From contig NZ_LT629793.1 in NCBI RefSeq assembly GCF_900105735.1, forward strand, positions 6,944,001 to 7,008,000: 64,000 nucleotides of DNA, read 5' to 3'. Positions 1 to 64,000 of this stretch are shown piece by piece. The notes below the pieces were generated by a model. That model had not been told where the DNA came from and did not search any database. It was given only the letters and a program-made list of their open reading frames with translations. The number at the start of each line of letters is the position of its first letter. Positions within the stretch are counted from its first letter, which is position 1. The position numbers and the translations under genes were made by a program. The stretch comes from Pseudomonas yamanorum. GTDB taxonomy: Bacteria; Pseudomonadota; Gammaproteobacteria; Pseudomonadales; Pseudomonadaceae.

Positions 1-690
1 CGGGCGTTTGATCATTCATTGGCCATGGAGCGGCCGGCAAGCAACTTGGCGCAATGGCAGAAAAGTCTGGTGCAGTTGGCGGCTGATGCGGAGTTGGTGC
101 TGGACCTGCACACCGATGATGAGGCGCTGCCGTATCTGTATATACATCGCAGCTTTTGGCCGGAGGGCCAGGTATTGGCGGCGGCGTTGCAGGTGGATGT
201 GGTGATTGTCTGGGACGAGGGCGGTGATGGGTCGTTTGAAGAGACGATCATTGATCACGGGAAGCCGCGGTTGGCGGCGACGATTGAATTGCGTGGGCAG
301 GCGGATGTGAGTGATGCCTTGGCCGGGCGGGATGGTGACGGGATCTGGGGTTGGCTTTGTGCTAGCGGGGTGATTGATGAGGCGCCGGTGATTGCCGACT
401 GGCAGGGGCAGGTGGTGGACATGGGCTGTATGGAGACCATTCTGGCACCGTGTGCCGGGGTGTTGGTGTTTGAAAAAGGTTTGGGTGAGCAGGTTGAAGA
501 GGGTGAGCGGTTTGCGCGGATTGTTCGGCGGCCTGGGGATTCGGCTTCTGAAGTTGTGCTGCATGCGGCGCAAACCGGGCGGATGGTGACGGGGCATCGG
601 GAGCGGTTGGTGGCACAGGGATCGGTGGTGGCCAAGTTTACCGGCACGCGGTTGTCTGAGGGTTACAGCGGGGGGGTGTTGGATCCTTAG
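1..690 (+). CDS. Succinylglutamate desuccinylase/aspartoacylase family protein, 5'-truncated by window edge
   Basis: The reading frame is open from base 1, so only the C-terminal part (about 229 residues) is present and the true start lies upstream. The sequence carries a DLHTDDEALPY segment and a C-terminal swivelling beta-barrel region (MGCMETILAPCAGVLVFEKG), as in the zinc-dependent AstE/AspA branch of the M14 carboxypeptidase fold. These enzymes hydrolyse N-acyl amino acids or related amides in the cytoplasm. The N-terminal zinc-binding HxxE motif would be outside the window. The substrate cannot be told from this fragment. No promoter or operon partner is visible; a REPIN follows the stop. 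Confidence 0.75.
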   Translation, partial: RAFDHSLAMERPASNLAQWQKSLVQLAADAELVLDLHTDDEALPYLYIHRSFWPEGQVLAAALQVDVVIVWDEGGDGSFEETIIDHGKPRLAATIELRGQADVSDALAGRDGDGIWGWLCASGVIDEAPVIADWQGQVVDMGCMETILAPCAGVLVFEKGLGEQVEEGERFARIVRRPGDSASEVVLHAAQTGRMVTGHRERLVAQGSVVAKFTGTRLSEGYSGGVLDP

Positions 691-725
691 GCGGGAGTAC
701 ATAATCAAGAGCGGGCACGGTCAAA

Positions 726-812
726 TGTGGGAGCTGGCTTGCCTGCGATGCAGACACCTCGGTGTATCAGGCAGACCCAGTTGATGCCATCGCAGGCAAG
801 CCAGCTCCCACA
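726..812. repeat. REPIN: two inverted REP sequences
   Basis: Two 25-bp arms (726-750 and 788-812) are perfect inverted copies beginning TGTGGGAGCTGGCTTGCC and enclosing a 37-bp loop. This is the REP doublet (REPIN) form common in P. fluorescens-group intergenic DNA. The left arm with its upstream flank (711-750) is identical over 40 bp to 10678-10717. Confidence 0.85.
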
Positions 813-901
813 GAAAAGCAGAGCTACCCTCCATTCGCTCTAGCTTTTGATCTGCGGCCCGCGAGCAATCAAGTTACAGAAGCGGGAGGGGCTGTTCGAA
901 G

Positions 902-2170
902 TCAGTGGGGCTGCGGCCTGACCAGGCCGCGTTTTTCCAGCAACAAGCGCTCCAGTTCTTTCATCGGCAGCGGCCGGCTGAACAGATACCCCTGGATCTG
1001 ATCGCAGCCGGCTTCCCGCAGAAACTCCAGCTGCGCCTGGGTTTCCACACCTTCGGCGACCACTCGCAGCTTGAGGCTGTGGGCCAGTTCGATGATGGTG
1101 CGGGTGATCGCCGCGTCCTGGGGGTTGCTGGTGACTTCGCGGATAAACGCAATATCGATTTTCAGCGTATCAATCGGGAACCGCCGCAGGTAAGCCAGGC
1201 TGGAATAGCCGGTGCCAAAGTCGTCAATGGAGATCTTCACCCCCATGGCCCGCAGGCGTTGCAAGCTGGCGATGGTGTGTTGGGTGTTCTCCATCAACGA
1301 GCCTTCGGTCAGTTCAACCTCCAGCCAATGGGCCTCGACGCCGGCATTCGCGAGTGATTGAGCGATATCGGCAATCAGGTCGCCCTCGATCAATTGATGC
1401 CCGGAAACGTTGACCGACACTTCCACCGCACCCACCGCGCTGGATTGCCAGGTCGCGATCTGACGGCACACGTTGTCGATCACCCAACGCCCTAGCGTGA
1501 CGATCAGCCCCTGGCTTTCCAGGATCGGTATGAACACCGCCGGAGACACTGCACCGTAACCGGGCCGGTCCCAGCGTAGCAGGGCCTCAAGGGCACACAC
1601 CTGACCGTTGGCCAGTTCGACCTTGGGTTGATAATGCAGCACGAATTCTTCGCGCTCGACGGCTAGGCGCAGGGCTTTTTCAAGGTCCAGGCGCGCCAGG
1701 TCATGCACATTCAACCGCGAGGACTCCTGTTGGTGGTGTTTAAGTTGCTGCTCCAACAACAGGCTATGGTTTTTCAACTGATCGCCGTGGGCCTTGAGCC
1801 GCAGCAGGTTGCGTACCCGTAGCCACAACTCGACCCGTTCCACTGGTTTGCTGATGAATTCTTCAGCACCGGTTTCCAGGCCACTGAGTCGCGCACTGGA
1901 TTCGCTCAGGGCCGAGAGCATGATGATCGGAATGTTCGCCGTGGCCTGGTTGCTCTTGAGCTGGTTGGCCACTTCGTAACCGTCCATGCCCGGCATCATG
2001 ATGTCCAGCAGGATCAAGTCTGGCGGCCGTTGCGCCACCAACTGCAAGGCTTCTTCACCACTGGCGGCACTCACGGTCTGGTACCCCTCGTGGCGCAGCA
2101 GGGTTTCCAGCAGCTTGCGCACCTGGATTTCATCATCGACGATCAAGAGCGTTGCGGGTTGGCTGGCCAT
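902..2170 (-). CDS. Two-component response regulator with REC and EAL domains (c-di-GMP phosphodiesterase)
   Basis: The 422-residue protein has an N-terminal receiver domain (about 1-125) with phosphoacceptor D56 in LLDIMMPG, a short helical linker, and a C-terminal EAL domain (about 165-410). The EAL domain keeps the signature residues: [46 protein letters not shown] and QGYLFSRP. It should therefore hydrolyse c-di-GMP to pGpG under control of phosphorylation. It lies 9 bp after the CheY-like gene and follows the histidine kinase at 3903-2548, so kinase, small receiver and effector form one minus-strand operon. What signal it answers cannot be read from the sequence. Confidence 0.9.
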
Positions 2171-2179
2171 GGAGAGGAC

Positions 2180-2563
2180 TCAAGTTGGAGGTGTAATGTT
2201 CTTTTGCAGCAGCGTATCGATTACCTGGTACAGCTCTTTGTAGCGCAGGGGCTTGATGATGTAGGCATCGCAGCCGGCCCGCAGGGTTTTGTCGCGGTCT
2301 TCCTTCATGGCCATGGCGGTCAGGGCGATCACCGGGATGTGGGCGGTGTGAGGGTCCTGCTTGAGCAGTGACGTGGCCGCCAGGCCGTCCATGCCGGGCA
2401 ACTGGATATCCATCAGGATCAGCGCCGGTTGTTTTTCCCGGGCCAGGGTCAACCCGGTCTCGGCATCGGCCGCCCACAACACGCTGTGGCCGGCGTTTAC
2501 CAGCAGCAAGCGGGCGAGGCGCATGTTGGCTTCGTTGTCTTCGACGATCAGGATTTCGGCCAT
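2180..2563 (-). CDS. Single-domain CheY-like response regulator
   Basis: The 127-residue receiver domain starts MAEILIVEDNEANMRLARL, with the acidic pocket at ED and phosphoacceptor D52 in LMDIQLPGMDG; LTAMAM and the switch lysine in IIKPLRY are present. There is no output domain. I chose the ATG at 2563 over a longer in-frame start because a GGAGG lies just upstream and the receiver fold begins there. The first codons overlap the last 16 bases of the histidine kinase gene, which points to translational coupling. It may shuttle phosphate between that kinase and other partners, or compete with the downstream REC-EAL protein. That role is inferred. Confidence 0.88.
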   Translation of the reverse strand: MAEILIVEDNEANMRLARLLLVNAGHSVLWAADAETGLTLAREKQPALILMDIQLPGMDGLAATSLLKQDPHTAHIPVIALTAMAMKEDRDKTLRAGCDAYIIKPLRYKELYQVIDTLLQKNITPPT

Positions 2564-3903
2564 GGGGCCTCCGCATCCGCAGCGCGGTGCAGCGGCAGCC
2601 ACACCACAAATCGCGCGCCGGCACCTTCGCGGCTGGCCACGGCGACACTGCCGCCGTGCAGGTCGGTCAGTTGCTTGACCATCGCCAGTCCCAGACCCGT
2701 ACCTTCGAATTTACGCGCCAGGCTACTGTCGATCTGGCTGAAAGCCTTGAACAGCTTGCTCATGTCGTGCCGGGCGATACCGATGCCGGTGTCGCTGACG
2801 CTGAATTCCAGGAACTGTCGGTGCTCGCTGGGTTGCAGGGCAAAACCATAGGTGGGCCAGTCGCCGGGAACCTGCCCGACTTGTGCACGACTCACCTCGC
2901 GCACCGACAGGGTCACCGAGCCGCCGTGCTCGCTGAACTTCACCGCATTGGCCAGCAGGTTGTAGATGATCTGCTTGGTCTTGCGCAGGTCGAGTTCCAG
3001 GGTGCCGAAGTCGTCCTGGCTTTCGAGCTTCAACTGGATGCGTTGCAGCGCGGCCTTTTCCCGCACGATCAGCAGGCTGTTGGCCAACAACCCCGCCAGT
3101 TCCACGGCTTCCAGTTCCAGGTCCATCATCCCGGCCTCGACCTTGGACAGGTCGAGGATGTCGTTGATCAGCGACAGCAAGTGTTGGCCGCTGGTGAAGA
3201 TGTCACCAATGTATTCGCGCTGGATATCGCTCATGTCGCCCACCAGGCCGTCCTTTAGCGCCTCGGAAAAACCGATCACGGCATTCAGCGGCGTGCGCAA
3301 CTCGTGGGACATGGTGGCGAGGAATTCGGACTTCATGTGGCTGGCGTGTTCCAGCTCCAGGTTCTTCTCTTCGAGCGCACGCTCAAAGCCTTTGCGTTGT
3401 GCCTCTTCCTGCTTGCGTGCGGTGTTGTCGGTGCCGATCAGCAGATAGCCGATGATCGCGTCGTTGCGGTTGCGCAGGGCGGTGACCGAGACCATCGCTG
3501 ACAGGCGACTGTTGTCCTTGCGGATATAGGTCAGCTCGTAGATGTCCTCGATACCCCGGGAGGCCTTGAACACCAGGGCTTCGAAGCCGGGCGTGATCGG
3601 TGTGTCCAGTTCCAGGCTGAGGGCAGCGGCGCGGGTGATCAGCTCGGCGGGGTCGGAAATGTCGGCCGGTGTCACGCGGTTCAGCACATCGGCGGCGGCA
3701 TAGCCGAGCATGCGTTCAGCGCCGACGTTGAAGATCTGGATCACGCCTTTTTCGTCGGTGGCAATGCTGGAGAAGTAAGCGCTGTTGAAGATCGCGTCTT
3801 GCAGCGCGCCGGTCTTGAGCAGGGCTTTCTGACGTTTGAATTCGACGATTTTCTCGGCCCGGGATTGCGGCTCGATGGGGCTGTCGGCTGAAGAATTGTC
3901 CAT
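2548..3903 (-). CDS. PAS-containing sensor histidine kinase
   Basis: The 451-residue protein starts at MDNSSADSPIEPQSRAEK. It has a PAS domain (about 40-160, with the GVIQIFNVGAERMLGY core), a coiled linker (about 165-190), a HisKA domain with H200 in SHELRTPLNAVIGF, and an HATPase_c domain with N, G1 (DTGIGI) and G2 (GTGLGLAM) boxes. I see no signal peptide or membrane segment, so it is predicted to be cytoplasmic. It heads the operon that continues into a CheY-like protein and a REC-EAL phosphodiesterase, both likely phosphorelay targets. An ATG 43 codons further upstream is less likely because its extra residues do not look like kinase sequence. Confidence 0.9.
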   Translation of the reverse strand: MDNSSADSPIEPQSRAEKIVEFKRQKALLKTGALQDAIFNSAYFSSIATDEKGVIQIFNVGAERMLGYAAADVLNRVTPADISDPAELITRAAALSLELDTPITPGFEALVFKASRGIEDIYELTYIRKDNSRLSAMVSVTALRNRNDAIIGYLLIGTDNTARKQEEAQRKGFERALEEKNLELEHASHMKSEFLATMSHELRTPLNAVIGFSEALKDGLVGDMSDIQREYIGDIFTSGQHLLSLINDILDLSKVEAGMMDLELEAVELAGLLANSLLIVREKAALQRIQLKLESQDDFGTLELDLRKTKQIIYNLLANAVKFSEHGGSVTLSVREVSRAQVGQVPGDWPTYGFALQPSEHRQFLEFSVSDTGIGIARHDMSKLFKAFSQIDSSLARKFEGTGLGLAMVKQLTDLHGGSVAVASREGAGARFVVWLPLHRAADAEAPWPKS

Positions 3904-4313
3904 CGTGACGTGTTCCGTGAGCTTGAGGCCTGACGCTGCCCAAACGCAGCGCCGCAGAGCATGCTCACAGAAGATCGCGCAGGCACGATGAGGAGGAGAT
4001 GATGTCTTTGGACGATAGCAGATAAACAGCAAACCACAGGGGTTGCGGTGGCCAAAAGCAGTGCCTTTTTCGAAAAATCACCCAACTGGATAGATTCCGA
4101 TGAAAAAGGCGCGATTTTGTGTGCGCTTAACCGGTCCAGATCGCCGAATGAACATTTATTCATCAGGTGAAACGTTTAATCAAGCGATAAACGGCTGACG
4201 CAAGCGCTTGCGTAAGCAAATATATCTGATTAGAGTCGGCAGCAGTCAGGTCTGCCGATGGGTGTCACCGGCAAACGCTTGAACACAACAATAATAAAAC
4301 CAGGAGCTCAGTC
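3904..4313. other. Divergent intergenic region between kinase operon and sugar ABC operon
   Basis: These 410 bases carry no convincing gene. The right half holds three LacI-type palindromes, annotated separately, which place the importer promoter here. The left half must hold the promoter of the minus-strand kinase operon; I could not define its -35/-10 boxes with confidence. Confidence 0.7.
4169..4281 (+). promoter_or_regulatory. Cluster of three LacI-family operators
   Basis: Three palindromes share the LacI-family pattern of A/T-rich arms around a central CG: GAAACGTTTA (4169-4178, core AAACGTTT), CGCAAGCGCTTGCG (4199-4212, a perfect 14-bp palindrome) and CAAACGCTTG (4272-4281, one mismatched pair). 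Centres of the first two are 32 bp apart, about three helical turns; the third is 71 bp further on and close to the ABC ATPase start at 4314. The obvious ligand is the LacI-type regulator encoded at 7837-8829. This is inferred from motif shape and context. Confidence 0.6.
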
Positions 4314-5846
4314 ATGAGCCTTGAACCCTTGCTTGAAATGCAGGGCATCAGCAAGACCTTCAACGGCCTGCGGGTGCTCAAGAACGTCAGCCTGAAGGTC
4401 TACCCCGGTGAAATCCACGCCCTGATGGGTGAGAACGGCGCCGGCAAATCGACCTTGATGAAAATCCTCTCCGGTGCCTACCAGGCCGATGACGGCGGCA
4501 CCATCCGCATCGATGGCCAGCCTGTCGCCAGTTACAACCCAGCCTCCGCCAAAGCCCTTGGCATTGCCGTGATCTACCAGGAACTCAGCCTGTGTCCGAA
4601 CCTCACGGTGGCCGAGAACATCTACTTGGGCCGTGAACTGCGCCGTGGCTGGACCATCGACCGCAAGGGCATGGAAGCCGGGGTGGCTGAAGTGCTGGCA
4701 AGGCTCGGCGCGGAGTTCCTGCCCACCACCCGCGTCGCCAGCCTGTCCATCGCCGAGCGCCAATTGGTAGAAATCGCCCGGGCGCTGCATGCCCACGCGA
4801 AAATCCTGGTGATGGACGAACCCACCACGCCGCTGTCTTCCCGGGAAACCGACCGCCTGTTTGCGCTGATCAAACAGCTGCGCAGCCAAGGCTTGGCGAT
4901 CATCTACATCAGCCACCGCATGGCGGAAATCTACGAACTGTCAGACCGGGTCTCGGTGCTGCGGGACGGCGAGTACGTCGGCGAACTGGCGCGGGACGTG
5001 CTGTCGGCCGAGGTGCTGGTGAAGATGATGGTGGGCCGCGACCTTTCCGGTTTCTACAAGAAGGAACATGCCGCCTACGACCCCGGCCAGGTGGTGATGC
5101 GTGTGCGCGACATGGCCGACGGCAAGCGCGTGCGCAATTGCAGTTTCGACCTGCACGCCGGTGAAGTGCTGGGCATTGCCGGGCTGGTGGGCGCTGGCCG
5201 TACCGAACTGGCGCGGCTGATCTTTGCGGCCGACCCGCGTACTTCGGGCACCCTGGAGGTGGTCGGCAAGACCGTGACCCAACTGCGCAACCCGGCGGAT
5301 GCGATTCGTGCCGGCGTGGTGTACCTCACCGAAGACCGCAAGGCCCAGGGCCTGTTTCTCGACATGAGCGTGGCCGACAACATCAACGTTTGTGCCTGTG
5401 TGCCGGATGCCCATGCCGGTGGGGTACTCGACCGTGGCCACGCGGCACAACGCTCACGCGATGCAATCAAGTCCCTGTCGATCCGCGTGGCGTCGGGCAA
5501 GGTCAATGTCGGCAGCTTGTCCGGTGGCAATCAGCAGAAGGTGCTGCTGGCCCGGCTGCTGGAGGTCAAGCCTCATGTGCTGATCCTCGACGAACCCACC
5601 CGTGGCGTGGACATCGGCTCCAAATCCGAGATCTACCGCATCATCAATCAGTTGGCCAAGGCCGGCGTAGGCATCGTGGTGATCTCCAGCGAGTTGCCGG
5701 AAATCATCGGCACCTGCGACCGCGTGCTGATCATGCGCGAAGGGCAATTGGTAGCCGAAGTGGGCGGGGCATCGGGGCTGGATATTTCCCAGGAGGCGAT
5801 CATCGACCTCGCCACCGGCAGCGAGCAGGTGGCCGCCCATGGCTAA
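4314..5846 (+). CDS. Sugar ABC importer, tandem ATP-binding protein (RbsA-like)
   Basis: The 510-residue protein has two nucleotide-binding domains. The first has Walker [10 protein letters not shown], signature LSIAERQ and Walker B ILVMDEPT. The second has a degenerate Walker A (GLVGAGRTE), signature LSGGNQQK and Walker [10 protein letters not shown]. This tandem layout is typical of carbohydrate-uptake transporter family 2 (RbsA, XylG, AraG). It powers uptake of a monosaccharide or polyol at the inner membrane. The start at 4314 follows an AGGAGCTC ribosome site. Its stop overlaps the permease start by 8 bp, implying translational coupling. Confidence 0.93.
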
Positions 5847-6840
5847 TTCAACTACGAGCGGGAGCAACACCATGACTGTGGCAACGATCGGCAAGGCTGA
5901 GCGTATTCGGGAACTGATGCGCACGGTGGGCATGCTGCCGGTGTTGGTGCTGCTGTTGGTGGGCTTTGCCCTCGCCAGCGAAAACTTCATGACGGTGCAG
6001 AACCTGTCGATCATCACCCAGCAGGCGTCGGTCAACGTGGTGCTGGCGGCGGGCATGACCTTTGTGATCCTCACAGCGGGCATCGACTTGTCGGTAGGCG
6101 CGATTCTCGCGGCTTCGGCCGTGGTCGCGCTGCAAGCCTCAATGTCGCCGCAATTCGGCATGTTCGGGATTGCCGCCGGGGTTGGCTTCGGCCTGTTGCT
6201 GGGCCTGGTCAATGGCGGCCTGATCGCCTTCATGCGCCTGCCGCCGTTTATCGTCACCCTCGGTGCGCTGACGGCCATGCGCGGTTTGGCTCGTCTGTTG
6301 GCCGACGACAAAACCGTGTTCAACCCTGACCTGCCATTCGCGTTTATCGGCAACGACTCGGTGCTGGGCGTGCCCTGGCTGGTGATTATTGCCGTGGCCG
6401 TCATCGCATTGTCGTGGTTCATCCTGCGGCGCACGGTGATGGGGGTGCAGATCTACTCCGTGGGCGGCAACCCGGAAGCGGCGCGGTTGTCGGGGATCAA
6501 GGTGTGGAAAGTCCTGCTGTTCGTCTATGCCATGTCCGGTGCCCTAGCCGGCCTCGGCGCGGTGATGAGCGCGTCACGCCTGTTCGCCGCCAATGGCCTG
6601 CAACTGGGGCAATCCTATGAGCTGGATGCAATTGCCGCGGTGATCCTCGGCGGCACCAGTTTTACCGGCGGCGTCGGCACCATCGGCGGCACGCTGATTG
6701 GTGCCCTGATCATCGCGGTATTGACCAACGGCCTGGTGCTGCTGGGGGTGTCGGATATCTGGCAGTACATCATCAAGGGCATCGTGATCATTGGCGCCGT
6801 AGCGCTGGATCGCTATCGCCAGTCCGGTGCGCGGACCTGA
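5839..6840 (+). CDS. Sugar ABC importer, permease protein (RbsC-like)
   Basis: The 333-residue, very hydrophobic protein has about eight to ten predicted membrane segments and the glycine-rich CUT2 permease features ([12 protein letters not shown] near residue 80; [15 protein letters not shown] near residue 265). It forms the inner-membrane channel with the tandem ATPase encoded just upstream. The start ATG sits inside the end of the ATPase gene (ATGGCTAA overlap). An internal ATG 11 codons later is possible but the overlap favours the first. Substrate is not evident from the permease itself. Confidence 0.92.
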
Positions 6841-6873
6841 TTTCACTCAAACAACAATCACAAGAGAGTCATC

Positions 6874-7815
6874 ATGAACTTCAAACGCATGTTTCCTGTT
6901 GTCGCCTCCCTGGGCGTTGCCGTGTTGATGTCCCAAGCCGTGGAGGCCCGTGAACTGAAAGCCATTGGCATCAGCATGGGTTCCCTGGGCAACCCGTATT
7001 TCGTGACCCTGGCCGACGGTGCCACGGCCCGGGCCAAGGAGCTGAACCCGGCGGTCAAGGTCACCTCGGTGTCGGCTGACTACGACCTGAGCAAGCAGTT
7101 CTCGCAGATCGACAACTTCATCTCGTCCAAGGTCGACCTGATCCTGCTCAACGCCGTCGACCCGTCGGCCATGGCCTCGGCGATCAAGAAAGCCCGTGAC
7201 GCCGGGATCGTGGTGGTGGCGGTGGACGTCGATGCGAAGGGCGTGAATGCCACGGTGCAGACCGACAACGTCGAAGCCGGCAAGCTCGCCTGCCAGTTCA
7301 TCGTCGACAAACTGTCGGGCAAGGGCAACGTGATTATCCAGAATGGCCCGCAGGTCACCGCCGTGACCGATCGCGTCAAAGGCTGTAAAGCTGCGCTGGC
7401 CAGTGCGCCGGATATCAAGGTGCTGTCTGATGACCAGGACGGCAAAGGCTCCCGCGAAGGCGGCTTGAACGTGATGCAGGGCTACCTGACCCGCTTCCAG
7501 AAAATCGACGGCCTGTTCGCGATCAACGACCCGCAAGCCATCGGCAGCGACCTGGCCGCCAAGCAGCTGAAACGCAGCGGCATCATCATCACCTCCGTGG
7601 ACGGCGCGCCGGACATCGAGAATGCCCTGAAGACCGACACCCTGATCCAGGCCTCTGCCAGTCAGGACCCATGGGCCATGGCCCAGACCGCGGTTAACGT
7701 CGGCAATCACATTCTCAATGACAAACAACCCGCCGAAGCGGTTACCCTGCTGGCGCCAAAATTGATCACCCGCGACAACGTCGGTTCCTACAGCGGTTGG
7801 TCCAGCAAACATTAA
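6874..7815 (+). CDS. Sugar ABC importer, periplasmic substrate-binding protein (RbsB-like)
   Basis: The 313-residue protein has a signal peptide ending near VEARE (about residues 1-23) and a type I periplasmic-binding fold of the RbsB family (IGISMGSLGNPYF, then SKVDLILLNAVDP and VDVDAKGVNATVQTDN). It would capture the sugar or polyol in the periplasm and deliver it to the permease. A GAGAG ribosome site precedes the ATG. It is the third gene of the importer operon. The xylulokinase two genes downstream suggests a pentose, pentulose or pentitol ligand. That assignment is inferred. Confidence 0.92.
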   Translation: MNFKRMFPVVASLGVAVLMSQAVEARELKAIGISMGSLGNPYFVTLADGATARAKELNPAVKVTSVSADYDLSKQFSQIDNFISSKVDLILLNAVDPSAMASAIKKARDAGIVVVAVDVDAKGVNATVQTDNVEAGKLACQFIVDKLSGKGNVIIQNGPQVTAVTDRVKGCKAALASAPDIKVLSDDQDGKGSREGGLNVMQGYLTRFQKIDGLFAINDPQAIGSDLAAKQLKRSGIIITSVDGAPDIENALKTDTLIQASASQDPWAMAQTAVNVGNHILNDKQPAEAVTLLAPKLITRDNVGSYSGWSSKH

Positions 7816-7836
7816 AAGCGCGCAGGAGTGAACACC

Positions 7837-8829
7837 GTGGCAACCATGGAGGATGTGGCAAGAATTGCAGGGGTGTCGACGTCGACGGTTTCCCACGTCT
7901 TGAACGGCACCCGCAAGGTCAGCCCGGACACGGTGCAAGCGGTGCAGAGCGCGATCCGGCAGTTGGGCTACATCCCCAACACGCTGGCGCGCTCCCTGGC
8001 TCGATCCACCACCAATACCATTGGCGTGGCGATCTCGGCGCTGTCCAACCACTACTTCAGTGAAACGGTGCACGCGATTGAAACCGAGTGCGCCAAACAC
8101 GGCTACATGATGCTGTTTGTCGATACCCACGACGATCCCGAGCAGGAGTTGCGGGTGGTTACGACGCTGCACCATCGACGGGTGGACGGCATTTTGCTGG
8201 CGCCGTCTACCGGTTCCCTGGCCCTGGAATACTTGCAGGCCAATGAAGTACCGGCAGTGCTGGTGGACCGGATGATGAGCGATCGCTTTGATCAGGTCGG
8301 GGTGGAAAACACCTTGTCGACCCAGGCGTTGGTGGCGCACTTGATCGAGCATGGCCACCGGCGCATCGGCTTTATTTCCGGGCGGGCGGGGCTGGGCACT
8401 TCCAGTGAGCGCGTGGCCGGGTATCAAGCCGCGTTGCTTGCGGCGGGGTTACCGTTTGATCCGCAGTTGCTGGTCAATGGTGGGTCGAGCAGCGAACCTG
8501 CACGGCAAGCGACGGCGCAGTTATTGGCCTTGGACACACCGCCCACGGCGATCATGGCGGGCAACAACCTGATGACCCTCGGCGCAATGCATGCCTTGCG
8601 CGATGCGCATATCGATGTGCCCGGGCAAATGGCTTTGGTGGGTTTCGATGATTTTGAATGGGCGGACTTCTTTGTGCCGCGCCTGACCCTGATCGCGCAA
8701 CCGGTCCAGGAACTGGGCGCCCGTGCGGTCAACCTGCTGCTTGAGCGCATGGCGTCGCCCAAGCGTAAAACACACAGTGTGCGGCTCGCGCCCACTCTGA
8801 AGATTCGTAATTCATGCGGCTGCCCCTGA
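7837..8829 (+). CDS. LacI-family transcriptional regulator
   Basis: The protein of about 330 residues has an N-terminal LacI helix-turn-helix (MEDVARIAGVSTSTVSHVLN), a hinge helix around NTLARSLARS, and a sugar-binding core (about 60-325). I prefer the GTG at 7837, which has AGGAG eight bases upstream; a GTG at 7828 overlaps that site and an ATG at 7846 is also possible. It sits between the importer and the xylulokinase in the same operon and probably represses it through the palindromes at 4169-4281. It may be induced by the imported sugar or its phosphate. Confidence 0.9.
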   Translation: MATMEDVARIAGVSTSTVSHVLNGTRKVSPDTVQAVQSAIRQLGYIPNTLARSLARSTTNTIGVAISALSNHYFSETVHAIETECAKHGYMMLFVDTHDDPEQELRVVTTLHHRRVDGILLAPSTGSLALEYLQANEVPAVLVDRMMSDRFDQVGVENTLSTQALVAHLIEHGHRRIGFISGRAGLGTSSERVAGYQAALLAAGLPFDPQLLVNGGSSSEPARQATAQLLALDTPPTAIMAGNNLMTLGAMHALRDAHIDVPGQMALVGFDDFEWADFFVPRLTLIAQPVQELGARAVNLLLERMASPKRKTHSVRLAPTLKIRNSCGCP

Positions 8830-8830
8830 T

Positions 8831-10306
8831 ATGAACAACCCGGTTTCCCTTGGCATTGATCTCGGCACCTCGGAACTCAAGGCGATCCTGATGGACGAGC
8901 AAGGCCGCGTCCTCGCTCATGCGGGGGCGCGGCTGACGGTCTCGCGCCCGCACACGGGCTGGTCCGAGCAGGCGCCTGAGGACTGGTGGCAAGCGTGCCT
9001 GAAGGCCTTGGACCAACTGCGTACTGACCAGCCGGATGCCTATGGCCGTGTCGGCTGTATCGGTTTGTCCGGGCAGATGCACGGGGCGGTATTGCTGGGG
9101 CAAGACGACCGGGTGCTGTACCCGGCGATTCTCTGGGATGACTCCCGTGCCATGGCCCAGGCTGAAGCGTTGGGCTGTGAGTTTGCCGACGTCACCGGTA
9201 GCTTGCCGATGGCCGGTCTTACGGCGCCCAAGCTGCTGTGGTTGCAGGAGCATGAGCCGGCGGTATTCAGCGCCATTGATTGCGTGCTGTCGCCCAAGGA
9301 CTATCTGCGCTTGCGCTTGAGTGGTGAGCGCGTGAGTGATGTGTCTGATGGTGCGGGGACGTTGTGGCTGGATGTGGCCAACCGGGAATGGTTTGAACCG
9401 ATGCTGCAGGCCACGGGTTTGCGGATGGCGCAGATGCCACGGCTGGTAGAAGGTGGCGCGGCCAGTGCTTGTTTGAATGCTGCGGTGGCGGGGCGACTGG
9501 GCTTGGCTGAGGGCCTGGTGATTGCTGGCGGTGGCGGGGACAACCCGGTGGCGGCGGTGGGCATTGGGGCGGTGAATGCCGGTGATGCGTTTATCACGTT
9601 GGGGACGAGTGCGGCCATCGTGGCGATTACTGATCACTCGGCGGGGAATCCGGCGAGTGCGGTGCATAGTTTTTGTCATGCGTTGCCTGGGCGTTGGTAC
9701 ACCATGGGGGCGATGTTGGCCGGGGCCAGTTGCTTGCGTTGGGTGACGCGGTTGACGGGGTCGGTTGATGAGCAGGCGTTGTTGGATCGGGTGCAGGCCG
9801 AGTTGCCGATCGGGCAGTGCGTGCCGGTTTCCAATCCGTTGTTTTTGCCGTATTTGGCGGGGGAGCGTACGCCTCATAACGACCCGCTGTTGCGGGGTGG
9901 GTTTATGAATCTGGGGCATGATTGCACGCCGGCTATGTTGGGGTATGCGGTGATGGAAGGGGTTGGGTTCGGGTTGTTGGATGCGCTGAGTGCGGTGCAG
10001 TCGGCCGGGGCCTCGGTGGGGGCTTGTGGGTTGGTGGGGGGTGGGGCCCGCAGTGAGTATTGGGCGCAGTTGCTGGCCAATATTCTTGGGCGGGAGATCT
10101 ATACGTTGCACGGTAGTGAGTTGGGGGCGTGTATTGGGGCGGCGAAGTTGGGATTTGTGGCGATTGGGCGGGGTGGGGCGCTGTTGCAGGCGGGGATGCC
10201 GGTGAAGGCACGGTTTTTTCCGGATGGTGCTCAAGCGGGTGTGTTGCAGGCACGTTATCGGAAGTTTCAGGGGCTGTTGGGGGCGGCTAAGGCTTTGCAC
10301 GATTAG
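8831..10306 (+). CDS. xylB: Xylulokinase (FGGY family)
   Basis: The 491-residue protein has the FGGY kinase N-terminal ATPase fold (LGIDLGTSELKAILMDEQG), the substrate-loop segment GLSGQMHGAVLLG typical of xylulokinases, SWSEQ-like region GWSEQAPEDWW, and the C-terminal half with GGGARSEYW and the phosphate-binding GTSAAI. It phosphorylates D-xylulose to xylulose 5-phosphate for the pentose phosphate pathway. The ATG follows the LacI stop by one base, so the two are coupled. No xylose isomerase or pentitol dehydrogenase is in this cluster, so the step before the kinase must be encoded elsewhere. GC-rich codon use becomes extreme toward the 3' end. Confidence 0.9.
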   Translation: MNNPVSLGIDLGTSELKAILMDEQGRVLAHAGARLTVSRPHTGWSEQAPEDWWQACLKALDQLRTDQPDAYGRVGCIGLSGQMHGAVLLGQDDRVLYPAILWDDSRAMAQAEALGCEFADVTGSLPMAGLTAPKLLWLQEHEPAVFSAIDCVLSPKDYLRLRLSGERVSDVSDGAGTLWLDVANREWFEPMLQATGLRMAQMPRLVEGGAASACLNAAVAGRLGLAEGLVIAGGGGDNPVAAVGIGAVNAGDAFITLGTSAAIVAITDHSAGNPASAVHSFCHALPGRWYTMGAMLAGASCLRWVTRLTGSVDEQALLDRVQAELPIGQCVPVSNPLFLPYLAGERTPHNDPLLRGGFMNLGHDCTPAMLGYAVMEGVGFGLLDALSAVQSAGASVGACGLVGGGARSEYWAQLLANILGREIYTLHGSELGACIGAAKLGFVAIGRGGALLQAGMPVKARFFPDGAQAGVLQARYRKFQGLLGAAKALHD

Positions 10307-10580
10307 CTAAGTTTTGGGTGTATATCCGTTATTTAGGTAACGGCCGCTTATGGTTCCGCTCTTACAGCGGCTCACTTTTGAACAGCGCAAAAGTAAGCAA
10401 AACGCTCTTGCCCCACCACTCGGCATCTCGCCCAGGCTCGGTGTGCCCTCACTCCGGCTTTGGACCGTGGGCCGCCGTCATGGGCCATCCCTGGCCCAGG
10501 ACGGCTAACCTGGCGTCCTGCCAGGTTACCCACGCTCCAAAGCCTGCGTTCGGCCAGCGTGGTTTAACGGGGCGCCTAAG

Positions 10581-10626
10581 ATCAAGATCAAGATCAAAAG
10601 CAAAAGCAAAAGCAAGAGCAAGAGCA
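10581..10626. repeat. Short tandem hexamer tract
   Basis: The tract consists of hexamers that drift from ATCAAG through AAAAGC to AAGAGC, giving an almost pure-purine strand with periodic C. It has no open frame of note. Such tracts can vary in length by slippage. Confidence 0.7.
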
Positions 10627-10677
10627 CAGCGGCCTACCGGCCGGCTTGAGTGTTGAAGAGCAAAATCTAAAGCTAAA

Positions 10678-10717
10678 GCGGGCACGGTCAAATGTGGGAG
10701 CTGGCTTGCCTGCGATG
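10678..10717. repeat. Solitary REP element
   Basis: These 40 bases are identical to 711-750, the left REP plus its flank in the first REPIN, but no inverted partner follows here. It is therefore a singlet REP just downstream of the minus-strand LysR gene. Confidence 0.75.
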
Positions 10718-10758
10718 GCATCACCTCGGTTTATCTGAAAAAACCAGTTGTCTGCGAT

Positions 10759-11670
10759 CTATGTAGCAGTCTCGGTCAATATCCAGTCGCGGAACGCTTG
10801 GACTTTTGTCAGCTCGCCGCACTCTGGCCGGTAGACCACGTAGTAGGCGAGGGCCACGGCGCTTTTGACTTCGCCAAACGGCCGGATCAGACGCCCGGAT
10901 GCCAGGTCGTCGCGCACCATGACGCTGCGGCCCAACGCGATGCCTTGTCCTTCGATCGCGGCCTGTACCACGGCCGCTGAGTTGTTGATACGCAGCCCGT
11001 GGCTGGCATCCGTTCCCGTTTGCTCCATCGCGTCCAGCCAGGTTCGCCAGCTTGGGAAGCTGGGGTCGCCGGCCATCGAAAGGTCGTGAATCAGCGTGCA
11101 CTGTGCGAGCGCTTCCAGGCTGAGCTTGCCGTCCGCCAGCGCTGGATAGTTCGGGGAGCAGACGGGAAAAAGGTCTTCATCCATCAACTTGATCGCTGCT
11201 AATCCAGGCCAATTACCGGCGCCATAACGCACGCCGATGTCGATACGCTCGGTGAGGAAATCCAGGGTCTTGAGGTTGGTGTTCAGCAGTACGTCGATTT
11301 CCGGATGCAACTGCTGAAAACGCTCCAGTCTGGGGAGCAACCATTTGCCGGCGAACGCCGGGCTGACCGTCACGGTCAGGTCGGTACTCTGTGACGCTTC
11401 CTTGAGACGTGCCAATCCCATTCGCAACCGATCAAAACCCTCGCGGATATCCGGCAACGCAGAACGGGCCACGTCCGTCAGCAACAGTCGGGCATTGCCG
11501 CTGCTGGCGCGGGTGAATAACGGCAGCCCCAGCCAGGATTCCAGGCTGCGCACTTGTTGGCCGACGGCGGCGGAGGTGACGTTCAGCTCTTCGGCCGCCG
11601 CAGTGAAGCTTTGATGCCTGGCCGCTGCTTCGAAAGCACGCAAGGCATTGAGGTATCCAAGTGGGTTCAT
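10759..11670 (-). CDS. LysR-family transcriptional regulator, GcvA type
   Basis: The 303-residue protein has an N-terminal winged helix (LNALRAFEAAARHQSFTAAA, then TSAAVGQQVRSLE) and a periplasmic-binding-like effector domain with VTVSPAFAGKWLLPRL, a hallmark of the GcvA-type LysR group. It is transcribed divergently from the SDR gene at 11802, its most likely target. A perfect 15-bp palindrome lies directly upstream of its start codon (11672-11686) and may serve autoregulation. The inducer is unknown. Confidence 0.88.
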   Translation of the reverse strand: MNPLGYLNALRAFEAAARHQSFTAAAEELNVTSAAVGQQVRSLESWLGLPLFTRASSGNARLLLTDVARSALPDIREGFDRLRMGLARLKEASQSTDLTVTVSPAFAGKWLLPRLERFQQLHPEIDVLLNTNLKTLDFLTERIDIGVRYGAGNWPGLAAIKLMDEDLFPVCSPNYPALADGKLSLEALAQCTLIHDLSMAGDPSFPSWRTWLDAMEQTGTDASHGLRINNSAAVVQAAIEGQGIALGRSVMVRDDLASGRLIRPFGEVKSAVALAYYVVYRPECGELTKVQAFRDWILTETAT

Positions 11671-11671
11671 C

Positions 11672-11686
11672 TAAAGAATTTCTTTA
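11672..11686. promoter_or_regulatory. Palindrome TAAAGAA-T-TTCTTTA, candidate LysR operator
   Basis: Two perfect 7-bp arms with a one-base centre sit immediately upstream of the LysR start and 116 bp ahead of the divergent SDR gene. Position suggests an operator for the LysR protein. The spacing is shorter than a typical T-N11-A box, so the assignment is tentative. Confidence 0.4.
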
Positions 11687-11801
11687 ATGGCGACGAAAGA
11701 GATCTGGTTTGTTGGCCTGACGCTGAATCGCAAGAATAGCAGGCAATCCAGCGATACAAGCTACACACGCTGGCAAACCATACGCTCAGGGGTTATTCGT
11801 C

Positions 11802-12575
11802 ATGCAAAGGTTTTCTTCCAAAGTTGTGATCGTCACCGGGGGCGGTTCGGGGATCGGTAAAGAAGTCGCACGCCGTTTTGTGGAGGAGGGGGCCAATGTG
11901 GTGATCGGTGGTCGTGATCCCGCGAAGCTGCAGCGTGCTGCCGAAGAAATCGATCCGAGCGGCACTTCGATTCGTGCGTTGGCTGGCGACATCGCCAACC
12001 CGACGACTGCCCAGGCGCTGGTAGACGAAGCGGTAAGGGCTTTCGGTGGTGTGGATATCCTGGTCAACAACGCCGGAGTGTTCCGTCCCAAACCGTTCCT
12101 CGAAGTGGATGCCAAGGAATACGACTGGTTTCTCGACACCATCCTCAAGGGCAAATTCTTCATGGCCCAGGCGGCGGCGAAAGCCATGTTGCAGCGTGGC
12201 GGTGGTGTGATTGTGCAGACCGGTTCCCTGTGGGCGATCCAGGCCATTGGCGCTACACCGTCGGCTGCGTACTCGGCGGCCAACGCCGGGGTGCATGCGC
12301 TGACCCGTAACCTCGCGATTGAACTGGCGTCGTCCAACATCCGCATCAACACCGTGGCCCCGGCCGTGGTGGAAACTCCGGTGTACGGCACGTTCATGGA
12401 CGAAAACCAGGTCAAGGAAGTGCTGCCGACCTTCAACGCTTTTCACCCGCTGGGGCGCAATGGCCAACCGGCGGATATCGCCCAGGCCATTCTGTTCCTG
12501 GCGTCCAGTGAGGCTTCGTGGATTACCGGGACCGTGTTGCCCGTCGATGGCGGCGTGACTGCCGGGCGTAACTGA
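11802..12575 (+). CDS. Short-chain dehydrogenase/reductase (SDR)
   Basis: The 257-residue protein has the classical SDR cofactor motif TGGGSGIGKEV, the NNAG motif, the catalytic tyrosine and lysine in the segment around YSAANAG, and the C-terminal GTVLPVDGGV. The usual YxxxK is replaced by YSAAN, so the active-site lysine is not in its standard place. Either the enzyme is atypical or the activity is weak. It is a cytosolic NAD(P)-dependent oxidoreductase of unknown substrate. The divergent GcvA-type LysR gene is the probable regulator. A REPIN follows the stop. Confidence 0.85.
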   Translation: MQRFSSKVVIVTGGGSGIGKEVARRFVEEGANVVIGGRDPAKLQRAAEEIDPSGTSIRALAGDIANPTTAQALVDEAVRAFGGVDILVNNAGVFRPKPFLEVDAKEYDWFLDTILKGKFFMAQAAAKAMLQRGGGVIVQTGSLWAIQAIGATPSAAYSAANAGVHALTRNLAIELASSNIRINTVAPAVVETPVYGTFMDENQVKEVLPTFNAFHPLGRNGQPADIAQAILFLASSEASWITGTVLPVDGGVTAGRN

Positions 12576-12590
12576 TCGAAAACTCAGCGT

Positions 12591-12684
12591 GTGGCGAGGG
12601 AGCTTGCTCCCGCTGGAGGGCGAAGCGCTCCCACGGTTTTTGGGGCCGCTGCGCAGCCCAACGGGAGCAACCTCCCTCGCCACA
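12591..12684. repeat. REPIN of a second sequence class
   Basis: The outer arms begin TGTGGCGAGGGAGCTTGCTC (from 12591) and end in the complementary form at 12684, with imperfect inner arms. The sequence differs from the 726-812 type, so at least two REP classes occur in the window. It separates convergent genes. Confidence 0.75.
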
Positions 12685-12704
12685 AAAAGCCCTCCAGCCC
12701 AGGT

Positions 12705-13559
12705 TTAGACGTTGGCAGCCAGTTCGCGCAGCACCTTGAGCAATGTGGTCTCACCCTTGACCACGTCCGCCTGCTCAAAGCAGATCCAGCCTTCGTTAAA
12801 CCCATCAATCATGCGCATGCGCGGCATTGGATTCTGCGCGCCTTGCTCACGAAACATCGGCTCCCACGCATCGCGAGGCACCACCTGTGCAGTCACACCG
12901 CGACCAAGCACTTCGGTCAACGTGCGGGCGATGTCGTTCGGGCTGACCCTCTGACCTTCCAGCTCAACCACACGGCGGCCAGTCCAGTGTTGCTGCAACA
13001 ATTGCGCAGCGAGGCGCCCGACGTCGGCGGTGGCGATCATCGGTACGGTCTTATCCAGCGGTTGCAGGAAGCTGTGGATCACTCCGTGTTCGCGGGCCGT
13101 GGCTACGTCGTAGGCGGCGTTTTCCATGAACCAGCCCGGGCGCAGGAAGGTCACCGGCACGTTCAACGCGCTTAGCGCCTGTTCCATCAAGGTGCGTTGG
13201 GTTAGCAGATTCAGGTGCTCGGCCTGGGCGCCGATGGTCGACAGGCACACCACTTTTTGCGGTGCCGCCGCCTCGATGGCTTGGGCTACGGCGGCAATCA
13301 CCTTGCACGCCTCGGGGAAGCCGGGCTCCGGGTCGAAATCCGAAGGCGGCAGGATGAACACTCCGGTGGCGCCCTTGAACGCTTCAGTGAGGGCGGCGGC
13401 GTCGTCCATATTGGCGATGGCGACCTCGCAACCAAGGGCGGCCCATTCGACGCCTTTGCTGGCATCGCGAATGACTGCGCGCACGGGTTGACGATCGTTG
13501 AGGAGAAAGCGCGCGAGGGCGCCGCCGACTTTGCCTGTGATTCCGGTGATGACATACAT
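12705..13559 (-). CDS. NmrA/SDR-a type NAD(P)-binding protein
   Basis: The 284-residue protein starts MYVITGITGKVGGALARFLL, with the Rossmann GxxGxxG motif, and continues with the extended/atypical SDR pattern of NmrA and QOR2-like proteins (FILPPSDFDP, VCLSTIGAQ, FLRPGWFMENA). These proteins are quinone or aldehyde reductases or redox sensors. I chose the ATG at 13559 rather than an earlier in-frame start because the Rossmann strand begins there. Substrate unknown. It is followed downstream by a REPIN and neighbours an Lrp-family gene on the same strand. Confidence 0.82.
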   Translation of the reverse strand: MYVITGITGKVGGALARFLLNDRQPVRAVIRDASKGVEWAALGCEVAIANMDDAAALTEAFKGATGVFILPPSDFDPEPGFPEACKVIAAVAQAIEAAAPQKVVCLSTIGAQAEHLNLLTQRTLMEQALSALNVPVTFLRPGWFMENAAYDVATAREHGVIHSFLQPLDKTVPMIATADVGRLAAQLLQQHWTGRRVVELEGQRVSPNDIARTLTEVLGRGVTAQVVPRDAWEPMFREQGAQNPMPRMRMIDGFNEGWICFEQADVVKGETTLLKVLRELAANV

Positions 13560-13655
13560 GGTGTTTACGCCTGTTGTTCCAATGTGTGGATCAAGCATAA
13601 ACACCGCTCTGCGTTGACAGAATAGCGATCCCGTCACTGCATCAGTGACTCAAAA

Positions 13656-14099
13656 TCATGAATCACTCAGTGGTGGCAACCGGCGTTTTACCGGAGTTTT
13701 CTTGACGATGGCGGTGTTGGTTTCGGCGTACGCGTTGAGTCGGTCAAGCAGTGTGTCCAGTTGGTCCATGGTGCGCACATGCAGGCGTGCGATGAAGCAG
13801 TCATCGCCGGTCACTTTGTCGCATTCGGTGAACTCGGGGATCGCCTGGATCTGGCGCTCCACTTCCTGCAGTTTCCCGGGCAGCGGGCGGATGCGCACGA
13901 TGGCTTGCAGCAGATAGCCAAAATGCTTGGGGTCAATGTCCACGGTGTAGTTCTTCAAGACGCCGCGCTCTTCCAGGCGCCGCAGCCGCTCGCCGACGCT
14001 GGGGGAGGAGAGGCCGGTGATGCCCGCCAAGGCCTTGAGGGACAAGCGCGAATCATCCATCAGCGCGGCGATCAGTTGCTGGTCAATGCTGTCAATCAT
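13656..14099 (-). CDS. Lrp/AsnC-family transcriptional regulator
   Basis: The 147-residue protein has an N-terminal helix-turn-helix (QQLIAALMDDSRLSLKALA, LSSPSVGERLRRLEERGV) and a C-terminal RAM ligand-binding domain (CDKVTGDDCFIARLHV). Such proteins respond to amino acids and often control an adjacent amino-acid exporter. It is divergent from an EamA exporter at 14230, with an inverted repeat between the two. This is the standard arrangement for local control and autoregulation. Confidence 0.9.
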   Translation of the reverse strand: MIDSIDQQLIAALMDDSRLSLKALAGITGLSSPSVGERLRRLEERGVLKNYTVDIDPKHFGYLLQAIVRIRPLPGKLQEVERQIQAIPEFTECDKVTGDDCFIARLHVRTMDQLDTLLDRLNAYAETNTAIVKKTPVKRRLPPLSDS

Positions 14100-14141
14100 G
14101 GTCGCTCCAAAAGCGATTGCTCAGGTTTGCCTAATAAGAAT

Positions 14142-14163
14142 AGGCGAAATGCAAGGTTCGCCT
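14142..14163. promoter_or_regulatory. Inverted repeat AGGCGAA-N8-TTCGCCT between lrp-type and eamA-type genes
   Basis: Perfect 7-bp arms (14142-14148 and 14157-14163) are embedded in A/T-rich sequence, with outer CTAATAAG and CTTATTTAG segments also roughly complementary. It lies between the divergent genes and is a good candidate site for the Lrp-type regulator. Confidence 0.5.
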
Positions 14164-14229
14164 TATTTAGAATCTGGAGTCGCTATCGGCCAGATTGCCA
14201 TAATTGAGCCTCACTTGAGGAGCTCAATC

Positions 14230-15129
14230 ATGGACAAATCCATACGTCGCGGTTCATGGGAAATGGTCGCCGCCATGCTCATATCCGGCACCATCGGCTG
14301 GTTCGTACTGGTGTCGGGTGTGCCGGTGGTCGAAGTGGTGTTCTGGCGCTGCGTGATCGGCGCGCTGACGCTGCTGGTGGTGTGCGGGTTGCTGGGTTAT
14401 CTGCGTCTGGACTTGCTGAACTACACCAAGCTCGGGCTGGCGATGCTCAGCGGCGTGGCGATTGTGGGCAATTGGTTGCTGCTGTTCGAGTCCTACGCCA
14501 GGGCTTCAATCTCCATCAGCACGGCGGTGTATAACGTCCAGCCGTTTATGTTGGTGATGCTGGCCGCGGTGTTCCTGGGGGAGAAAATCACCGTGCAAAA
14601 GCTTGCCTGGTTGAGCGTGGCTTTCGTGGGAATGCTGGCGATTGTCACCGCCCATGGCAGTCAGCAAAACACCGGGGATGACTATTTGATGGGTGTGGCG
14701 TTGGCGCTGGGCGCGGCATTTCTGTATGCGATTGCGGCGCTGATCATCAAACGCTTGAAAGAAGTGCCGCCACATTTGATGGCGTTGATCCAGGTGACCA
14801 CGGGCGCCTTACTGCTGGCACCGCTGATGCAGTGGCACAGCCTGTCTGCCTCGATGGATGCTTGGGCGGCATTGCTGACCTTGGGCGTGGTGCACACCGG
14901 CTTGATGTACGTGCTGCTGTATGGCGCGATCCAGAAGTTGCCGACGGCAATCACCGGGGCGCTGTCGTTTATCTACCCGATTGCGGCAATCTTGGTCGAC
15001 TGGATTGCCTTTGGGCATCGCCTGGGCTGGTTGCAATGGCTGGGCGTGGCGGCGATTTTGCTCGCGGCGGCGGGGTTGCAGCGGGGTTGGTGGTGGCGTT
15101 CGAAAACAGCGGTGAGCGTCAAGCCGTAG
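14230..15129 (+). CDS. EamA/DMT-family transporter
   Basis: The 299-residue integral membrane protein has about ten predicted transmembrane helices in two EamA repeats (residues about 10-140 and 155-290). The family exports amino acids or metabolites across the inner membrane. The start at 14230 (MDKSIRRGSWEMVAAML) follows GAGGAG with an eight-base gap. Divergence from an Lrp/AsnC regulator suggests an amino-acid or related efflux substrate. That is inferred. Confidence 0.9.
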   Translation: MDKSIRRGSWEMVAAMLISGTIGWFVLVSGVPVVEVVFWRCVIGALTLLVVCGLLGYLRLDLLNYTKLGLAMLSGVAIVGNWLLLFESYARASISISTAVYNVQPFMLVMLAAVFLGEKITVQKLAWLSVAFVGMLAIVTAHGSQQNTGDDYLMGVALALGAAFLYAIAALIIKRLKEVPPHLMALIQVTTGALLLAPLMQWHSLSASMDAWAALLTLGVVHTGLMYVLLYGAIQKLPTAITGALSFIYPIAAILVDWIAFGHRLGWLQWLGVAAILLAAAGLQRGWWWRSKTAVSVKP

Positions 15130-15148
15130 CATGACGCTCACCGGCGAC

Positions 15149-17137
15149 TCAGTGTGCGCCGCGCGGGATGGTCTTGAGCAGGTCATCCGGGCTGATATAA
15201 CCCACCACGCTGCCCGGTTGCGGCAGGCCGAGGATGTGGCCCTTGATCTTGCCGATCACGTGCATCTCGCAAGGCTTGCAGTCGAACTTCAGCGTCAGCA
15301 CTTCATCGCCGTGGATCAGCTGCATTGGCGCAACTTTGGTTTTCACCCCCGTCACACCCTTGGCCTGTTTAGGGCAGAGGTTGAACGAGAAGCGCAGGCA
15401 GTGCTTGGTGATCATCACCGGCACTTCGCCGGTTTCTTCGTGAGCTTCGTACGCGGCGTCGATCAGTTGCACGCCATGGCGGTGATAGAAGTCGCGAGCC
15501 TTCTGGTTGTAGACATTGGCCAGGAACGACAGGTGCGATTCCGGGTACACCGGCGGCGGCGTGGTTTCCGCCTTGCGGCCGCCCCGTGGATGAGCCTGAA
15601 TACGCGCCTCGGTCAGCGCCTCGATCACTTCACGGCGCAGGGCCTTGAGCTGCGAATTCGGGATGAAGAACGCCTGCGGCGCATCCAGCTCGATCGCGGT
15701 GGCGTGGTACTGGGTGGTGCCCAGTTGGCCCAGCAGGTCGCGCAGGGTTTCCAGGGCCTGTTCCGGCTTGTTGGCCACGCCAAACGGGCCGGGCAGGGCA
15801 ACGCTGGCGCTGATGCCTTCTTCGCTGGTGACGGTCAGTTCTAGGCGGTCTTCCTGCAGGCGAGCCGCCCACGACACGCCGATACGGCGCTCGGCGGAGG
15901 TCTTCAGTAACGCCTGCTGCCAGTTATGGTCCAGGTTGCGGTTCAACGGATGATTCGGCCGCAGTTGATGCAGGCCGGCCGGCATCTCATTGGGCTCGAC
16001 GCGGTAGCGGTAGCGCTTCTCACCGTCTTCTTCGAACTCGCCTTTTGGCTCGGCGATGTTCGCGCGGAAACCCACCACTTCGCGCTTGATCAGCACATTG
16101 AGGCCGTCGCCATTGGACAGCGGCTCATGGGTGACCACTTGCAAGTCACGCTTGCCGGCTTTCTCCACCACACCCACCGGCAGGCCGGTAAAGGTTGGGG
16201 TGTCGAAGGCGCCAATGTCGACCTTGCGGTCGGTGACGAAGTAGTCGGTGCTGCCACGGTGGAAGGTCTTTTCCGGGTCCGGCAGGAAGAAATGCGCGGT
16301 GCGGCCGCTGGAAGCGCGGGCCAGGTCCGGACGGTCTTCAAGAATCTCGTCCAGGCGCTGACGGTAATAGGCGGTGATGTTCTTCACATAGCCCATGTCC
16401 TTGTAGCGGCCTTCGATCTTGAACGAACGCACGCCGGCATCCACCAGGGCGCGCAGGTTGGCGCTCTGGTTGTTGTCTTTCATCGACAACAGGTGCTTTT
16501 CAAAGGCAACCACACGGCCCTGGTCATCCTTGAGGGTGTAGGGTAGGCGGCAGGCCTGGGAGCAATCGCCGCGGTTGGCGCTGCGGCCATTCTGGGCGTG
16601 GGAGATGTTGCACTGGCCGGAGAAGGCCACGCACAAGGCACCGTGGATGAAGAACTCGATGGCGGCATCGGTTTCATCGGCAATCGCCCGGATCTCTTGC
16701 AGGTTCAGCTCACGGGCCAACACCAGTTGCGAGAACCCGGCCTGGTCGAGGAACTTGGCCCGGCCCAGGGTGCGGATGTCGGTCTGGGTGCTGGCGTGCA
16801 GCTCGATGGGCGGAATATCCAGCTCCATCACCCCCAGGTCCTGAACGATCAGCGCGTCGACACCGGCATCGTAAAGCTCGTGGATCAGCTTGCGCGCCGG
16901 TTCCAGCTCGTTGTCGTGCAGGATCGTGTTGATGGTGGTGAACACCCGCGCATGGTAGCGCCGGGCGAACTCCACCAACTGCGCGATATCGCTCACGTCG
17001 TTGCAGGCGTTATGGCGCGCGCCGAAACTCGGGCCGCCGATGTACACGGCGTCGGCGCCATGCAGGATGGCCTCGCGGGCGATGGCAACATCGCGGGCAG
17101 GGCTGAGCAATTCCAGGTGATGCTTGGGCAAGGACAT
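15149..17137 (-). CDS. rlhA: U32-family protein RlhA, 23S rRNA hydroxylation (C2501)
   Basis: The 662-residue protein closely follows E. coli RlhA (YdcP) as I recall it: ELLSPARDVAIAREAILHGA, FGARHNA, LNTILHD-like INTILHD, the cysteine-bearing SANRGDCSQACRLPYTLKD, FKIEGRYKDM, and the C-terminal GEVLTLKFDC-like region with KFDCKPCEMHVIGKIKGH. E. coli RlhA is about 653 residues, and the shorter TrhP (YegQ) lacks the C-terminal extension. The enzyme hydroxylates cytidine 2501 of 23S rRNA, probably using an iron-sulphur cluster and prephenate-derived chemistry. The start at 17137 matches the family N-terminus; an earlier ATG adds unrelated residues. It is monocistronic here. Confidence 0.9.
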   Translation of the reverse strand: MSLPKHHLELLSPARDVAIAREAILHGADAVYIGGPSFGARHNACNDVSDIAQLVEFARRYHARVFTTINTILHDNELEPARKLIHELYDAGVDALIVQDLGVMELDIPPIELHASTQTDIRTLGRAKFLDQAGFSQLVLARELNLQEIRAIADETDAAIEFFIHGALCVAFSGQCNISHAQNGRSANRGDCSQACRLPYTLKDDQGRVVAFEKHLLSMKDNNQSANLRALVDAGVRSFKIEGRYKDMGYVKNITAYYRQRLDEILEDRPDLARASSGRTAHFFLPDPEKTFHRGSTDYFVTDRKVDIGAFDTPTFTGLPVGVVEKAGKRDLQVVTHEPLSNGDGLNVLIKREVVGFRANIAEPKGEFEEDGEKRYRYRVEPNEMPAGLHQLRPNHPLNRNLDHNWQQALLKTSAERRIGVSWAARLQEDRLELTVTSEEGISASVALPGPFGVANKPEQALETLRDLLGQLGTTQYHATAIELDAPQAFFIPNSQLKALRREVIEALTEARIQAHPRGGRKAETTPPPVYPESHLSFLANVYNQKARDFYHRHGVQLIDAAYEAHEETGEVPVMITKHCLRFSFNLCPKQAKGVTGVKTKVAPMQLIHGDEVLTLKFDCKPCEMHVIGKIKGHILGLPQPGSVVGYISPDDLLKTIPRGAH

Positions 17138-17231
17138 AGTTTTTTTAGTCAGGCTTGTCACGGAGGCGGGCATTGTAGCTGCGAAATGCCCGACCGGCAC
17201 CCGCGAGTTGCCCGGTGGCAGATGCTTTGCG

Positions 17232-17267
17232 TGGGAAATTTCCTACATATTGGCAGGCGACTTCCTT
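17232..17267 (+). promoter_or_regulatory. RocA/BvgA-type operator upstream of REC-EAL gene 1
   Basis: TGGGAAATTTCCTA (17232-17245) contains a perfect GGAAATTTCC palindrome and a consensus right heptad TTTCCTA. A second degenerate site, CAGGCGACTTCCTT (17254-17267), is exactly 22 bp further on. The first site is centred about 86 bp before the REC-EAL start. Confidence 0.65.
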
Positions 17268-17324
17268 CGCTGAAGGTTACGCCGCCTCGCCATTATTAAG
17301 GCCTTCGAGTCTGCAAAACGGTTG

Positions 17325-18536
17325 ATGACGATGGCCCCACCACGTGTCCTGGTTATGGAAAACCACAGTTCCCAGCGCAGCGCCCTGGTCAATATGTTGC
17401 GACGGCTCGAGGTGCGGGAGGTGTTGCAAGCCAGCAATAGCGAACAGGCAATAATCCAGATGCAGCGCACGGGCGGCGTGGATATCGTGCTTTGCAACCT
17501 GGGGGACAAGGGCTCCGAGCAGGTGGAATTCCTGCGCTATGCCAGCCAGATCGGCCTGGTGCAGGCCGTTGGATTGTCCAATGAGCTGCGCCCGGAGTTG
17601 CGCCGGGCCCTGGGGCATCTGGAGTTTTTATCGGGTGTGCAGCTGTTGGGTATCTTGAGCACGCCGTTGCAACTGCCGGCACTGGATCACTTGCTTAAAC
17701 GCTATCGCGCGGCACCGCCGCCCGTACTCAACCCCGCGAGCCGGGTCCCATTGCCCAGCGAAGAAGAGATCCAACTGGGCCTGGCCCTGGGCGAGTTCCG
17801 CGGCTGGTTCCAGCCCAAGCGGATGATGAACGATGGCAGCCTCGCAGGCGTCGAGGCGCTGGTACGCTGGGAACATCCGGCCCGGGGCTTGCTGCTGCCC
17901 AAGGATTTCCTCGCGGCAGTGCTGGCCTATGACCTGATTGATGAAATGTTCAAGCAACTGCTGGAGCAAGGTCTGAAATTGCTCGCCGTGCTGCATCGCC
18001 AGGGCGCCGTGCTGGAAATGTCGTTCAACCTGCATGCATCCCAACTGGCCCGCCACGGCCTGATCGAGCATATCCAGGGTGCCCTGCAACGCCACGGCCT
18101 GTGCGCTTCGGTGCTGGTGTTCGAGCTGGCCGAAAACGGCTTGCTGGACCTGCAGCCGCCGACGCAGGAAAACCTGCTGCGCCTGCGCTTGATGGGCTGC
18201 GGCTTGTCGATTGATGATTTTGGCGTGGGGTTCTCGTCACTCAAGCTGCTGTGCCAGTTGCCGTTCAACCAGATCAAGCTCGATGGCGACCTTATCCGCA
18301 CCCTCAACGAACCACGCAGTCAGGCCATGGTCGGCAGCACCCTGGCGCTGGCCCGCTCGCTGGACATGAGCCTGGTGATCGAAGGCGTCAGCAACCGGCA
18401 TATTCGCGACGCGCTGATCAGCCTGGGCTGCGAGGTGGGGCAGGGTTTTTTCCTCGCCCGGCCGATGACCGGCCACGACCTGCTGCATTGGCTGGCGCGG
18501 GAAGATGTGCAGCCGTTAAGTTCGCCGGTGGGCTAG
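17325..18536 (+). CDS. RocR-like REC-EAL protein with Asn at the phosphoacceptor site
   Basis: The 403-residue protein has a receiver-like domain (about 1-125) and an EAL domain (about 145-395). In the receiver, the position that is Asp in the two paralogues of this window is Asn (N58 in VLCNLGDKG), so it probably cannot be phosphorylated there. The EAL residues are intact: EALVRWEHP, FNLHASQL, FELAENGLL, SIDDFGVGFSS, IKLDGDLI, VIEGVS, GQGFFLARP. In P. aeruginosa the REC-EAL protein RocR (SadR) antagonises RocA signalling to cup fimbriae. Here the gene sits directly ahead of the RocA- and RocS-like genes. The start is uncertain between ATGs at 17325 and 17331. Confidence 0.85.
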   Translation: MTMAPPRVLVMENHSSQRSALVNMLRRLEVREVLQASNSEQAIIQMQRTGGVDIVLCNLGDKGSEQVEFLRYASQIGLVQAVGLSNELRPELRRALGHLEFLSGVQLLGILSTPLQLPALDHLLKRYRAAPPPVLNPASRVPLPSEEEIQLGLALGEFRGWFQPKRMMNDGSLAGVEALVRWEHPARGLLLPKDFLAAVLAYDLIDEMFKQLLEQGLKLLAVLHRQGAVLEMSFNLHASQLARHGLIEHIQGALQRHGLCASVLVFELAENGLLDLQPPTQENLLRLRLMGCGLSIDDFGVGFSSLKLLCQLPFNQIKLDGDLIRTLNEPRSQAMVGSTLALARSLDMSLVIEGVSNRHIRDALISLGCEVGQGFFLARPMTGHDLLHWLAREDVQPLSSPVG

Positions 18537-18547
18537 GCGGCAAAACT

Positions 18548-18561
18548 TCAGAATTTTCCTA
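18548..18561 (+). promoter_or_regulatory. Weak RocA/BvgA-type operator upstream of rocA-like gene 1
   Basis: TCAGAATTTTCCTA matches the best site TAGGAAATTTCCTA at 11 of 14 positions, with an intact right heptad. It lies 117 bp before the response-regulator start, a position suited to autoregulation. Confidence 0.4.
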
Positions 18562-18677
18562 CACTTCAGTCGTGTTCGTGTAACTTGAGCGAGGCGTCGG
18601 CTGGTCGCTTATCCATCGTTTTGCGTCACAGGTGCTTCTGTCACCGGAGCTTTCCGGCGCGCCCTACAGGAGGTTAC

Positions 18678-19304
18678 ATGTATACCGCTTTGGTTGTGGA
18701 CGACCATCCCTTCATTCGCTCTTCCGTCAAAATGCTGCTCAGCCAGTTTCAGTTCGAAGTAGTCGCCGAGGCCGATAATGGCGCCGATGCGGTGCAACTG
18801 GCCCGGGAGCATGTGCCCGACCTGATCATTCTCGACATCGGCATGCCCAAGCTCGACGGCCTTGAAGTGCTCAACCGCATCGCATCCCTGCGCCTGCCGA
18901 GCAAAATCCTTGTGTTCACCTCTCAGTCGGCACTGTTCTATTCCATGCGCTGCATGAAAGCCGGTGCGGCCGGGTTCATTTCCAAGACGAACGACATGGA
19001 GGAGGTGACCAAGGCGATCAAGGCGGTGATGGACGGCTACACCTTCTTCCCCAACCTGGCCCACAGCTCGGTACGGCGCAGTGATCTGGAAGCCACTGAT
19101 CATGATCTGATCCAGAACCTCTCTGACCGCGAATTGACCATCCTGCAACAACTGTCCCAGGGCTTGACCAACAAGGAAATCGGCGACGCCATGCTGATCA
19201 GCAACAAGACGGTCAGTACCTACAAGACGCGCCTGATCGAAAAACTCAACGTCAAATCGGTGGTGTACCTGGCCGACTTTGCCAAGCGCAACAACCTCAT
19301 CTGA
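18678..19304 (+). CDS. RocA/BvgA-like response regulator (REC-LuxR type)
   Basis: The 208-residue protein has a receiver domain (1-120; phosphoacceptor D53 in ILDIGMPKLDG) and a LuxR-type helix-turn-helix (about 145-205; LTNKEIGDAMLISNKTVSTY). It belongs to the NarL/BvgA group, and its position between a REC-EAL gene and a BvgS-like sensor matches the rocR-rocA-rocS loci of P. aeruginosa, where RocA activates cup fimbrial genes. The ATG at 18678 follows an ideal AGGAGG. Its stop codon abuts the sensor start. The paralogue at 61105-61731 has the same length and a nearly identical recognition helix. Confidence 0.9.
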   Translation: MYTALVVDDHPFIRSSVKMLLSQFQFEVVAEADNGADAVQLAREHVPDLIILDIGMPKLDGLEVLNRIASLRLPSKILVFTSQSALFYSMRCMKAGAAGFISKTNDMEEVTKAIKAVMDGYTFFPNLAHSSVRRSDLEATDHDLIQNLSDRELTILQQLSQGLTNKEIGDAMLISNKTVSTYKTRLIEKLNVKSVVYLADFAKRNNLI

Positions 19305-22300
19305 ATGAACACACTTCTTCGACACGGCCTGCTGGGTTTCCTGTTGCTCTGTGGCCTGGGCAACGCCCTGGCGGCGCCGCAAATGCTCAAGCTGCACGGG
19401 CGTTCCGACGTCAGCGACTACAGTGTGGGCCTCGACGAGGCCGACTGGAGATGGCTGCGCGGCAAAGGCACGCTGGTGCTCGGCTCGTCGGCGCCGGACT
19501 ACTCGCCGTTCAGCATCACCAGCAATCGCCATGACTACGAAGGCATCACGGCCGACTACGCGCAGTTGATGGAGCAGTTGCTGCACGTGAAAGTGCGGGT
19601 GCAACGGTATGCCTCACGCAATGGGGTGTTGGCTGCGCTCAAGGCGGGTGATGTCGATATGCTGGGCAGCTCCAACGGTTTTGAGGCAGCCGACCCGCAG
19701 CTTCAACTTTCCGACGCCTATGCCGAGGATCAGCCGACCCTGGTCAGCCGGGTCGGTGACAGCCAGAACCTCGACCCGGAACTGGCCGGCAAGCGTGTGG
19801 CGATGCTCTATCACTATCTGCCGCCCAAAGCGGTCGAAGACTTCTACCCCAAGGCCAGCTTGCAGCTTTACCCGTCCACCCTCAGCGCCATCGGCGCCGT
19901 GGCATTCGGCCAGGCCGACGTATACCTGGGCGATGCGATCAGCGCCAATTATCTGATCAACCGCAACTACCTGAACAACGTGCAACTGGCCGACTTCTCG
20001 CGCATGGAGGTCAGCAATTTTTCCTTTTCGGTCAAGCGCGACAACACGCGCCTGCTGCGGATTATCAATGCGTCACTGGCGGCGATCCCGGTCACCGAGC
20101 GCCAGACCATCCTGCGCCGCTGGAGCGCCGGGGGGGCAAGCATGCCAGGCCAGCATCCCCTGCATTTCAGTGTCAGTGAACAGCGCTGGCTGGACAAGAA
20201 TCCCCGATTGCGCGTGGCGATTGATGAAGACTTCCTGCCGATGTCGTTCTACAGCGCCGAAGGCGAATTCCGCGGCATCAGTGCCGACGTCCTGGCCAAG
20301 GTGGCCCTGCGCACGGGCTTGAAGTTCGATATCCAGCGGGTGAGTTCGGTGCGCGAGATGATCGACGCCATCACCAGCAACAAGGCCGACCTGCTCATCA
20401 CCATCACCCCCAGCGAGGAGCGCGAAGCGGTCCTGCGCTTTACCCGTCCGTACCTGGCCACGCCCTTTGTCCTGGTCACTCGTACTGCACCGAGCAGCCC
20501 CAATACCTTGGACGATATGCACGGCAAGCGCCTGGCGGTGATCAGCGGTGATTCCAGCCGCGACATGCTGACCGAGCAATACCCGGACATCCGCCTGGTA
20601 GATGCCGACAGCGCCCATGACGCCATGGAGAAAGTCGCCAATGGCGAGGCCGATGCGGCAGTCAATTCGCTGATTACCGCGCGCTATATGATTTCCCGGC
20701 AATACCGTGACCGCTTGCGTATCACCAGCACCGTGGGTGTAACCAACTCGCGCATGGCCTTTGCCACGGCCCGCGGCTCGCTGGAATTGTTCTCGATCCT
20801 GGACAAGGCGCTGCTCAGCATCGCCCCCGAGGAAATGGACGAGTTGACCAATCGCTGGCGCAGCGAAGTGGTGGTAGGCGACAGCTACTGGCTGCGCAAC
20901 CGCAGCGCAATTATCCAGGGCTTTGGGATTGCCGCCGTGTTGCTGGTGACTGCCCTGGGCTGGATCGCCTACCTGCGGATGTTGATGCGCAAGCGCAAGC
21001 AGGCCGAGCAGGCGTTGAGCGATCAGGTTGAGTTCATGCGAGTCTTGATCAACGGCACGCCGCACCCGATCTATGTGCGTGATCGCCAGGGCAAGTTGCT
21101 GATCTGCAACAGTGGTTACCTGGAAGTGTTCCAGGTGGAACGCGAGCAGGTGATCGGCAAGACCGTACTGGACGGTGTGCTGGGCGACCCGGATGAGGCC
21201 GCCGCATATCACCGGGATTACCTGCAAGTGATGGAAAGCGGTGAGGCGCAGTTGCAGGATCGCAGCCTGATCATGCCCGATGGCCGCGTACTGACCATTT
21301 ACCACTGGATGCTGCCGTACCGCAGCAGTACCGGCGAAGTCAGCGGCATGATTGCCGGCTGGATTGATATCAGCGAGCGCCAGCGCCTGCTGGAGGACGT
21401 TCACGCCGCCAATCGCGCCAAGACCACCTTCCTGGCGACCATGAGCCATGAGATCCGCACACCGATGAACGCGGTGATCGGCATGCTCGAGCTGGCGACG
21501 AAAAAGGCTGACCAGGGCGTGATGGATCGCTTCGCGATTGATGTCGCATCCGGCGCAGCACGCGGCTTGCTGGACCTGATCGGCGACATCCTTGACATTG
21601 CCCGCATCGAGTCCGGGCGTCTGTCCCTGAACCCCGAGCGCGCCAACCTGCGGGAGTTGTTGGAGTCGGTGGTGCGCATTTTCGAAGGCCTGGCACGGCA
21701 GAAACAGCTGCAACTGCAACTGGACCTGGATGCCGGCGTCAACCGTGATGTGTTGATCGACCCGCTGCGCTTCAAGCAGATCGTGTCCAACCTGTTGAGC
21801 AACGCCATCAAGTTCACCGCCCAGGGCCACGTGCGCTTGAGTGTGCGAACGGAGGCGGGCAAGGAACAGCTGGGCGTAAGGCTGCAGGTGGAAGACTCGG
21901 GCATGGGCATTGGCGAAGAGGACCAGAAACGCCTGTTCAGCCCCTTTACCCAGGCCAGCAACAATGACCAGTCCGCACGTAGCGGCTCCGGCCTGGGTTT
22001 GGTCATCAGCCGCACACTCTGCGAAATGATGGGCGGGCGACTGACCCTCGACAGCACCTTGGGCCAGGGCACGCGCATCGACGTGAGGCTGGACCTGACC
22101 ATCCTTGAGCCGTTGGCAGACATTGCTCCCGTCGAGGACGAGCCGACAGTAATGAGCCACGCGTTGAACATTTTGGTGATTGATGATTACCCGGCCAACC
22201 GTCAGTTACTGACCCAGCAACTCAACTATCTGGGCCACCGGGTCGAGGATGCCGAGGACGGTGCCCATGGCTTGCGGGCCTGGCGCAACGGGCAATTCGA

Positions 22301-22898
22301 CGTGGTGATCACTGACTGCAATATGCCCCTGATGAACGGCTACGAACTGGCCCGGGCCATTCGTGCCGACGAGGCGGCCCGTGGATTGCCACCGAGCCTG
22401 ATCCTTGGTTTTACCGCCAATGCACAGCCGGAAGAGAAGGGCCGGTGCCTGGCCGCCGGCATGGATGACTGCCTGTTCAAGCCCATCAGCCTCAAGGATT
22501 TGAGCGCGCGCCTGGCAGGCCTGGCAACGGAGCCGGGGAGTGGACACCCAGGATTTGCCGCAGATGACGATATTGACCTGACCAGCGTCGAGCACCTGGC
22601 CGGCGGCAACATTGCTTCGATCAAAAGCTTGTTGGGTGACCTCGCCGCCAGCAATGAGCAGGACATGGCGCGCCTGATGCAACTGTTCACCCGCCACGAC
22701 CTGCAAGGCCTGGCGGACATCGCGCATCGGGTCAAAGGGGGCGCGCGGATCATCAAGGCCCGAGTACTGATCCGCTGCTGCGAAGACCTGGAAGCCGCCA
22801 CCCGACAAGCAGACCCCATGCGACTGACCGAGACAGTGGATGCATTGCATCAACAGATGGAGCAGCTCGGCGAACGGCTGGAGCGCTATCTGGCTTGA
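19305..22898 (+). CDS. RocS/BvgS-like unorthodox hybrid sensor kinase with two periplasmic binding domains
   Basis: The 1197-residue protein has a signal peptide (1-23), two periplasmic SBP_bac_3 (Venus-flytrap) domains (about 50-270 and 295-525), a transmembrane helix (about 536-560), PAS (about 570-700), HisKA with H715 in SHEIRTPMNAVIG, HATPase_c (about 820-935), receiver with D1004 in VITDCNMPLMNG, and Hpt with H1141 in AHRVKGGARI. This is the complete BvgS/RocS layout: a four-step His-Asp-His-Asp relay ending on the RocA-like regulator. The start codon directly abuts the regulator stop. A perfect RocA-type operator begins eight bases after its stop. Ligand unknown. Confidence 0.92.
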   Translation: MNTLLRHGLLGFLLLCGLGNALAAPQMLKLHGRSDVSDYSVGLDEADWRWLRGKGTLVLGSSAPDYSPFSITSNRHDYEGITADYAQLMEQLLHVKVRVQRYASRNGVLAALKAGDVDMLGSSNGFEAADPQLQLSDAYAEDQPTLVSRVGDSQNLDPELAGKRVAMLYHYLPPKAVEDFYPKASLQLYPSTLSAIGAVAFGQADVYLGDAISANYLINRNYLNNVQLADFSRMEVSNFSFSVKRDNTRLLRIINASLAAIPVTERQTILRRWSAGGASMPGQHPLHFSVSEQRWLDKNPRLRVAIDEDFLPMSFYSAEGEFRGISADVLAKVALRTGLKFDIQRVSSVREMIDAITSNKADLLITITPSEEREAVLRFTRPYLATPFVLVTRTAPSSPNTLDDMHGKRLAVISGDSSRDMLTEQYPDIRLVDADSAHDAMEKVANGEADAAVNSLITARYMISRQYRDRLRITSTVGVTNSRMAFATARGSLELFSILDKALLSIAPEEMDELTNRWRSEVVVGDSYWLRNRSAIIQGFGIAAVLLVTALGWIAYLRMLMRKRKQAEQALSDQVEFMRVLINGTPHPIYVRDRQGKLLICNSGYLEVFQVEREQVIGKTVLDGVLGDPDEAAAYHRDYLQVMESGEAQLQDRSLIMPDGRVLTIYHWMLPYRSSTGEVSGMIAGWIDISERQRLLEDVHAANRAKTTFLATMSHEIRTPMNAVIGMLELATKKADQGVMDRFAIDVASGAARGLLDLIGDILDIARIESGRLSLNPERANLRELLESVVRIFEGLARQKQLQLQLDLDAGVNRDVLIDPLRFKQIVSNLLSNAIKFTAQGHVRLSVRTEAGKEQLGVRLQVEDSGMGIGEEDQKRLFSPFTQASNNDQSARSGSGLGLVISRTLCEMMGGRLTLDSTLGQGTRIDVRLDLTILEPLADIAPVEDEPTVMSHALNILVIDDYPANRQLLTQQLNYLGHRVEDAEDGAHGLRAWRNGQFDVVITDCNMPLMNGYELARAIRADEAARGLPPSLILGFTANAQPEEKGRCLAAGMDDCLFKPISLKDLSARLAGLATEPGSGHPGFAADDDIDLTSVEHLAGGNIASIKSLLGDLAASNEQDMARLMQLFTRHDLQGLADIAHRVKGGARIIKARVLIRCCEDLEAATRQADPMRLTETVDALHQQMEQLGERLERYLA

Positions 22899-22906
22899 AT
22901 TACCGG

Positions 22907-22942
22907 TAGGAAATTTCCTACAAGAACGCGGCACCATTCATA
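22907..22942 (+). promoter_or_regulatory. Perfect RocA/BvgA-type operator upstream of major pilin 1
   Basis: TAGGAAATTTCCTA (22907-22920) is a perfect 14-bp palindrome made of two inverted TTTCCTA heptads. A further half-site ATTCATA (22936-22942) is exactly 22 bp downstream. The centre is 159.5 bp before the pilin ATG at 23073. Confidence 0.75.
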
Positions 22943-23072
22943 CGTAGTCAACCCACCCCACACCCGATACTGAGCCTCGTTGAACGGCCCCACCGACCAA
23001 GCGGACCGGGCCTTGCAACCTGATTGAAGCCCTCATCGGGCTTCAGACTTTCCTCACTATCTGGATTACGTT

Positions 23073-23621
23073 ATGAACAAGTTTGCGCTTAAAGGTCTGT
23101 TTGCCGCTGTCATCCTCGCCGCTGGTTCCCAGGCTGCCATGGCTGCTGACGGTGAAATCAACTTCGTCGGTTCCGTAACCGACAACACCTGCCCGGTGGT
23201 CGTGACTGACCTGAACGGTTCGGTCGGTGCTGGCGATGTGGGCCTGGGCGACGTGCCCGCCACTTCCCTGGCTACCGTTGGTGCTGTTGCCGGTGGCGGC
23301 GCGTTCTCCCTGACTATTGACACTAACGCCCCAGGTTGCAGCGTCACCGGCAAGAGCGCCGTGGTCAAGTTCCTGTCCCTGAGCGGCACTGCCGGCGCCA
23401 GCGGCCAGTGGATCGGCATCACCCCAGACGCCGGTCACGCCACCAACGTTGCGGTACAGATCAAGGACGCCACGGACAGGGACGTGCAACTGGGCCTGGA
23501 ATCGGCTCCGTACCTGGACCTGACCCAACCGCTGCGCTTCACCGCCAACTACATCGCTACCGGCATTGCGACCTCCGGCCCGGCCAACGCCAAGGCTGCG
23601 TTCACCGTCGAGTACCAGTAA
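23073..23621 (+). CDS. Fimbrial major subunit, locus 1 (chaperone-usher pilin)
   Basis: The 182-residue protein has a signal peptide (1-25, ending AAMAA), a cysteine pair (C40 and C89) as in type 1 pilins, an alternating hydrophobic N-terminal strand (EINFVGSVTDNT) for donor-strand exchange, and the C-terminal beta-zipper ending FTVEYQ. It is the first gene of the fimbrial operon, as expected for the main shaft subunit. It is followed by a hairpin and then the chaperone gene. It resembles Cup-type pilins of Pseudomonas. I cannot assign it to CupB, CupC or another named type by eye. Confidence 0.9.
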   Translation: MNKFALKGLFAAVILAAGSQAAMAADGEINFVGSVTDNTCPVVVTDLNGSVGAGDVGLGDVPATSLATVGAVAGGGAFSLTIDTNAPGCSVTGKSAVVKFLSLSGTAGASGQWIGITPDAGHATNVAVQIKDATDRDVQLGLESAPYLDLTQPLRFTANYIATGIATSGPANAKAAFTVEYQ

Positions 23622-23634
23622 GCCCTGTTGATGC

Positions 23635-23663
23635 GCCGCTGCAGCGCTGAAGCGCGCAGCGGC
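23635..23663 (+). other. Hairpin between pilin and chaperone genes, locus 1
   Basis: GCCGCTGC (23635-23642) and GCAGCGGC (23656-23663) form a perfect 8-bp GC stem. There is no U tract after it, so it is more likely an mRNA-stability or partial-attenuation element than a full terminator. Locus 2 has a hairpin in the same place. Confidence 0.5.
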
Positions 23664-23696
23664 CATCCCCTCGCTCACGGCAAGAGGATGATCGAA

Positions 23697-24425
23697 ATGA
23701 ACGTTTCCCCCTTCAAGAAGGCATCGGCCCTGGCGCTGTTGCTCAGTACTGCGCTGCTCAGCACGGCCAGCCAGGCCGGTGTGATGCTCGGCGGCACGCG
23801 GATCGTGTTCGACGGCAACAAACGCGACGCGTCGATCACCGTCAGCAACACCACGGCGCAGCCGTACATGGTGCAGACCTGGGTCAACACCGAAGCCGAT
23901 GACATGACCACCGCCACGCCCTTTGTGTCGACGCCGCCGCTGTTCCGCCTGGACCCGCGCAAAGAGCAAATGGTGCGAATCCAGAAAGTCGCCGGCAACC
24001 TGCCGAGCGACCGTGAATCGGTGTTCTATTTCAACGCCCAGGAAATCCCGGTGGCCAGCGAAGGCAACGCCAATACGCTGAAGATTGCCATGCGCACCCG
24101 CGTCAAATTGTTCTATCGCCCGGCCGGTCTCAAGGGCAATGCGATGGAAGCACCGTCGCAGCTGACCTGGAGCCTCGCGCAGGAACAGGGCAGGGCCGTG
24201 CTAGTGGTCAATAACCCGTCGCCGTTCCATATCTCGTTCATTGGCGTGACTGCCAAGTCTGCCGGCCAGAGCGTCGAGGTCAACGAGCCGACGATGGTCG
24301 CGCCGATGAGCAGCCAGCGTTATCCGCTGCCGGGCTTCAAAGGCACAACCGGCGAAGTGGTGTTCTCGGCCATCAATGATTACGGCGGCTACAGCGAGCC
24401 GCAGACCGTGCCACTGAACCGCTGA
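23697..24425 (+). CDS. Periplasmic fimbrial chaperone, locus 1
   Basis: The 242-residue PapD-like protein has a signal peptide (to about residue 25), the N-terminal GVMLGGTRIVFDG with the family arginine, the chaperone signature ESVFYFNAQEIP, and KLFYRP with the conserved lysine that caps pilin C-termini. It would fold and escort pilins to the usher. I chose the ATG at 23697, which has AAGAGG nine bases upstream, over longer in-frame starts whose extra residues do not look like a signal peptide. Confidence 0.9.
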   Translation: MNVSPFKKASALALLLSTALLSTASQAGVMLGGTRIVFDGNKRDASITVSNTTAQPYMVQTWVNTEADDMTTATPFVSTPPLFRLDPRKEQMVRIQKVAGNLPSDRESVFYFNAQEIPVASEGNANTLKIAMRTRVKLFYRPAGLKGNAMEAPSQLTWSLAQEQGRAVLVVNNPSPFHISFIGVTAKSAGQSVEVNEPTMVAPMSSQRYPLPGFKGTTGEVVFSAINDYGGYSEPQTVPLNR

Positions 24426-24488
24426 TTCCTTTTCTTCCTGTAGACGTTTGCGCGTGCCACGACTGTGGCGCGGCGGCCGGGTATTGCC

Positions 24489-26987
24489 ATGCGAATCGAT
24501 AACTCCTTCAGCTTTAGTCGTTTGCCTTTGTGGGTCGCCGTGGCCGCCGCCTGTGCCGGTGAGTTGGCCGTGGCCGGTGAGCCTGCCAAGTTCGACGCCG
24601 GCTTCATGCAGTCGTTTGGCGGCGCCGGGGCCGGGCCCAACCTTGACCTGGATGCGGTGGCCAACAGCGGCAGCATCGGTCCTGGTACCTACCCGGTGCT
24701 GATTCGCCTGAACCAGAGCTTTTTCGACCGGCGTGACATGACCTTCATCAAGGATGAGCAGGGCAGTGACGTACGTGTATGCCTGTCCGAGGCTTTTCTC
24801 AAGGAACTCGGGGTGAAGCTGGAGGCGTTCAAGGTGCCCGGCGAAACACTGCCCGCGTGCATCGACCTGGCAGCTCTGATCGAAGGCGCCTCGGTGACCT
24901 TCAACGCCAACTACCTGGCCCTGGATATCAGCGTGCCGCAGATCGCCCTGAGCCGGGATGCGGCCGGCTACGTGGCACCGTCGGAATGGGACCGCGGCAT
25001 CAACGCCGCGATGCTCAACTACCAGTTTTCCGCTGCGCAAACCAACAGCGACGCCCGAGGCACCGGCAACCAGTACAACCTGTATGCCACCGGTGGTTTC
25101 AACCTCGGCGACTGGCGTTTTCGCTCCAGCTCCTCGTTCCGCCAGGGCGATGAAGGTGGCCGCCAGTGGCAGCGCAGCAATACCTACGCGCAACGGGACA
25201 TCACGCCGCTGAAGGCCACGCTGACGATGGGCGAGAGCTTCACACCTGGCGATGTGTTCGACAGCGTGCCGTTTCGCGGTGTGCAACTGGCCTCGGACAT
25301 GGGCATGTTGCCGGACTCGATGCAGGGCTACGCCCCGGTGATCCGTGGCATTGCCGAAACCCAGGCCAAGGTCGAAGTGCGCCAGAACGGCTACTCGCTG
25401 TACACCACTTACGTGGCGCCGGGTGCGTTTGAAATCAACGACCTCAACGCCGCCTCGGGCAGCGGCGACCTGGAAGTGATCATCACCGAAGCCGACGGCC
25501 GTGAACGACGTTTCACCCAGCCGTACGCAACCCTGGCCAACATGCTGCGGGAAAACACCTGGCGCTATAGCGCGACTGTGGGCGAATACAACTCGGCCAA
25601 CGGCGGCGAGCGGCCGATGTTTACCCAGGCGTCCCTGGCCTATGGCTTGCCGTTCGACCTGACCCTGTACGGCGGCTTTCTGGGGGCTGATTTTTACCGT
25701 GCCGGTGTGGTTGGCGTGGGCAAGAGCCTGGGCAGCATCGGCGCCGTCTCGGTCGACGTCACCCAGGCGCAGACCGACGTGCCCAAGGCCGTCACCACCC
25801 AAGGCGACAGCAAAAAAGGCCAGAGCATCGGCCTGCGCTACGGGAAGGCATTTGAAAGCGGCACCTCGGTGCGCTTCGCCGGTTACCGCTATTCCACCGA
25901 AGGCTATCGCGACTTCAGCGAAGCCGTGGATTTGCAGCAACCCAACGACTACAGCCAGTTCTCCAAGCGCAGCAAGGTCGAGGCCAGCGTCAACCAGGCC
26001 CTGGACAACTACGGCTCGCTGTACTTGAACCTGAGCAAGCAGAACTACTGGGGCACGTCCCGTGAAGACAAGCAGATGCAGCTGGGTTTCAACACCCAGT
26101 ACAAGGGCGTGACCTATGGCGTGTACGCCAGCAAGACCCTGACAGACGACTTCGGCTCCAACAACCAGGTGGTCTTCACTGTGTCCATGCCCCTGGGACA
26201 AACCCGCAGCACCGGTACGTTCAGCGTCACCCGCAACAATGACGGCAGCCTGGATCAACGGGCCGGCCTCAGTGGTCGCGATGGCAACCTGAACTACAAC
26301 GTCAACGCCAACCGCGTGGAAAACACCGGTAACAACGGTTCGGCACTGCTGGGCTACCGTGCACCGTTTGCCCAGTTGGGCGCCGGTGTGAGCGTCGGCT
26401 CGGGCTACCGGCAGACCTCGGTCAGCGCGGCGGGCTCGGTGCTGGCCCATGCCGATGGCGTGGAATTCGGCCAAACCCTGGGTGAAACCGTGGCGCTGGT
26501 GGAGGTCAAGGACACGCCGAAGGTCGGCCTGCTGAATGCCCCGGGCACCCTGACCAATGACCGCGGATACGCCCTGGTGCCGTACGTCACGCCGTATCGC
26601 AAGAACCGCGTGGCCGTGGACACCAGCGAACTGGACACCAGCGTCGACATCGCCGAAGGCGTGACCAACGTGGTGCCGCGTCGCGGTGCGGTGGTCAAGG
26701 CGGTATTCGCCGCCGGCCGATCGGAAAAAATACTGCTCAACGTCCGCCTGCAGAACGGCTCGCTCTTGCCTTTCGGCACCACCGTGCAGGACGACCAGGG
26801 CGCCAGTGTCGGCGTGGTCGGCCAGGCCGGACAAGTGCTGCTGTCGGCGGGCAAAGGTGTCACCTACACCATGAAATGGGGTGGCAAAGCCGCGCAGCAG
26901 TGTGAAATCAATTTGGATATCAGCAGCACGCCAGCCACCGACGGTTATCGGGTGATGGACGCTGTGTGCGTAGGAGTTCGTCCATGA
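24489..26987 (+). CDS. Outer-membrane fimbrial usher, locus 1
   Basis: The protein of about 832 residues has a signal peptide (ending near AVAGE), the usher N-terminal domain (AKFDAGFMQSFGGAG), a 24-strand pore with plug domain (RQNGYSLYTTYVAPGAFEI is the typical usher motif), and C-terminal domains (FGTTVQDDQGASVGVVGQAG). It is PapC/FimD-like and exports the folded pilins. A GTG at 24465 gives eight more residues; neither start has a strong ribosome site. The stop overlaps the adhesin start in an ATGA. Confidence 0.92.
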   Translation: MRIDNSFSFSRLPLWVAVAAACAGELAVAGEPAKFDAGFMQSFGGAGAGPNLDLDAVANSGSIGPGTYPVLIRLNQSFFDRRDMTFIKDEQGSDVRVCLSEAFLKELGVKLEAFKVPGETLPACIDLAALIEGASVTFNANYLALDISVPQIALSRDAAGYVAPSEWDRGINAAMLNYQFSAAQTNSDARGTGNQYNLYATGGFNLGDWRFRSSSSFRQGDEGGRQWQRSNTYAQRDITPLKATLTMGESFTPGDVFDSVPFRGVQLASDMGMLPDSMQGYAPVIRGIAETQAKVEVRQNGYSLYTTYVAPGAFEINDLNAASGSGDLEVIITEADGRERRFTQPYATLANMLRENTWRYSATVGEYNSANGGERPMFTQASLAYGLPFDLTLYGGFLGADFYRAGVVGVGKSLGSIGAVSVDVTQAQTDVPKAVTTQGDSKKGQSIGLRYGKAFESGTSVRFAGYRYSTEGYRDFSEAVDLQQPNDYSQFSKRSKVEASVNQALDNYGSLYLNLSKQNYWGTSREDKQMQLGFNTQYKGVTYGVYASKTLTDDFGSNNQVVFTVSMPLGQTRSTGTFSVTRNNDGSLDQRAGLSGRDGNLNYNVNANRVENTGNNGSALLGYRAPFAQLGAGVSVGSGYRQTSVSAAGSVLAHADGVEFGQTLGETVALVEVKDTPKVGLLNAPGTLTNDRGYALVPYVTPYRKNRVAVDTSELDTSVDIAEGVTNVVPRRGAVVKAVFAAGRSEKILLNVRLQNGSLLPFGTTVQDDQGASVGVVGQAGQVLLSAGKGVTYTMKWGGKAAQQCEINLDISSTPATDGYRVMDAVCVGVRP

Positions 26988-28048
26988 AACAGATAAACAA
27001 GTGGAAAAAACGCGTGCTGTTGAGCGCGCTGGCGGTGGCACCGTTTGCCCTGTCAGAGATGGCGTTGGCCGACTGTGCGTCTACCAGCGCGACCCAGAGC
27101 GTACACCCCATCGGGGATGTGTACATTCCTCAGGATGCGCCGGTGGGGTCAACCATCGGGCTGGTCAAGTACACCCGCTTCCCGATCATCAACTGCACGA
27201 CGACGGTACCGTTTTCAATCCAGGCCAACATGCTCGGTGCCAAGTTACCCGCAGTCACCGCTGCCATTGGCGCGGTGCAAGGCAGCCAACTGTACGCGAC
27301 GAACATACCGGGGATCGGGGTAGGCGTGGTCAACGAAAGCCGCCCCAGCTTTCTGTGCCGGACCTCCGGCAACTGGTACTTCCCGCTGACGTACGTCGGC
27401 TGCAATACCGGTGGTTTCGCCTCCAATACCAATAACAGCCTGATCCTGATCAAAACCGGACCGATCCCGGCAGGCGTCAATGATTTTGGGAACCTGCAGG
27501 TGTACACCGTCACGATCAACAACAATGGTACGCCGTTCGACTGGATCGACGGTCGCCTGACCGGCAGCGTGACCGTGGCCGGCTGCAGCATGCCCGAAGG
27601 CGTGGGCAGCATCATCGACGTTCCGTTGAACAACTGGGAAAAGCGCGTGTTCAACGGTCCCGGCAGCGTCACGCCAACCGAAAGTTTCAATATCCCGCTG
27701 AATAACTGCATTGCCGGGACGTACGCGGGGAACCCGACCTGGAACTACTTCCAGGGCAACACCGCCAACATCCGCCTGGATGGCGCCAAGGGGTCGGTGA
27801 TTGTCGATGCCGGCCAGGGAATCCTGGGGCTCAACTCCGAAGCCACCGCCAGCGGCGTGGCGGTACAGGTGCTCAAGCAGGACGGAACCGTGCTGCCGCT
27901 GGGCGTCGACGTACCGATCATGCCGGTCCAGGACGGCACCACCAACCTGCAGTTCGGTGCCCGCTACATCCAGACCGCCGGCGACGCCTCCGGGCCGCAG
28001 CCCGGTATTGCCAACGCCACCGCGAACTTCACCATCACCTACAAATAG
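26984..28048 (+). CDS. Fimbrial tip adhesin, locus 1 (two-domain)
   Basis: The 354-residue protein has a signal peptide (ending near ALADC), an N-terminal region of about 190 residues with several cysteines that is the likely receptor-binding domain, and a C-terminal pilin domain (about 200-354) ending ANFTITYK. The length, about twice a pilin, and the position after the usher mark it as the tip adhesin. The ATG overlaps the usher stop by four bases and has TAGGAG seven bases upstream. The bound ligand is unknown. Confidence 0.85.
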   Translation: MKQINKWKKRVLLSALAVAPFALSEMALADCASTSATQSVHPIGDVYIPQDAPVGSTIGLVKYTRFPIINCTTTVPFSIQANMLGAKLPAVTAAIGAVQGSQLYATNIPGIGVGVVNESRPSFLCRTSGNWYFPLTYVGCNTGGFASNTNNSLILIKTGPIPAGVNDFGNLQVYTVTINNNGTPFDWIDGRLTGSVTVAGCSMPEGVGSIIDVPLNNWEKRVFNGPGSVTPTESFNIPLNNCIAGTYAGNPTWNYFQGNTANIRLDGAKGSVIVDAGQGILGLNSEATASGVAVQVLKQDGTVLPLGVDVPIMPVQDGTTNLQFGARYIQTAGDASGPQPGIANATANFTITYK

Positions 28049-28059
28049 GAAAAACCCCC

Positions 28060-28746
28060 ATGCAACGTTTTACCCGTCGCTTCATGGCCGCTTGCGTGCT
28101 CTCCACCGTGGTTGCCAGCGGTGCTGCTATTGCCAACGATCACCCGACCATCCGCGCCATGTCGGGTGCCGAGCAGATCAAGCAATTGCCGGCCGCCAAG
28201 ACCGCGCTGATCGTGATCGACTTCCAGAACGAATACTTCACCGGGCGCATGCCAATCCCGGATGGCGCCAGTGCCCTGGCGAAAACCCGCGAGCTGATCA
28301 ACTACGCCGACAGCCACAAGATCCCGGTCTACCACGTGCAGCACGTGTCGCCGGCCGGTGCTGCGGTATTCGCCATTGATGGCGAGACCGTAAAGTTCCA
28401 CAAGGACATGCAGCCACGCCCTCAGGACCACGTGGTGCAGAAGAACACCGTAAGCGTGTTCGCCAGCACCGACCTGGCCACACAACTGAGCAAGGCCGGG
28501 ATCAACACGCTGATCATCAGCGGCCTGATGACCCACGCCTGTGTCGCCGGTGCCGCCCGTGATGCAGCGCCACTGGGTTTCAACGTGATCGTTGCTTCCG
28601 ATGCTTCTGCCACCCGTGCGATCACCCGTCTCAATGGCCAAAGCGTCGACAAGGACGCCTTGCATCAATCGGCACTGGCCGAAGTCGAGGACACCTTCGG
28701 CGATGTGATGACCACCGAGCAAATCGTCAAGTTGCCCGTGCTCTAA
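28060..28746 (+). CDS. Exported isochorismatase-family cysteine hydrolase within fimbrial locus 1
   Basis: The 228-residue protein starts with a signal peptide (RRFMAACVLSTVVASGAAIA, cleaved near residue 26) and has the isochorismatase-like fold with an intact triad: D54 in VIDFQN, K128 in VVQKNTVS and C161 in THACV. Relatives hydrolyse isochorismate, nicotinamide or other small amides, mostly in the cytoplasm; an exported version is unusual. It begins 11 bases after the adhesin stop, so it is probably co-transcribed with the fimbria. Its substrate and link to fimbriae are unknown. Confidence 0.85.
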   Translation: MQRFTRRFMAACVLSTVVASGAAIANDHPTIRAMSGAEQIKQLPAAKTALIVIDFQNEYFTGRMPIPDGASALAKTRELINYADSHKIPVYHVQHVSPAGAAVFAIDGETVKFHKDMQPRPQDHVVQKNTVSVFASTDLATQLSKAGINTLIISGLMTHACVAGAARDAAPLGFNVIVASDASATRAITRLNGQSVDKDALHQSALAEVEDTFGDVMTTEQIVKLPVL

Positions 28747-28758
28747 ACCGCTGCGACA

Positions 28759-28790
28759 CGCCCGGCGTCATACCCGGGCGACCTTATTCC
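28759..28790 (+). terminator. Possible terminator after the fimbrial operon 1
   Basis: CGCCCGG (28759-28765) and CCGGGCG (28774-28780) form a 7-bp stem with an eight-base loop, followed by the T-rich stretch accttattcc. The tail is not a clean U run, so termination may be partial and allow read-through into the REC-EAL gene. Confidence 0.4.
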
Positions 28791-28810
28791 TTTCAGATGA
28801 GCCGACTTCA

Positions 28811-30016
28811 ATGACGAGTTTTCCCATACGCGTGCTGGTACTCGAGGATCATCCTTTTCAACGTGCCGTCGCAGTGAGCCTGCTGCGCCAACTGGGTTGC
28901 CACGAGGTATTCGAGGCCGCAGACGGTGTGCAGGCGCTGACGGTGCTGCAACAGGTGGGCGGGGTGGATATTGCCCTGTGCGACCTGTGCATGGACGGCA
29001 TGGATGGCCTGGAGTTTCTTCAGCAGGTGGGGCACTCGGGACTGGTCGGCTCGGTGATTATCAGCAGCTCACTGTCGGCCGATGTGCGCCGCACGGTGCA
29101 GCAGATCGTTTCGTTGCTGGGCCTGGAAATGCTCGGTGACGTCGGCAAGCCGTTGCAGGCCCACGCCCTGGAGACCCTGCTAAAAAAGCGCTCCAGTGGC
29201 CCTGGTGTCGCGCCACCCAAGGCTGCACCGGTACGCCTGGCCAGCGATGAAGAAGTGCGGTGGGCCCTCAACGAACAGCAACTGCAGGCCTGGTACCAGC
29301 CCAAGGTCGACCTGCATACCGATGACGTCTGCGGCGTAGAGGTGCTGACCCGCTGGGTGCACCCGTTGCGCGGCATCCTGTCGCCGGCCGTGTTCATGCC
29401 GGTGCTGGAGCGCTGCGGCTTGCTGGATACGCTGTTGTTCATGCAGATGAACCAGGCCCTGAGCCTGCAGCGACTGGCGAAAAACGCCGGGCTGGCGCTT
29501 GACCTGTCGTTCAACCTGAATGCCAGCCAGTTGACCAACAGCAACCTGACCGCAGTGATCAAGGGCATCCTCTCGCTGCACCAGACGGCACCTGCCAGCG
29601 TGACCTTCGAACTCACCGAAAGTGGCCTGCTGGAAGCCCCGGCCACCAGCCTGGAAACCCTGGTGCGCCTGCGCATGATGGGCTGCAAGTTGTCCATCGA
29701 CGACTTTGGTGCAGGCTTCTCGTCGTTGCAGCGCCTGTGCCAGTTGCCGTTCAACGAGATCAAGCTCGACGGGGAGTTTATCCGCACCTTGCTCCACGAA
29801 CCGCGCTGCCAGGCAATCGTCAGCAGTACCCTGGCATTGGGTGAAACCCTGGGGATGTCCGTGGTAGTGGAAGGCATCGAGACGGAGGAGCAGCGCGAGT
29901 CGTTGCTCGCGATGGGATGCACTCAAGGGCAGGGCTACCTGTTCGCCCGGCCCATGAATGATGTGGATCTGCTGCGCTGGCTACCGGCGGCGTCGAATAT
30001 TGAACGACGCTCCTGA
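28811..30016 (+). CDS. RocR-like REC-EAL protein 2
   Basis: The 401-residue protein has a receiver domain (about 1-125; D58 in ALCDLCMDGMDG) and an EAL domain (about 145-395). Its signature reads EVL in place of EAL (VEVLTRWVHP); the metal-binding glutamate is kept. Other catalytic residues are present: FNLNASQL, FELTESGLL, SIDDFGAGFSS, IKLDGEFI, VVEGIE, GQGYLFARP. It is probably an active c-di-GMP phosphodiesterase, gated by phosphorylation. It lies at the end of fimbrial locus 1 and is similar along its length to the proteins at 17325 and 59776. No RocA-type box was found directly ahead of it. Confidence 0.87.
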   Translation: MTSFPIRVLVLEDHPFQRAVAVSLLRQLGCHEVFEAADGVQALTVLQQVGGVDIALCDLCMDGMDGLEFLQQVGHSGLVGSVIISSSLSADVRRTVQQIVSLLGLEMLGDVGKPLQAHALETLLKKRSSGPGVAPPKAAPVRLASDEEVRWALNEQQLQAWYQPKVDLHTDDVCGVEVLTRWVHPLRGILSPAVFMPVLERCGLLDTLLFMQMNQALSLQRLAKNAGLALDLSFNLNASQLTNSNLTAVIKGILSLHQTAPASVTFELTESGLLEAPATSLETLVRLRMMGCKLSIDDFGAGFSSLQRLCQLPFNEIKLDGEFIRTLLHEPRCQAIVSSTLALGETLGMSVVVEGIETEEQRESLLAMGCTQGQGYLFARPMNDVDLLRWLPAASNIERRS

Positions 30017-30397
30017 TCAGCCCTTGGCGGCCATCGCAGTGACTTCAACCCGCATGCCTTCGACGGCCAGGGCGGCAACACCAACCGCCGCACGCACCGG
30101 CCAAGGCTTGGCGAAGTAGCGCTTGTAGACTTCATTGAAAGCGGCGCGGTCGGCCATGTCGGTCAGGTAGATGGTCAAATGCATGACCCGGTCAATCGAA
30201 CTGCCGGCGCGTTCCAGCGCAACCTTCAGGGCTTGCAGAGTGCATTCGCTTTGCAGGGTGATATCGCCAAGCTCCAGGCTGCCGTCGGCGCGGGTAGGGA
30301 TTTGCGTGGAGACGAGGATGCCGTTGAAGCCGATGACGTCGGAGGAGATGGAGTCAGGGTCGAGGTCGGGGGTGAAGGCGAGGTCGTTGTTGGCCAT
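30017..30397 (-). CDS. RidA-family protein
   Basis: The 126-residue protein has the YjgF/YER057c/UK114 fold, with FNGILVSTQIP, the LQALKVALERAGSS helix and the C-terminal PVRAAVGVAALAVEGMRVEV containing the conserved arginine. RidA-type proteins hydrolyse reactive enamine/imine intermediates from amino-acid metabolism; several subfamilies have other roles. It is convergent with the REC-EAL gene, the stop codons being back to back, and a bidirectional terminator lies ahead of its start. It appears monocistronic. Confidence 0.88.
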   Translation of the reverse strand: MANNDLAFTPDLDPDSISSDVIGFNGILVSTQIPTRADGSLELGDITLQSECTLQALKVALERAGSSIDRVMHLTIYLTDMADRAAFNEVYKRYFAKPWPVRAAVGVAALAVEGMRVEVTAMAAKG

Positions 30398-30440
30398 GCG
30401 ATTCCCTTGGATGACGTCAGAAAGAAGGCCGATATGGTCC

Positions 30441-30478
30441 CCGAAAAAAAGGCCCAGGGCAAACCTGAGCCTTTTCGG
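30441..30478 (-). terminator. Bidirectional rho-independent terminator
   Basis: GGCcCAGG (30451-30458) pairs with CCTGaGCC (30464-30471) with one internal mismatch and a five-base loop. A run of seven A precedes it, giving seven U on the minus strand, and TTTT follows on the plus strand. It would stop minus-strand transcripts from the LysR side before ridA and plus-strand transcripts passing the REC-EAL gene. Confidence 0.75.
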
Positions 30479-30565
30479 CGAAACAGCAAAGTAAAACGGA
30501 AGTCCACGATCAACCGTGTTTGTTTAACTAACCTGTTGTTTTCGTGGATAGTTTAATTGCCAATA

Positions 30566-30717
30566 GTTGCATGCACAGGTGCACGACTGATTAAACTCGA
30601 TTAATTAAAATTCACTGTGCGTACGCGCACGTTGCTGTAGTTTCAACCCTGTCTTAGCCGCTCTGCTTCGACAACATCCTTTGGTTTGCCGCCGCAGTCT
30701 CTGCGGCGGTTTTTTTA
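30566..30717 (+). ncRNA. Candidate small RNA
   Basis: The evidence is a strong plus-strand terminator with no upstream protein gene on that strand for about 670 bases. The A/T-rich stretch 30530-30620 could hold a promoter (a weak TTGCAT at 30567), giving a transcript of roughly 80-150 nt. The 5' end given here is a guess. I did not recognise a known sRNA family. Confidence 0.35.
30689..30716 (+). terminator. Strong rho-independent terminator, plus strand
   Basis: CCGCCGCAG (30689-30697) and CTGCGGCGG (30701-30709) form a perfect 9-bp stem with loop TCT and seven T after it (30710-30716). No A run precedes it, so it acts on the plus strand only. Confidence 0.9.
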
Positions 30718-30798
30718 TGGGCGCTGGATGTAGATATATTTAATCTTTTACAAAGTGGCACTTTGATAGTTATTAAGAGCCAACTAACCATAGGCGAT

Positions 30799-31752
30799 TT
30801 AATAGAACAGATCCTTCGGTGACAGCATCTCGCTGAACGGTGAGCCTGGCCTCCTGGCGTGCTGCTTGATCACCTGCTTCAACACGGCAACGAACGCAGT
30901 GGCAGCCTTGCTGCGCACGTTACCTCGGCGGCTGACCACCCCGAGGATCCTCGATTTTGAACCCTTGAACGCACTCAACGGCGCCACCGCATCGGCAAAA
31001 CACTCGGACTTGAGCAGCAGGTCCGGCAGCACCGTCAGCGAATCCGTCTGCAGTAGCACCGGCAGCAGAATCCCCGCCGAGTGCACGCTCACCACGTGGC
31101 TGGGTGGCGGTGACAAGCGAAACTCGCGGTTCAGGTCGCTGATAAAGGTGTTGTGCAGCGAAGGTGGGTAATTGGCCAGCCATTTCATGGCATTCAGTTC
31201 ATCGATAGAGCCGGAGTGTCGCAGTGGGTGATCGTTACGCCCCACCACATGGGCCTGATAGGAAAACAACGGTTCGATCGAGAACTCGTTTTCAGTGATG
31301 AAGTTACTTGCCTGGATCAGCGCGAAATCCAGATAGCCATCCCGCAACTGCGGCACGGAAATACCGTGCAACCCCTCGAACACTTCCAGGAAGACATGGG
31401 GATACTGTTGCTGATAGAGGCTCAGGCATTCCGGCAAAAAGGTGAAGTTGATAAAGGGCGCGATGGCGATGCGCAGTCGTTCGGCCTGCCCGCTGCGGAT
31501 CAGGTTCAAGTCGGCCTTGGCTTTCTCGATCTCGCTGAGTATCAGGCGCGCATGGTGCAGCAGGCTTTTGCCAGCCTCGGTAAACCGCACGCCGGTGTGG
31601 GTGCGCTCCAGCAGTTCCACCCCTTGCTGCTGCTCAAGGTCGCGCAGGGTGCGGGTGATTGCCGCTTGGGTCAGCCCGACTGATTTGGCCGCACTGCGGA
31701 TGCTCCCGGTTTCGGCGACGGCGACCAAGGCGGTGAACTGGTTGGTTTTCAT
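30799..31752 (-). CDS. LysR-family regulator of the M20 hydrolase operon
   Basis: The 317-residue protein has an N-terminal winged helix (FTALVAVAETGSIRSAA, LTQAAITRTLRDLE) and an effector domain (about 90-300). It is divergent from the M20 hydrolase gene at 31862. Between them lies a near-ideal LysR site (31763-31783) plus an extra half-site, so it very likely controls that operon and itself. E. coli AbgR, next to the M20 proteins AbgA/AbgB, is a similar arrangement. Confidence 0.9.
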   Translation of the reverse strand: MKTNQFTALVAVAETGSIRSAAKSVGLTQAAITRTLRDLEQQQGVELLERTHTGVRFTEAGKSLLHHARLILSEIEKAKADLNLIRSGQAERLRIAIAPFINFTFLPECLSLYQQQYPHVFLEVFEGLHGISVPQLRDGYLDFALIQASNFITENEFSIEPLFSYQAHVVGRNDHPLRHSGSIDELNAMKWLANYPPSLHNTFISDLNREFRLSPPPSHVVSVHSAGILLPVLLQTDSLTVLPDLLLKSECFADAVAPLSAFKGSKSRILGVVSRRGNVRSKAATAFVAVLKQVIKQHARRPGSPFSEMLSPKDLFY

Positions 31753-31762
31753 GTCGACCCTA

Positions 31763-31800
31763 ATGACAACTAAATGTTGTCATCGAGCCTAAAGGTTGTC
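31763..31800. promoter_or_regulatory. LysR operator: ATGACAAC-N5-GTTGTCAT with a downstream half-site
   Basis: Perfect 8-bp inverted arms (31763-31770 and 31776-31783) lie between the divergent LysR and M20 genes. A repeat of the half-site, GTTGTC, occurs at 31795-31800, 19 bp from the right arm. This fits a recognition site plus activation half-site for the LysR protein. Confidence 0.7.
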
Positions 31801-31861
31801 TTTTCATTCTGTCAATACGGGTCAGAATCTGCCCAATATCGAGTCTGAGGAGACAACAAAA

Positions 31862-33040
31862 ATGAAGATTCTGGCAGAGATCGAGCAGATTCAGGACGAG
31901 ATGATAGCCATCAGGCACGCTATCCACGCGCATCCGGAATTGGGCTTCGAAGAGTTTGCAACCAGTGACCTTGTGGCGCAAAAACTCGAGGAGTGGGGCT
32001 TTGAGGTGCATCGCGGGTTGGCGGGCACCGGTGTAGTCGGGCAGTTGTGCAACGGTGATGGTCCGCGCATCGGTTTACGGGCCGACATGGATGCGCTGCC
32101 AATTGCCGAGGAAACCGGCCTGGAATACGCCAGCACCCAACCCGGCAAGATGCACGCCTGCGGCCATGACGGTCACACCGCAACGCTGCTGGCAGCGGCC
32201 AGGGTATTGGCTAACACCCGGCGCTTCAGCGGCACCCTGAACGTGATCTTCCAGCCGGCGGAAGAAGGCCTGGGCGGCGCCCGTGAAATGGTCGAACAGG
32301 GTTTGTTTGAGCTGTTTCCGTGCGATGCGATCTTCGCCATGCACAATATGCCGGGCTACCCCCCGGGCAAGCTGGGCTTTCTCGCCGGGCCGTTCATGGC
32401 CTCATCCGACACGGCGACGATCACCCTGAACGGCGTGGGAGGGCATGGAGCAGTGCCCCACAAGACAGTGGATCCGGTAGTGATCGCGGCTACTTTGACC
32501 TTGTGCCTGCAAAGTGTGGTATCGCGCAATATCGACCCACTGGATACCGCAATCGTCAGCGTTGGCTCTATTCATGCAGGTTCCGCTGCGAATGTGATCC
32601 CGGCATCCGCCAAGCTGCTGGTCAGCGTTCGGTCGTTGCGAGCAGACACTCGCGACCTGTTGCAAACCCGCATTACTACCCTGGCGCAGCACATCGCACA
32701 GAGTTACGGTGGCAACGCAGACGTGCATTACAACCGGCGTTACCCGGTACTGGTCAATGATGAGGCGGAGACGGAACTGGCCCGCAGTGCAGCTCTGGAA
32801 TGGTGCGGGGAAGACGGCCTGATCGAGAATATGCGCCCGCTCACGGGCAGCGAAGACTTCGCCTTTATGTTGGCAAAATGCCCGGGCTCCTACCTGATCA
32901 TCGGCAATGGCGACAGTGCGGAGAACGTCATGTGTCACCATCCCAAATTCGACTTCAACGACCAGTGCCTTTTGGTCGGTGCGTCCTACTGGGTCAAGCT
33001 GGTGGAAAAAATGCTCAAGCACACTGCTGCTGTCAATTGA
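31862..33040 (+). CDS. M20-family amidohydrolase (HipO/AbgB-like)
   Basis: The 392-residue protein has the M20D metal-binding motifs: HAHPELGFEE, GLRADMDALPIAEETG, MHACGHDGHTATLL and FQPAEEGLGGA, and the dimerisation-domain segment GVGGHGAVPHKTVDPV. It is a cytosolic di-metal hydrolase for N-acyl amino acids, N-acetyl compounds or amino-acid conjugates. The ATG at 31862 follows GAGGAG with a nine-base gap. An MHS transporter gene follows 15 bases later, so uptake and hydrolysis of a conjugate are likely coupled. Confidence 0.9.
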   Translation: MKILAEIEQIQDEMIAIRHAIHAHPELGFEEFATSDLVAQKLEEWGFEVHRGLAGTGVVGQLCNGDGPRIGLRADMDALPIAEETGLEYASTQPGKMHACGHDGHTATLLAAARVLANTRRFSGTLNVIFQPAEEGLGGAREMVEQGLFELFPCDAIFAMHNMPGYPPGKLGFLAGPFMASSDTATITLNGVGGHGAVPHKTVDPVVIAATLTLCLQSVVSRNIDPLDTAIVSVGSIHAGSAANVIPASAKLLVSVRSLRADTRDLLQTRITTLAQHIAQSYGGNADVHYNRRYPVLVNDEAETELARSAALEWCGEDGLIENMRPLTGSEDFAFMLAKCPGSYLIIGNGDSAENVMCHHPKFDFNDQCLLVGASYWVKLVEKMLKHTAAVN

Positions 33041-33055
33041 GGCCCGGACCCGATC

Positions 33056-34342
33056 ATGGAAACTACTTTATCTGAAGCGTCCGCCGTGTCTGCGCGCACA
33101 TCGGCACCGGCCCAGCCCGGCAGGAAAAACAACATCGCCGCCGTCACCATCGGCAATGGCCTGGAGTTCTACGACTTCACGGTCTACAGCTTTTTCGCCA
33201 CGGTGATCGGCAAGCAGTTCTTTCCCATGGAAGGCTCAAACCAACTGCTGCTGGCGTTCGCCACCTATGGCATCGGTTTTTTCATGCGCCCGTTGGGCAG
33301 CATTTTGCTCGGCCAGTATGCCGACCGGGTAGGGCGCAAGGCCGCGATGATATTGACCCTTTGGCTGATGGCCATCGGTTCGCTGATTTTTGTGCTGACG
33401 CCCACCTACGGCCAGATAGGTATCGCCGCGCCATTGCTGATCGTGTTTGCCCGACTGCTGCAAGGCTTCGCGATTGGCGGCGAGGTCGGCGCGTCGACGA
33501 CTTACCTGATGGAAAAAGCTGACAGCCACGAACGAGGTTACTTCACCAGTTGGCAATTCTTCAGCCAAGGCCTGAGCGTGTTGCTCGGTGCAGTGGTGGG
33601 CCTGAGCGTGAACTACGCCCTGACCGAGGAACAGGTCATGGCCTGGGGCTGGCGTCTGCCATTTGTGATCGGGCTGCTGGTGATCCCGGTGGGCTCGTAT
33701 ATGCGCCGGCACCTGCAGGAAAGTGACCAGGTGAAGCACGACGTCAGCCATCGCTTGAGCTGGGGCGAGCATAAACGTGCGTTGGTCGCCGGAATCCTGA
33801 TCGCCATCGGCGGCACTTCGGCCTCCTATGTAATCCTGCATTACCTCTCGAATTTTGCCGTGGCCCAGTTACACCTGCCGCTGTCTGCCGGGATCTGGAC
33901 CGGCTGCGCAGCGGGTGCCGTGCAAGTGGCGCTGGCGGTGGCTTCCGGCCGAGCCTGTGATCGCTGGGGGCGCAAGCGCATGATTTTCTGGTCGCGGCTG
34001 GCCTTGTTGCTGTTGATCTACCCGGCGTTCGTGCTGTTGCAGCACTCGCCCACTTTGCCCGCGCTGGTGATTGTGGCGAGTACCCTGGCGGCGTTGCTGG
34101 TGTGCAATACCGTGCCGTCGCTGGTGTTGCTTGCCGAAATTTTCCCCGCCCAGGTCCGGGCGACAGGCCTCTCGGTGACCTATGCCCTGGCCAGCATCAT
34201 TTTCGGCGGCTTTGCGCAGTTCTTCTGCACGCTGCTGATCTCACTTACCGGCAACCCCAGCGCCCCGGCGTTCTACCTGATTGTGTGCGGGCTGGTTTCC
34301 CTGCTGGGCCTGGCGCTTGTCAAAGAACCCACTCAACGTTAA
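33056..34342 (+). CDS. MHS-family MFS transporter (metabolite:H+ symporter)
   Basis: The 428-residue protein has twelve predicted transmembrane helices and begins with the family motif IGNGLEFYDFTVYSFFATVIG, followed by GSILLGQYADRVGRKAAM in the loop between helices 2 and 3. Members such as ProP, KgtP and ShiA import organic acids or osmolytes with protons. It lies between the M20 hydrolase and a periplasmic GH3 enzyme, and presumably imports the hydrolase substrate. The ligand is inferred only. Confidence 0.9.
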   Translation: METTLSEASAVSARTSAPAQPGRKNNIAAVTIGNGLEFYDFTVYSFFATVIGKQFFPMEGSNQLLLAFATYGIGFFMRPLGSILLGQYADRVGRKAAMILTLWLMAIGSLIFVLTPTYGQIGIAAPLLIVFARLLQGFAIGGEVGASTTYLMEKADSHERGYFTSWQFFSQGLSVLLGAVVGLSVNYALTEEQVMAWGWRLPFVIGLLVIPVGSYMRRHLQESDQVKHDVSHRLSWGEHKRALVAGILIAIGGTSASYVILHYLSNFAVAQLHLPLSAGIWTGCAAGAVQVALAVASGRACDRWGRKRMIFWSRLALLLLIYPAFVLLQHSPTLPALVIVASTLAALLVCNTVPSLVLLAEIFPAQVRATGLSVTYALASIIFGGFAQFFCTLLISLTGNPSAPAFYLIVCGLVSLLGLALVKEPTQR

Positions 34343-34364
34343 CCCAGAAGTAACGGAGCTTTTC

Positions 34365-37079
34365 ATGACTACCTCAATAACGCGGTACGGGCGCGTACGC
34401 CCTGGTTTTTTCCGACTGTCGACGCTGGCAGCGGCGGTGTTGTGTTCAACCCTGGCGGGGCCGTCCATGGCCAGGGAAACCGATGAGGCCCGGGTGGATG
34501 CCCTGCTGAAAAAGATGACCCTGGACGACAAGTTCAACCTGATCCGCGGCATGACCGAAGCGGATGCTACCAACCAGGGCCAGGCCGGCTACCTGCCGGG
34601 CGTACCGCGCCTCGGCGTGCCAGCCCTGCGCATGGCAGACGGGCCACCCGGTATCCTGACCCGCAAGGCCTCGATCATTCCCACCTCGACCATGGGCCTG
34701 GCCGCCACCTTCAGCAAACAGGATGCCTTTGATAACGGCACGGTGATTGGCGAGGAAGCAAAGCGCTTGGGCATCGACGTGGCGCTGGAGCCCTTCATCA
34801 ACATGTTCCGCGACTCGGGCTTTCGGCGCGGCTGGAACACCTATGGCGAAGACCCGCTACTGACCGGCAGCATGGGCGCTGGATTGATCAAGGGCATCCA
34901 GGGCCAGGGCGTGATGGCGCAAGCCAAGCACCTGGTCGGCTATGACATGACCGGCTTTGACGTGAGCATCCCCGAGCAAGCCTTGCACGAGGTGTACCTT
35001 GCTCCGTTCCAGGATGCCGTTGACGCCGGCGTAGCGTCAATCATGTGCTCCTACAACAAGCTCAACGGCGAATTCGCCTGCGGCAACGAACAATTGCTGG
35101 AACAGGTGCTGCGCAAGCAGATGGGCTTCAAGGGCTTTGTCACCTCTGACTGGGGCGGCGTGCACAGTGCGCAATACATCAAGCGGGGCATGGACATGGA
35201 GATGCCCGGGCGCATCGATGAACAGCACCCATTCTGGGACATCATGCGTTCCTACTACGACAACACCGAGCAGCAACAGCCTGCGCTGCACACGTCCATG
35301 GGTAGCATGAAAAAGGTCTTCGCTCGGCCCATGCCGGAGGAGTGGATGGTCGGCCAGAGGCCAAACGTGCTGCTGGGGCAATTCCCCAACGACGAGAAGC
35401 CGAGCAACCTGTTTGAAGCCCTGCGGGATAAAACCGTCAGGGAACAGGACATCGACAAGGCCGCCAGGCGCGTGCTCGGGCAGATGGAGCGTTTCGGCCT
35501 GTTGGACAAGGGCAGCCACCAGCCACAGTCGACCCCGATGGTTCCCGGGTTGTCCGCCATCGTGCGCCGCACCAGTGAGCATTCGGCGGTGCTGCTGAAA
35601 AACCAGGACAACGTACTGCCGCTATCGAAGGACGACCTCACGGGCGTGGCGATGATCGGCCCGGGCGCTGTCCAGCCGGTTGCGCTAGGCGTCTCAGCCG
35701 AGCACGCGATCGGTATGCCGCAGCTACAAGTCGGGCCGGCCAATGCACTAAAGGCAATCGAACCGAATGCCGCGATCAGCGTGACGGTGGCCAATGACAT
35801 GACCGGCGTCGTGATTCCGGCAGACCGGGTTTCGTTCGATGGCAAGCCAGGTTGGGTTAGAGTCGAGGAGGGGCAGAACCAGCGTGACAATCAACTGCAG
35901 TTCACTGGCGCGAATGCCCTGGCGGCAAACACCTTGCCAAGCTGGAAAACCCACCTGACCATCGACCAGGAAGGCGACTACAACCTCAACCTGCACATGC
36001 TTGGCGCCGGTGCCGTGCTGAAGGTCGACGGGAAAATCATCGGTGAAAGCAGCTCGTTGAAAAACGCCCTGCACGGTGATGTGGTGCATCCGGGGCAGGA
36101 TGCCCTGATGCCAACCACCGATGGGCTCAACAACGTGCGGCGCATGGCCAAGCTCAGCCGTGGCGAACATCTGATTGAAGTCAGCACCTATAACGACACG
36201 TCTGGTGCACCGGTTCAAGTACGCCTGGCGTGGGTCACGCCGGCCATGCGTGAAGCCAACCGGGCGCAGGCGCTGGCTGCTGCCCGCAGCGCGAAGAAGG
36301 TCGTATTTTTTGCCTGGGCGCGTACCGACCCACAGTTTGGCCTGCCGGGCGACCAGGACAAACTGATCGAAGAAATCGCCGCGATCAATCCCAATCTCGT
36401 AGTGGTGCTCAACACCAGCAGCCCGGTCGCGTTGCCATGGCTGGACAAGGTCAAGGGCCTGGTGCAGATGTGGTGGACAGGTGATGAAGGCGGCCCTGCG
36501 ACTGCGAACATCCTCACCGGCCGCAGCAACCCCGCAGGCCGCCTGCCGTTTACCTGGGCCCGCAGCCTGCAGGACTATCCCGCCACCGATCCCAAGTACC
36601 CCGAGCGTGGCCAGCAACTGGATGGCGTGGTCCGTTACACCGAGGGCGTCAATATCGGCTACCGCTGGTTTGAGTCGCAGCATAAGGCACCGCTGTTCCC
36701 ATTCGGTTATGGGTTGTCCTATAGCCGCTTTGATTACAGCGCGCTGCAAACCTATCGCCTGGGCAATGGCGACCTCAAGGTTGATTTCAAACTGACCAAC
36801 AGTGGTGGCGTTGCGGGAGATGAAGTACCGCAGCTGTACCTGAGTGCACCGCAACACAAGGTCGAAGGTGCCGAGTTCGCGCCGCAGACCCTGGTCGGGT
36901 TTGATCGGGTCAGCCTCAAGGCCGGGGAGACTCGGGAGCTGTCCATCACCGTGCCGCTGCGCAAGCTCCAGTACTGGGCGGTGAAGACCCAATCCTGGGA
37001 GCTGCCGCGAGGCAAGCGCACCTTGAAACTCGCCAGTGCGTCGGACAACGTGAAGGCCAGCCACGCCGTCTCGTTCTGA
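34365..37079 (+). CDS. Periplasmic glycoside hydrolase family 3 (beta-glucosidase-like) with PA14 insert
   Basis: The 904-residue protein has a signal peptide (cleaved near SMARE), a GH3 N-terminal TIM barrel with the nucleophile D262 in TSDWGGVHS, a GH3 C-terminal domain carrying an inserted PA14-like beta-barrel (about residues 490-630), and a fibronectin III-like domain ending near the C-terminus (LQYWAVKTQSWELPRG). GH3 enzymes remove beta-linked sugars. The PA14 insert often binds extra glycan. ATG 34365 follows GGAG. Located 22 bases after the transporter gene, it may release an aglycone or conjugate that the other operon members import and hydrolyse. Confidence 0.9.
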   Translation: MTTSITRYGRVRPGFFRLSTLAAAVLCSTLAGPSMARETDEARVDALLKKMTLDDKFNLIRGMTEADATNQGQAGYLPGVPRLGVPALRMADGPPGILTRKASIIPTSTMGLAATFSKQDAFDNGTVIGEEAKRLGIDVALEPFINMFRDSGFRRGWNTYGEDPLLTGSMGAGLIKGIQGQGVMAQAKHLVGYDMTGFDVSIPEQALHEVYLAPFQDAVDAGVASIMCSYNKLNGEFACGNEQLLEQVLRKQMGFKGFVTSDWGGVHSAQYIKRGMDMEMPGRIDEQHPFWDIMRSYYDNTEQQQPALHTSMGSMKKVFARPMPEEWMVGQRPNVLLGQFPNDEKPSNLFEALRDKTVREQDIDKAARRVLGQMERFGLLDKGSHQPQSTPMVPGLSAIVRRTSEHSAVLLKNQDNVLPLSKDDLTGVAMIGPGAVQPVALGVSAEHAIGMPQLQVGPANALKAIEPNAAISVTVANDMTGVVIPADRVSFDGKPGWVRVEEGQNQRDNQLQFTGANALAANTLPSWKTHLTIDQEGDYNLNLHMLGAGAVLKVDGKIIGESSSLKNALHGDVVHPGQDALMPTTDGLNNVRRMAKLSRGEHLIEVSTYNDTSGAPVQVRLAWVTPAMREANRAQALAAARSAKKVVFFAWARTDPQFGLPGDQDKLIEEIAAINPNLVVVLNTSSPVALPWLDKVKGLVQMWWTGDEGGPATANILTGRSNPAGRLPFTWARSLQDYPATDPKYPERGQQLDGVVRYTEGVNIGYRWFESQHKAPLFPFGYGLSYSRFDYSALQTYRLGNGDLKVDFKLTNSGGVAGDEVPQLYLSAPQHKVEGAEFAPQTLVGFDRVSLKAGETRELSITVPLRKLQYWAVKTQSWELPRGKRTLKLASASDNVKASHAVSF

Positions 37080-37178
37080 CCGTTACACCCCATAAAAATA
37101 AAAATATCCAGGCTTTAGCGTCACCTACCTCTTGAACGTCTGCGCCATTGCCTGGTGGCGCAGCGGGAGCTTTCACCG

Positions 37179-38330
37179 ATGAATTTCTCTGTTCGTCCAA
37201 CTGGACAAGGCTTTTGCGTGCGTCATCGTTTTATCCTGGCGTGCTTCCTGGCGCTGTGCAGCGTGCAGCCAGCCATGGCCATCGACCTGATCAAGACCGA
37301 CAGTGACCGGTTGGAGCTGCACGCCCAGGGCATTTTCGCGTCAAACGACAAGGTCTACATCCAGGGCCGTCACACCGGCAGCATCGGCCACCGCATCAAC
37401 ATGATCTACACCCACCAGCTCGACTCGCAGTGGGCCGTGGGCATGCGTCAGGAATGGGCCTACGACCCGTTCTACTACGACGGCACCGCCGCCCAGACCA
37501 AGCGTTTCCAGTATGTGTTCGTACGCAATGCGCGCTGGGGGCAACTGAGCTACGGGCAGCAAAAGTCCCTGACCTTCGACATGGTGGGTTCGATCACCGA
37601 CTGGTATTTGGGCTACGGCACAAAAGGGCAGGGCACGTTCAATGGTTATGGCGGCAACCAGTTGCTGGGCTTCTCCCGGCCGAACAAAACCCTGTATTAC
37701 CGGGTAAGAAGCGACGATTTCGAATTTGGCGTGATGTATGGCCTGGGCACCGGCCCGGTACACAACTCCGTCAACCCCAGCAGCGTGGGCGCCGGAAAAT
37801 TCGTCGACAGCTCCCGCGATGCGCTGTACCAGGTGGGTACTGTCTGGCGCCCGGCAGATAATTGGTCATTGCGCCTGGCCTACGGCTACACCGAAATGAG
37901 CGAGCGTTCACTGGACGGCCACGCTCAACTCAACACCCGGCACCCGAATGTCGAAGGCTGGTTGTCGGGGGTGACCTACACCAATGCGCCCTGGTATCAC
38001 GCGGTGGTTTACGGCGAGTACCGCAACCTGAATGCATCAGCACCCACCGCCAGTGGTTATCGCGAGGCTAAGGCACTGGAGTCCTACAGCAGCTATTCGT
38101 TTCCGGAAATGGGCGAGCTGGGATTCTTCAAGGCGTATGGCGGGATCAACCTGTTCTCGGACAAGAACAGCTCAGGGCGCAGCGGCTACTCGGTGGCCGG
38201 TTTTGCCCTGATCACCTTGCATGACACTTTGGCGATCGGCCTGGAGAGGAAGTTCGATATGGCCAGGAACAAGCAAGGCGACTATACGGGGCAGGATGAG
38301 TATGAGTTGGTCGCCAAGTACTACTTTTAA
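37179..38330 (+). CDS. Outer-membrane porin-like protein
   Basis: The 383-residue protein has a signal peptide (cleaved after QPAMA, about residue 34), repeated amphipathic beta strands and a C-terminal phenylalanine (LVAKYYF), as in outer-membrane beta-barrels. I do not see the pattern of the OprD family and do not assign a substrate. It follows the GH3 gene by 99 bases on the same strand and may provide outer-membrane entry for the same substrates. The start MNFSVRPTG has GGGAG upstream. Confidence 0.7.
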   Translation: MNFSVRPTGQGFCVRHRFILACFLALCSVQPAMAIDLIKTDSDRLELHAQGIFASNDKVYIQGRHTGSIGHRINMIYTHQLDSQWAVGMRQEWAYDPFYYDGTAAQTKRFQYVFVRNARWGQLSYGQQKSLTFDMVGSITDWYLGYGTKGQGTFNGYGGNQLLGFSRPNKTLYYRVRSDDFEFGVMYGLGTGPVHNSVNPSSVGAGKFVDSSRDALYQVGTVWRPADNWSLRLAYGYTEMSERSLDGHAQLNTRHPNVEGWLSGVTYTNAPWYHAVVYGEYRNLNASAPTASGYREAKALESYSSYSFPEMGELGFFKAYGGINLFSDKNSSGRSGYSVAGFALITLHDTLAIGLERKFDMARNKQGDYTGQDEYELVAKYYF

Positions 38331-38341
38331 CAATCTACCTG

Positions 38342-38374
38342 CCCCTGGTCGCACAACTGCTGTGCGACTTGGGG
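38342..38374 (+). terminator. Terminator-like hairpin after the porin gene
   Basis: GTCGCACA (38348-38355) and TGTGCGAC (38361-38368) form a perfect 8-bp stem, extended by CCCC/GGGG after a small internal loop. No T run follows, so it may terminate weakly or only stabilise the mRNA end. Confidence 0.45.
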
Positions 38375-38469
38375 GGTTAATCCACTGCCGTACAGTGCCT
38401 ATAGTCCTCTCACCGCCGCAGCGCCCCACGGAGCGTTGCGAAATCCAGCCGTAGATTGAGGTGATCATA

Positions 38470-39411
38470 ATGAATAGCGAATTCAAGCCTGATGTGACCG
38501 ATACCCAACCCCTGCACCTGCTCGACGCCGAGTACTTCGAATACAGCAAGGCCGCCAACCCCATCAGCGCCAACCTGATCACTCGCATTCCCTACCACAG
38601 CTTTCCGGCCTCGCTGTATGACAGCGGACCGTCCCGGGTGGTCCCGCTGGACCTCAGCGAGGCACTGGGCTGCGAAGGCCCGGCGACCGGGCCGGGGCTG
38701 TGTGCGAACTTCATGCGCCTGAACGCAGGCGACACGCTGGAGCTGCAACCCAACGCCACCTCACAGGTGTTTTATGTCATCGCCGGGGAGGGCAGTGTGG
38801 TCCAGGGCGAGCACCGCATCGACTGGACCAAAGGCTGCTTCATCGCGCTGCCAGGCCTGCAGCAAGCGCAGTTCAGTGCATCTGAGGATGCGCGCCTGTA
38901 CTACGTCCACGATGAGCCGCTGTTGTGTTACCTGGGTGTGACCCGCTGTACCGATCGCTTCGTTCCGACGCTGTATCCCGCAGAACTGGCCAACGCAAAA
39001 CTGCGCGAAGCCGCCGATGATCCCCGCGCCCAGGACCGCAGCCGTATCAGCATCCTGCTGGGCAATCGCAACTTCCCGCAGACCCGAACCGTGACCCATG
39101 TGCTGTGGGCGATGTACGGCATCCTGCCGGCCGGGTCGATTCAAAAGCCTCATCGGCACCAGTCGATTGCGTTGGATTTCATCATCGATTGCCCACAAGG
39201 TTGCTACTCGCTGGTGGGCACCGAACTGGACGCCGATGGGCAGATCCGCAACCCGGTGCGGGTCGACTGGTCGCCGGGCCTGGCGTTCGTCACCCCGCCA
39301 GGCTACTGGCATGCTCACTTCAACGAGTCCGATACGGAAGCCTTCCTGATTCCGATCCAGGATGCCGGGCTGCAAACCTATCTGCGGTCACTGGATATCC
39401 GCTTCAGTTGA
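38470..39411 (+). CDS. Cupin-domain protein (bicupin)
   Basis: The 313-residue protein has two cupin-like barrels. The first is around residues 75-150 (NAGDTLELQPNATSQVFYVI, GEGSVV), and the second around 200-300 (GSIQKPHRHQSIALDFIIDC, PPGYWHAHFNES) with histidines that could bind metal. Function is unknown; gentisate-dioxygenase-like and sugar-epimerase-like bicupins have this shape. The gene overlaps the end of the convergent LysR gene by 8 bp. The ATG at 38470 has GAGG nine bases upstream. Confidence 0.75.
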   Translation: MNSEFKPDVTDTQPLHLLDAEYFEYSKAANPISANLITRIPYHSFPASLYDSGPSRVVPLDLSEALGCEGPATGPGLCANFMRLNAGDTLELQPNATSQVFYVIAGEGSVVQGEHRIDWTKGCFIALPGLQQAQFSASEDARLYYVHDEPLLCYLGVTRCTDRFVPTLYPAELANAKLREAADDPRAQDRSRISILLGNRNFPQTRTVTHVLWAMYGILPAGSIQKPHRHQSIALDFIIDCPQGCYSLVGTELDADGQIRNPVRVDWSPGLAFVTPPGYWHAHFNESDTEAFLIPIQDAGLQTYLRSLDIRFS

Positions 39412-40318
39412 GACGTTTCCAGTGCGGTGTTTCGCCCAGCTGCTCGACGATAAAGTCGATGAAGCACCGCACTTTGGAAGACACGATGCGCTTGGGTGGA
39501 TAGACGAACCACACCGCCGGTGCGCGGCCGGCGATCCGGATAGTCCACTCTGGCAGCCACACCATCAGCTCGCCGGCTTCAATGCCCTTGGCCACCAGCC
39601 AGTCAGGCAGCAAGGCAAACCCCAGGCCTTGTTGTGCGGCGATCAACTGCGCGTCGAGGTCGTTGATGCGGATAGCGTCTTTATGCACCAATGGCGACAC
39701 TTCATGCCCGTTGGCAAACGCAATATCCGCCGCGATATCTCTCCCCAGAATCACCGGCAGCGCCGCCAGTTCCGAAGGAACGGAAGGCGCCGGATGTTCC
39801 CGGCAAAACCCCGGGCTGGCCACCAGCCGGTAGCGCTCATCGCAGATTTTGCGCGCCTTCAAGGTGGAATCCGCCAGGGTTCCAATACGGATCGCAAGGT
39901 CCGCGCCGGCATGAATCAGGTTGACGTGGCTGTCGTCCAGCACCAGTTCCAGCTTGATCTGCGGGTAGCGGGCCAGGAAGGTATTCAAAGTGGGGAGGAT
40001 ATGGTGACGGGCAAAGGCGGGCGGCAGGTTGAGCTTGAGTACGCCCCGTGGGTGCTCGTTCAGTGCGGAGGTGGCGGCCTTGGCTTGCTCCAGTTCGTCC
40101 AGCACTCGGCGTGCGTGCATCAGGAATGTCTGGCCACCCTCAGTCAGGTGCAGCGTGCGCGTAGAGCGGTTGAACAGGGCGATGCCGAGGTCCTGTTCAA
40201 GGTCCTTCACGTAGCGGGAAACCGTGGAGGCCTTGATGCCAAGCCGGTCGGCGGCGCGGGAGAAGTTATTGCCCTCGGCGGCTTCGACAAAGGCGGTTAA
40301 CGCAGCGAAGTAATCCAA
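39404..40318 (-). CDS. LysR-family transcriptional regulator
   Basis: The 304-residue protein has the N-terminal winged helix (ALTAFVEAAEGNNFSRAADR, IKASTVSRYVKDLEQDLG) and a C-terminal effector domain, of the type common in LysR proteins next to oxidoreductases (CrgA-like). It ends inside the convergent cupin gene by 8 bp and starts 34 bases after the FadR-type gene on the same strand, so it may be the distal gene of that operon. No divergent target gene is present, and the regulated gene is unclear. Confidence 0.88.
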   Translation of the reverse strand: MDYFAALTAFVEAAEGNNFSRAADRLGIKASTVSRYVKDLEQDLGIALFNRSTRTLHLTEGGQTFLMHARRVLDELEQAKAATSALNEHPRGVLKLNLPPAFARHHILPTLNTFLARYPQIKLELVLDDSHVNLIHAGADLAIRIGTLADSTLKARKICDERYRLVASPGFCREHPAPSVPSELAALPVILGRDIAADIAFANGHEVSPLVHKDAIRINDLDAQLIAAQQGLGFALLPDWLVAKGIEAGELMVWLPEWTIRIAGRAPAVWFVYPPKRIVSSKVRCFIDFIVEQLGETPHWKRLN

Positions 40319-40352
40319 GGGCGGCCTCGATCTTGACGGTGGGTTGCCTGGC

Positions 40353-41075
40353 CTACAGCGGCGTCAGCACATTCATCACGGTGTCCAGCGCGACCCGGGT
40401 ATCGTCCAGTTGCACCAGGGAGGCATGCCGCGCGCCGAGGGCGTCACGGTTCTTGATCGCCGTGAGGATCGCCTTGTGCCGGGGCAGGCTGAGGCCCTGG
40501 ATGTCGGGGCGGCGGTTGGTGATGTTGATGGACTCGCGAAGTGGCAGCGACAGCATGTTGCACATATAGGCCAGCAAGTCGTTGCGGGTCGCATCGGCAA
40601 TTGCGCGGTGGAAGTCCAGGTCGGCCTGTAACAGCGCGTCGTGGGTATTGGCGGTTTCCATGCCGAGGTAGGCTTTTTCGATGGTGGCAATGTCGTCGTC
40701 GGTCGCGGTGGTCGCAGCCATGGCGGCGATTTCCGGCTCCAGGATCCGACGTACACCGGCCAGGGTGTTGAAAAACTCGCTGTGGGGCGTCGACTGCATC
40801 AGCCAGGACAGCACGTCCGGGTCCAGCAAGTGCCACTGCACCCGAGGGCGCACCACAGCGCCGACCTTGGGCTTGGAAATCACCAGGCCCTTGGCGCTCA
40901 GCACCCGAGTCGCCTCACGCAATACCGAGCGGCTGACCTTGTACTCCTCACACAAGGTGGCCTCCATGGGCAATCGTTCTTCCGGCTTGAAGCGTCCGGA
41001 AACGATGTGCATGCCCAAGTCCTGAACGATTTGGGCGTGCATGCTCTTGCGCGGCTTGGTCGGCTGCTGATCCAT
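40353..41075 (-). CDS. GntR/FadR-family regulator of the pentose cluster
   Basis: The 240-residue protein has an N-terminal winged helix (LPMEATLCEEYKVSRSVLRE) and an FCD domain with the metal-binding pattern D..H (DLDFHRAI), RHKAIL and RHASLV. FadR-subfamily proteins bind TnGTnnnACnA boxes. Three such boxes are in this cluster, at 42881-42896, 42955-42971 and 50288-50304. The gene lies 56 bases after the dehydratase on the same strand and is probably co-transcribed, giving autoregulation. The effector is likely a pathway sugar acid, inferred. Confidence 0.9.
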   Translation of the reverse strand: MDQQPTKPRKSMHAQIVQDLGMHIVSGRFKPEERLPMEATLCEEYKVSRSVLREATRVLSAKGLVISKPKVGAVVRPRVQWHLLDPDVLSWLMQSTPHSEFFNTLAGVRRILEPEIAAMAATTATDDDIATIEKAYLGMETANTHDALLQADLDFHRAIADATRNDLLAYMCNMLSLPLRESINITNRRPDIQGLSLPRHKAILTAIKNRDALGARHASLVQLDDTRVALDTVMNVLTPL

Positions 41076-41131
41076 AACAGGGAGGCTACTCTGGCGAAAT
41101 AGGCGGCATCATAGCATTGCTCCCGTCCCAA

Positions 41132-42868
41132 TTAGTGGGAATGACGCGGCACTTCCGCACCACGGCAGCCCACCAGGAAGTCGAAGTCGCAGCCCTGGTC
41201 TGCCTGCAGTACGTGGTCGATGTACAACTGGCGGTAGCCCCCGACAATCAGCTGCTGCGGCGGCGCAAGGTCAGCCATGCGCGCCGCCAGTTCGGCGTCC
41301 GGGATGTCCAGGTGCAGGCGGCCATTGGCGCAATCGAGCTCGATCCAGTCGCCTTCCTTGACCGTGGCCAATGGGCCGCCGGCCGCCGCTTCCGGTGCCA
41401 CATGCAGCACCACGGTGCCGTAGGCCGTGCCGCTCATGCGTGCATCGGAAATCCGCACCATGTCGGTCACACCCTGGGCCAGCAGTTTGGCGGGCAAGCC
41501 CATGTTGCCGACTTCCGCCATGCCCGGATAACCCTTGGGCCCGCAGTTTTTCATCACCAGGATCGAGTTGGCATCCACGTCCAGTTCCGGGTCATTGATG
41601 CGTTCCTTGTACATGTCGAAGTTCTCGAACACCACGGCGCGCCCGCGATGCTGCATCAGCTCGGGGCTGGCGGCCGAAGGCTTGAGCACCGCACCCAGTG
41701 GCGCGAGGTTGCCCCGCAGCACACAAATGCCTCCGTCGGCGCGGATCGGGTTGTCGAGGGTACGGATCACTTCGTCCTGGCCGTAGATCGGCGCTTCCCG
41801 GGTGTTTTCGCCCAGGGACTTACCGTTGACGGTCAACGCGTTCGGATGCGGGATCAGGTTGGCTTCACCGAGGCGGCGCAGCACCGCCGGCAGGCCGCCG
41901 GCGTAGTAGAACTCTTCCATCAGGAAGCGCCCGGAAGGTTGCAGGTCGACGATGGTCGGCATGCCACGGCCCATGCGGGTCCAGTCGTCCAGGTCGAGCT
42001 CGACGCCGATACGCCCGGCGATGGCTTTCAGGTGAATCACCGCGTTGGTTGAGCCGCCAATGGCTGCGTTGACGCGGATCGCGTTTTCGAAGGCCTCCTT
42101 GGTCAGGATCTTCGACAGTTTCAAGTCTTCACGCACCATCTCCACCGCACGCATGCCGGACATGTGCGCTAGTACATAACGCCGCGCATCCACCGCCGGA
42201 ATCGCCGCGTTGTGGGGCAGGGAAGTGCCGAGTGCTTCGGCCATGCACGCCATGGTCGAAGCGGTGCCCATTGTGTTGCAGGTGCCTGCCGAGCGGGACA
42301 TGCCGCCTTCGGCCGCGAGGAAATCGTCGAGGGTGATGGTACCCGCCTTGACCTGTTCGCTGAGCTGCCATACCACGGTGCCCGAGCCTATGTCCTGGCC
42401 CTTGTGCTTGCCGTTGAGCATCGGCCCGCCGGTGACAACGATTGCCGGCACGTCGCAACTGGCGGCACCCATCAATAGCGCCGGGGTGGTTTTGTCACAG
42501 CCGGTCAGCAGCACCACGCCGTCGATGGGGTTACCGCGAATGGCTTCCTCCACGTCCATGCTGGCCAGGTTGCGGGTGAGCATGGCGGTGGGGCGCAGGT
42601 TCGATTCGCCGTTGGAGAACACCGGAAACTCCACAGGAAAGCCGCCCGCTTCAATCACCCCACGCTTCACATGCTCGGCAATCTGGCGGAAGTGCGCGTT
42701 GCAGGGCGTCAGTTCCGACCAGGTGTTGCAGATCCCGATGATCGGTTTGCCATGGAACTGATGATCGGCAATCCCCTGATTTTTCATCCAGCTGCGGTAC
42801 ATGAAGCCGTTTTTATCGGCGGTACCAAACCAGCTGGCGGAGCGCAGGACGGGCTTTTTCTCGGACAT
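41132..42868 (-). CDS. IlvD/Edd-family pentonate dehydratase (arabinonate/xylonate type)
   Basis: The 578-residue protein has the family iron-sulphur cysteine segments: CNTWSELTPCN, TGCDKTTPALLMGA and AGTCNTMGTAS, plus PFSNGESN-like FSNGESNLRPTAM. The length and sequence fit the sugar-acid branch (L-arabinonate or D-xylonate dehydratase) rather than IlvD or Edd. It would convert a pentonate to 2-keto-3-deoxypentonate. Surrounding genes supply the preceding lactonase and the following AraD1 and semialdehyde dehydrogenase steps. A FadR-type box lies 13 bases upstream of the start. Arabinose or xylose cannot be told apart by eye. Confidence 0.88.
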   Translation of the reverse strand: MSEKKPVLRSASWFGTADKNGFMYRSWMKNQGIADHQFHGKPIIGICNTWSELTPCNAHFRQIAEHVKRGVIEAGGFPVEFPVFSNGESNLRPTAMLTRNLASMDVEEAIRGNPIDGVVLLTGCDKTTPALLMGAASCDVPAIVVTGGPMLNGKHKGQDIGSGTVVWQLSEQVKAGTITLDDFLAAEGGMSRSAGTCNTMGTASTMACMAEALGTSLPHNAAIPAVDARRYVLAHMSGMRAVEMVREDLKLSKILTKEAFENAIRVNAAIGGSTNAVIHLKAIAGRIGVELDLDDWTRMGRGMPTIVDLQPSGRFLMEEFYYAGGLPAVLRRLGEANLIPHPNALTVNGKSLGENTREAPIYGQDEVIRTLDNPIRADGGICVLRGNLAPLGAVLKPSAASPELMQHRGRAVVFENFDMYKERINDPELDVDANSILVMKNCGPKGYPGMAEVGNMGLPAKLLAQGVTDMVRISDARMSGTAYGTVVLHVAPEAAAGGPLATVKEGDWIELDCANGRLHLDIPDAELAARMADLAPPQQLIVGGYRQLYIDHVLQADQGCDFDFLVGCRGAEVPRHSH

Positions 42869-42880
42869 GGTCGACTCTCT

Positions 42881-42896
42881 TATTGTAAGACTATAT
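42881..42896 (-). promoter_or_regulatory. FadR-type operator 1, dehydratase promoter
   Basis: TATTGT-AAG-ACTATAT is an imperfect inverted repeat of the TnGTnnnACnA type. It lies 13 bases upstream of the dehydratase ATG, a position suited to repression. Confidence 0.55.
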
Positions 42897-42954
42897 TGAT
42901 CTAATCCTGGCTTAACATAGGCGTAAATTCGACGCTTTGGAAGTGTTGTTGATT

Positions 42955-42971
42955 AAATAGTAATACTATAT
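42955..42971 (+). promoter_or_regulatory. FadR-type operator 2, MFS promoter
   Basis: AAATAGT-AAT-ACTATAT has arms matching at six of seven positions and contains TAGTnnnACTA. It lies 90 bases upstream of the MFS ATG and 74 bp from operator 1 in the divergent intergenic region. Confidence 0.7.
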
Positions 42972-43060
42972 AGTCCGATTCAACGAGGCTTGGCCCTGGC
43001 GGATTTCCGCGAGAGGCGACCCGCAATGCTCTATAAAAATAACAATCGGAGACTGCTCAC

Positions 43061-44383
43061 ATGAGCCAGGAACAGCGGCTGATACGTCGCATCACGCTGA
43101 AACTGATTCCCTTCCTGATCTTGCTGTACCTGATTGCCTACGTGGATCGCTCGGCCGTGGGCTTCGCCAAATTGCACATGGGCGCGGATGTCGGCATCGG
43201 CGATGCGGCGTATGGCTTGGGGGCAGGGCTGTTCTTCATTGGCTACTTCCTTCTGGAAATCCCCAGCAACCTGATGCTCGACCGTTTCGGCGCGCGGCGC
43301 TGGTTCGCGCGGATCATGGTCACCTGGGGCGCCATCACCATCGGCATGGCGTTCGTCCAGGGTCCCCACAGTTTCTATGTGATGCGCTTCCTTCTGGGCG
43401 CCGCCGAAGCCGGGTTTTTCCCGGGTGTCCTCTACTACATCACCCAGTGGTTCCCGGTGCGCCACCGCGGCAAGATCCTCGGGTTGTTCATCCTGTCCCA
43501 GCCCATCGCCATGATGATCACCGGCCCGGTGGCGGGCGGTTTGCTCGGCATGGACGGGCTTCTCGGCCTGCACGGCTGGCAGTGGTTGTTCATCGTCATC
43601 GGCACCCCGGCGATCCTGCTGACCTGGCCGGTGCTGCGTTATCTGCCGGACGGGCCGCAACAGGTCAAATGGATGGACCAGGCCGAGAAGGACTGGCTCA
43701 CCGGCGAGCTGGCCAAAGACCTGCAGGCCTACGGCCAGACCCGGCACGGCAACCCGCTGCATGCGCTGAAGGACAAACGCGTATTGCTGCTGGCGCTGTT
43801 CTACCTGCCGGTGACCTTGAGCATTTATGGCCTGGGCCTGTGGCTGCCGACCTTGATCAAGCAGTTCGGCGGCAGCGACCTGACGACCGGGTTCGTGTCG
43901 GCGGTGCCCTACATCTTCGGGATCATCGGTTTGCTGATCGTCCCGCGCAGTTCCGATCGCCTGAATGATCGCTACGGCCACCTCGCCGTGCTCTACGTGT
44001 TGGGCGCCATCGGCCTGTTCCTCAGCGCCTGGCTGACAGCGCCGCTGTGGCAACTGGCAGCGCTGTGCCTGGTGGCGTTTGCGCTGTTCTCTTGCACGGC
44101 GGTGTTCTGGACCTTGCCGGGACGTTTCTTTGCCGGCGCGAGTGCGGCGGCGGGCATCGCCTTGATCAACTCGGTGGGCAACCTCGGCGGCTACATCGGG
44201 CCGTTCGTGATCGGCGCCCTCAAGGAGTACACCGGCAACCTTGCGTCGGGCCTGTACTTCCTGGCCTGCGTGATGCTGTTCGGGGTGGTGCTGACGGCTG
44301 TGGTCTATCGGCTGTTGGAGCGCAAGCACGTACTGCCGCCGGACCAGTTCGCCGCCAGCGCCCGTGGCGCCACCCGTACTTAA
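43061..44383 (+). CDS. MFS transporter, ACS family (sugar acid/organic anion)
   Basis: The 440-residue protein has twelve predicted transmembrane helices and starts with the ACS-family motif LIPFLILLYLIAYVDRSAVG, as in galactonate, glucarate and tartrate transporters. It heads the catabolic operon and probably imports the pentonate acid, allowing entry into the pathway after the dehydrogenase and lactonase. A FadR-type operator lies upstream. The next gene begins 21 bases after the stop. Confidence 0.9.
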   Translation: MSQEQRLIRRITLKLIPFLILLYLIAYVDRSAVGFAKLHMGADVGIGDAAYGLGAGLFFIGYFLLEIPSNLMLDRFGARRWFARIMVTWGAITIGMAFVQGPHSFYVMRFLLGAAEAGFFPGVLYYITQWFPVRHRGKILGLFILSQPIAMMITGPVAGGLLGMDGLLGLHGWQWLFIVIGTPAILLTWPVLRYLPDGPQQVKWMDQAEKDWLTGELAKDLQAYGQTRHGNPLHALKDKRVLLLALFYLPVTLSIYGLGLWLPTLIKQFGGSDLTTGFVSAVPYIFGIIGLLIVPRSSDRLNDRYGHLAVLYVLGAIGLFLSAWLTAPLWQLAALCLVAFALFSCTAVFWTLPGRFFAGASAAAGIALINSVGNLGGYIGPFVIGALKEYTGNLASGLYFLACVMLFGVVLTAVVYRLLERKHVLPPDQFAASARGATRT

Positions 44384-44404
44384 TTGGCAATCAGGAGAAG
44401 ACTC

Positions 44405-45397
44405 ATGGGTTTAGTGCAGTTTGAATTGAGCAACGGCGAACGCCGGGTGGGCGTGGTCGAGGGTGATCAGGTACGCGAGGTGCGCGCCGCACGCACGGTA
44501 CGTGACCTGGCACTTGCCGCCATCGAGGCCGGCGTCACCTTGCAACAGCAAATAGATCACCTCGGCCTGGGCGAGAGCCACGACTACGCCGAACTGCTGG
44601 CCGGGCACAAGATCCTGCCACCGCTGGATCACCCGGACCCGGCGCACACGCTGGTCAGCGGTACCGGCTTGACTCACTTGGGCAGTGCGGCGGCGCGGGA
44701 CAAGATGCACCAGAACGCCAGTGACGAAAGCGCGATGACCGACAGCATGCGCATCTTCAAATGGGGCGTGGAGGGCGGCAAACCGGCTTCTGGCCAGACC
44801 GGTGTACAACCGGAGTGGTTCTACAAAGGCGACGGCACCATCGTGGTGCGCCCGGGCCAGCCGTTCCCGTGGCCGGCGTTTGCCGAAGACGCCGGCGAAG
44901 AGCCGGAAATTGCCGGGCTCTACGTAATTGGTCACGACGGCAAGCCGTATCGCCTGGGCTACGCGGTGGGCAACGAGTTTTCCGACCACGTGATGGAGCG
45001 CAAGAATTACCTGTACCTGGCCCACTCCAAACTGCGCAGTTGCAGCTATGGTCCCGAGTTGCGCCTGGGTGAACTGCCCCAGCACCTGGCGGGCACCAGC
45101 CGCATCCTGCGCAACGGCGAGGTGCTGTGGCAGCACGAATTCCTCAGTGGCGAAGCCAACATGTGCCACAGCCTCGAGAACCTTGAATATCACCATTTCA
45201 AATACACCCAGTTCCTGCGCCCAGGTGATGTGCATATCCACTTTTTCGGCACCGCAACCTTATCGTTTGCCGACGGCATTCGTAGCCAGCCAGGCGATGT
45301 GTTTGAAATCAGCCAGGCCGAATTCGGCGCGCCCTTGATCAACGGCATTGCCGTGGCCAATGGCGGCGTCGCACCTGGCGGCATAGGCACCCTTTGA
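44405..45397 (+). CDS. AraD1-like fumarylacetoacetate-hydrolase-fold protein
   Basis: The 330-residue protein has the FAH-type C-terminal fold with metal-site segments (VGNEFSDHVMERKN, GEANMCHSLENLEYHHFKY, GDVHIHFFGTATLSF). It resembles the AraD1 group found beside pentose-oxidation genes, likely 2-keto-3-deoxypentonate dehydratase making 2-oxoglutarate semialdehyde, as in XylX-type enzymes. An aldolase role is a less likely alternative. The ATG at 44405 follows AGGAGAAG. The next gene follows after 11 bases. Confidence 0.82.
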   Translation: MGLVQFELSNGERRVGVVEGDQVREVRAARTVRDLALAAIEAGVTLQQQIDHLGLGESHDYAELLAGHKILPPLDHPDPAHTLVSGTGLTHLGSAAARDKMHQNASDESAMTDSMRIFKWGVEGGKPASGQTGVQPEWFYKGDGTIVVRPGQPFPWPAFAEDAGEEPEIAGLYVIGHDGKPYRLGYAVGNEFSDHVMERKNYLYLAHSKLRSCSYGPELRLGELPQHLAGTSRILRNGEVLWQHEFLSGEANMCHSLENLEYHHFKYTQFLRPGDVHIHFFGTATLSFADGIRSQPGDVFEISQAEFGAPLINGIAVANGGVAPGGIGTL

Positions 45398-45408
45398 AGG
45401 AGACAGGC

Positions 45409-46989
45409 ATGACCCGGATTTACGGCCACAACTACATCGGCGGCCAGCGCAGCGCCACCGGTAGCGTCACGCTGCACAGCGTCGACGCCACTACCGGCGA
45501 AGCGTTGCCCTATGATTTCTACCAGGCGACGGCGCAGGAAGTGGACGCGGCAGCCAACGCCGCAGCAGCGGCTTACCCGGTTTATCGCAGCCTGAGCGCG
45601 CAGCATCGTGCGTCGTTCCTGGAGGCAATAGCCGATGAGCTGGACGTCCTTGGCGATGACTTTATCGCCTTGGTCTGCCGCGAAACGGCGTTGCCCGCCG
45701 GGCGTATCCAGGGCGAGCGCGGCCGCACCAGCGGCCAGATGCGGCTGTTCGCCAAGGTGCTGCGGCGCGGTGATTTCTACGGGGCGCGGATCGATCTGGC
45801 GCTGCCGGATCGCCAGCCTTTGCCACGCCCGGATGTGCGCCAGTACCGCATCGGTCTCGGCCCGGTCGCGGTGTTTGGGGCGAGTAACTTTCCCTTGGCC
45901 TTTTCCACTGCCGGTGGCGACACCGCCGCCGCGCTGGCGGCCGGCTGCCCGGTGGTGTTCAAGGCCCACAGCGGCCACATGGCCACTGCCGAGCGGGTCG
46001 CCGATGCGATCATGCGCGCGGCGCAGAGCACCGGCATGCCCGACGGCGTGTTCAACATGATCTTCGGCGGCGGGGTGGGTGAAGCACTGGTCAAGCACCC
46101 GGCGATCCGCGCCGTGGGTTTCACCGGCTCGCTCAAGGGTGGCCGGGCCCTCTGTGATATGGCAGCGGCACGTCCGCAACCGATCCCGGTGTTCGCCGAG
46201 ATGTCCAGCATCAACCCGGTGATCGTCTTGCCCCAAGCCCTGCAAACCCGGGCAGACACCATCGCCCGCGACCTGGTGGCGTCGGTGGTGCAAGGGTGCG
46301 GCCAGTTCTGCACGAACCCGGGCCTGGTGATCGGGATTGCGTCGCCAGCGTTCACTGCCTTCACCCAACAGGTCGCCCAACTGATCGGCGACCAGCCGGC
46401 GCAAACCATGCTCAATACCGGCACCTTGAGCAGCTACGGCAAAGGCCTGCACACGCTGCTCGCCCATCCTGGCATCGAGCACCTGGCGGGCCAGGCGCAA
46501 GCCGGCAATCAGGCGCAGCCACAGCTGTTCAAAGCGGATGCCAGCCTGTTGATCAACGGCGATGAAGTGCTGCAGGAAGAAGTGTTCGGCCCCACCACCG
46601 TGTTCGTGGAAGTCGCCGATCAGGCGCAATTGAGTGCCGCGTTGCACGGCCTGCATGGCCAACTGACGGCGACGATCATTGGCGAGCCGGCGGATTTCAC
46701 CCAGTTCGGCGAGTTGACGCCGCTGCTGGAACAAAAAGTCGGGCGCATCCTGCTCAATGGTTATCCCACCGGCGTCGAGGTGTGTGACGCGATGGTCCAC
46801 GGCGGGCCTTATCCGGCGACTTCCGATGCCCGTGGCACCTCGGTGGGCACCCTGGCGATCGAGCGCTTTCTGCGACCGGTGTGCTTTCAGAACTACCCTG
46901 ATAGCCTGCTCCCCGACGCGCTGAAGAATGCCAACCCGTTGCGCATTCAGCGTCTGGTAGATGGGCAGCCGTCGCGCGACGCGCTGTAA
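45409..46989 (+). CDS. NADP-dependent aldehyde dehydrogenase (2-oxoglutarate semialdehyde type)
   Basis: The 526-residue protein has the aldehyde dehydrogenase glutamate in PVFAEMSSINPVIV and the catalytic cysteine in GCGQFCTNPGLVIG, and the motif GASNFPLAFST. Its length and sequence fit the 2-oxoglutarate semialdehyde dehydrogenase group (type III) found in pentose-oxidation clusters. It would make 2-oxoglutarate for the TCA cycle. ATG 45409 follows AAGGAG. Confidence 0.9.
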   Translation: MTRIYGHNYIGGQRSATGSVTLHSVDATTGEALPYDFYQATAQEVDAAANAAAAAYPVYRSLSAQHRASFLEAIADELDVLGDDFIALVCRETALPAGRIQGERGRTSGQMRLFAKVLRRGDFYGARIDLALPDRQPLPRPDVRQYRIGLGPVAVFGASNFPLAFSTAGGDTAAALAAGCPVVFKAHSGHMATAERVADAIMRAAQSTGMPDGVFNMIFGGGVGEALVKHPAIRAVGFTGSLKGGRALCDMAAARPQPIPVFAEMSSINPVIVLPQALQTRADTIARDLVASVVQGCGQFCTNPGLVIGIASPAFTAFTQQVAQLIGDQPAQTMLNTGTLSSYGKGLHTLLAHPGIEHLAGQAQAGNQAQPQLFKADASLLINGDEVLQEEVFGPTTVFVEVADQAQLSAALHGLHGQLTATIIGEPADFTQFGELTPLLEQKVGRILLNGYPTGVEVCDAMVHGGPYPATSDARGTSVGTLAIERFLRPVCFQNYPDSLLPDALKNANPLRIQRLVDGQPSRDAL

Positions 46990-47027
46990 CCGTGCCACCT
47001 GAAAACAACAAGAAAGCAGGAGGTTTC

Positions 47028-47903
47028 ATGTCGTGGAATGCCGTCACACCGCACCGCGCTCGGCTCGGCGAAGGCCCGTTCTGGGACGAGCAGGGCCAGG
47101 CGCTGTATTGGGTGGATATCATCGGCCAGCAGGCGTTACGCCTGAAAGACGGGCAACTGCACACCTGGCAACTGCCTGAGCCTGTGTCGGCGTTTATCCC
47201 GTGTGCCAGCGGTGATGCGCTGGTAACCCTGAGCAGTGGCGTGTATCGCCTCGACCTCGATTCGGCGCCGAGCGATCCCCGCCTGACCTTGCTTTGCGTC
47301 GCCGACCCGCAACAGGGCAACCGCGCCAACGAAGCCCGCTGTGATGCCCAGGGCCGGCTGTGGCTGGGCACCATGCAGAACAACATCGGCGCGCACGGTG
47401 AAGATTTGCCGGTGCTGCAGCGTTCCGGCGGCCTGTTCCGGGTCGATGCCGACGGGCAGGTCACGCCGTTGCTGCAAGGCCTGGGGATTCCCAACACCTT
47501 GCTGTGGAACGACGCCGCTACCCATGTGCATTTCGGCGACAGCCTGGACGGCACGTTGTATCGGCACGCGATCACCGACGATGGTCAGCTTGAACCCGCG
47601 CAGGTCTGGTTCGGGCCTCACTCCCGGGGTGGCCCGGACGGTTCGGCCATGGACGCCGAAGGCTATATCTGGAACGCCCGCTGGGACGGCAGTTGCCTGC
47701 TGCGCTTGACGCCGGGCGGTGAAGTCGACCGAGTGATCGAGCTGCCGGTCAGTCGTCCCACCAGTTGCGTGTTCGCAGGCCCGGACCTCAAGACCTTGTA
47801 CATCACCAGTGCCGCCAGCCCGCTGAATCACCCGCTGGACGGCGCGGTGCTGGCGATCGAGGTCGATGTGCCGGGGAAAATCTGTCACCGCTTTGCAGGA
47901 TAA
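47028..47903 (+). CDS. SMP-30/gluconolactonase-family sugar lactonase
   Basis: The 291-residue protein has the six-bladed SMP-30/Gnl propeller with the metal-binding segments LGEGPFWDEQG, ANEARCDAQGRLWLGTM, IPNTLLWNDA and GPDGSAMDAEGYIWNARW. It would hydrolyse the pentonolactone made by the sugar dehydrogenase, giving the substrate of the dehydratase. The ATG at 47028 has a strong AGGAGG; the gene is fourth in the MFS operon. Confidence 0.9.
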   Translation: MSWNAVTPHRARLGEGPFWDEQGQALYWVDIIGQQALRLKDGQLHTWQLPEPVSAFIPCASGDALVTLSSGVYRLDLDSAPSDPRLTLLCVADPQQGNRANEARCDAQGRLWLGTMQNNIGAHGEDLPVLQRSGGLFRVDADGQVTPLLQGLGIPNTLLWNDAATHVHFGDSLDGTLYRHAITDDGQLEPAQVWFGPHSRGGPDGSAMDAEGYIWNARWDGSCLLRLTPGGEVDRVIELPVSRPTSCVFAGPDLKTLYITSAASPLNHPLDGAVLAIEVDVPGKICHRFAG

Positions 47904-47951
47904 CCAACAGGCTGTTTAACGCATTCAAATACAACAACAAGGAGTCACCCT

Positions 47952-48956
47952 ATGAATCGTCGTCGTGGTATCCGTTCCCTGTGCTGCGCCGCTGTGGCGG
48001 TATCCGCCGTCAGCCTGAGCAGCCTGTTGCTGGCGGCCGAGCCGGTGAAGATCGGCTTTCTGGTCAAGCAGGCCGAAGAGCCCTGGTTCCAGACCGAATG
48101 GGCCTTCGCCGAAAAGGCCGGCAAGGACAAGGGCTTTGAAGTGATCAAGATTGCTGTACCCGACGGCGAGAAAACCCTCTCGGCCATCGACAGCCTGGCG
48201 GCCAACGGCGCCAAGGGTTTTGTGATTTGCCCGCCGGACGTGTCCCTCGGCCCGGCCATCATGGCCAAGGCCAAAGCCAATGGCTTGAAAGTGATCGCCG
48301 TGGATGACCGGTTTGTGGACGCCAAGGGCAACTTCATGGAAGACGTGCCGTATCTGGGCATGGCCGCCTTTGAAGTGGGTGAGAAGCAGGGCAGTGCCAT
48401 GGCCACGGAAGCGAAAAAACGCGGCTGGGACTGGAAAGACACCTATGCCGTGATCAACACCTACAACGAACTCGACACCGGCAAAAAGCGCACCGACGGC
48501 TCAGTCAAATCCCTGAAGGCCGCGGGTATTCCGGACGACCACATCCTGTATGCAGCCCTCAAGACCCTCGACGTCCCCGGCAGCATGGACGCCACCAACT
48601 CGGCGCTGGTGAAACTGCCCAGCGGCGCGAAAAACCTGATCATCGGCGGCATGAATGACAACACGGTGCTCGGCGGCGTGCGCGCCACCGAAAGCGCCGG
48701 CTTTGCAGCCGCCAACGTCATCGGTATCGGCATCAACGGCACCGACGCCATCGGCGAGCTGAAGAAAGCCAACAGCGGCTTCTTCGGCTCCATGCTGCCC
48801 AGCCCGCACATTGAGGGCTACAACACCGCAAGCATGATGTTCGAGTGGGTCACCACCGGCAAGGAACCACCGAAGTACACCGCGATGGACGAGGTGACGT
48901 TGATCACCCGCGAGAACTTCAAGCAGGAACTGGAAAAGATCGGTTTGTGGAACTGA
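47952..48956 (+). CDS. araF: AraF-like L-arabinose-binding protein
   Basis: The 334-residue protein has a signal peptide (about 1-29, ending LLLAAE) and closely follows E. coli AraF as I recall it: GFLVKQAEEPWFQTEW, KDKGFEVIKIAVPDGEKTL, VAGMND-like GMNDNTVLGGVRATE, IGIGINGTDAIGEL and LITRENFKQELEKIGL. It is a periplasmic CUT2 binding protein for L-arabinose or a related aldose. No araG or araH follows; instead a REPIN and a convergent mutarotase gene. It needs a membrane partner encoded elsewhere. Confidence 0.88.
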   Translation: MNRRRGIRSLCCAAVAVSAVSLSSLLLAAEPVKIGFLVKQAEEPWFQTEWAFAEKAGKDKGFEVIKIAVPDGEKTLSAIDSLAANGAKGFVICPPDVSLGPAIMAKAKANGLKVIAVDDRFVDAKGNFMEDVPYLGMAAFEVGEKQGSAMATEAKKRGWDWKDTYAVINTYNELDTGKKRTDGSVKSLKAAGIPDDHILYAALKTLDVPGSMDATNSALVKLPSGAKNLIIGGMNDNTVLGGVRATESAGFAAANVIGIGINGTDAIGELKKANSGFFGSMLPSPHIEGYNTASMMFEWVTTGKEPPKYTAMDEVTLITRENFKQELEKIGLWN

Positions 48957-48997
48957 TGGCCGCTGACGTTTCCCGGCAGCCCTGTTAACGCCGGTAT

Positions 48998-49107
48998 TGT
49001 GGGAGCTGTCGAGCTTCAGCGAGGCTGCGATAGCGGTGGGTCAGTCACCTTGGATATTGATAGTGCCGACGTCATCGCAGCCTCGCTAAAGCTCGACAGC
49101 TCCCACA
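48998..49107. repeat. Long REPIN at the araF 3' end
   Basis: Arms of 34 bp (48998-49031 and 49074-49107) start TGTGGGAGCTGTCGAGCTT and are inverted copies with one mismatch. The loop is 42 bp. It lies between convergent araF and mutarotase genes, and may act as a bidirectional terminator. Confidence 0.88.
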
Positions 49108-49110
49108 GGG

Positions 49111-50259
49111 TTAGTCAGCAGAGAATTTCAGCACGGTATTCTGGGTGTAGGTCTGGCCCGGATCGAGACGGGTAGAGGGGAAGTTCGGCTGGTTAGGCCC
49201 GTCAGGAAAATGCTGGGTTTCCAGGGTAAACGCACTCCAGTGGGCATAAGGTTTGCCGCCTTTACCCTTGATCGAGCCGTCGAGGAAGTTGCTGGTATAG
49301 AACTGCACACCGGGTTCACTGGTATACAGCTGCAAGCGCCGACCGGACTGCGGGTCACGAACGTCGGCGGCCAGTTTGCCGATATCACCCTTGGCATCCA
49401 GCACCCAGTTGAAGTCAAAGCCGCCTTGTTTCGGCTCGGCGAATTTCAGTTGGGGATGATCGTCCTTGATGTGCTGGCCGATGGCGGTGGGCTTGAGAAA
49501 GTCCATCGGTGTACCGGCCACCGGGGCCAGTTCACCGGTGGGAATCAAGGTGCTGTTGACCGGTGTGTAATGGCTGGCGTGCAAGGTGGCCAGCTGCTTG
49601 AGCACGTCACCTTTACCGGCGCCGGCGAGGTTGAAGTAACTGTGGTTGGTGAGGTTCAGCACCGTGGGTTTGTCGGTGGTGGCCTTGTAGTCGATGTGCA
49701 GTTCGTTTTTGTCGTTGAGGCTATAGGTAACATCCACTTTCAGGTTGCCGGGAAAACCCATCTCGCCATCTTTCGACAGGTAGCTCAGGGTCACGCCCAC
49801 AGAGTCATCTTGCTTGACCGGCTGGGCTTTCCACACGTGCTTGTCGAAACCCTGCGGGCCGCCATGCAGCGAGTTCGGCCCATCGTTGAGGGGCACTTGA
49901 TAGCGTTTGCCGTCCAGTTCAAAGCTGCCCTTGGCCAGGCGGTTGCCAAAACGGCCGATGGTCGCACCAAAGAACGCGGTGCCGGCCTGGTAGCCCTGGA
50001 CGTCATCGAAGCCCAGTACCACGTCGGCGAACTGGCCGTGTTTGTCCGGTACCTTAAGCGACTGCAACACAGCGCCGTAGGTGATCACCGTGGCTTGTAC
50101 GCCATGGCTGTTGCGCAACACGTACTGCTCGACGGCGGTGCCGTCATTGGTTTTGCCGAAGGGTTTGTGTTCGCTGGACAGGCCAGCCGCCTGAGCGCCA
50201 AGGCTGGCCATCGCCAGGGAGAGGCCGAGGCCGGTAAGCAGGAATCGGGATTGCCGCAT
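49111..50259 (-). CDS. Periplasmic aldose 1-epimerase (mutarotase)
   Basis: The 382-residue protein has a signal peptide (ending GAQAAGL, about 1-26) and the galactose-mutarotase fold, with ATIGRFGNRLAKGSFEL, LNDGPNSLHGGPQGFDKHVW and LTNHSYFNLAG carrying the catalytic histidines. It interconverts alpha and beta anomers, here in the periplasm, where it would feed the anomer preferred by the binding protein or dehydrogenase. A FadR-type operator lies 28 bases upstream of its start. It ends 3 bases from the REPIN. Confidence 0.9.
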   Translation of the reverse strand: MRQSRFLLTGLGLSLAMASLGAQAAGLSSEHKPFGKTNDGTAVEQYVLRNSHGVQATVITYGAVLQSLKVPDKHGQFADVVLGFDDVQGYQAGTAFFGATIGRFGNRLAKGSFELDGKRYQVPLNDGPNSLHGGPQGFDKHVWKAQPVKQDDSVGVTLSYLSKDGEMGFPGNLKVDVTYSLNDKNELHIDYKATTDKPTVLNLTNHSYFNLAGAGKGDVLKQLATLHASHYTPVNSTLIPTGELAPVAGTPMDFLKPTAIGQHIKDDHPQLKFAEPKQGGFDFNWVLDAKGDIGKLAADVRDPQSGRRLQLYTSEPGVQFYTSNFLDGSIKGKGGKPYAHWSAFTLETQHFPDGPNQPNFPSTRLDPGQTYTQNTVLKFSAD

Positions 50260-50287
50260 GACTGAGCTACCTTTATTGTTGTTAATT

Positions 50288-50304
50288 AAATAGTTCTACT
50301 ATTT
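50288..50304. promoter_or_regulatory. FadR-type operator 3, between mutarotase and sugar dehydrogenase genes
   Basis: AAATAGT-TCT-ACTATTT is a perfect inverted repeat with 7-bp arms and the TnGTnnnACnA core. It lies 28 bp upstream of the mutarotase ATG and 84 bp upstream of the divergent SDR start. Confidence 0.75.
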
Positions 50305-50387
50305 ATTCGGCTGCAAGGCTGATTTATAGCCAATATCGCGAAACATGCAATATAAAATAAGACTAAATACAGCGGAGTGACTGCCCC

Positions 50388-51170
50388 ATGAACACTGCAA
50401 AACAGCCCGGCGCCCAAGCGATGTACCCGGACCTGCGGAATAAAACCGTGTTGATCTCCGGTGGTGCTTCCGGGATCGGCGAGTCGATGGTGCGTGCCTT
50501 CGCACGCCAGGGGGCCAAGGTCGCGTTCGTGGACCGGGCGCAAGGGCAGGGCGACCGCTTGGCGGCAATCCTGTCGGCCGAGGGCCATGCCGTCGAATTC
50601 GCCCATTGCGACATCACCGACGAGATCGCTTACAAGGCCGCGATAGCGTGCCTGGCGCAGAGCCTTGGGCCGATCGACGTGCTGGTGAACAATGCCGCCA
50701 ACGACGTTCGGCACACCCTGGATGAAATCGACTCAGAGCGGTTCGACCAACTGATTTCGGTCAACCTGAAGCACGCCTTTTTTGCCGCCAGGGCCGTGGT
50801 GCCGATGATGAAGGCCGCAGGCGGTGGGTCGATCATCAACCTGGGCTCCATTGGCTGGATGATGGCTTCCAGCGGCTACCCGGTCTACGCCGCCAGCAAA
50901 GCCGCTGCCCACGGCATGACCCGGGCCCTGGCGCGGGAGCTGGGCCCGAGCCGGATCAGGGTCAATACGCTGGTGCCGGGCTGGGTGATGACCGAGAAAC
51001 AACTGGCGATGTGGGTGGATGACGCGGCCCGGGAATTGATCGCCCGCAGCCAGTGCCTGCCGGGCAGTGTGGAGCCGGAACATATCGCCAATATGGCGCT
51101 GTTCCTCGCCTCTGATGTATCGGCGATGTGCACCGCACAGAACTTCATTGTGGACGGTGGCTGGGTCTAG
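50388..51170 (+). CDS. SDR-type pentose 1-dehydrogenase (XylB of Caulobacter type)
   Basis: The 260-residue SDR has GGASGIGESM, NNAANDVRH, VNLKHAFFAARA, the catalytic YAASK and the C-terminal QCLPGSVEPEHIA, LFLASDVSAMCTAQN and VDGGWV. The N-D-x-R-H segment and ending resemble Caulobacter D-xylose 1-dehydrogenase as I remember it. It would oxidise a pentose to its lactone using NAD. It is divergent from the mutarotase gene and shares its FadR-type operator. Confidence 0.85.
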   Translation: MNTAKQPGAQAMYPDLRNKTVLISGGASGIGESMVRAFARQGAKVAFVDRAQGQGDRLAAILSAEGHAVEFAHCDITDEIAYKAAIACLAQSLGPIDVLVNNAANDVRHTLDEIDSERFDQLISVNLKHAFFAARAVVPMMKAAGGGSIINLGSIGWMMASSGYPVYAASKAAAHGMTRALARELGPSRIRVNTLVPGWVMTEKQLAMWVDDAARELIARSQCLPGSVEPEHIANMALFLASDVSAMCTAQNFIVDGGWV

Positions 51171-51292
51171 GCCGGGGAAGGGTCGCCATCCCGGATGCAA
51201 CGAATCGTCGCCCGGGGCCTCATACAGTAACGAACGGTGGTTCACATGCAGCCACCGCAACCGACTACTTCATGGGTTCAGGTGATTGATTT

Positions 51293-53362
51293 ATGACGGA
51301 CGCCGATAAGAAACATGTGGCCTGGCTGGTGGAACAATCGATGCTGCAGGCTGCGAAGCAGCGCGCCAAGCTCTACTCGGGGCAGGGCCGGTTGTGGCAA
51401 CAGCCGTATGCCCATACCCGGCCCCGTGATGCTTCAGCCCTGTCGTCGGTGTGGTTCACGGCCTACCCGGCGTCCATCGTCACCCGCGAGAACGGCAGCG
51501 TACTGGAGGCCCTGGGGGATGAAACCTTGTGGCACGCGCTGTCAAAAATCGGCATCCAGGGCATTCACAACGGCCCATTGAAACGCTCGGGCGGTCTTTC
51601 CGGCACCGAGCACACACCCACCATTGACGGCAATTTCGACCGCATCAGCTTCGACATCGACCCGCAACTGGGCACCGAAGCCCAGCTTCAGGCGCTGGCC
51701 CGCATGGCCGCCGCGCACAACGCGGTAATCATCGACGACGTGATCCCGTCCCACACCGGCAAGGGCGCGGACTTCCGCCTGGCCGAGATGGCCTACGAAG
51801 ACTATCCCGGGCTCTACCACATGGTGGAGATCCGCGAAGAAGACTGGCCACTGCTGCCCGACATCAGCGAGGGCCGCGATGCGCAGAACCTCAGCCCGCA
51901 GCAGGTCGACGTACTGAGGGACAAGCACTACATCGTCGGCCAGTTGCAACGGGTTATCTTCTTCGAACCCGGAGTCAAGGAAACCGACTGGAGCGCCACC
52001 GATGTGGTGATGGGCGTAGATGGCAAGCCCCGGCGCTGGGTGTACCTGCATTACTTCAAGGAAGGGCAGCCATCGCTGAACTGGCTGGACCCGACCTTCG
52101 CCGCGCAGCAGATGATCATTGGCGACGCCTTGCACGCCATCGACGTGATGGGCGCGAAAATCCTGCGCCTGGATGCCAACGGTTTCCTCGGTGTGGAACG
52201 TAAACTGGAAGGTAACGCCTGGTCTGAAAGCCATCCGCTGTCCATCACCGGCAACCAGATCCTGGGGGGCGCGATTCGCAAGGCGGGCGGTTTCAGTTTC
52301 CAGGAGCTGAACCTGACGGTGGACGACATCGCCGCCATGTCCCACGGCGGCGCCGACCTGTCCTACGACTTCATCACCCGGCCGGCGTATCAGCACGCCT
52401 TACTGATGGGCGACACCGAATTCCTGCGCCTGATGCTGCGGGAGATGCACACTCTGGGCATCGACCCCGGCTCGCTGATCCATGCCTTGCAGAACCATGA
52501 CGAGCTGACCCTGGAACTGGTGCACTTCTGGACGTTGCACGCCCATGACACCTACCTCTATCAGGGGCAGACCTTTCCCGGCGGCATCCTGCGCGAGCAT
52601 ATCCGCGAGCAGATGTACGAACGCCTCGCCGGCGAACACGCACCCTATAACCTGAAATTCGTGACCAACGGCGTGTCGTGCACCACCGCCAGCATCATCA
52701 CGGCGGCGTTGGGCATTCGCGACCTTGAAGCGATTACCCCGGCGGATATCCAACAGATCCGCCAGATTCACCTGCTGCTGGTGATGTACAACGCGATGCA
52801 ACCTGGGGTGTTTGCACTGTCCGGCTGGGACCTGGTGGGCGCACTGCCTTTGCCGGCGGAAGAGGTGGCCCACTTGATGCTCGATGGCGACACACGCTGG
52901 ATCCATCGCGGTGCCTATGACTTGGTGGACCTGAACCCCGACGCGGAGCAATCCGCCGGGCAGATGCCGCGTCCGAAAACCTTGTATGGCAGCTTGATCA
53001 CCCAACTGGCCGACCCGGATTCGTTTGCCTCGCAACTGCAAAGAATCCTCGCGGTGCGCCGAGCCTACGACATCGCCGCCAGCCGCCAGATCCTGGTGCC
53101 GGATGTGCAACACCCAGGGCTGCTGATCATGGTTCACGAACTGCCGGCGGGCAAAGGTACTCAGATCACGGCGCTTAATTTCGGCTCCACGCCCATCACG
53201 GAAACCCTGCACCTGCCCAATATCGCGCCAGGGCCGGTGGTGGACATCATCAATGAGCGGGTGGAAGGCGATCTGACGCCCGAGGGCGATTTCACCATCA
53301 CCCTGGATGCGTATGAAGGCTTGGCGCTGCGGGTAGTGAGTAGTTCGCCAATGAACTACTGA
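51293..53362 (+). CDS. GH13 maltose alpha-D-glucosyltransferase (TreS-like)
   Basis: The 689-residue protein has GH13 catalytic residues: nucleophile D294 in LRLDANGF, acid/base E338 in FQELNL and D403 in QNHDEL. The overall type fits the standalone TreS-like maltosyl/trehalose synthase proteins seen in Pseudomonas, which interconvert maltose and trehalose. It has no kinase fusion. It lies 122 bases after the SDR gene, on the same strand. Its relation to neighbouring genes is unclear; trehalose metabolism is the likely role. Confidence 0.82.
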
Positions 53363-53403
53363 CAGTGCGTGACTAGTTGTAATAACGTCTTCCCGGCACG
53401 TGT

Positions 53404-53417
53404 ACGGAAATTTCTCC
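53404..53417 (+). promoter_or_regulatory. RocA/BvgA-type operator upstream of major pilin 2
   Basis: ACGGAAATTTCTCC has the GAAATTTC palindrome (53407-53414) and matches the best site at 9 of 14 positions. Its centre is 161.5 bp before the pilin ATG at 53572; the corresponding distance in locus 1 is 159.5 bp. It sits in the loop of a CGGCACG/CGTGCCG inverted repeat (53394-53400, 53420-53426). Confidence 0.55.
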
Positions 53418-53571
53418 TGCGTGCCGAATTATCGTTTTAAACCCCGGAACTTTCACAAGAGCCGGCGGGACTTCCCTCCATTCTTATTCCTGAACGATCT
53501 ATTTATAGTTCGTGTGCTTGAGTTGTCTTATACCAAGCACTGGAATCCCCAAAGATATGGAGTTTAGATTT

Positions 53572-54126
53572 ATGCGGAAAATTAATCTGATCAACAGTGT
53601 AATTGCTGCCTCTTTGCTTGCAGTTGGCGTGGCTCGAGCCGATGCAACCATTGATGCAACCGTTAATGGCGGCACCATCCATTTCCAGGGTGAAGTTGTT
53701 AACGCGGCTTGCGCCGTAGACACCGGTTCTACTGACCAGACCGTGCAACTGGGTCAGGTAAGAACCGCAGCACTGAGCACGGCCGGCCAGACCAGCAGCC
53801 CTGTTGGCTTTAATATCCAGTTGAATGACTGCGATACCAAGGTTTCAAGTCAAGCCTCCGTCGCCTTCACCGGTGTAACTGATCCTACCAACACCGAAGC
53901 ACTGGCACTGGAAAGCTCCGCTGCCGGCGCTGCCACCAACGTCGGCGTTCAGGTACTGGACCGCGTAGGTACTCCTCTGACGTTCGACGGCGCTACGTTC
54001 AGCGAGCCGTTGACCCTGAATGATGGCACTAACACCTTGCCGTTCCAGGCGCGTTACATCGCGACAGGCGTAGCCACTGCGGGTACTGCCAACGCCAACG
54101 CAAACTTCAAAGTGCAGTACCAGTAA
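53572..54126 (+). CDS. Fimbrial major subunit, locus 2
   Basis: The 184-residue pilin has a signal peptide (ending GVARA, about residue 23), cysteines C47 and C87, the N-terminal strand [15 protein letters not shown], and the C-terminal beta-zipper FKVQYQ. It is the first gene of a seven-gene locus. ATG 53572 has GGAG nine bases upstream. Similar in length and layout to the pilin of locus 1 but not closely identical. Confidence 0.9.
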
Positions 54127-54143
54127 CAAGCAACTGACAAGGA

Positions 54144-54185
54144 TGTGCGCAGGCCAGGGAGGCCAACTTTTCGCACAAGGTTTTT
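54144..54185 (+). terminator. Attenuator-like hairpin between pilin and chaperone genes, locus 2
   Basis: TGTGCG (54144-54149) and CGCACA (54172-54177) flank an inner GGCC/GGCC stem (54152-54155 and 54161-54164), followed by AGG and TTTTT (54181-54185). It could terminate a fraction of transcripts and so give more pilin than chaperone or usher. Confidence 0.5.
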
Positions 54186-54212
54186 GTTCGCCTACAAGAT
54201 TGACGTGAAAAA

Positions 54213-54905
54213 ATGATGATGACCGCAAAGACAATTAGAACCCTGCTCGCGTTGGCGGTGGTGCTCCTCGCCAATCGCGTGGAAGCGGGCGTGGCCCTGG
54301 GTGCGACGCGCGTTATTTACCCGGCCGATCAGAAACAGACGGCGCTGGGTTTGAGCAATAACAATGACAAAGACACCTACCTTATCCAGTCGTGGGTTGA
54401 GAACAGTGATGGCAAGAAAGATGGCAGGTTTGTCATTACACCGCCATTGTTTGTGATGCAGGGAAAAAAAGACAATACGTTGCGCATTGTCGATGCCACC
54501 AACAATAGCCTGGTAAAAGATCGGGAAAGTTTATTCTGGATCAACGTAAAGGCAATCCCTTCTGCAGATAAGGCGCAACAAAAAGACAATACGCTGCAAC
54601 TGGCGATTACCAGCCGGATAAAACTCCTGTATCGCCCACGCGACCTCAGCATCTCCCCGGAAGATGCACCGGCAAAATTGACGTTCAAGCGCAGAGGAAA
54701 ATCGCTGCTTATTACTAATCCAACCCCTTACTTCCTGACCATTACAGAACTGAATGCCGGCACACAGGCGCTGGAAAATACCATGGTTCCGCCAATGGGT
54801 TTTGTGACCGTCGACCTGCTTGGAAGTACAGCCAGTGCGCTTAATTATCGAACTATCAACGATTACGGCGCATTGACTGCAGTGATGAAGGGAACTCTTC
54901 AGTAA
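54213..54905 (+). CDS. Periplasmic fimbrial chaperone, locus 2
   Basis: The 230-residue PapD-like protein has a signal peptide (ending RVEAG), GVALGATRVIYPADQK with the family arginine, ESLFWINVKAIP, and KLLYRPRDL with the conserved lysine. It would fold and deliver the subunits of this locus. Three consecutive ATGs (54213, 54216, 54219) make the exact start uncertain. It lies 87 bases after the pilin gene. Confidence 0.9.
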   Translation: MMMTAKTIRTLLALAVVLLANRVEAGVALGATRVIYPADQKQTALGLSNNNDKDTYLIQSWVENSDGKKDGRFVITPPLFVMQGKKDNTLRIVDATNNSLVKDRESLFWINVKAIPSADKAQQKDNTLQLAITSRIKLLYRPRDLSISPEDAPAKLTFKRRGKSLLITNPTPYFLTITELNAGTQALENTMVPPMGFVTVDLLGSTASALNYRTINDYGALTAVMKGTLQ

Positions 54906-55033
54906 ACACTGTTGTGCTCATCAAGCCTTGATTATGGATCTTGCATCAGGCGGATCAATCCAGAGCCTGCACGGTTTTTTTGTGCGGGAGGGGCTATGTC
55001 GTACCTGGGTTATGGAACTGGCGATAACGCAAA

Positions 55034-57622
55034 ATGAAAAATGGAACCCGGGAATCAGCACTTAAACGATTACTGTTGTCAGCCTTGGCATTGCTTCTGG
55101 TAGGCCCCGCTTTTTCTGCGCGAGCAGACAACTATTTCAATCCTCGATTCCTGTCCGATGATCCTGCATCAGTCGCGGATCTGTCCGGCTTTGAAAAAGG
55201 CCTGGAGGCGCCTCCCGGCACTTACCGCGTCGACATCTATATGAACGATGGGTACATGGCGACCCGGGATGTTGCCTTTAATAAAAGCGCTGATGGGCAG
55301 AAACTGGAACCGTGCCTGACGCGTTCCCAATTGTCTTCCTTTGGCGTCAATACGCTCGCATTGCCCGATGTCGTCGCCATGAAGAGCAGCGCCTGTGTTC
55401 CATTCACCCGGTTTATCAATGATGCGTCCAGCCGATTTGACGTTGGTCTGCAACGCTTGTACCTCAGCGTTCCCCAGGCATTCATGGGTAGCCAGGCCCG
55501 TGGGTATATTTCGCCAGATCTATGGGATGACGGCATTACCGCGGGATTGCTCAATTACAACTACACCGGCAGCGAAGTGCGCAGCGAGCAGGGCGGGGTG
55601 TCCAACTATTCATACCTCAGCCTGCAAAGCGGCCTCAACCTGGGCGCCTGGCGATTAAGGGACACCACTACGTGGAGCTACAGCCACGGCGCGGGCGTGA
55701 CGCAGAACCAGTGGCAACACACCAACACCTATGTGGAGCGGGGCATTTCCTCGTGGCACAGCCGATTGACCCTGGGTGACGGTTTCACCGCTAGCGACAT
55801 TTTCGATGGCATTAACTACCGCGGCGCTCAAATTGCGTCGGACGACAACATGCTCCCGGACAGTCAGCGAGGCTTTGCACCCGTTGTGCGCGGCATCGCG
55901 CGAAGCACAGCCAAGGTTTCGGTGAAACAGAATGGGTATGAAATCTATCAGGCCACCGTGCCCCCCGGTGCTTTCACCATCAACGACATCTATGCGCCAG
56001 GCACCAGCGGCGATTTACAGGTCACGGTTGTAGAGGCTAACGGTTCAACGCAATCGTTCACGGTGCCTTATTCATCTGTGCCGATGCTGGAGCGTGAAGG
56101 CCAACTGAAGTATTCGATGACGGGGGGGCAGTATCGCAGCGGCAATGCGCAGCAACACACGCCGGAGTTTCTTCAGGGCACTGCATTCTGGGGTTTGCCT
56201 CATGACTGGACAGTCTTCGGAGGCACGCAGGTCTCGAACAATTATCACGCCCTGGACATTGGCTTGGGCAAGAACCTGGGCGACCTCGGTGCGATATCGG
56301 CCGACCTGACGGAGGCCCGTGCGACATTGCCTGACGACACTCAACACCAAGGGCAGTCCCTGCGGTTTCTTTACAACAAGTCCATCAACCAGTGGGGGAC
56401 CAACCTGCAATTGTTGGGCTATCGCTACTCGACGAAAAATTTCTACACCCTGGCTGACACGGCATGGAGCCAGATGAGCGGCTTCACGGTGGTCAGCCAG
56501 AATCAACCGGTTCAAATAACGCCGCAAATCACGGATGCCTACAATCTGAACTACAGCAAGCGGGGTCGCTTCCAGGCCACGTTGACGCAACAGGTGGGCA
56601 AGACGTCTACGGTGTATTTAACCGGTAGCCAACAGAGCTATTGGGGAACGGGGCAGTCGGACGAACAACTCCAACTCGGGTACAACAGCACAATCGGAGA
56701 CATCAGTTGGGGGGTGAGCTACAGCCTGACAAAGAGCGCCTGGGCGGACAATAAAGATCAGTTGCTGGCGATCAATATCAGTATTCCTTTTAGCCACTGG
56801 ATGCGTTCAGACAGTCACTCATCCTTTAAAAACACCAATGCCAGCTTCAATACAGCCAGTGATTTAAAAGGTCGGAACACCAGTACGGCGGGGCTCTATG
56901 GCACGCTGCTTGATGATCACAACCTCAGTTACAGCGTGCAAACCGGATACGCCAGTGGTGGTGTCGAAGGCGCTTCGAAAACCGGCAACACTTCTCTGAA
57001 CTATCGCGGCCCCTACGGCAACTCCAATATCGGGTACAGCACCAGTGACAACTACAGCCAGGTGTATTACGGCGTCAGCGGTGGCGTATTGGCGCACGCG
57101 GATGGCGTGACCTTCAGTCAGCCGCTGAACGACACCATGGTGCTGATAAAAGTACCGGGGGCAGAGCATGTCGCCGTCGAAAACCAGACCGGCATACGCA
57201 CCGACTGGAGGGGATATGCCGTGCTCCCGTACGCGACGGATTATCGTGAGAACCGGATAGCCCTGAACACTAACTCGCTGGCCAATAACATTGAATTGGA
57301 AGACCCGATATTAAGCGTCGTGCCGACGCGTGGGGCCGTCGTGCGTGCTGATTTTAAAGCCCGTGTCGGGATGAAAGTCCTGATGACGCTGACCCACAAC
57401 GACAAGCCGGTGCCATTCGGCTCAATCGCCTCATACGACGAGGGCTTGGTGGGGAGCATTGTTGCCGAAGGTGGCCAAGTCTATCTGACCGGACTGTCGC
57501 CGACAGGGCAAGTAAACGTGAAGTGGGGGGACGGTACGAACGATCGCTGTACCGCAACGTACAGCCTGCCGGCCGACAGCCTGGCGCAAGCCTTGAGTTA
57601 TGCCTCGGCGACGTGCCAGTAA
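55034..57622 (+). CDS. Outer-membrane fimbrial usher, locus 2
   Basis: The 862-residue protein has a signal peptide (ending FSARAD), the N-terminal domain (YFNPRFLSDDPASVADL), a plug and pore region with KQNGYEIYQATVPPGAFTI, and C-terminal domains ending ALSYASATCQ. FimD/PapC-like. Compared with the locus 1 usher it is of similar length but clearly diverged, and its DNA looks more A/T rich. It is separated from the chaperone by 128 bases. Confidence 0.92.
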   Translation: MKNGTRESALKRLLLSALALLLVGPAFSARADNYFNPRFLSDDPASVADLSGFEKGLEAPPGTYRVDIYMNDGYMATRDVAFNKSADGQKLEPCLTRSQLSSFGVNTLALPDVVAMKSSACVPFTRFINDASSRFDVGLQRLYLSVPQAFMGSQARGYISPDLWDDGITAGLLNYNYTGSEVRSEQGGVSNYSYLSLQSGLNLGAWRLRDTTTWSYSHGAGVTQNQWQHTNTYVERGISSWHSRLTLGDGFTASDIFDGINYRGAQIASDDNMLPDSQRGFAPVVRGIARSTAKVSVKQNGYEIYQATVPPGAFTINDIYAPGTSGDLQVTVVEANGSTQSFTVPYSSVPMLEREGQLKYSMTGGQYRSGNAQQHTPEFLQGTAFWGLPHDWTVFGGTQVSNNYHALDIGLGKNLGDLGAISADLTEARATLPDDTQHQGQSLRFLYNKSINQWGTNLQLLGYRYSTKNFYTLADTAWSQMSGFTVVSQNQPVQITPQITDAYNLNYSKRGRFQATLTQQVGKTSTVYLTGSQQSYWGTGQSDEQLQLGYNSTIGDISWGVSYSLTKSAWADNKDQLLAINISIPFSHWMRSDSHSSFKNTNASFNTASDLKGRNTSTAGLYGTLLDDHNLSYSVQTGYASGGVEGASKTGNTSLNYRGPYGNSNIGYSTSDNYSQVYYGVSGGVLAHADGVTFSQPLNDTMVLIKVPGAEHVAVENQTGIRTDWRGYAVLPYATDYRENRIALNTNSLANNIELEDPILSVVPTRGAVVRADFKARVGMKVLMTLTHNDKPVPFGSIASYDEGLVGSIVAEGGQVYLTGLSPTGQVNVKWGDGTNDRCTATYSLPADSLAQALSYASATCQ

Positions 57623-57643
57623 TCAAACCAGGATGCTCCAGCC

Positions 57644-58168
57644 ATGAAAAAGTACCTTCGTATCCTGTGCCTGATGCCGTGCCTCGCGAATCAATCTTAT
57701 GCAGCGGACACTAGCATTTCTATCACCGGTTACCTTAAAGACAATTCCTGTTCCGTGTCGGTCGATTCCAAAGACTTTACTGTGGACTTGACGAGCAATG
57801 CGGCCAAACAACTCAATCATGTGGGGACGACGACTGTTCCTGTTCCCTTCACGATAGTCTTTGATAAATGCGGTGGCTCAACGACTGGCGTCAGGGTTGG
57901 CTACAGTGGCACATCAGACAATGACAATATCGCACTGCTTAAAATTGACGATGGCGTTAATGCCGCCAGCGGTATGGGCATACAGATACTGAACAGTGAC
58001 AAACAGGCGATCCCTTTAAACACCGCTGAACAGTCCCTCAGCTGGACGCACCTGATCGCGGGCCAATCAAATACCCTGAATTTTTATGCGCGCCTGATGG
58101 CGACCCATTCCCCTGTGACGGCGGGAGTCGTGAATGCGACTGCCAATTTCACGCTCGAGTTCCAATAA
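57644..58168 (+). CDS. Minor fimbrial subunit A, locus 2
   Basis: The 174-residue protein has a signal peptide (about 1-20, ending QSYAAD), cysteines C36 and C76, and a C-terminal beta-zipper (NATANFTLEFQ). It is a pilin-fold subunit between usher and adhesin genes, probably an adaptor in the tip fibrillum or a shaft minor pilin. The ATG follows the usher stop by 21 bases. Confidence 0.85.
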   Translation: MKKYLRILCLMPCLANQSYAADTSISITGYLKDNSCSVSVDSKDFTVDLTSNAAKQLNHVGTTTVPVPFTIVFDKCGGSTTGVRVGYSGTSDNDNIALLKIDDGVNAASGMGIQILNSDKQAIPLNTAEQSLSWTHLIAGQSNTLNFYARLMATHSPVTAGVVNATANFTLEFQ

Positions 58169-58183
58169 AAAAGGAGGCTGGGA

Positions 58184-58687
58184 ATGAACGCTATGAAGAC
58201 AACCCTGTTAGCAGGATTATTACTGATTGCCGGAATCATCAACGCCCATGCGGCAGACGTGACCATTACGGTCAATGGGCGAGTTGTAGCGCAACCTTGT
58301 ACGGTCTCAACCCCACCGGCAGCCGTTGCTCTGGGAGACCTGTTTGCCGCTGATTTCAGTCAGGCAGGATCAAGTTCAGGCTGGTACCCGGTGACGCTGG
58401 GTTTGACTAACTGCCCGGTGGGAACATCAAGCGTAACAGCGACATTTACAGGCGTCGCTGACGACACCGGCTATTACCAGAACCAGGGCGACGCGCTCAA
58501 TCTTCAGCTGGAGTTGCAGGATACCAACGGCAACAATTTGAATAATGGCAGCTCGACTACCGTCCATGTAGATGAGTCGAAGCAGTCAGCGAGCCTGTCG
58601 CTACAGGTGCGTGCGTTATCCGTTAATGGCAATGCAAAGCAAGGCAGTATTCAAGCCATGATTAACGTTACGTATACATACTCCTAG
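58184..58687 (+). CDS. Minor fimbrial subunit B, locus 2
   Basis: The 167-residue protein has a signal peptide (ending AHAAD), cysteines C39 and C77, and a C-terminal strand (MINVTYTYS). It is a second minor pilin. A strong AAGGAGG lies upstream of the ATG at 58184; an ATG three codons later is also possible. The gene begins 15 bases after the previous stop. Confidence 0.85.
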   Translation: MNAMKTTLLAGLLLIAGIINAHAADVTITVNGRVVAQPCTVSTPPAAVALGDLFAADFSQAGSSSGWYPVTLGLTNCPVGTSSVTATFTGVADDTGYYQNQGDALNLQLELQDTNGNNLNNGSSTTVHVDESKQSASLSLQVRALSVNGNAKQGSIQAMINVTYTYS

Positions 58688-58701
58688 TAAAGGTGTGACC
58701 A

Positions 58702-59610
58702 ATGAAGATGAAAATCAGCGCCGTGCTAGTGCTGTTACTAACCCTGGGGCTTTCAACCAGTGCCAATGCTTTTTTGTGCTATGCGAACGGAGTTATTTCA
58801 GTTCCCGACTCTTCCAACGTCTCCAACATCTATGTAAATCTGGACCCGTCCGTTCAAGTAGGAGGAAATCTCGTCGTCAACCTCGGCGAAAACATCTCGT
58901 GCATGAACTTAGACCCTACCCGCTTTCTCGACCCTGTAGCTATTACTTCCGGCCAGTACACTGGGCCACTCAATAATCTTACAGGCAGCATAAGCTATTA
59001 TGGAACGCCCTATAATTTCCCTATTAACTCAGCCACCAAGACAGTCAACCATACGTGGGGCACGCCCGAGCCATGGAATACCATGCTCTATTTGAAAGTT
59101 ATCGGTGCCAACGCCGCTGGAATCGCTGTTAATGCCGGGCAGATGCTCGCCGTCATCAGAATGACGAAGTTCAACACACCTCCCATCGCAGATGAAATAT
59201 ATACTTGGAATATTTATGCCAATAACACAGTTGTTGTTCCCACGGGAGGCTGTGATGTCTCATCGCACGATGTAATCGTCACCCTTCCTGATTACCCGGG
59301 AACAGCGGCAGTCCCGTTGAACGTGCACTGTGCGCAAAACCAAAATCTGTTCTATTACCTGACGGGCCCGACGACAGACAGCGCCAACACAATCTTCAGC
59401 AATACGGCTTCCATCTCCCCCGCAGCAGGAATTGGTGTGCAGCTATCTAACCGCAATGGCGTGATTGCTACCAACAACAGTATCTCAATGGGTTCAGTAG
59501 GGGTCAGTCCCGTGGAACTTGGGATGACGGCCTCCTACGCGAGGACCAGTGGGCAGGTAGTCGCAGGAAATGTGCAGTCCATTATCGGCGTTACGTTCGT
59601 TTATCAGTAG
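58702..59610 (+). CDS. Fimbrial tip adhesin, locus 2
   Basis: The 302-residue protein has a signal peptide (ending SANAF, residue 23), an N-terminal region with cysteines (FLCYANG, NISCMN) that is probably the binding domain, and a C-terminal pilin domain (about 175-302; GCDVSSHDVIVTLPDY, then GVTFVYQ). Its length and last position in the structural operon fit a FimH-like tip adhesin. The ligand is unknown. The A/T content appears higher than that of the flanking regulatory genes. Confidence 0.83.
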   Translation: MKMKISAVLVLLLTLGLSTSANAFLCYANGVISVPDSSNVSNIYVNLDPSVQVGGNLVVNLGENISCMNLDPTRFLDPVAITSGQYTGPLNNLTGSISYYGTPYNFPINSATKTVNHTWGTPEPWNTMLYLKVIGANAAGIAVNAGQMLAVIRMTKFNTPPIADEIYTWNIYANNTVVVPTGGCDVSSHDVIVTLPDYPGTAAVPLNVHCAQNQNLFYYLTGPTTDSANTIFSNTASISPAAGIGVQLSNRNGVIATNNSISMGSVGVSPVELGMTASYARTSGQVVAGNVQSIIGVTFVYQ

Positions 59611-59680
59611 GCGCCTTCTACAGGCAGGGCCATGGACCCATGGTGTCCAGTCCGACGAATAAAAGCCTTCTGCCATACCC

Positions 59681-59721
59681 TCGGAAATTTCCGTGCGATA
59701 TGCAGGAAAACGGCTTTCGTA
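59681..59721 (+). promoter_or_regulatory. RocA/BvgA-type operators upstream of REC-EAL gene 3
   Basis: CGGAAATTTCCG (59682-59693) is a perfect 12-bp palindrome. CAGGAAA (59703-59709) lies exactly 22 bp on from the equivalent half-site, and a heptad TTTCGTA follows at 59715-59721. The first site is centred 88.5 bp before the REC-EAL start, close to the spacing in locus 1. Confidence 0.6.
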
Positions 59722-59775
59722 ATTCGTCAATAAAGACGGCAGCATGGCCGCAACGAAAACAAGGCCTGTACCGAC

Positions 59776-60948
59776 ATGATTTCTTTAAGAATCCTCGTAC
59801 TTGAGGATCGCCTGCCACGCCGCAAAGCCATTACTCAGATGTTGGCGGAGCTGGGTGTGCGCGCGGTTTTCCATGCAGCCGAATGTGACAAAGCCCTGGA
59901 CCTCATCACCCGTGCAGAAGGCGTGGACATTGTCATCTGCGACTTGAGCCACGAGAAACGTGGCTATTTCGATTTCCTGTTAGCCGCAGGACGGGCACAC
60001 CTGGTCAATGCGCTGGTTTTAGGCTCGACGCTTGAGCCTCAGTTTTTGCGCGCGGTGGAGTGTATCAATCAGTTTTCACTGCTCAGGCTGATCGGCGTGA
60101 TGGGGCCTGACGCGCCCCTGCATGACTTGAGCTCGATTCTGCGTGATTACATCAAGCACAAAACCTTCGCACCGTTGCTGGCCCCGGACTCCTTGAAGTT
60201 GCCTACCGAGTCCGAGGTTAGAAAGGGCCTGGAAGCGCGAGAGTTCAAGGCGTGGTTCCAGCCCAAGTTCGACTTGCGCACCGGAGCCCTGTGCGGCGTG
60301 GAAGCGTTGGCGCGCTGGGAGCACCCGACCCGTGGCTTGTTACTGCCCGGTGAGTTCCTGCCGGCAGTGCTGGCTTACGACCTGATCGACGAGATGTTCA
60401 AGCAGGTTTTCGCCCAGGGGCTTGACCTGCTGGTTGCGCTGCGTGGACGTAATATCACGCTGCAGGTTGCGTTCAACCTCCACGCCTCGCAATTGGCCCG
60501 TTTCGATTTGGCGCTGCACATCGAAAACGCGTTGATCGAGCACGATCTACCCGGCTGCGCACTGATGTTTGAGTTGGCCGAAAACGGCCTGCTGGATATG
60601 TCGGTGGCCACCCAGAAAAGTTTGCTGTGTTTGCGGCTACTGGGATGTGGCTTGTCCATCGACGATTTTGGCACAGGATTTTCCTCGTTGACGCTGCTGT
60701 GCCAGTTGCCTTTCCAGGAGTTGAAACTCGACAGTTCGGTGGTGCAGGATTTGTCCGACCTGCACAGCAGGGCCATGATGCTCAGCACGATTGCGTTGGC
60801 CCGGGCGCTGGATATCAACCTGGTGATCGAGGGTGTCAGCAGCCAAGAAATACGTGACCAGGCCTTCGCCATGGGCGGGACCTTTGCACAAGGTTTTCAC
60901 TTGGCCAAACCCATGAGTGCACGCCGCTTGAAAGAGTGGCTGGAATGA
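59776..60948 (+). CDS. RocR-like REC-EAL protein 3
   Basis: The 390-residue protein has a receiver domain (about 1-125; D56 in VICDLSHEK) and an EAL domain (about 145-385) with [50 protein letters not shown] and AQGFHLAKP. It is expected to hydrolyse c-di-GMP. It lies between the fimbrial genes and the second RocA/RocS pair, mirroring the rocR position relative to rocA and rocS. The nearest relative in the window is the protein at 17325. Confidence 0.87.
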   Translation: MISLRILVLEDRLPRRKAITQMLAELGVRAVFHAAECDKALDLITRAEGVDIVICDLSHEKRGYFDFLLAAGRAHLVNALVLGSTLEPQFLRAVECINQFSLLRLIGVMGPDAPLHDLSSILRDYIKHKTFAPLLAPDSLKLPTESEVRKGLEAREFKAWFQPKFDLRTGALCGVEALARWEHPTRGLLLPGEFLPAVLAYDLIDEMFKQVFAQGLDLLVALRGRNITLQVAFNLHASQLARFDLALHIENALIEHDLPGCALMFELAENGLLDMSVATQKSLLCLRLLGCGLSIDDFGTGFSSLTLLCQLPFQELKLDSSVVQDLSDLHSRAMMLSTIALARALDINLVIEGVSSQEIRDQAFAMGGTFAQGFHLAKPMSARRLKEWLE

Positions 60949-61104
60949 CTCAGTCAATCTGAAAATCACAACGCGCGAAGGGCAAAATAACCTGCATTGT
61001 TCAGGTGCGGTTGGACTAGACTTTGCCGGTGTAGTCGCTTGCCTCCCTCTACGCCTTCTCGTTTCGTGATCTGTGTCCAGATAAACAGAATAAGTGAGAT
61101 AGAT

Positions 61105-61731
61105 ATGCGCAAGGCGCTGGTAGTGGACGATCACCCGATAGTTCGGGCGACGGTCAAAATGGTCTTGAAACAGGAAGGTTTCGAAACGGTGGTAGAAGCG
61201 GGCGACGGTGCCGACGCCGTGCAACAGGCACGTCAGGAGTTGCCGGATCTGGTGGTGCTGGATATTTCGATGCCCAAGCTCGATGGGCTGGAAGTCATCA
61301 GGCGCATCGTCGATCTGAATATCGCCACGCGAATCCTGGTACTGACGTCCCTGGAAGCAGGTTTGTATCTCAAGCGTTGTATGAGTGCCGGTGCTGCCGG
61401 TTTCCTCTCGAAAATCGACGACCTGGACGACTTGCGTCGCGCTGTCAAAGTGCTGATGTCCGGCTACACGCATTTCCCCAACCTGGCGATCGGCTCGGTT
61501 CGTCGCAGTGACGTCGAAATGAATGAAGCGCGGGTGATCGAAAACCTGTCGGATCGCGAACTGGTGATCCTCAAGCACCTTGCCCTGGGTCTCAGCAACA
61601 AGGAAATCGGCGACTCCATGCTGCTCAGCAATAAAACCATCAGCACGTACAAGACGCGACTGCTGGAGCGCTTTGAAGTGACATCCGTCGTGTCACTTTC
61701 GGAAGTGGCCAAGCGCAACAGTATTATCTGA
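61105..61731 (+). CDS. RocA/BvgA-like response regulator 2
   Basis: The 208-residue protein has a receiver domain with D53 in VLDISMPKLDG and a LuxR-type helix-turn-helix (LSNKEIGDSMLLSNKTISTY). The recognition helix is nearly the same as in the paralogue at 18678, which supports a shared DNA site. Its stop overlaps the sensor start by one base (TGATG). I chose the ATG at 61105 because the receiver fold begins there. Confidence 0.9.
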   Translation: MRKALVVDDHPIVRATVKMVLKQEGFETVVEAGDGADAVQQARQELPDLVVLDISMPKLDGLEVIRRIVDLNIATRILVLTSLEAGLYLKRCMSAGAAGFLSKIDDLDDLRRAVKVLMSGYTHFPNLAIGSVRRSDVEMNEARVIENLSDRELVILKHLALGLSNKEIGDSMLLSNKTISTYKTRLLERFEVTSVVSLSEVAKRNSII

Positions 61732-63881
61732 TGAAATCCGCCAAAACGATTGTTGCTGCGCTGCTGATGGTCGGGTTGCCGATGCTGGTACACGCTGAAC
61801 CGCACATCGCAGGGACTTCCGACTTCGAACTCGACATGGTGTTCCGTACCCAGGGTAAATCCACGCTCTATTGGGGCATGGTGCTGGCAGGGGTGGGTTC
61901 CATCATCTGTTGGCACCTTGCGGTGATGCTGTGGCGACGCAGGGCCGATGACCCGCGCCGGGTCCTGGCAACCTTTGTCGCCAACATGCGCCTGATGCTT
62001 GATAACGTCCCGCGGCCGGTGTTCATCCGCGATCATGAGGGCCGGCTGGTCGCGTGTAACGACAGTTACCTGGACTTCCTTTCCATGGACCTGGACCAGG
62101 TGATTGGCAAGCCAATTACCGAGTTGCAGTTGATGCCGCTGTCCGAGTCCCGGCAGTACCATGAGCATTACCTGCGGGTCGTGCGCGACGGCATCCCGAT
62201 GATCGGCAGCGGTAGCCTGGTGGCGCCCTACGGTGAAACGCTGGCGCTTTTCTACTGGATTTTCCCGTGTTTCAACTCGCGGGGGCGAGCGGTCGGGGTG
62301 ATTGCGGGATGGGTCGATGTCAGCGACCGCGAGCAGTTGATGATTCAGTTGAAGGCCTCGCAAAAAGAAGCGGACGACGCCAACAACGCCAAGACCTTGT
62401 TCCTGGCGACCATGAGCCATGAAATCCGTACGCCCATGAACGCGGTGCTGGGCATGCTCGAAATGGCCACCAAACGCGCCGAGCAAGGCATTATCGATCG
62501 GGTGTCACTGGACATTGCTTCCAGCTCGGCCAACAGTCTGGTGGATTTGCTGGGAGATATCCTCGACATCGTGCGCATCGAATCAGGTCAACTGACGCTG
62601 GCCCCGAAAAGAGCGAATTTGCATGACGAGGTACTCAAGGTCGCGCGCATCTTCGACGGTGTGGCACAGCAAAAATTTCTCGAACTGCAGATTGAACTCG
62701 ACCCCCAGGCCGACTGCGACGTGCTCGTCGACGCCATGCGGGTCAAGCAGGTGTTGTCGAACCTGCTGAGTAACGCGATCAAATTCACGGTTAAAGGCCA
62801 GGTGCGTTTTTTCCTGCGCTGCACACCGGTTGTGGCCGGCTCCGAGCTGGACCTGACGATGAGTGTCATCGACACCGGCATTGGCATCTCGCCGGAGGAT
62901 CAGGCCCTGTTGTTCAGCCCCTTCACCCAAGTCGGCCAACCAGCGGAAGCCATGCGTACGGGCTCCGGGCTGGGCTTGGCCATTTCCCGCAAGTTGTGCG
63001 AGATGATGGGCGGGCAGTTGACCTTGTCCAGTGAGCTGGGGCGCGGTACCCGTATTGATGTTGCGTTGCGCTTGCCAGTCCTTGAGAGCCTTGGTCCGCC
63101 GATCGTGGATTCGATAGCACCGGTAGTGCGTGCGAAACGCTTGAGCGTATTGGTGGTCGACGACTATCCGGCGAACCGCCTGCTGCTTTCCCAGCAGCTG
63201 ACTTACCTGGGGCATGACGTCGGTGATGCGGAGGACGGTGCACATGGCCTGAGAGCGTGGCGCCAGGGTGCGTATGACGTGGTGATCACCGACAGCCATA
63301 TGCCCATCATGAATGGCTACGACCTGGCCCGCGCCATCCGTGACGAAGAGCAGCGTCAAAACTCGAAACCCTGCGTGATCGTAGGCTTGACCGCCAATGC
63401 CCAGCCGGAGGAGAAACAGCGGTGCCTGAACGCCGGAATGGACGATTGCCTATTCAAGCCCATCCGGCTCGGAGAACTGAGTGCCCGATTGACTGTCATC
63501 GAGCCACTGATACATCCGAATGAAGCGCCAATAGCGATGGTGGGGCAGGGGATCAACCTTGACCTGACCTCGCTGATTCAATTGGCGCGGGGCGACGAAG
63601 AGTCGGTGAACACCATCATCAAGAACCTGGCGCTCAGCCTGGAAGAGGACATGGGCGTGTTGATGCAATGCTATGCGAACAAGGACGTCGAAGGGCTGGC
63701 AACGCTGGCACACCGGATAAAGGGCGGCGGCCGGATTGTCGGTGCGCAGAACGTGCTGATTCGTTGTGCGCAGTTGGAGGCGGCCTGTGAAGAGGCGACG
63801 CCTGCCCAACTGACTGCCGCCACCCTGGCCTTGGAGCAAGCCATGATCTCACTGAAAGCGGCCTTGATTGCCCTGGTGTGA
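61731..63881 (+). CDS. RocS-like hybrid sensor kinase 2, lacking periplasmic binding domains
   Basis: The 716-residue protein has a signal peptide-like start (1-22, ending VHAEP), a periplasmic stretch of only about 25 residues, a transmembrane helix (about 46-64), PAS (about 80-205), HisKA with H230, HATPase_c (about 335-450), receiver with D521 in VITDSHMPIMNG, and Hpt with H661 in AHRIKGGGRI. The cytoplasmic half aligns with the 1197-residue sensor of locus 1, while both SBP_bac_3 domains are absent. Sensing must therefore use the PAS domain, the membrane segment or a partner. Four RocA-type sites follow its stop. Confidence 0.92.
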   Translation: MKSAKTIVAALLMVGLPMLVHAEPHIAGTSDFELDMVFRTQGKSTLYWGMVLAGVGSIICWHLAVMLWRRRADDPRRVLATFVANMRLMLDNVPRPVFIRDHEGRLVACNDSYLDFLSMDLDQVIGKPITELQLMPLSESRQYHEHYLRVVRDGIPMIGSGSLVAPYGETLALFYWIFPCFNSRGRAVGVIAGWVDVSDREQLMIQLKASQKEADDANNAKTLFLATMSHEIRTPMNAVLGMLEMATKRAEQGIIDRVSLDIASSSANSLVDLLGDILDIVRIESGQLTLAPKRANLHDEVLKVARIFDGVAQQKFLELQIELDPQADCDVLVDAMRVKQVLSNLLSNAIKFTVKGQVRFFLRCTPVVAGSELDLTMSVIDTGIGISPEDQALLFSPFTQVGQPAEAMRTGSGLGLAISRKLCEMMGGQLTLSSELGRGTRIDVALRLPVLESLGPPIVDSIAPVVRAKRLSVLVVDDYPANRLLLSQQLTYLGHDVGDAEDGAHGLRAWRQGAYDVVITDSHMPIMNGYDLARAIRDEEQRQNSKPCVIVGLTANAQPEEKQRCLNAGMDDCLFKPIRLGELSARLTVIEPLIHPNEAPIAMVGQGINLDLTSLIQLARGDEESVNTIIKNLALSLEEDMGVLMQCYANKDVEGLATLAHRIKGGGRIVGAQNVLIRCAQLEAACEEATPAQLTAATLALEQAMISLKAALIALV

Positions 63882-63909
63882 AATGGGGTCACACCCGATG
63901 GGATGGAGG

Positions 63910-63986
63910 TTCGGAAATTTCCGAATGAGCAGGAAATTTCCATTGAGCGTGTAGGTTTTTTCCAAAGGCCATTAGGAGCAATCCTA
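63910..63986 (+). promoter_or_regulatory. Array of four RocA/BvgA-type operators downstream of sensor 2
   Basis: TTCGGAAATTTCCGAA (63910-63925, perfect 16-bp palindrome), GGAAATTTCC (63932-63941), TAGGTTTTTTCCAA (63952-63965) and TAGGAGCAATCCTA (63973-63986) have centres 19, 22 and 21 bp apart. Near-helical phasing of this kind is known for arrays of BvgA dimers. The controlled gene lies beyond the window end. Confidence 0.7.
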
Positions 63987-64000
63987 AATACACGGCGGGG

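Follow-up and report, generated by a model that had tools for sequence, protein, structure and literature searches.

In Pseudomonas aeruginosa, the response regulators RocA1, RocA2 and RocA3 have DAP-seq consensus motifs that are highly similar to one another, and their shared in vitro targets include roc1, cupB, cupC and lepBA; in vivo, they differ in target choice, and cupC is controlled by RocA1 (parts of PMC12051241). An initial annotation of the DNA studied here stated that RocA sites are not well defined in Pseudomonas, a statement that these consensus motifs overturn. In Bordetella, BvgA occupies Pfha as head-to-head dimers 22 bp apart, with the proximal dimer abutting the -35 element, and its primary site there is TAAGAAATTTCCTA (parts of PMC7250471).

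Here, we analyzed a stretch of 64,000 nt from Pseudomonas yamanorum (NZ_LT629793.1, 6,944,001-7,008,000; GCF_900105735.1), hereafter the window. A short palindrome that can be written TAGGA-N4-TCCTA, in most cases with CA after it, is non-randomly placed upstream of pilin and REC-EAL genes in this species and its relatives. Its perfect form, TAGGAAATTTCCTA, is very probably a RocA-type operator through which RocA would co-activate pilin and EAL genes in a BvgA-like arrangement.

Two Roc sets within fimbrial loci

In the first locus, REC-EAL 1 (17322..18536, + strand; assigned by domain search and alignment to RocR) is preceded by the operator TGGGAAATTTCCTA (17232..17245, +), whose matrix score of 39.7 is the top of the window, by a degenerate second palindrome 22 bp further on (17254-17267, 9/14) and by a -10-like CATTAT (17291-17296). 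The weak site proposed before rocA 1 is indeed present as TCAGAATTTTCCTA (18548..18561, +; matrix 16.3), and the 14-mer is identical in G048 (L085). It is followed by a RocA-like NarL/FixJ-type response regulator (RocA 1; 18585..19304, +) and a RocS/EvgS-like unorthodox sensor kinase (19305..22898, +) with two SBP_bac_3 domains, PAS, HisKA, HATPase, REC and Hpt. The perfect operator TAGGAAATTTCCTA (22907..22920, +; matrix 39.1) begins at -166 relative to pilin 1, with a second palindrome at +22 bp (22929-22942, 7/14) and a -10-like GATACT (22966-22971). Fimbrial operon 1 (23073..28048, +) encodes pilin, chaperone, usher and adhesin. Downstream of it lies REC-EAL 2 (28811..30016, +), for which we found no operator of its own, the best candidate within 450 bp having 6 mismatches.

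The second locus starts with a degenerate operator (53404..53417, no strand assigned) whose core, GGAAATTTCT, occupies 53406-53415. The initial annotation placed a site before both major pilin genes, which is fully borne out for pilin 1 and only in degenerate form for pilin 2, where the site matches 9/10 of the core with 5 mismatches over 14 and has a low matrix score (11.5, minus strand); it stands at about -168 from Met 53572 (taken as the start), the usual pilin distance. Fimbrial operon 2 (53512..59610, +) encodes pilin, chaperone, usher, a second pilin-type subunit, a protein without Pfam match and a FimH-like adhesin, and close orthologs of pilin 2 occur in just 3 of 149 genomes, our own included (1e-25). 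The operator TCGGAAATTTCCGT (59681..59694, +; matrix 14.6) begins at -95 from REC-EAL 3 (59776..60948, +), with a second palindrome at +22 bp (59703-59716, 8/14). RocA-like response regulator 2 (60997..61731, +) and RocS-like sensor kinase 2 (61731..63881, +) follow; a search of this kinase for a solute-binding domain found none.

Beyond sensor kinase 2, four operators (63911, 63930, 63952 and 63973; 63911..63986, +) are spaced by 19, 22 and 21; those at 63952 and 63973 carry 4 mismatches each. The initial annotation had recognized this array as lying after the sensor gene; rather, it forms the promoter of another REC-EAL gene, the fourth, with a -10-like AATAAT at 64010 and a start at 64049, 49 bases past the window end. 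REC-EAL 4 is the first gene of a third fimbrial locus, outside the window.

Together, these genes comprise the components of a Roc system, i.e., an unorthodox kinase (HisKA, REC, Hpt), a NarL/FixJ-type RocA and a RocR-like REC-EAL protein. The best NCBIfam models for the RocA proteins are EvgA and FimZ, both below cut-off, and the PvrR model is the best match for all four EAL proteins, far under its cut-off. In alignments, all four keep the eight EAL residues that match RocR (E175, N233, E265, D295, D296, K316, E352 and Q372, as aligned for REC-EAL 1). The receiver aspartate is kept in REC-EAL 3 and lost in REC-EAL 1 (Asn at D56) and REC-EAL 4. In REC-EAL 1 and 3, Ser replaces the E355 of RocR, so that their phosphodiesterase activity is putative.

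Operator counts in the window, the genome and relatives

All 5 exact copies of GGAAATTTCC in the window (17234, 22909, 59683, 63913 and 63932) lie at the loci named in the initial annotation. Allowing one mismatch gives 8 matches, a number reached in 0/100 shuffles (mean 1.73); the additional ones are at 53406 (pilin 2), 5780 and 44905. The latter two are unconnected with the proposed loci. Likewise, TAGGAAATTTCCTA with up to 3 mismatches occurs 6 times, compared with a shuffle mean of 0.58 and a maximum of 3. We also scanned both strands with a matrix spanning 70 bp of promoter, for which 33 of the 40 promoters served as training set after exclusion of our own genome, its nearest relative G048 and PA7. 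The top 9 positions are the named promoters, three of them (63952, 63973 and 53404) scoring best on the minus strand, and rank 10 (11672) falls elsewhere. The motif at these loci is real rather than a product of chance.

The genome-wide scan proposed in the initial annotation shows clustering here: of 21 exact copies of GGAAATTTCC in the genome, 6 fall within a 49.5-kb cluster here (expected 0.15, binomial P 6e-9), as do three of the four sites that match at least 13 of 14 positions. Of the 15 exact sites elsewhere, 11 are inside coding-looking ORFs (by our own ORF caller; L004 and L012 are doubtful), and the intergenic ones lie near a sugar transferase gene (L035), near MoxR (L037) and at L036 and L034. 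Given these sites and the third fimbrial locus outside the window, the regulon is not self-contained as had been claimed.

The proposed test of conservation also came out positively. When all 1024 palindromic 10-mers were ranked without bias over 13 close RocA loci, GGAAATTTCC came first, with 14 copies (in 6/13 loci) against 5 for the runner-up. Eight relatives contain 32 sites with at most one mismatch, compared with 3 for the reversed control, and 21 of the 32 lie no farther than 20 kb from the RocA1 ortholog (expected 0.2). A site occurs upstream of 24/38 REC-EAL and 8/12 pilin genes in relatives, and of 0/22 usher and 0/24 chaperone genes (shuffle means <=0.033 throughout); by shared ancestry, these counts do not represent independent events. 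The orthologous fimbrial operon of G097 has retained the site at -164; the 18 kb examined there contain no rocA. Window, genome and relatives' counts together bear out the claim that fimbrial and EAL promoters share a single operator type. Its distribution is uneven: no site with <=2 mismatches was found upstream of rocA, EAL or pilin genes in 12/38 SNKT-type RocA loci, or in the 200 bp before 15 of 29 REC-EAL genes (from 30 loci, our own included), and the orthologous cluster in G032 has not conserved the REC-EAL 3 site.

In P. aeruginosa PA7, sites are present at rocR/rocA1, upstream of cupC1 and before genes taken as rocA2 and rocR3/rocA3, with accepted sites scoring 25.0-36.8. For the DAP-seq target cupB1, PA7 yields weak candidates only; one (L224:4808, score 11.4) is centered ~227 bp from the tblastn pilin start, the distance reported for PA14 being 214 bp. 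A whole-locus matrix scan of the six PA7 ShlB-family genes, one of which should be lepB, gave a best score of 10.9, below the accepted PA7 sites, and none of the six carries a convincing site.

Promoter geometry, operator variants and rival readings

The site begins at -86 to -111 in 24/28 site-bearing REC-EAL promoters and at -161 to -168 in 7/12 pilin promoters. Across 40 promoters, the strong palindrome is followed by a degenerate partner 22 bp downstream and then by a -10 box: matches to a second palindrome reach 6.88/14 at a shift of +22 (mean over shifts 3.50, sd 0.57), and TATAAT peaks at one position (2.85/6; mean 1.44, sd 0.33). In promoter coordinates, the second palindrome ends at p22 and the -10 lies at p46, so that 17-bp spacing would put the -35 at p23-28; this abutment is arithmetic from the -10 position. 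The best window site differs from the Pfha site TAAGAAATTTCCTA at 1 base, in agreement with the earlier description of it as BvgA-type inverted TTTCCTA heptads. Letters and geometry together strongly support a BvgA-like RocA operator.

As previously noted, the recognition helices of RocA 1 and RocA 2 are nearly identical (SNKTVSTYKTRLIEKL and SNKTISTYKTRLLERF), which would fit two phosphorelays reading one DNA code; the two may nevertheless select different targets, as RocA1/2/3 of P. aeruginosa do in vivo (parts of PMC12051241). In our genome, the operator of a third Roc paralog is a variant form (C1:595707). The operator core is AAATTT with SNKT helices and mostly AAAAGT (10/18), with a leading G/A, in the SHKT clade; site-bearing loci number 26/38 for SNKT RocA and 2/20 for SHKT-classed RocA (Fisher 2e-5). 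This suggests a possible tie between the residue and operator choice. We rejected the SNKT/SHKT switch as the sole specificity determinant, because SHKT is largely one clade with its own operator variant, because L091, one of the two SHKT site loci, owes its site to a gene beside an SSKT RocA, and because loci bearing Ala, Ile or Ser instead (L090, L091, L095 and L097) have sites with <=2 mismatches.

These sites might in fact be read, wholly or chiefly, by another NarL/FixJ-family regulator, e.g., one of RcsB type. RcsB boxes are likewise short inverted repeats with similar half-sites, and the genome encodes several such regulators (8 matches to a RocA1 search at E <= 1e-30, RocA1 included). 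However, the operator is absent from 3/3 EAL-usher loci with a distantly RocA-like regulator (L311-L313; 29-32% like RocA2 and, we infer, RcsB-like); L312 coincides with L290 and L313 with L289. Instead of the operator, which none of them has, the six EAL orthologs of L289-L294 have in common another inverted repeat, TGAGACAATTCTCA (-162 to -164), and 16 of 19 RocR loci (L125-L143) have a site with <=2 mismatches upstream of a rocA gene itself, which makes a reader other than RocA improbable.

We regard it as more unlikely still that the sites are leftovers of a fimbria-EAL cassette duplication with no present regulatory role. The four EAL genes are paralogs of one another, as are the three fimbrial loci, and some sites (pilin 2, EAL 3) seem eroded, yet diverged loci show identical letters at the preferred distances, together with the 22-bp partner and the -10, and the SHKT clade has the operator in 18/18 although the flanks of 6 compared pairs are 57-68% identical. 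An A/T-rich core, a preferred upstream position paired with a -10 and the absence before usher and chaperone genes leave hardly any probability for a terminator, repeat element or modification site, for which the palindromic sequence and its intergenic placement in this cluster would speak.

Proposed mechanism and comparison with known systems

If the palindrome is a RocA operator, as we favor, a RocA dimer would bind the strong palindrome head to head and load a second dimer onto the degenerate palindrome that abuts the -35, 22 bp further on and along the same face of the DNA. With the transcription start placed from the -10, the dimer centers would fall at about -64.5 and -42.5, which resembles the way BvgA is positioned as an activator at Pfha. 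RocA is predicted to turn on pilin genes along with EAL (c-di-GMP-degrading) genes, so that adhesion would be tied to its own brake. As letters, position and spacing indicate the docking site of Roc regulators, adhesion and its brake are probably switched on together.

A wider reading, which we hold tentatively and at somewhat below even chances, is that Pseudomonas, Achromobacter and Bordetella have one adhesin/EAL-brake promoter grammar (a strong inverted heptad, a degenerate partner at +22 and a -10 located 37 bases after the partner start). Under it, small changes in the operator core would separate Roc paralogs within a cell, the grammar would extend to T6SS (VasJ/ImpA) genes and to adhesin genes of BapA- and YadA-like type, and transcription rather than phosphorylation would govern those REC-EAL proteins that lack the receiver aspartate.

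With the operator described here, a loosely defined regulon becomes a promoter grammar that can be scanned across many Pseudomonas genomes, and the Roc network is linked to the well-studied adhesin switch BvgA. The arrangement predicts that a burst of pilus expression brings its own c-di-GMP brake, and it offers naturally occurring paralogs with which to ask how near-equal recognition helices keep or share target sites.

Among known systems, the PvrR/RcsB-type EAL-fimbria loci, which we take to be the cupD type, combine an EAL regulator with usher genes, as here; the loci in relatives that we assign to this type (L311-L313) do not carry the present operator. RclSAR of Pseudomonas capeferrum WCS358 is also a trio of kinase, DNA-binding regulator and enzymatic regulator, with no operator found in the parts of its description considered here (PMC9331949). 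The RocR locus of WCS358 (L130), which we infer to be rclSAR, has perfect and tandem operators. The Roc system of P. aeruginosa and P. paraeruginosa is alike in its unorthodox kinase, NarL-type RocA, REC-EAL RocR and control of cup fimbriae, and promoter geometry and a cross-species operator comparison were not found in the consulted portions of its reports (PMC12051241, PMC3083521). What sets the present loci apart is that fimbrial clusters house two roc sets, and that of the four REC-EAL genes two encode proteins without a receiver aspartate.

Compared with the Bordetella BvgA promoters, the regulator here is from Pseudomonas and known from its sequence. In Bordetella as here, adhesin and EAL-type genes are among the targets, bvgR being an EAL gene. 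Most promoters here have two palindromes (four at REC-EAL 4), whereas Pfha takes up three BvgA dimers and Pptx six (parts of PMC7250471). In the same portions of that report, bvgR is named among the BvgA-activated genes, and the BvgA promoters Pfha and Pfim share with ours the inverted TTTCCTA heptads, the 22-bp dimer spacing and the proximal site at the -35 (PMC7250471).

Distribution of the operator in the genome and its relatives

The initial annotation placed one palindromic operator (general form TAGGA-N4-TCCTA) at the fimbrial and REC-EAL loci and at no other gene group of the window, and indeed the loci it named hold all five exact copies of GGAAATTTCC in the window. With up to one mismatch, there are eight copies, more than in any of 100 shuffles, and six copies of the 14-mer are present with up to three mismatches, where shuffles average 0.58. 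The genome-wide scan upheld the clustering expected at these genes: the 7.087-Mb P. yamanorum genome holds 21 exact 10-mers, compared with 2 for the reversed control, and 6 of the 21 lie in this 49.5-kb stretch, where chance would place 0.15 (P = 6e-9). Outside this cluster, 11 of the 15 exact copies lie within ORFs that look coding. The 14-mer with up to two mismatches occurs 21 times in the genome (control, 7), and with up to one mismatch only 4 times in total, 3 of them in the cluster; the remaining site adjoins an HNH endonuclease gene. This last site (L033:5561; one mismatch) lies 56 bases from a 237-aa ORF, the HNH endonuclease, and is flanked by a BRO-like gene; genomes G040 and G048 likewise have a 1-mismatch site 56 bases from a 237-aa ORF (L252:5682 and L257:5191, respectively).

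RocA1 homologs were found in 130 of 149 genus genomes, P. yamanorum included (1e-30). For 40 of the matches listed, including two P. yamanorum paralogs, we fetched 14–20 kb of surrounding sequence, and we analysed 19 (L125–L143) of the 80 loci found by RocR. Among all 1024 palindromic 10-mers, GGAAATTTCC is the commonest in 13 close RocA loci (14 copies; next, 5), joint first in 18 RocR loci (12 copies), and joint fifth in another 27 RocA loci, most of which are paralogs (10 copies). Conservation in relatives was likewise confirmed: within 350 bp upstream, allowing up to two mismatches and leaving out our own loci, the site precedes REC-EAL genes in 24 of 38 cases, pilin genes in 8 of 12, RocA genes in 21 of 62, and RocS genes in 4 of 53, and no usher (0/22) or chaperone (0/24) gene has it (shuffle means ≤0.067). 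A genus-wide REC-EAL search over 30 loci, a set that overlaps the preceding one, found the site within 200 bp in 14 of 29 examinable cases. Eight relatives were scanned over their whole genomes, and of the 32 sites found, 21 are at most 20 kb from the RocA1 ortholog. Two of the other 11 belong to an orthologous fimbrial operon of genome G097 (L248), where no rocA occurs within the 18 kb fetched. The operator therefore accompanies its targets and not the regulator alone. A roc-type locus whose site has three mismatches is present on one contig of a cyanobacterial Kaiparowitsia MAG (L142); binning contamination is the probable cause.

Promoter architecture and RocA paralogs

When 40 promoters were aligned on the 14-mer, CA was favoured after it, and the consensus was found to repeat at +22, matching at 6.88 of 14 positions, where the average shift gives 3.50 (sd, 0.57) and the runner-up, +21, gives 5.55. 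A TATAAT-like hexamer stands out at a single position, p46 (2.85 of 6; mean, 1.44; sd, 0.33). Reckoned from this -10 element, the palindromes center near -64.5 and -42.5, the second abutting the -35 position. The 14-mer begins 86–111 bp before the tblastn-placed start in 24 of 28 REC-EAL promoters with a site, and 161–168 bp before the start in 7 of 12 pilin promoters. According to PMC7250471, BvgA binds Pfha and Pptx as head-to-head dimers 22 bp apart on center, the proximal one abutting -35, and the primary Pfha site is TAAGAAATTTCCTA. The promoters aligned here share this reported geometry. A different inverted repeat, TGAGACAATTCTCA, is common to six other REC-EAL genes (L289–L294) at -162 to -164 and may serve an RcsB-type regulator as its operator.

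As annotated, the two RocA proteins of the window proved to have nearly equal recognition helices. The genome encodes a third RocA/RocS pair (L106), with an SHKT helix, and the clade of this RocA has a related operator in 18 of 18 loci (up to two mismatches from GAGGAAAAGTCCTA), with an AAAAGT core in 10. Its best second consensus match is also at +22 (7.22 of 14; +21 gives 6.94), and TA[AT][GT]GT occurs at p46 in all 18, p44 being equally good when scored against TATAAT. Flanks in this clade are only 57–68% identical (six pairs compared). The grammar is thus a single one, whose core is spelled in at least two ways.

A third fimbrial locus and P. aeruginosa PA7

The operator array annotated after sensor 2 is present (63911, 63930, 63952, and 63973, followed by AATAAT at 64010), and what it precedes is a REC-EAL gene outside the window, REC-EAL 4 (from window coordinate 64049), as its promoter. 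The genes downstream of the array (L016, the sequence beyond the window) constitute a third fimbrial locus, which comprises the REC-EAL gene, two pilin ORFs, and genes for a chaperone, an usher, and an adhesin. Sites lie about 156 bp (L016:5810; weak, four mismatches) and 149 bp (L016:6677) before the presumed starts of the first and second pilins, which are Met codons of our choosing. The usher (L016:8209–10765; window coordinates 68209–70765) consists of three open pieces; either the gene is broken or the sequence contains errors there.

As an independent check, a 70-bp promoter matrix, trained without PA7 promoters, scored 36.8 between PA7 rocA1 and rocR, 27.0 ahead of a NarL-type regulator gene with a RocS-like kinase (taken for rocA2), and 26.9 ahead of a REC-EAL/regulator pair (taken for rocR3/rocA3). 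The site ahead of cupC1 (25.0) falls slightly below the background maximum of 25.4 in 245,482 positions, a conservative background since it included stretches picked for the motif. For cupB1 the result was weak, and none of the ShlB-family genes had a convincing site. PMC12051241 describes the DAP-seq consensus sequences of RocA1/2/3 as highly similar and lists roc1, cupB, cupC, and lepBA as their common in vitro targets.

Operator-like sites also occur about 150 bp upstream of T6SS VasJ/ImpA-type genes in P. yamanorum (L041:3302) and PA7 (L231:3679), and in 4 of 13 VasJ upstream regions overall (up to two mismatches; shuffle mean, 0.02), or 3 of 12 without the P. yamanorum site that prompted the test. 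In genome G036, two sites (L259:3948 and 4204), one perfect and one with a single mismatch, lie ahead of a BapA-like Ig-repeat adhesin of 1649 aa, after which come type I secretion-type genes, and a 1-mismatch site in PA7 (L227:4003) precedes a YadA-like trimeric adhesin gene.

The c-di-GMP branch and comparison with known circuits

All four EAL proteins keep the equivalents of RocR E175, N233, E265, D295, D296, K316, E352, and Q372, and the E355 position is Ser in REC-EAL 1 and 3. The receiver aspartate (in RocR the phosphoacceptor D56) is replaced by Asn in REC-EAL 1 and by Ser in REC-EAL 4; we infer that these two proteins are governed mainly by transcription via the operator.

Altogether, these sequence comparisons show that the operator is real and conserved; it is very probably a RocA operator working like that of BvgA, the best explanation, in which our confidence is slightly lowered by the Ser at E355 and by REC-EAL genes without a site. 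Of 2,496 papers matched by full text, the 20 listed do not contain TAGGAAATTTCCTA, and it is probably absent from the searchable literature, which omits most subscription papers. In that literature, titles, abstracts, and passages on RocA in connection with BvgA, the cupC promoter, and binding yielded no description of the promoter architecture. A known kind of system is extended here, the new parts being the grammar of the promoters, the third fimbrial locus, the variant operator of the paralog, and the REC-EAL proteins that lack the receiver aspartate. RocA would turn on adhesin genes and an EAL brake together. In its topology, this proposed circuit would match the RocA1/RocR and BvgA/BvgR circuits as described in PMC9331949.
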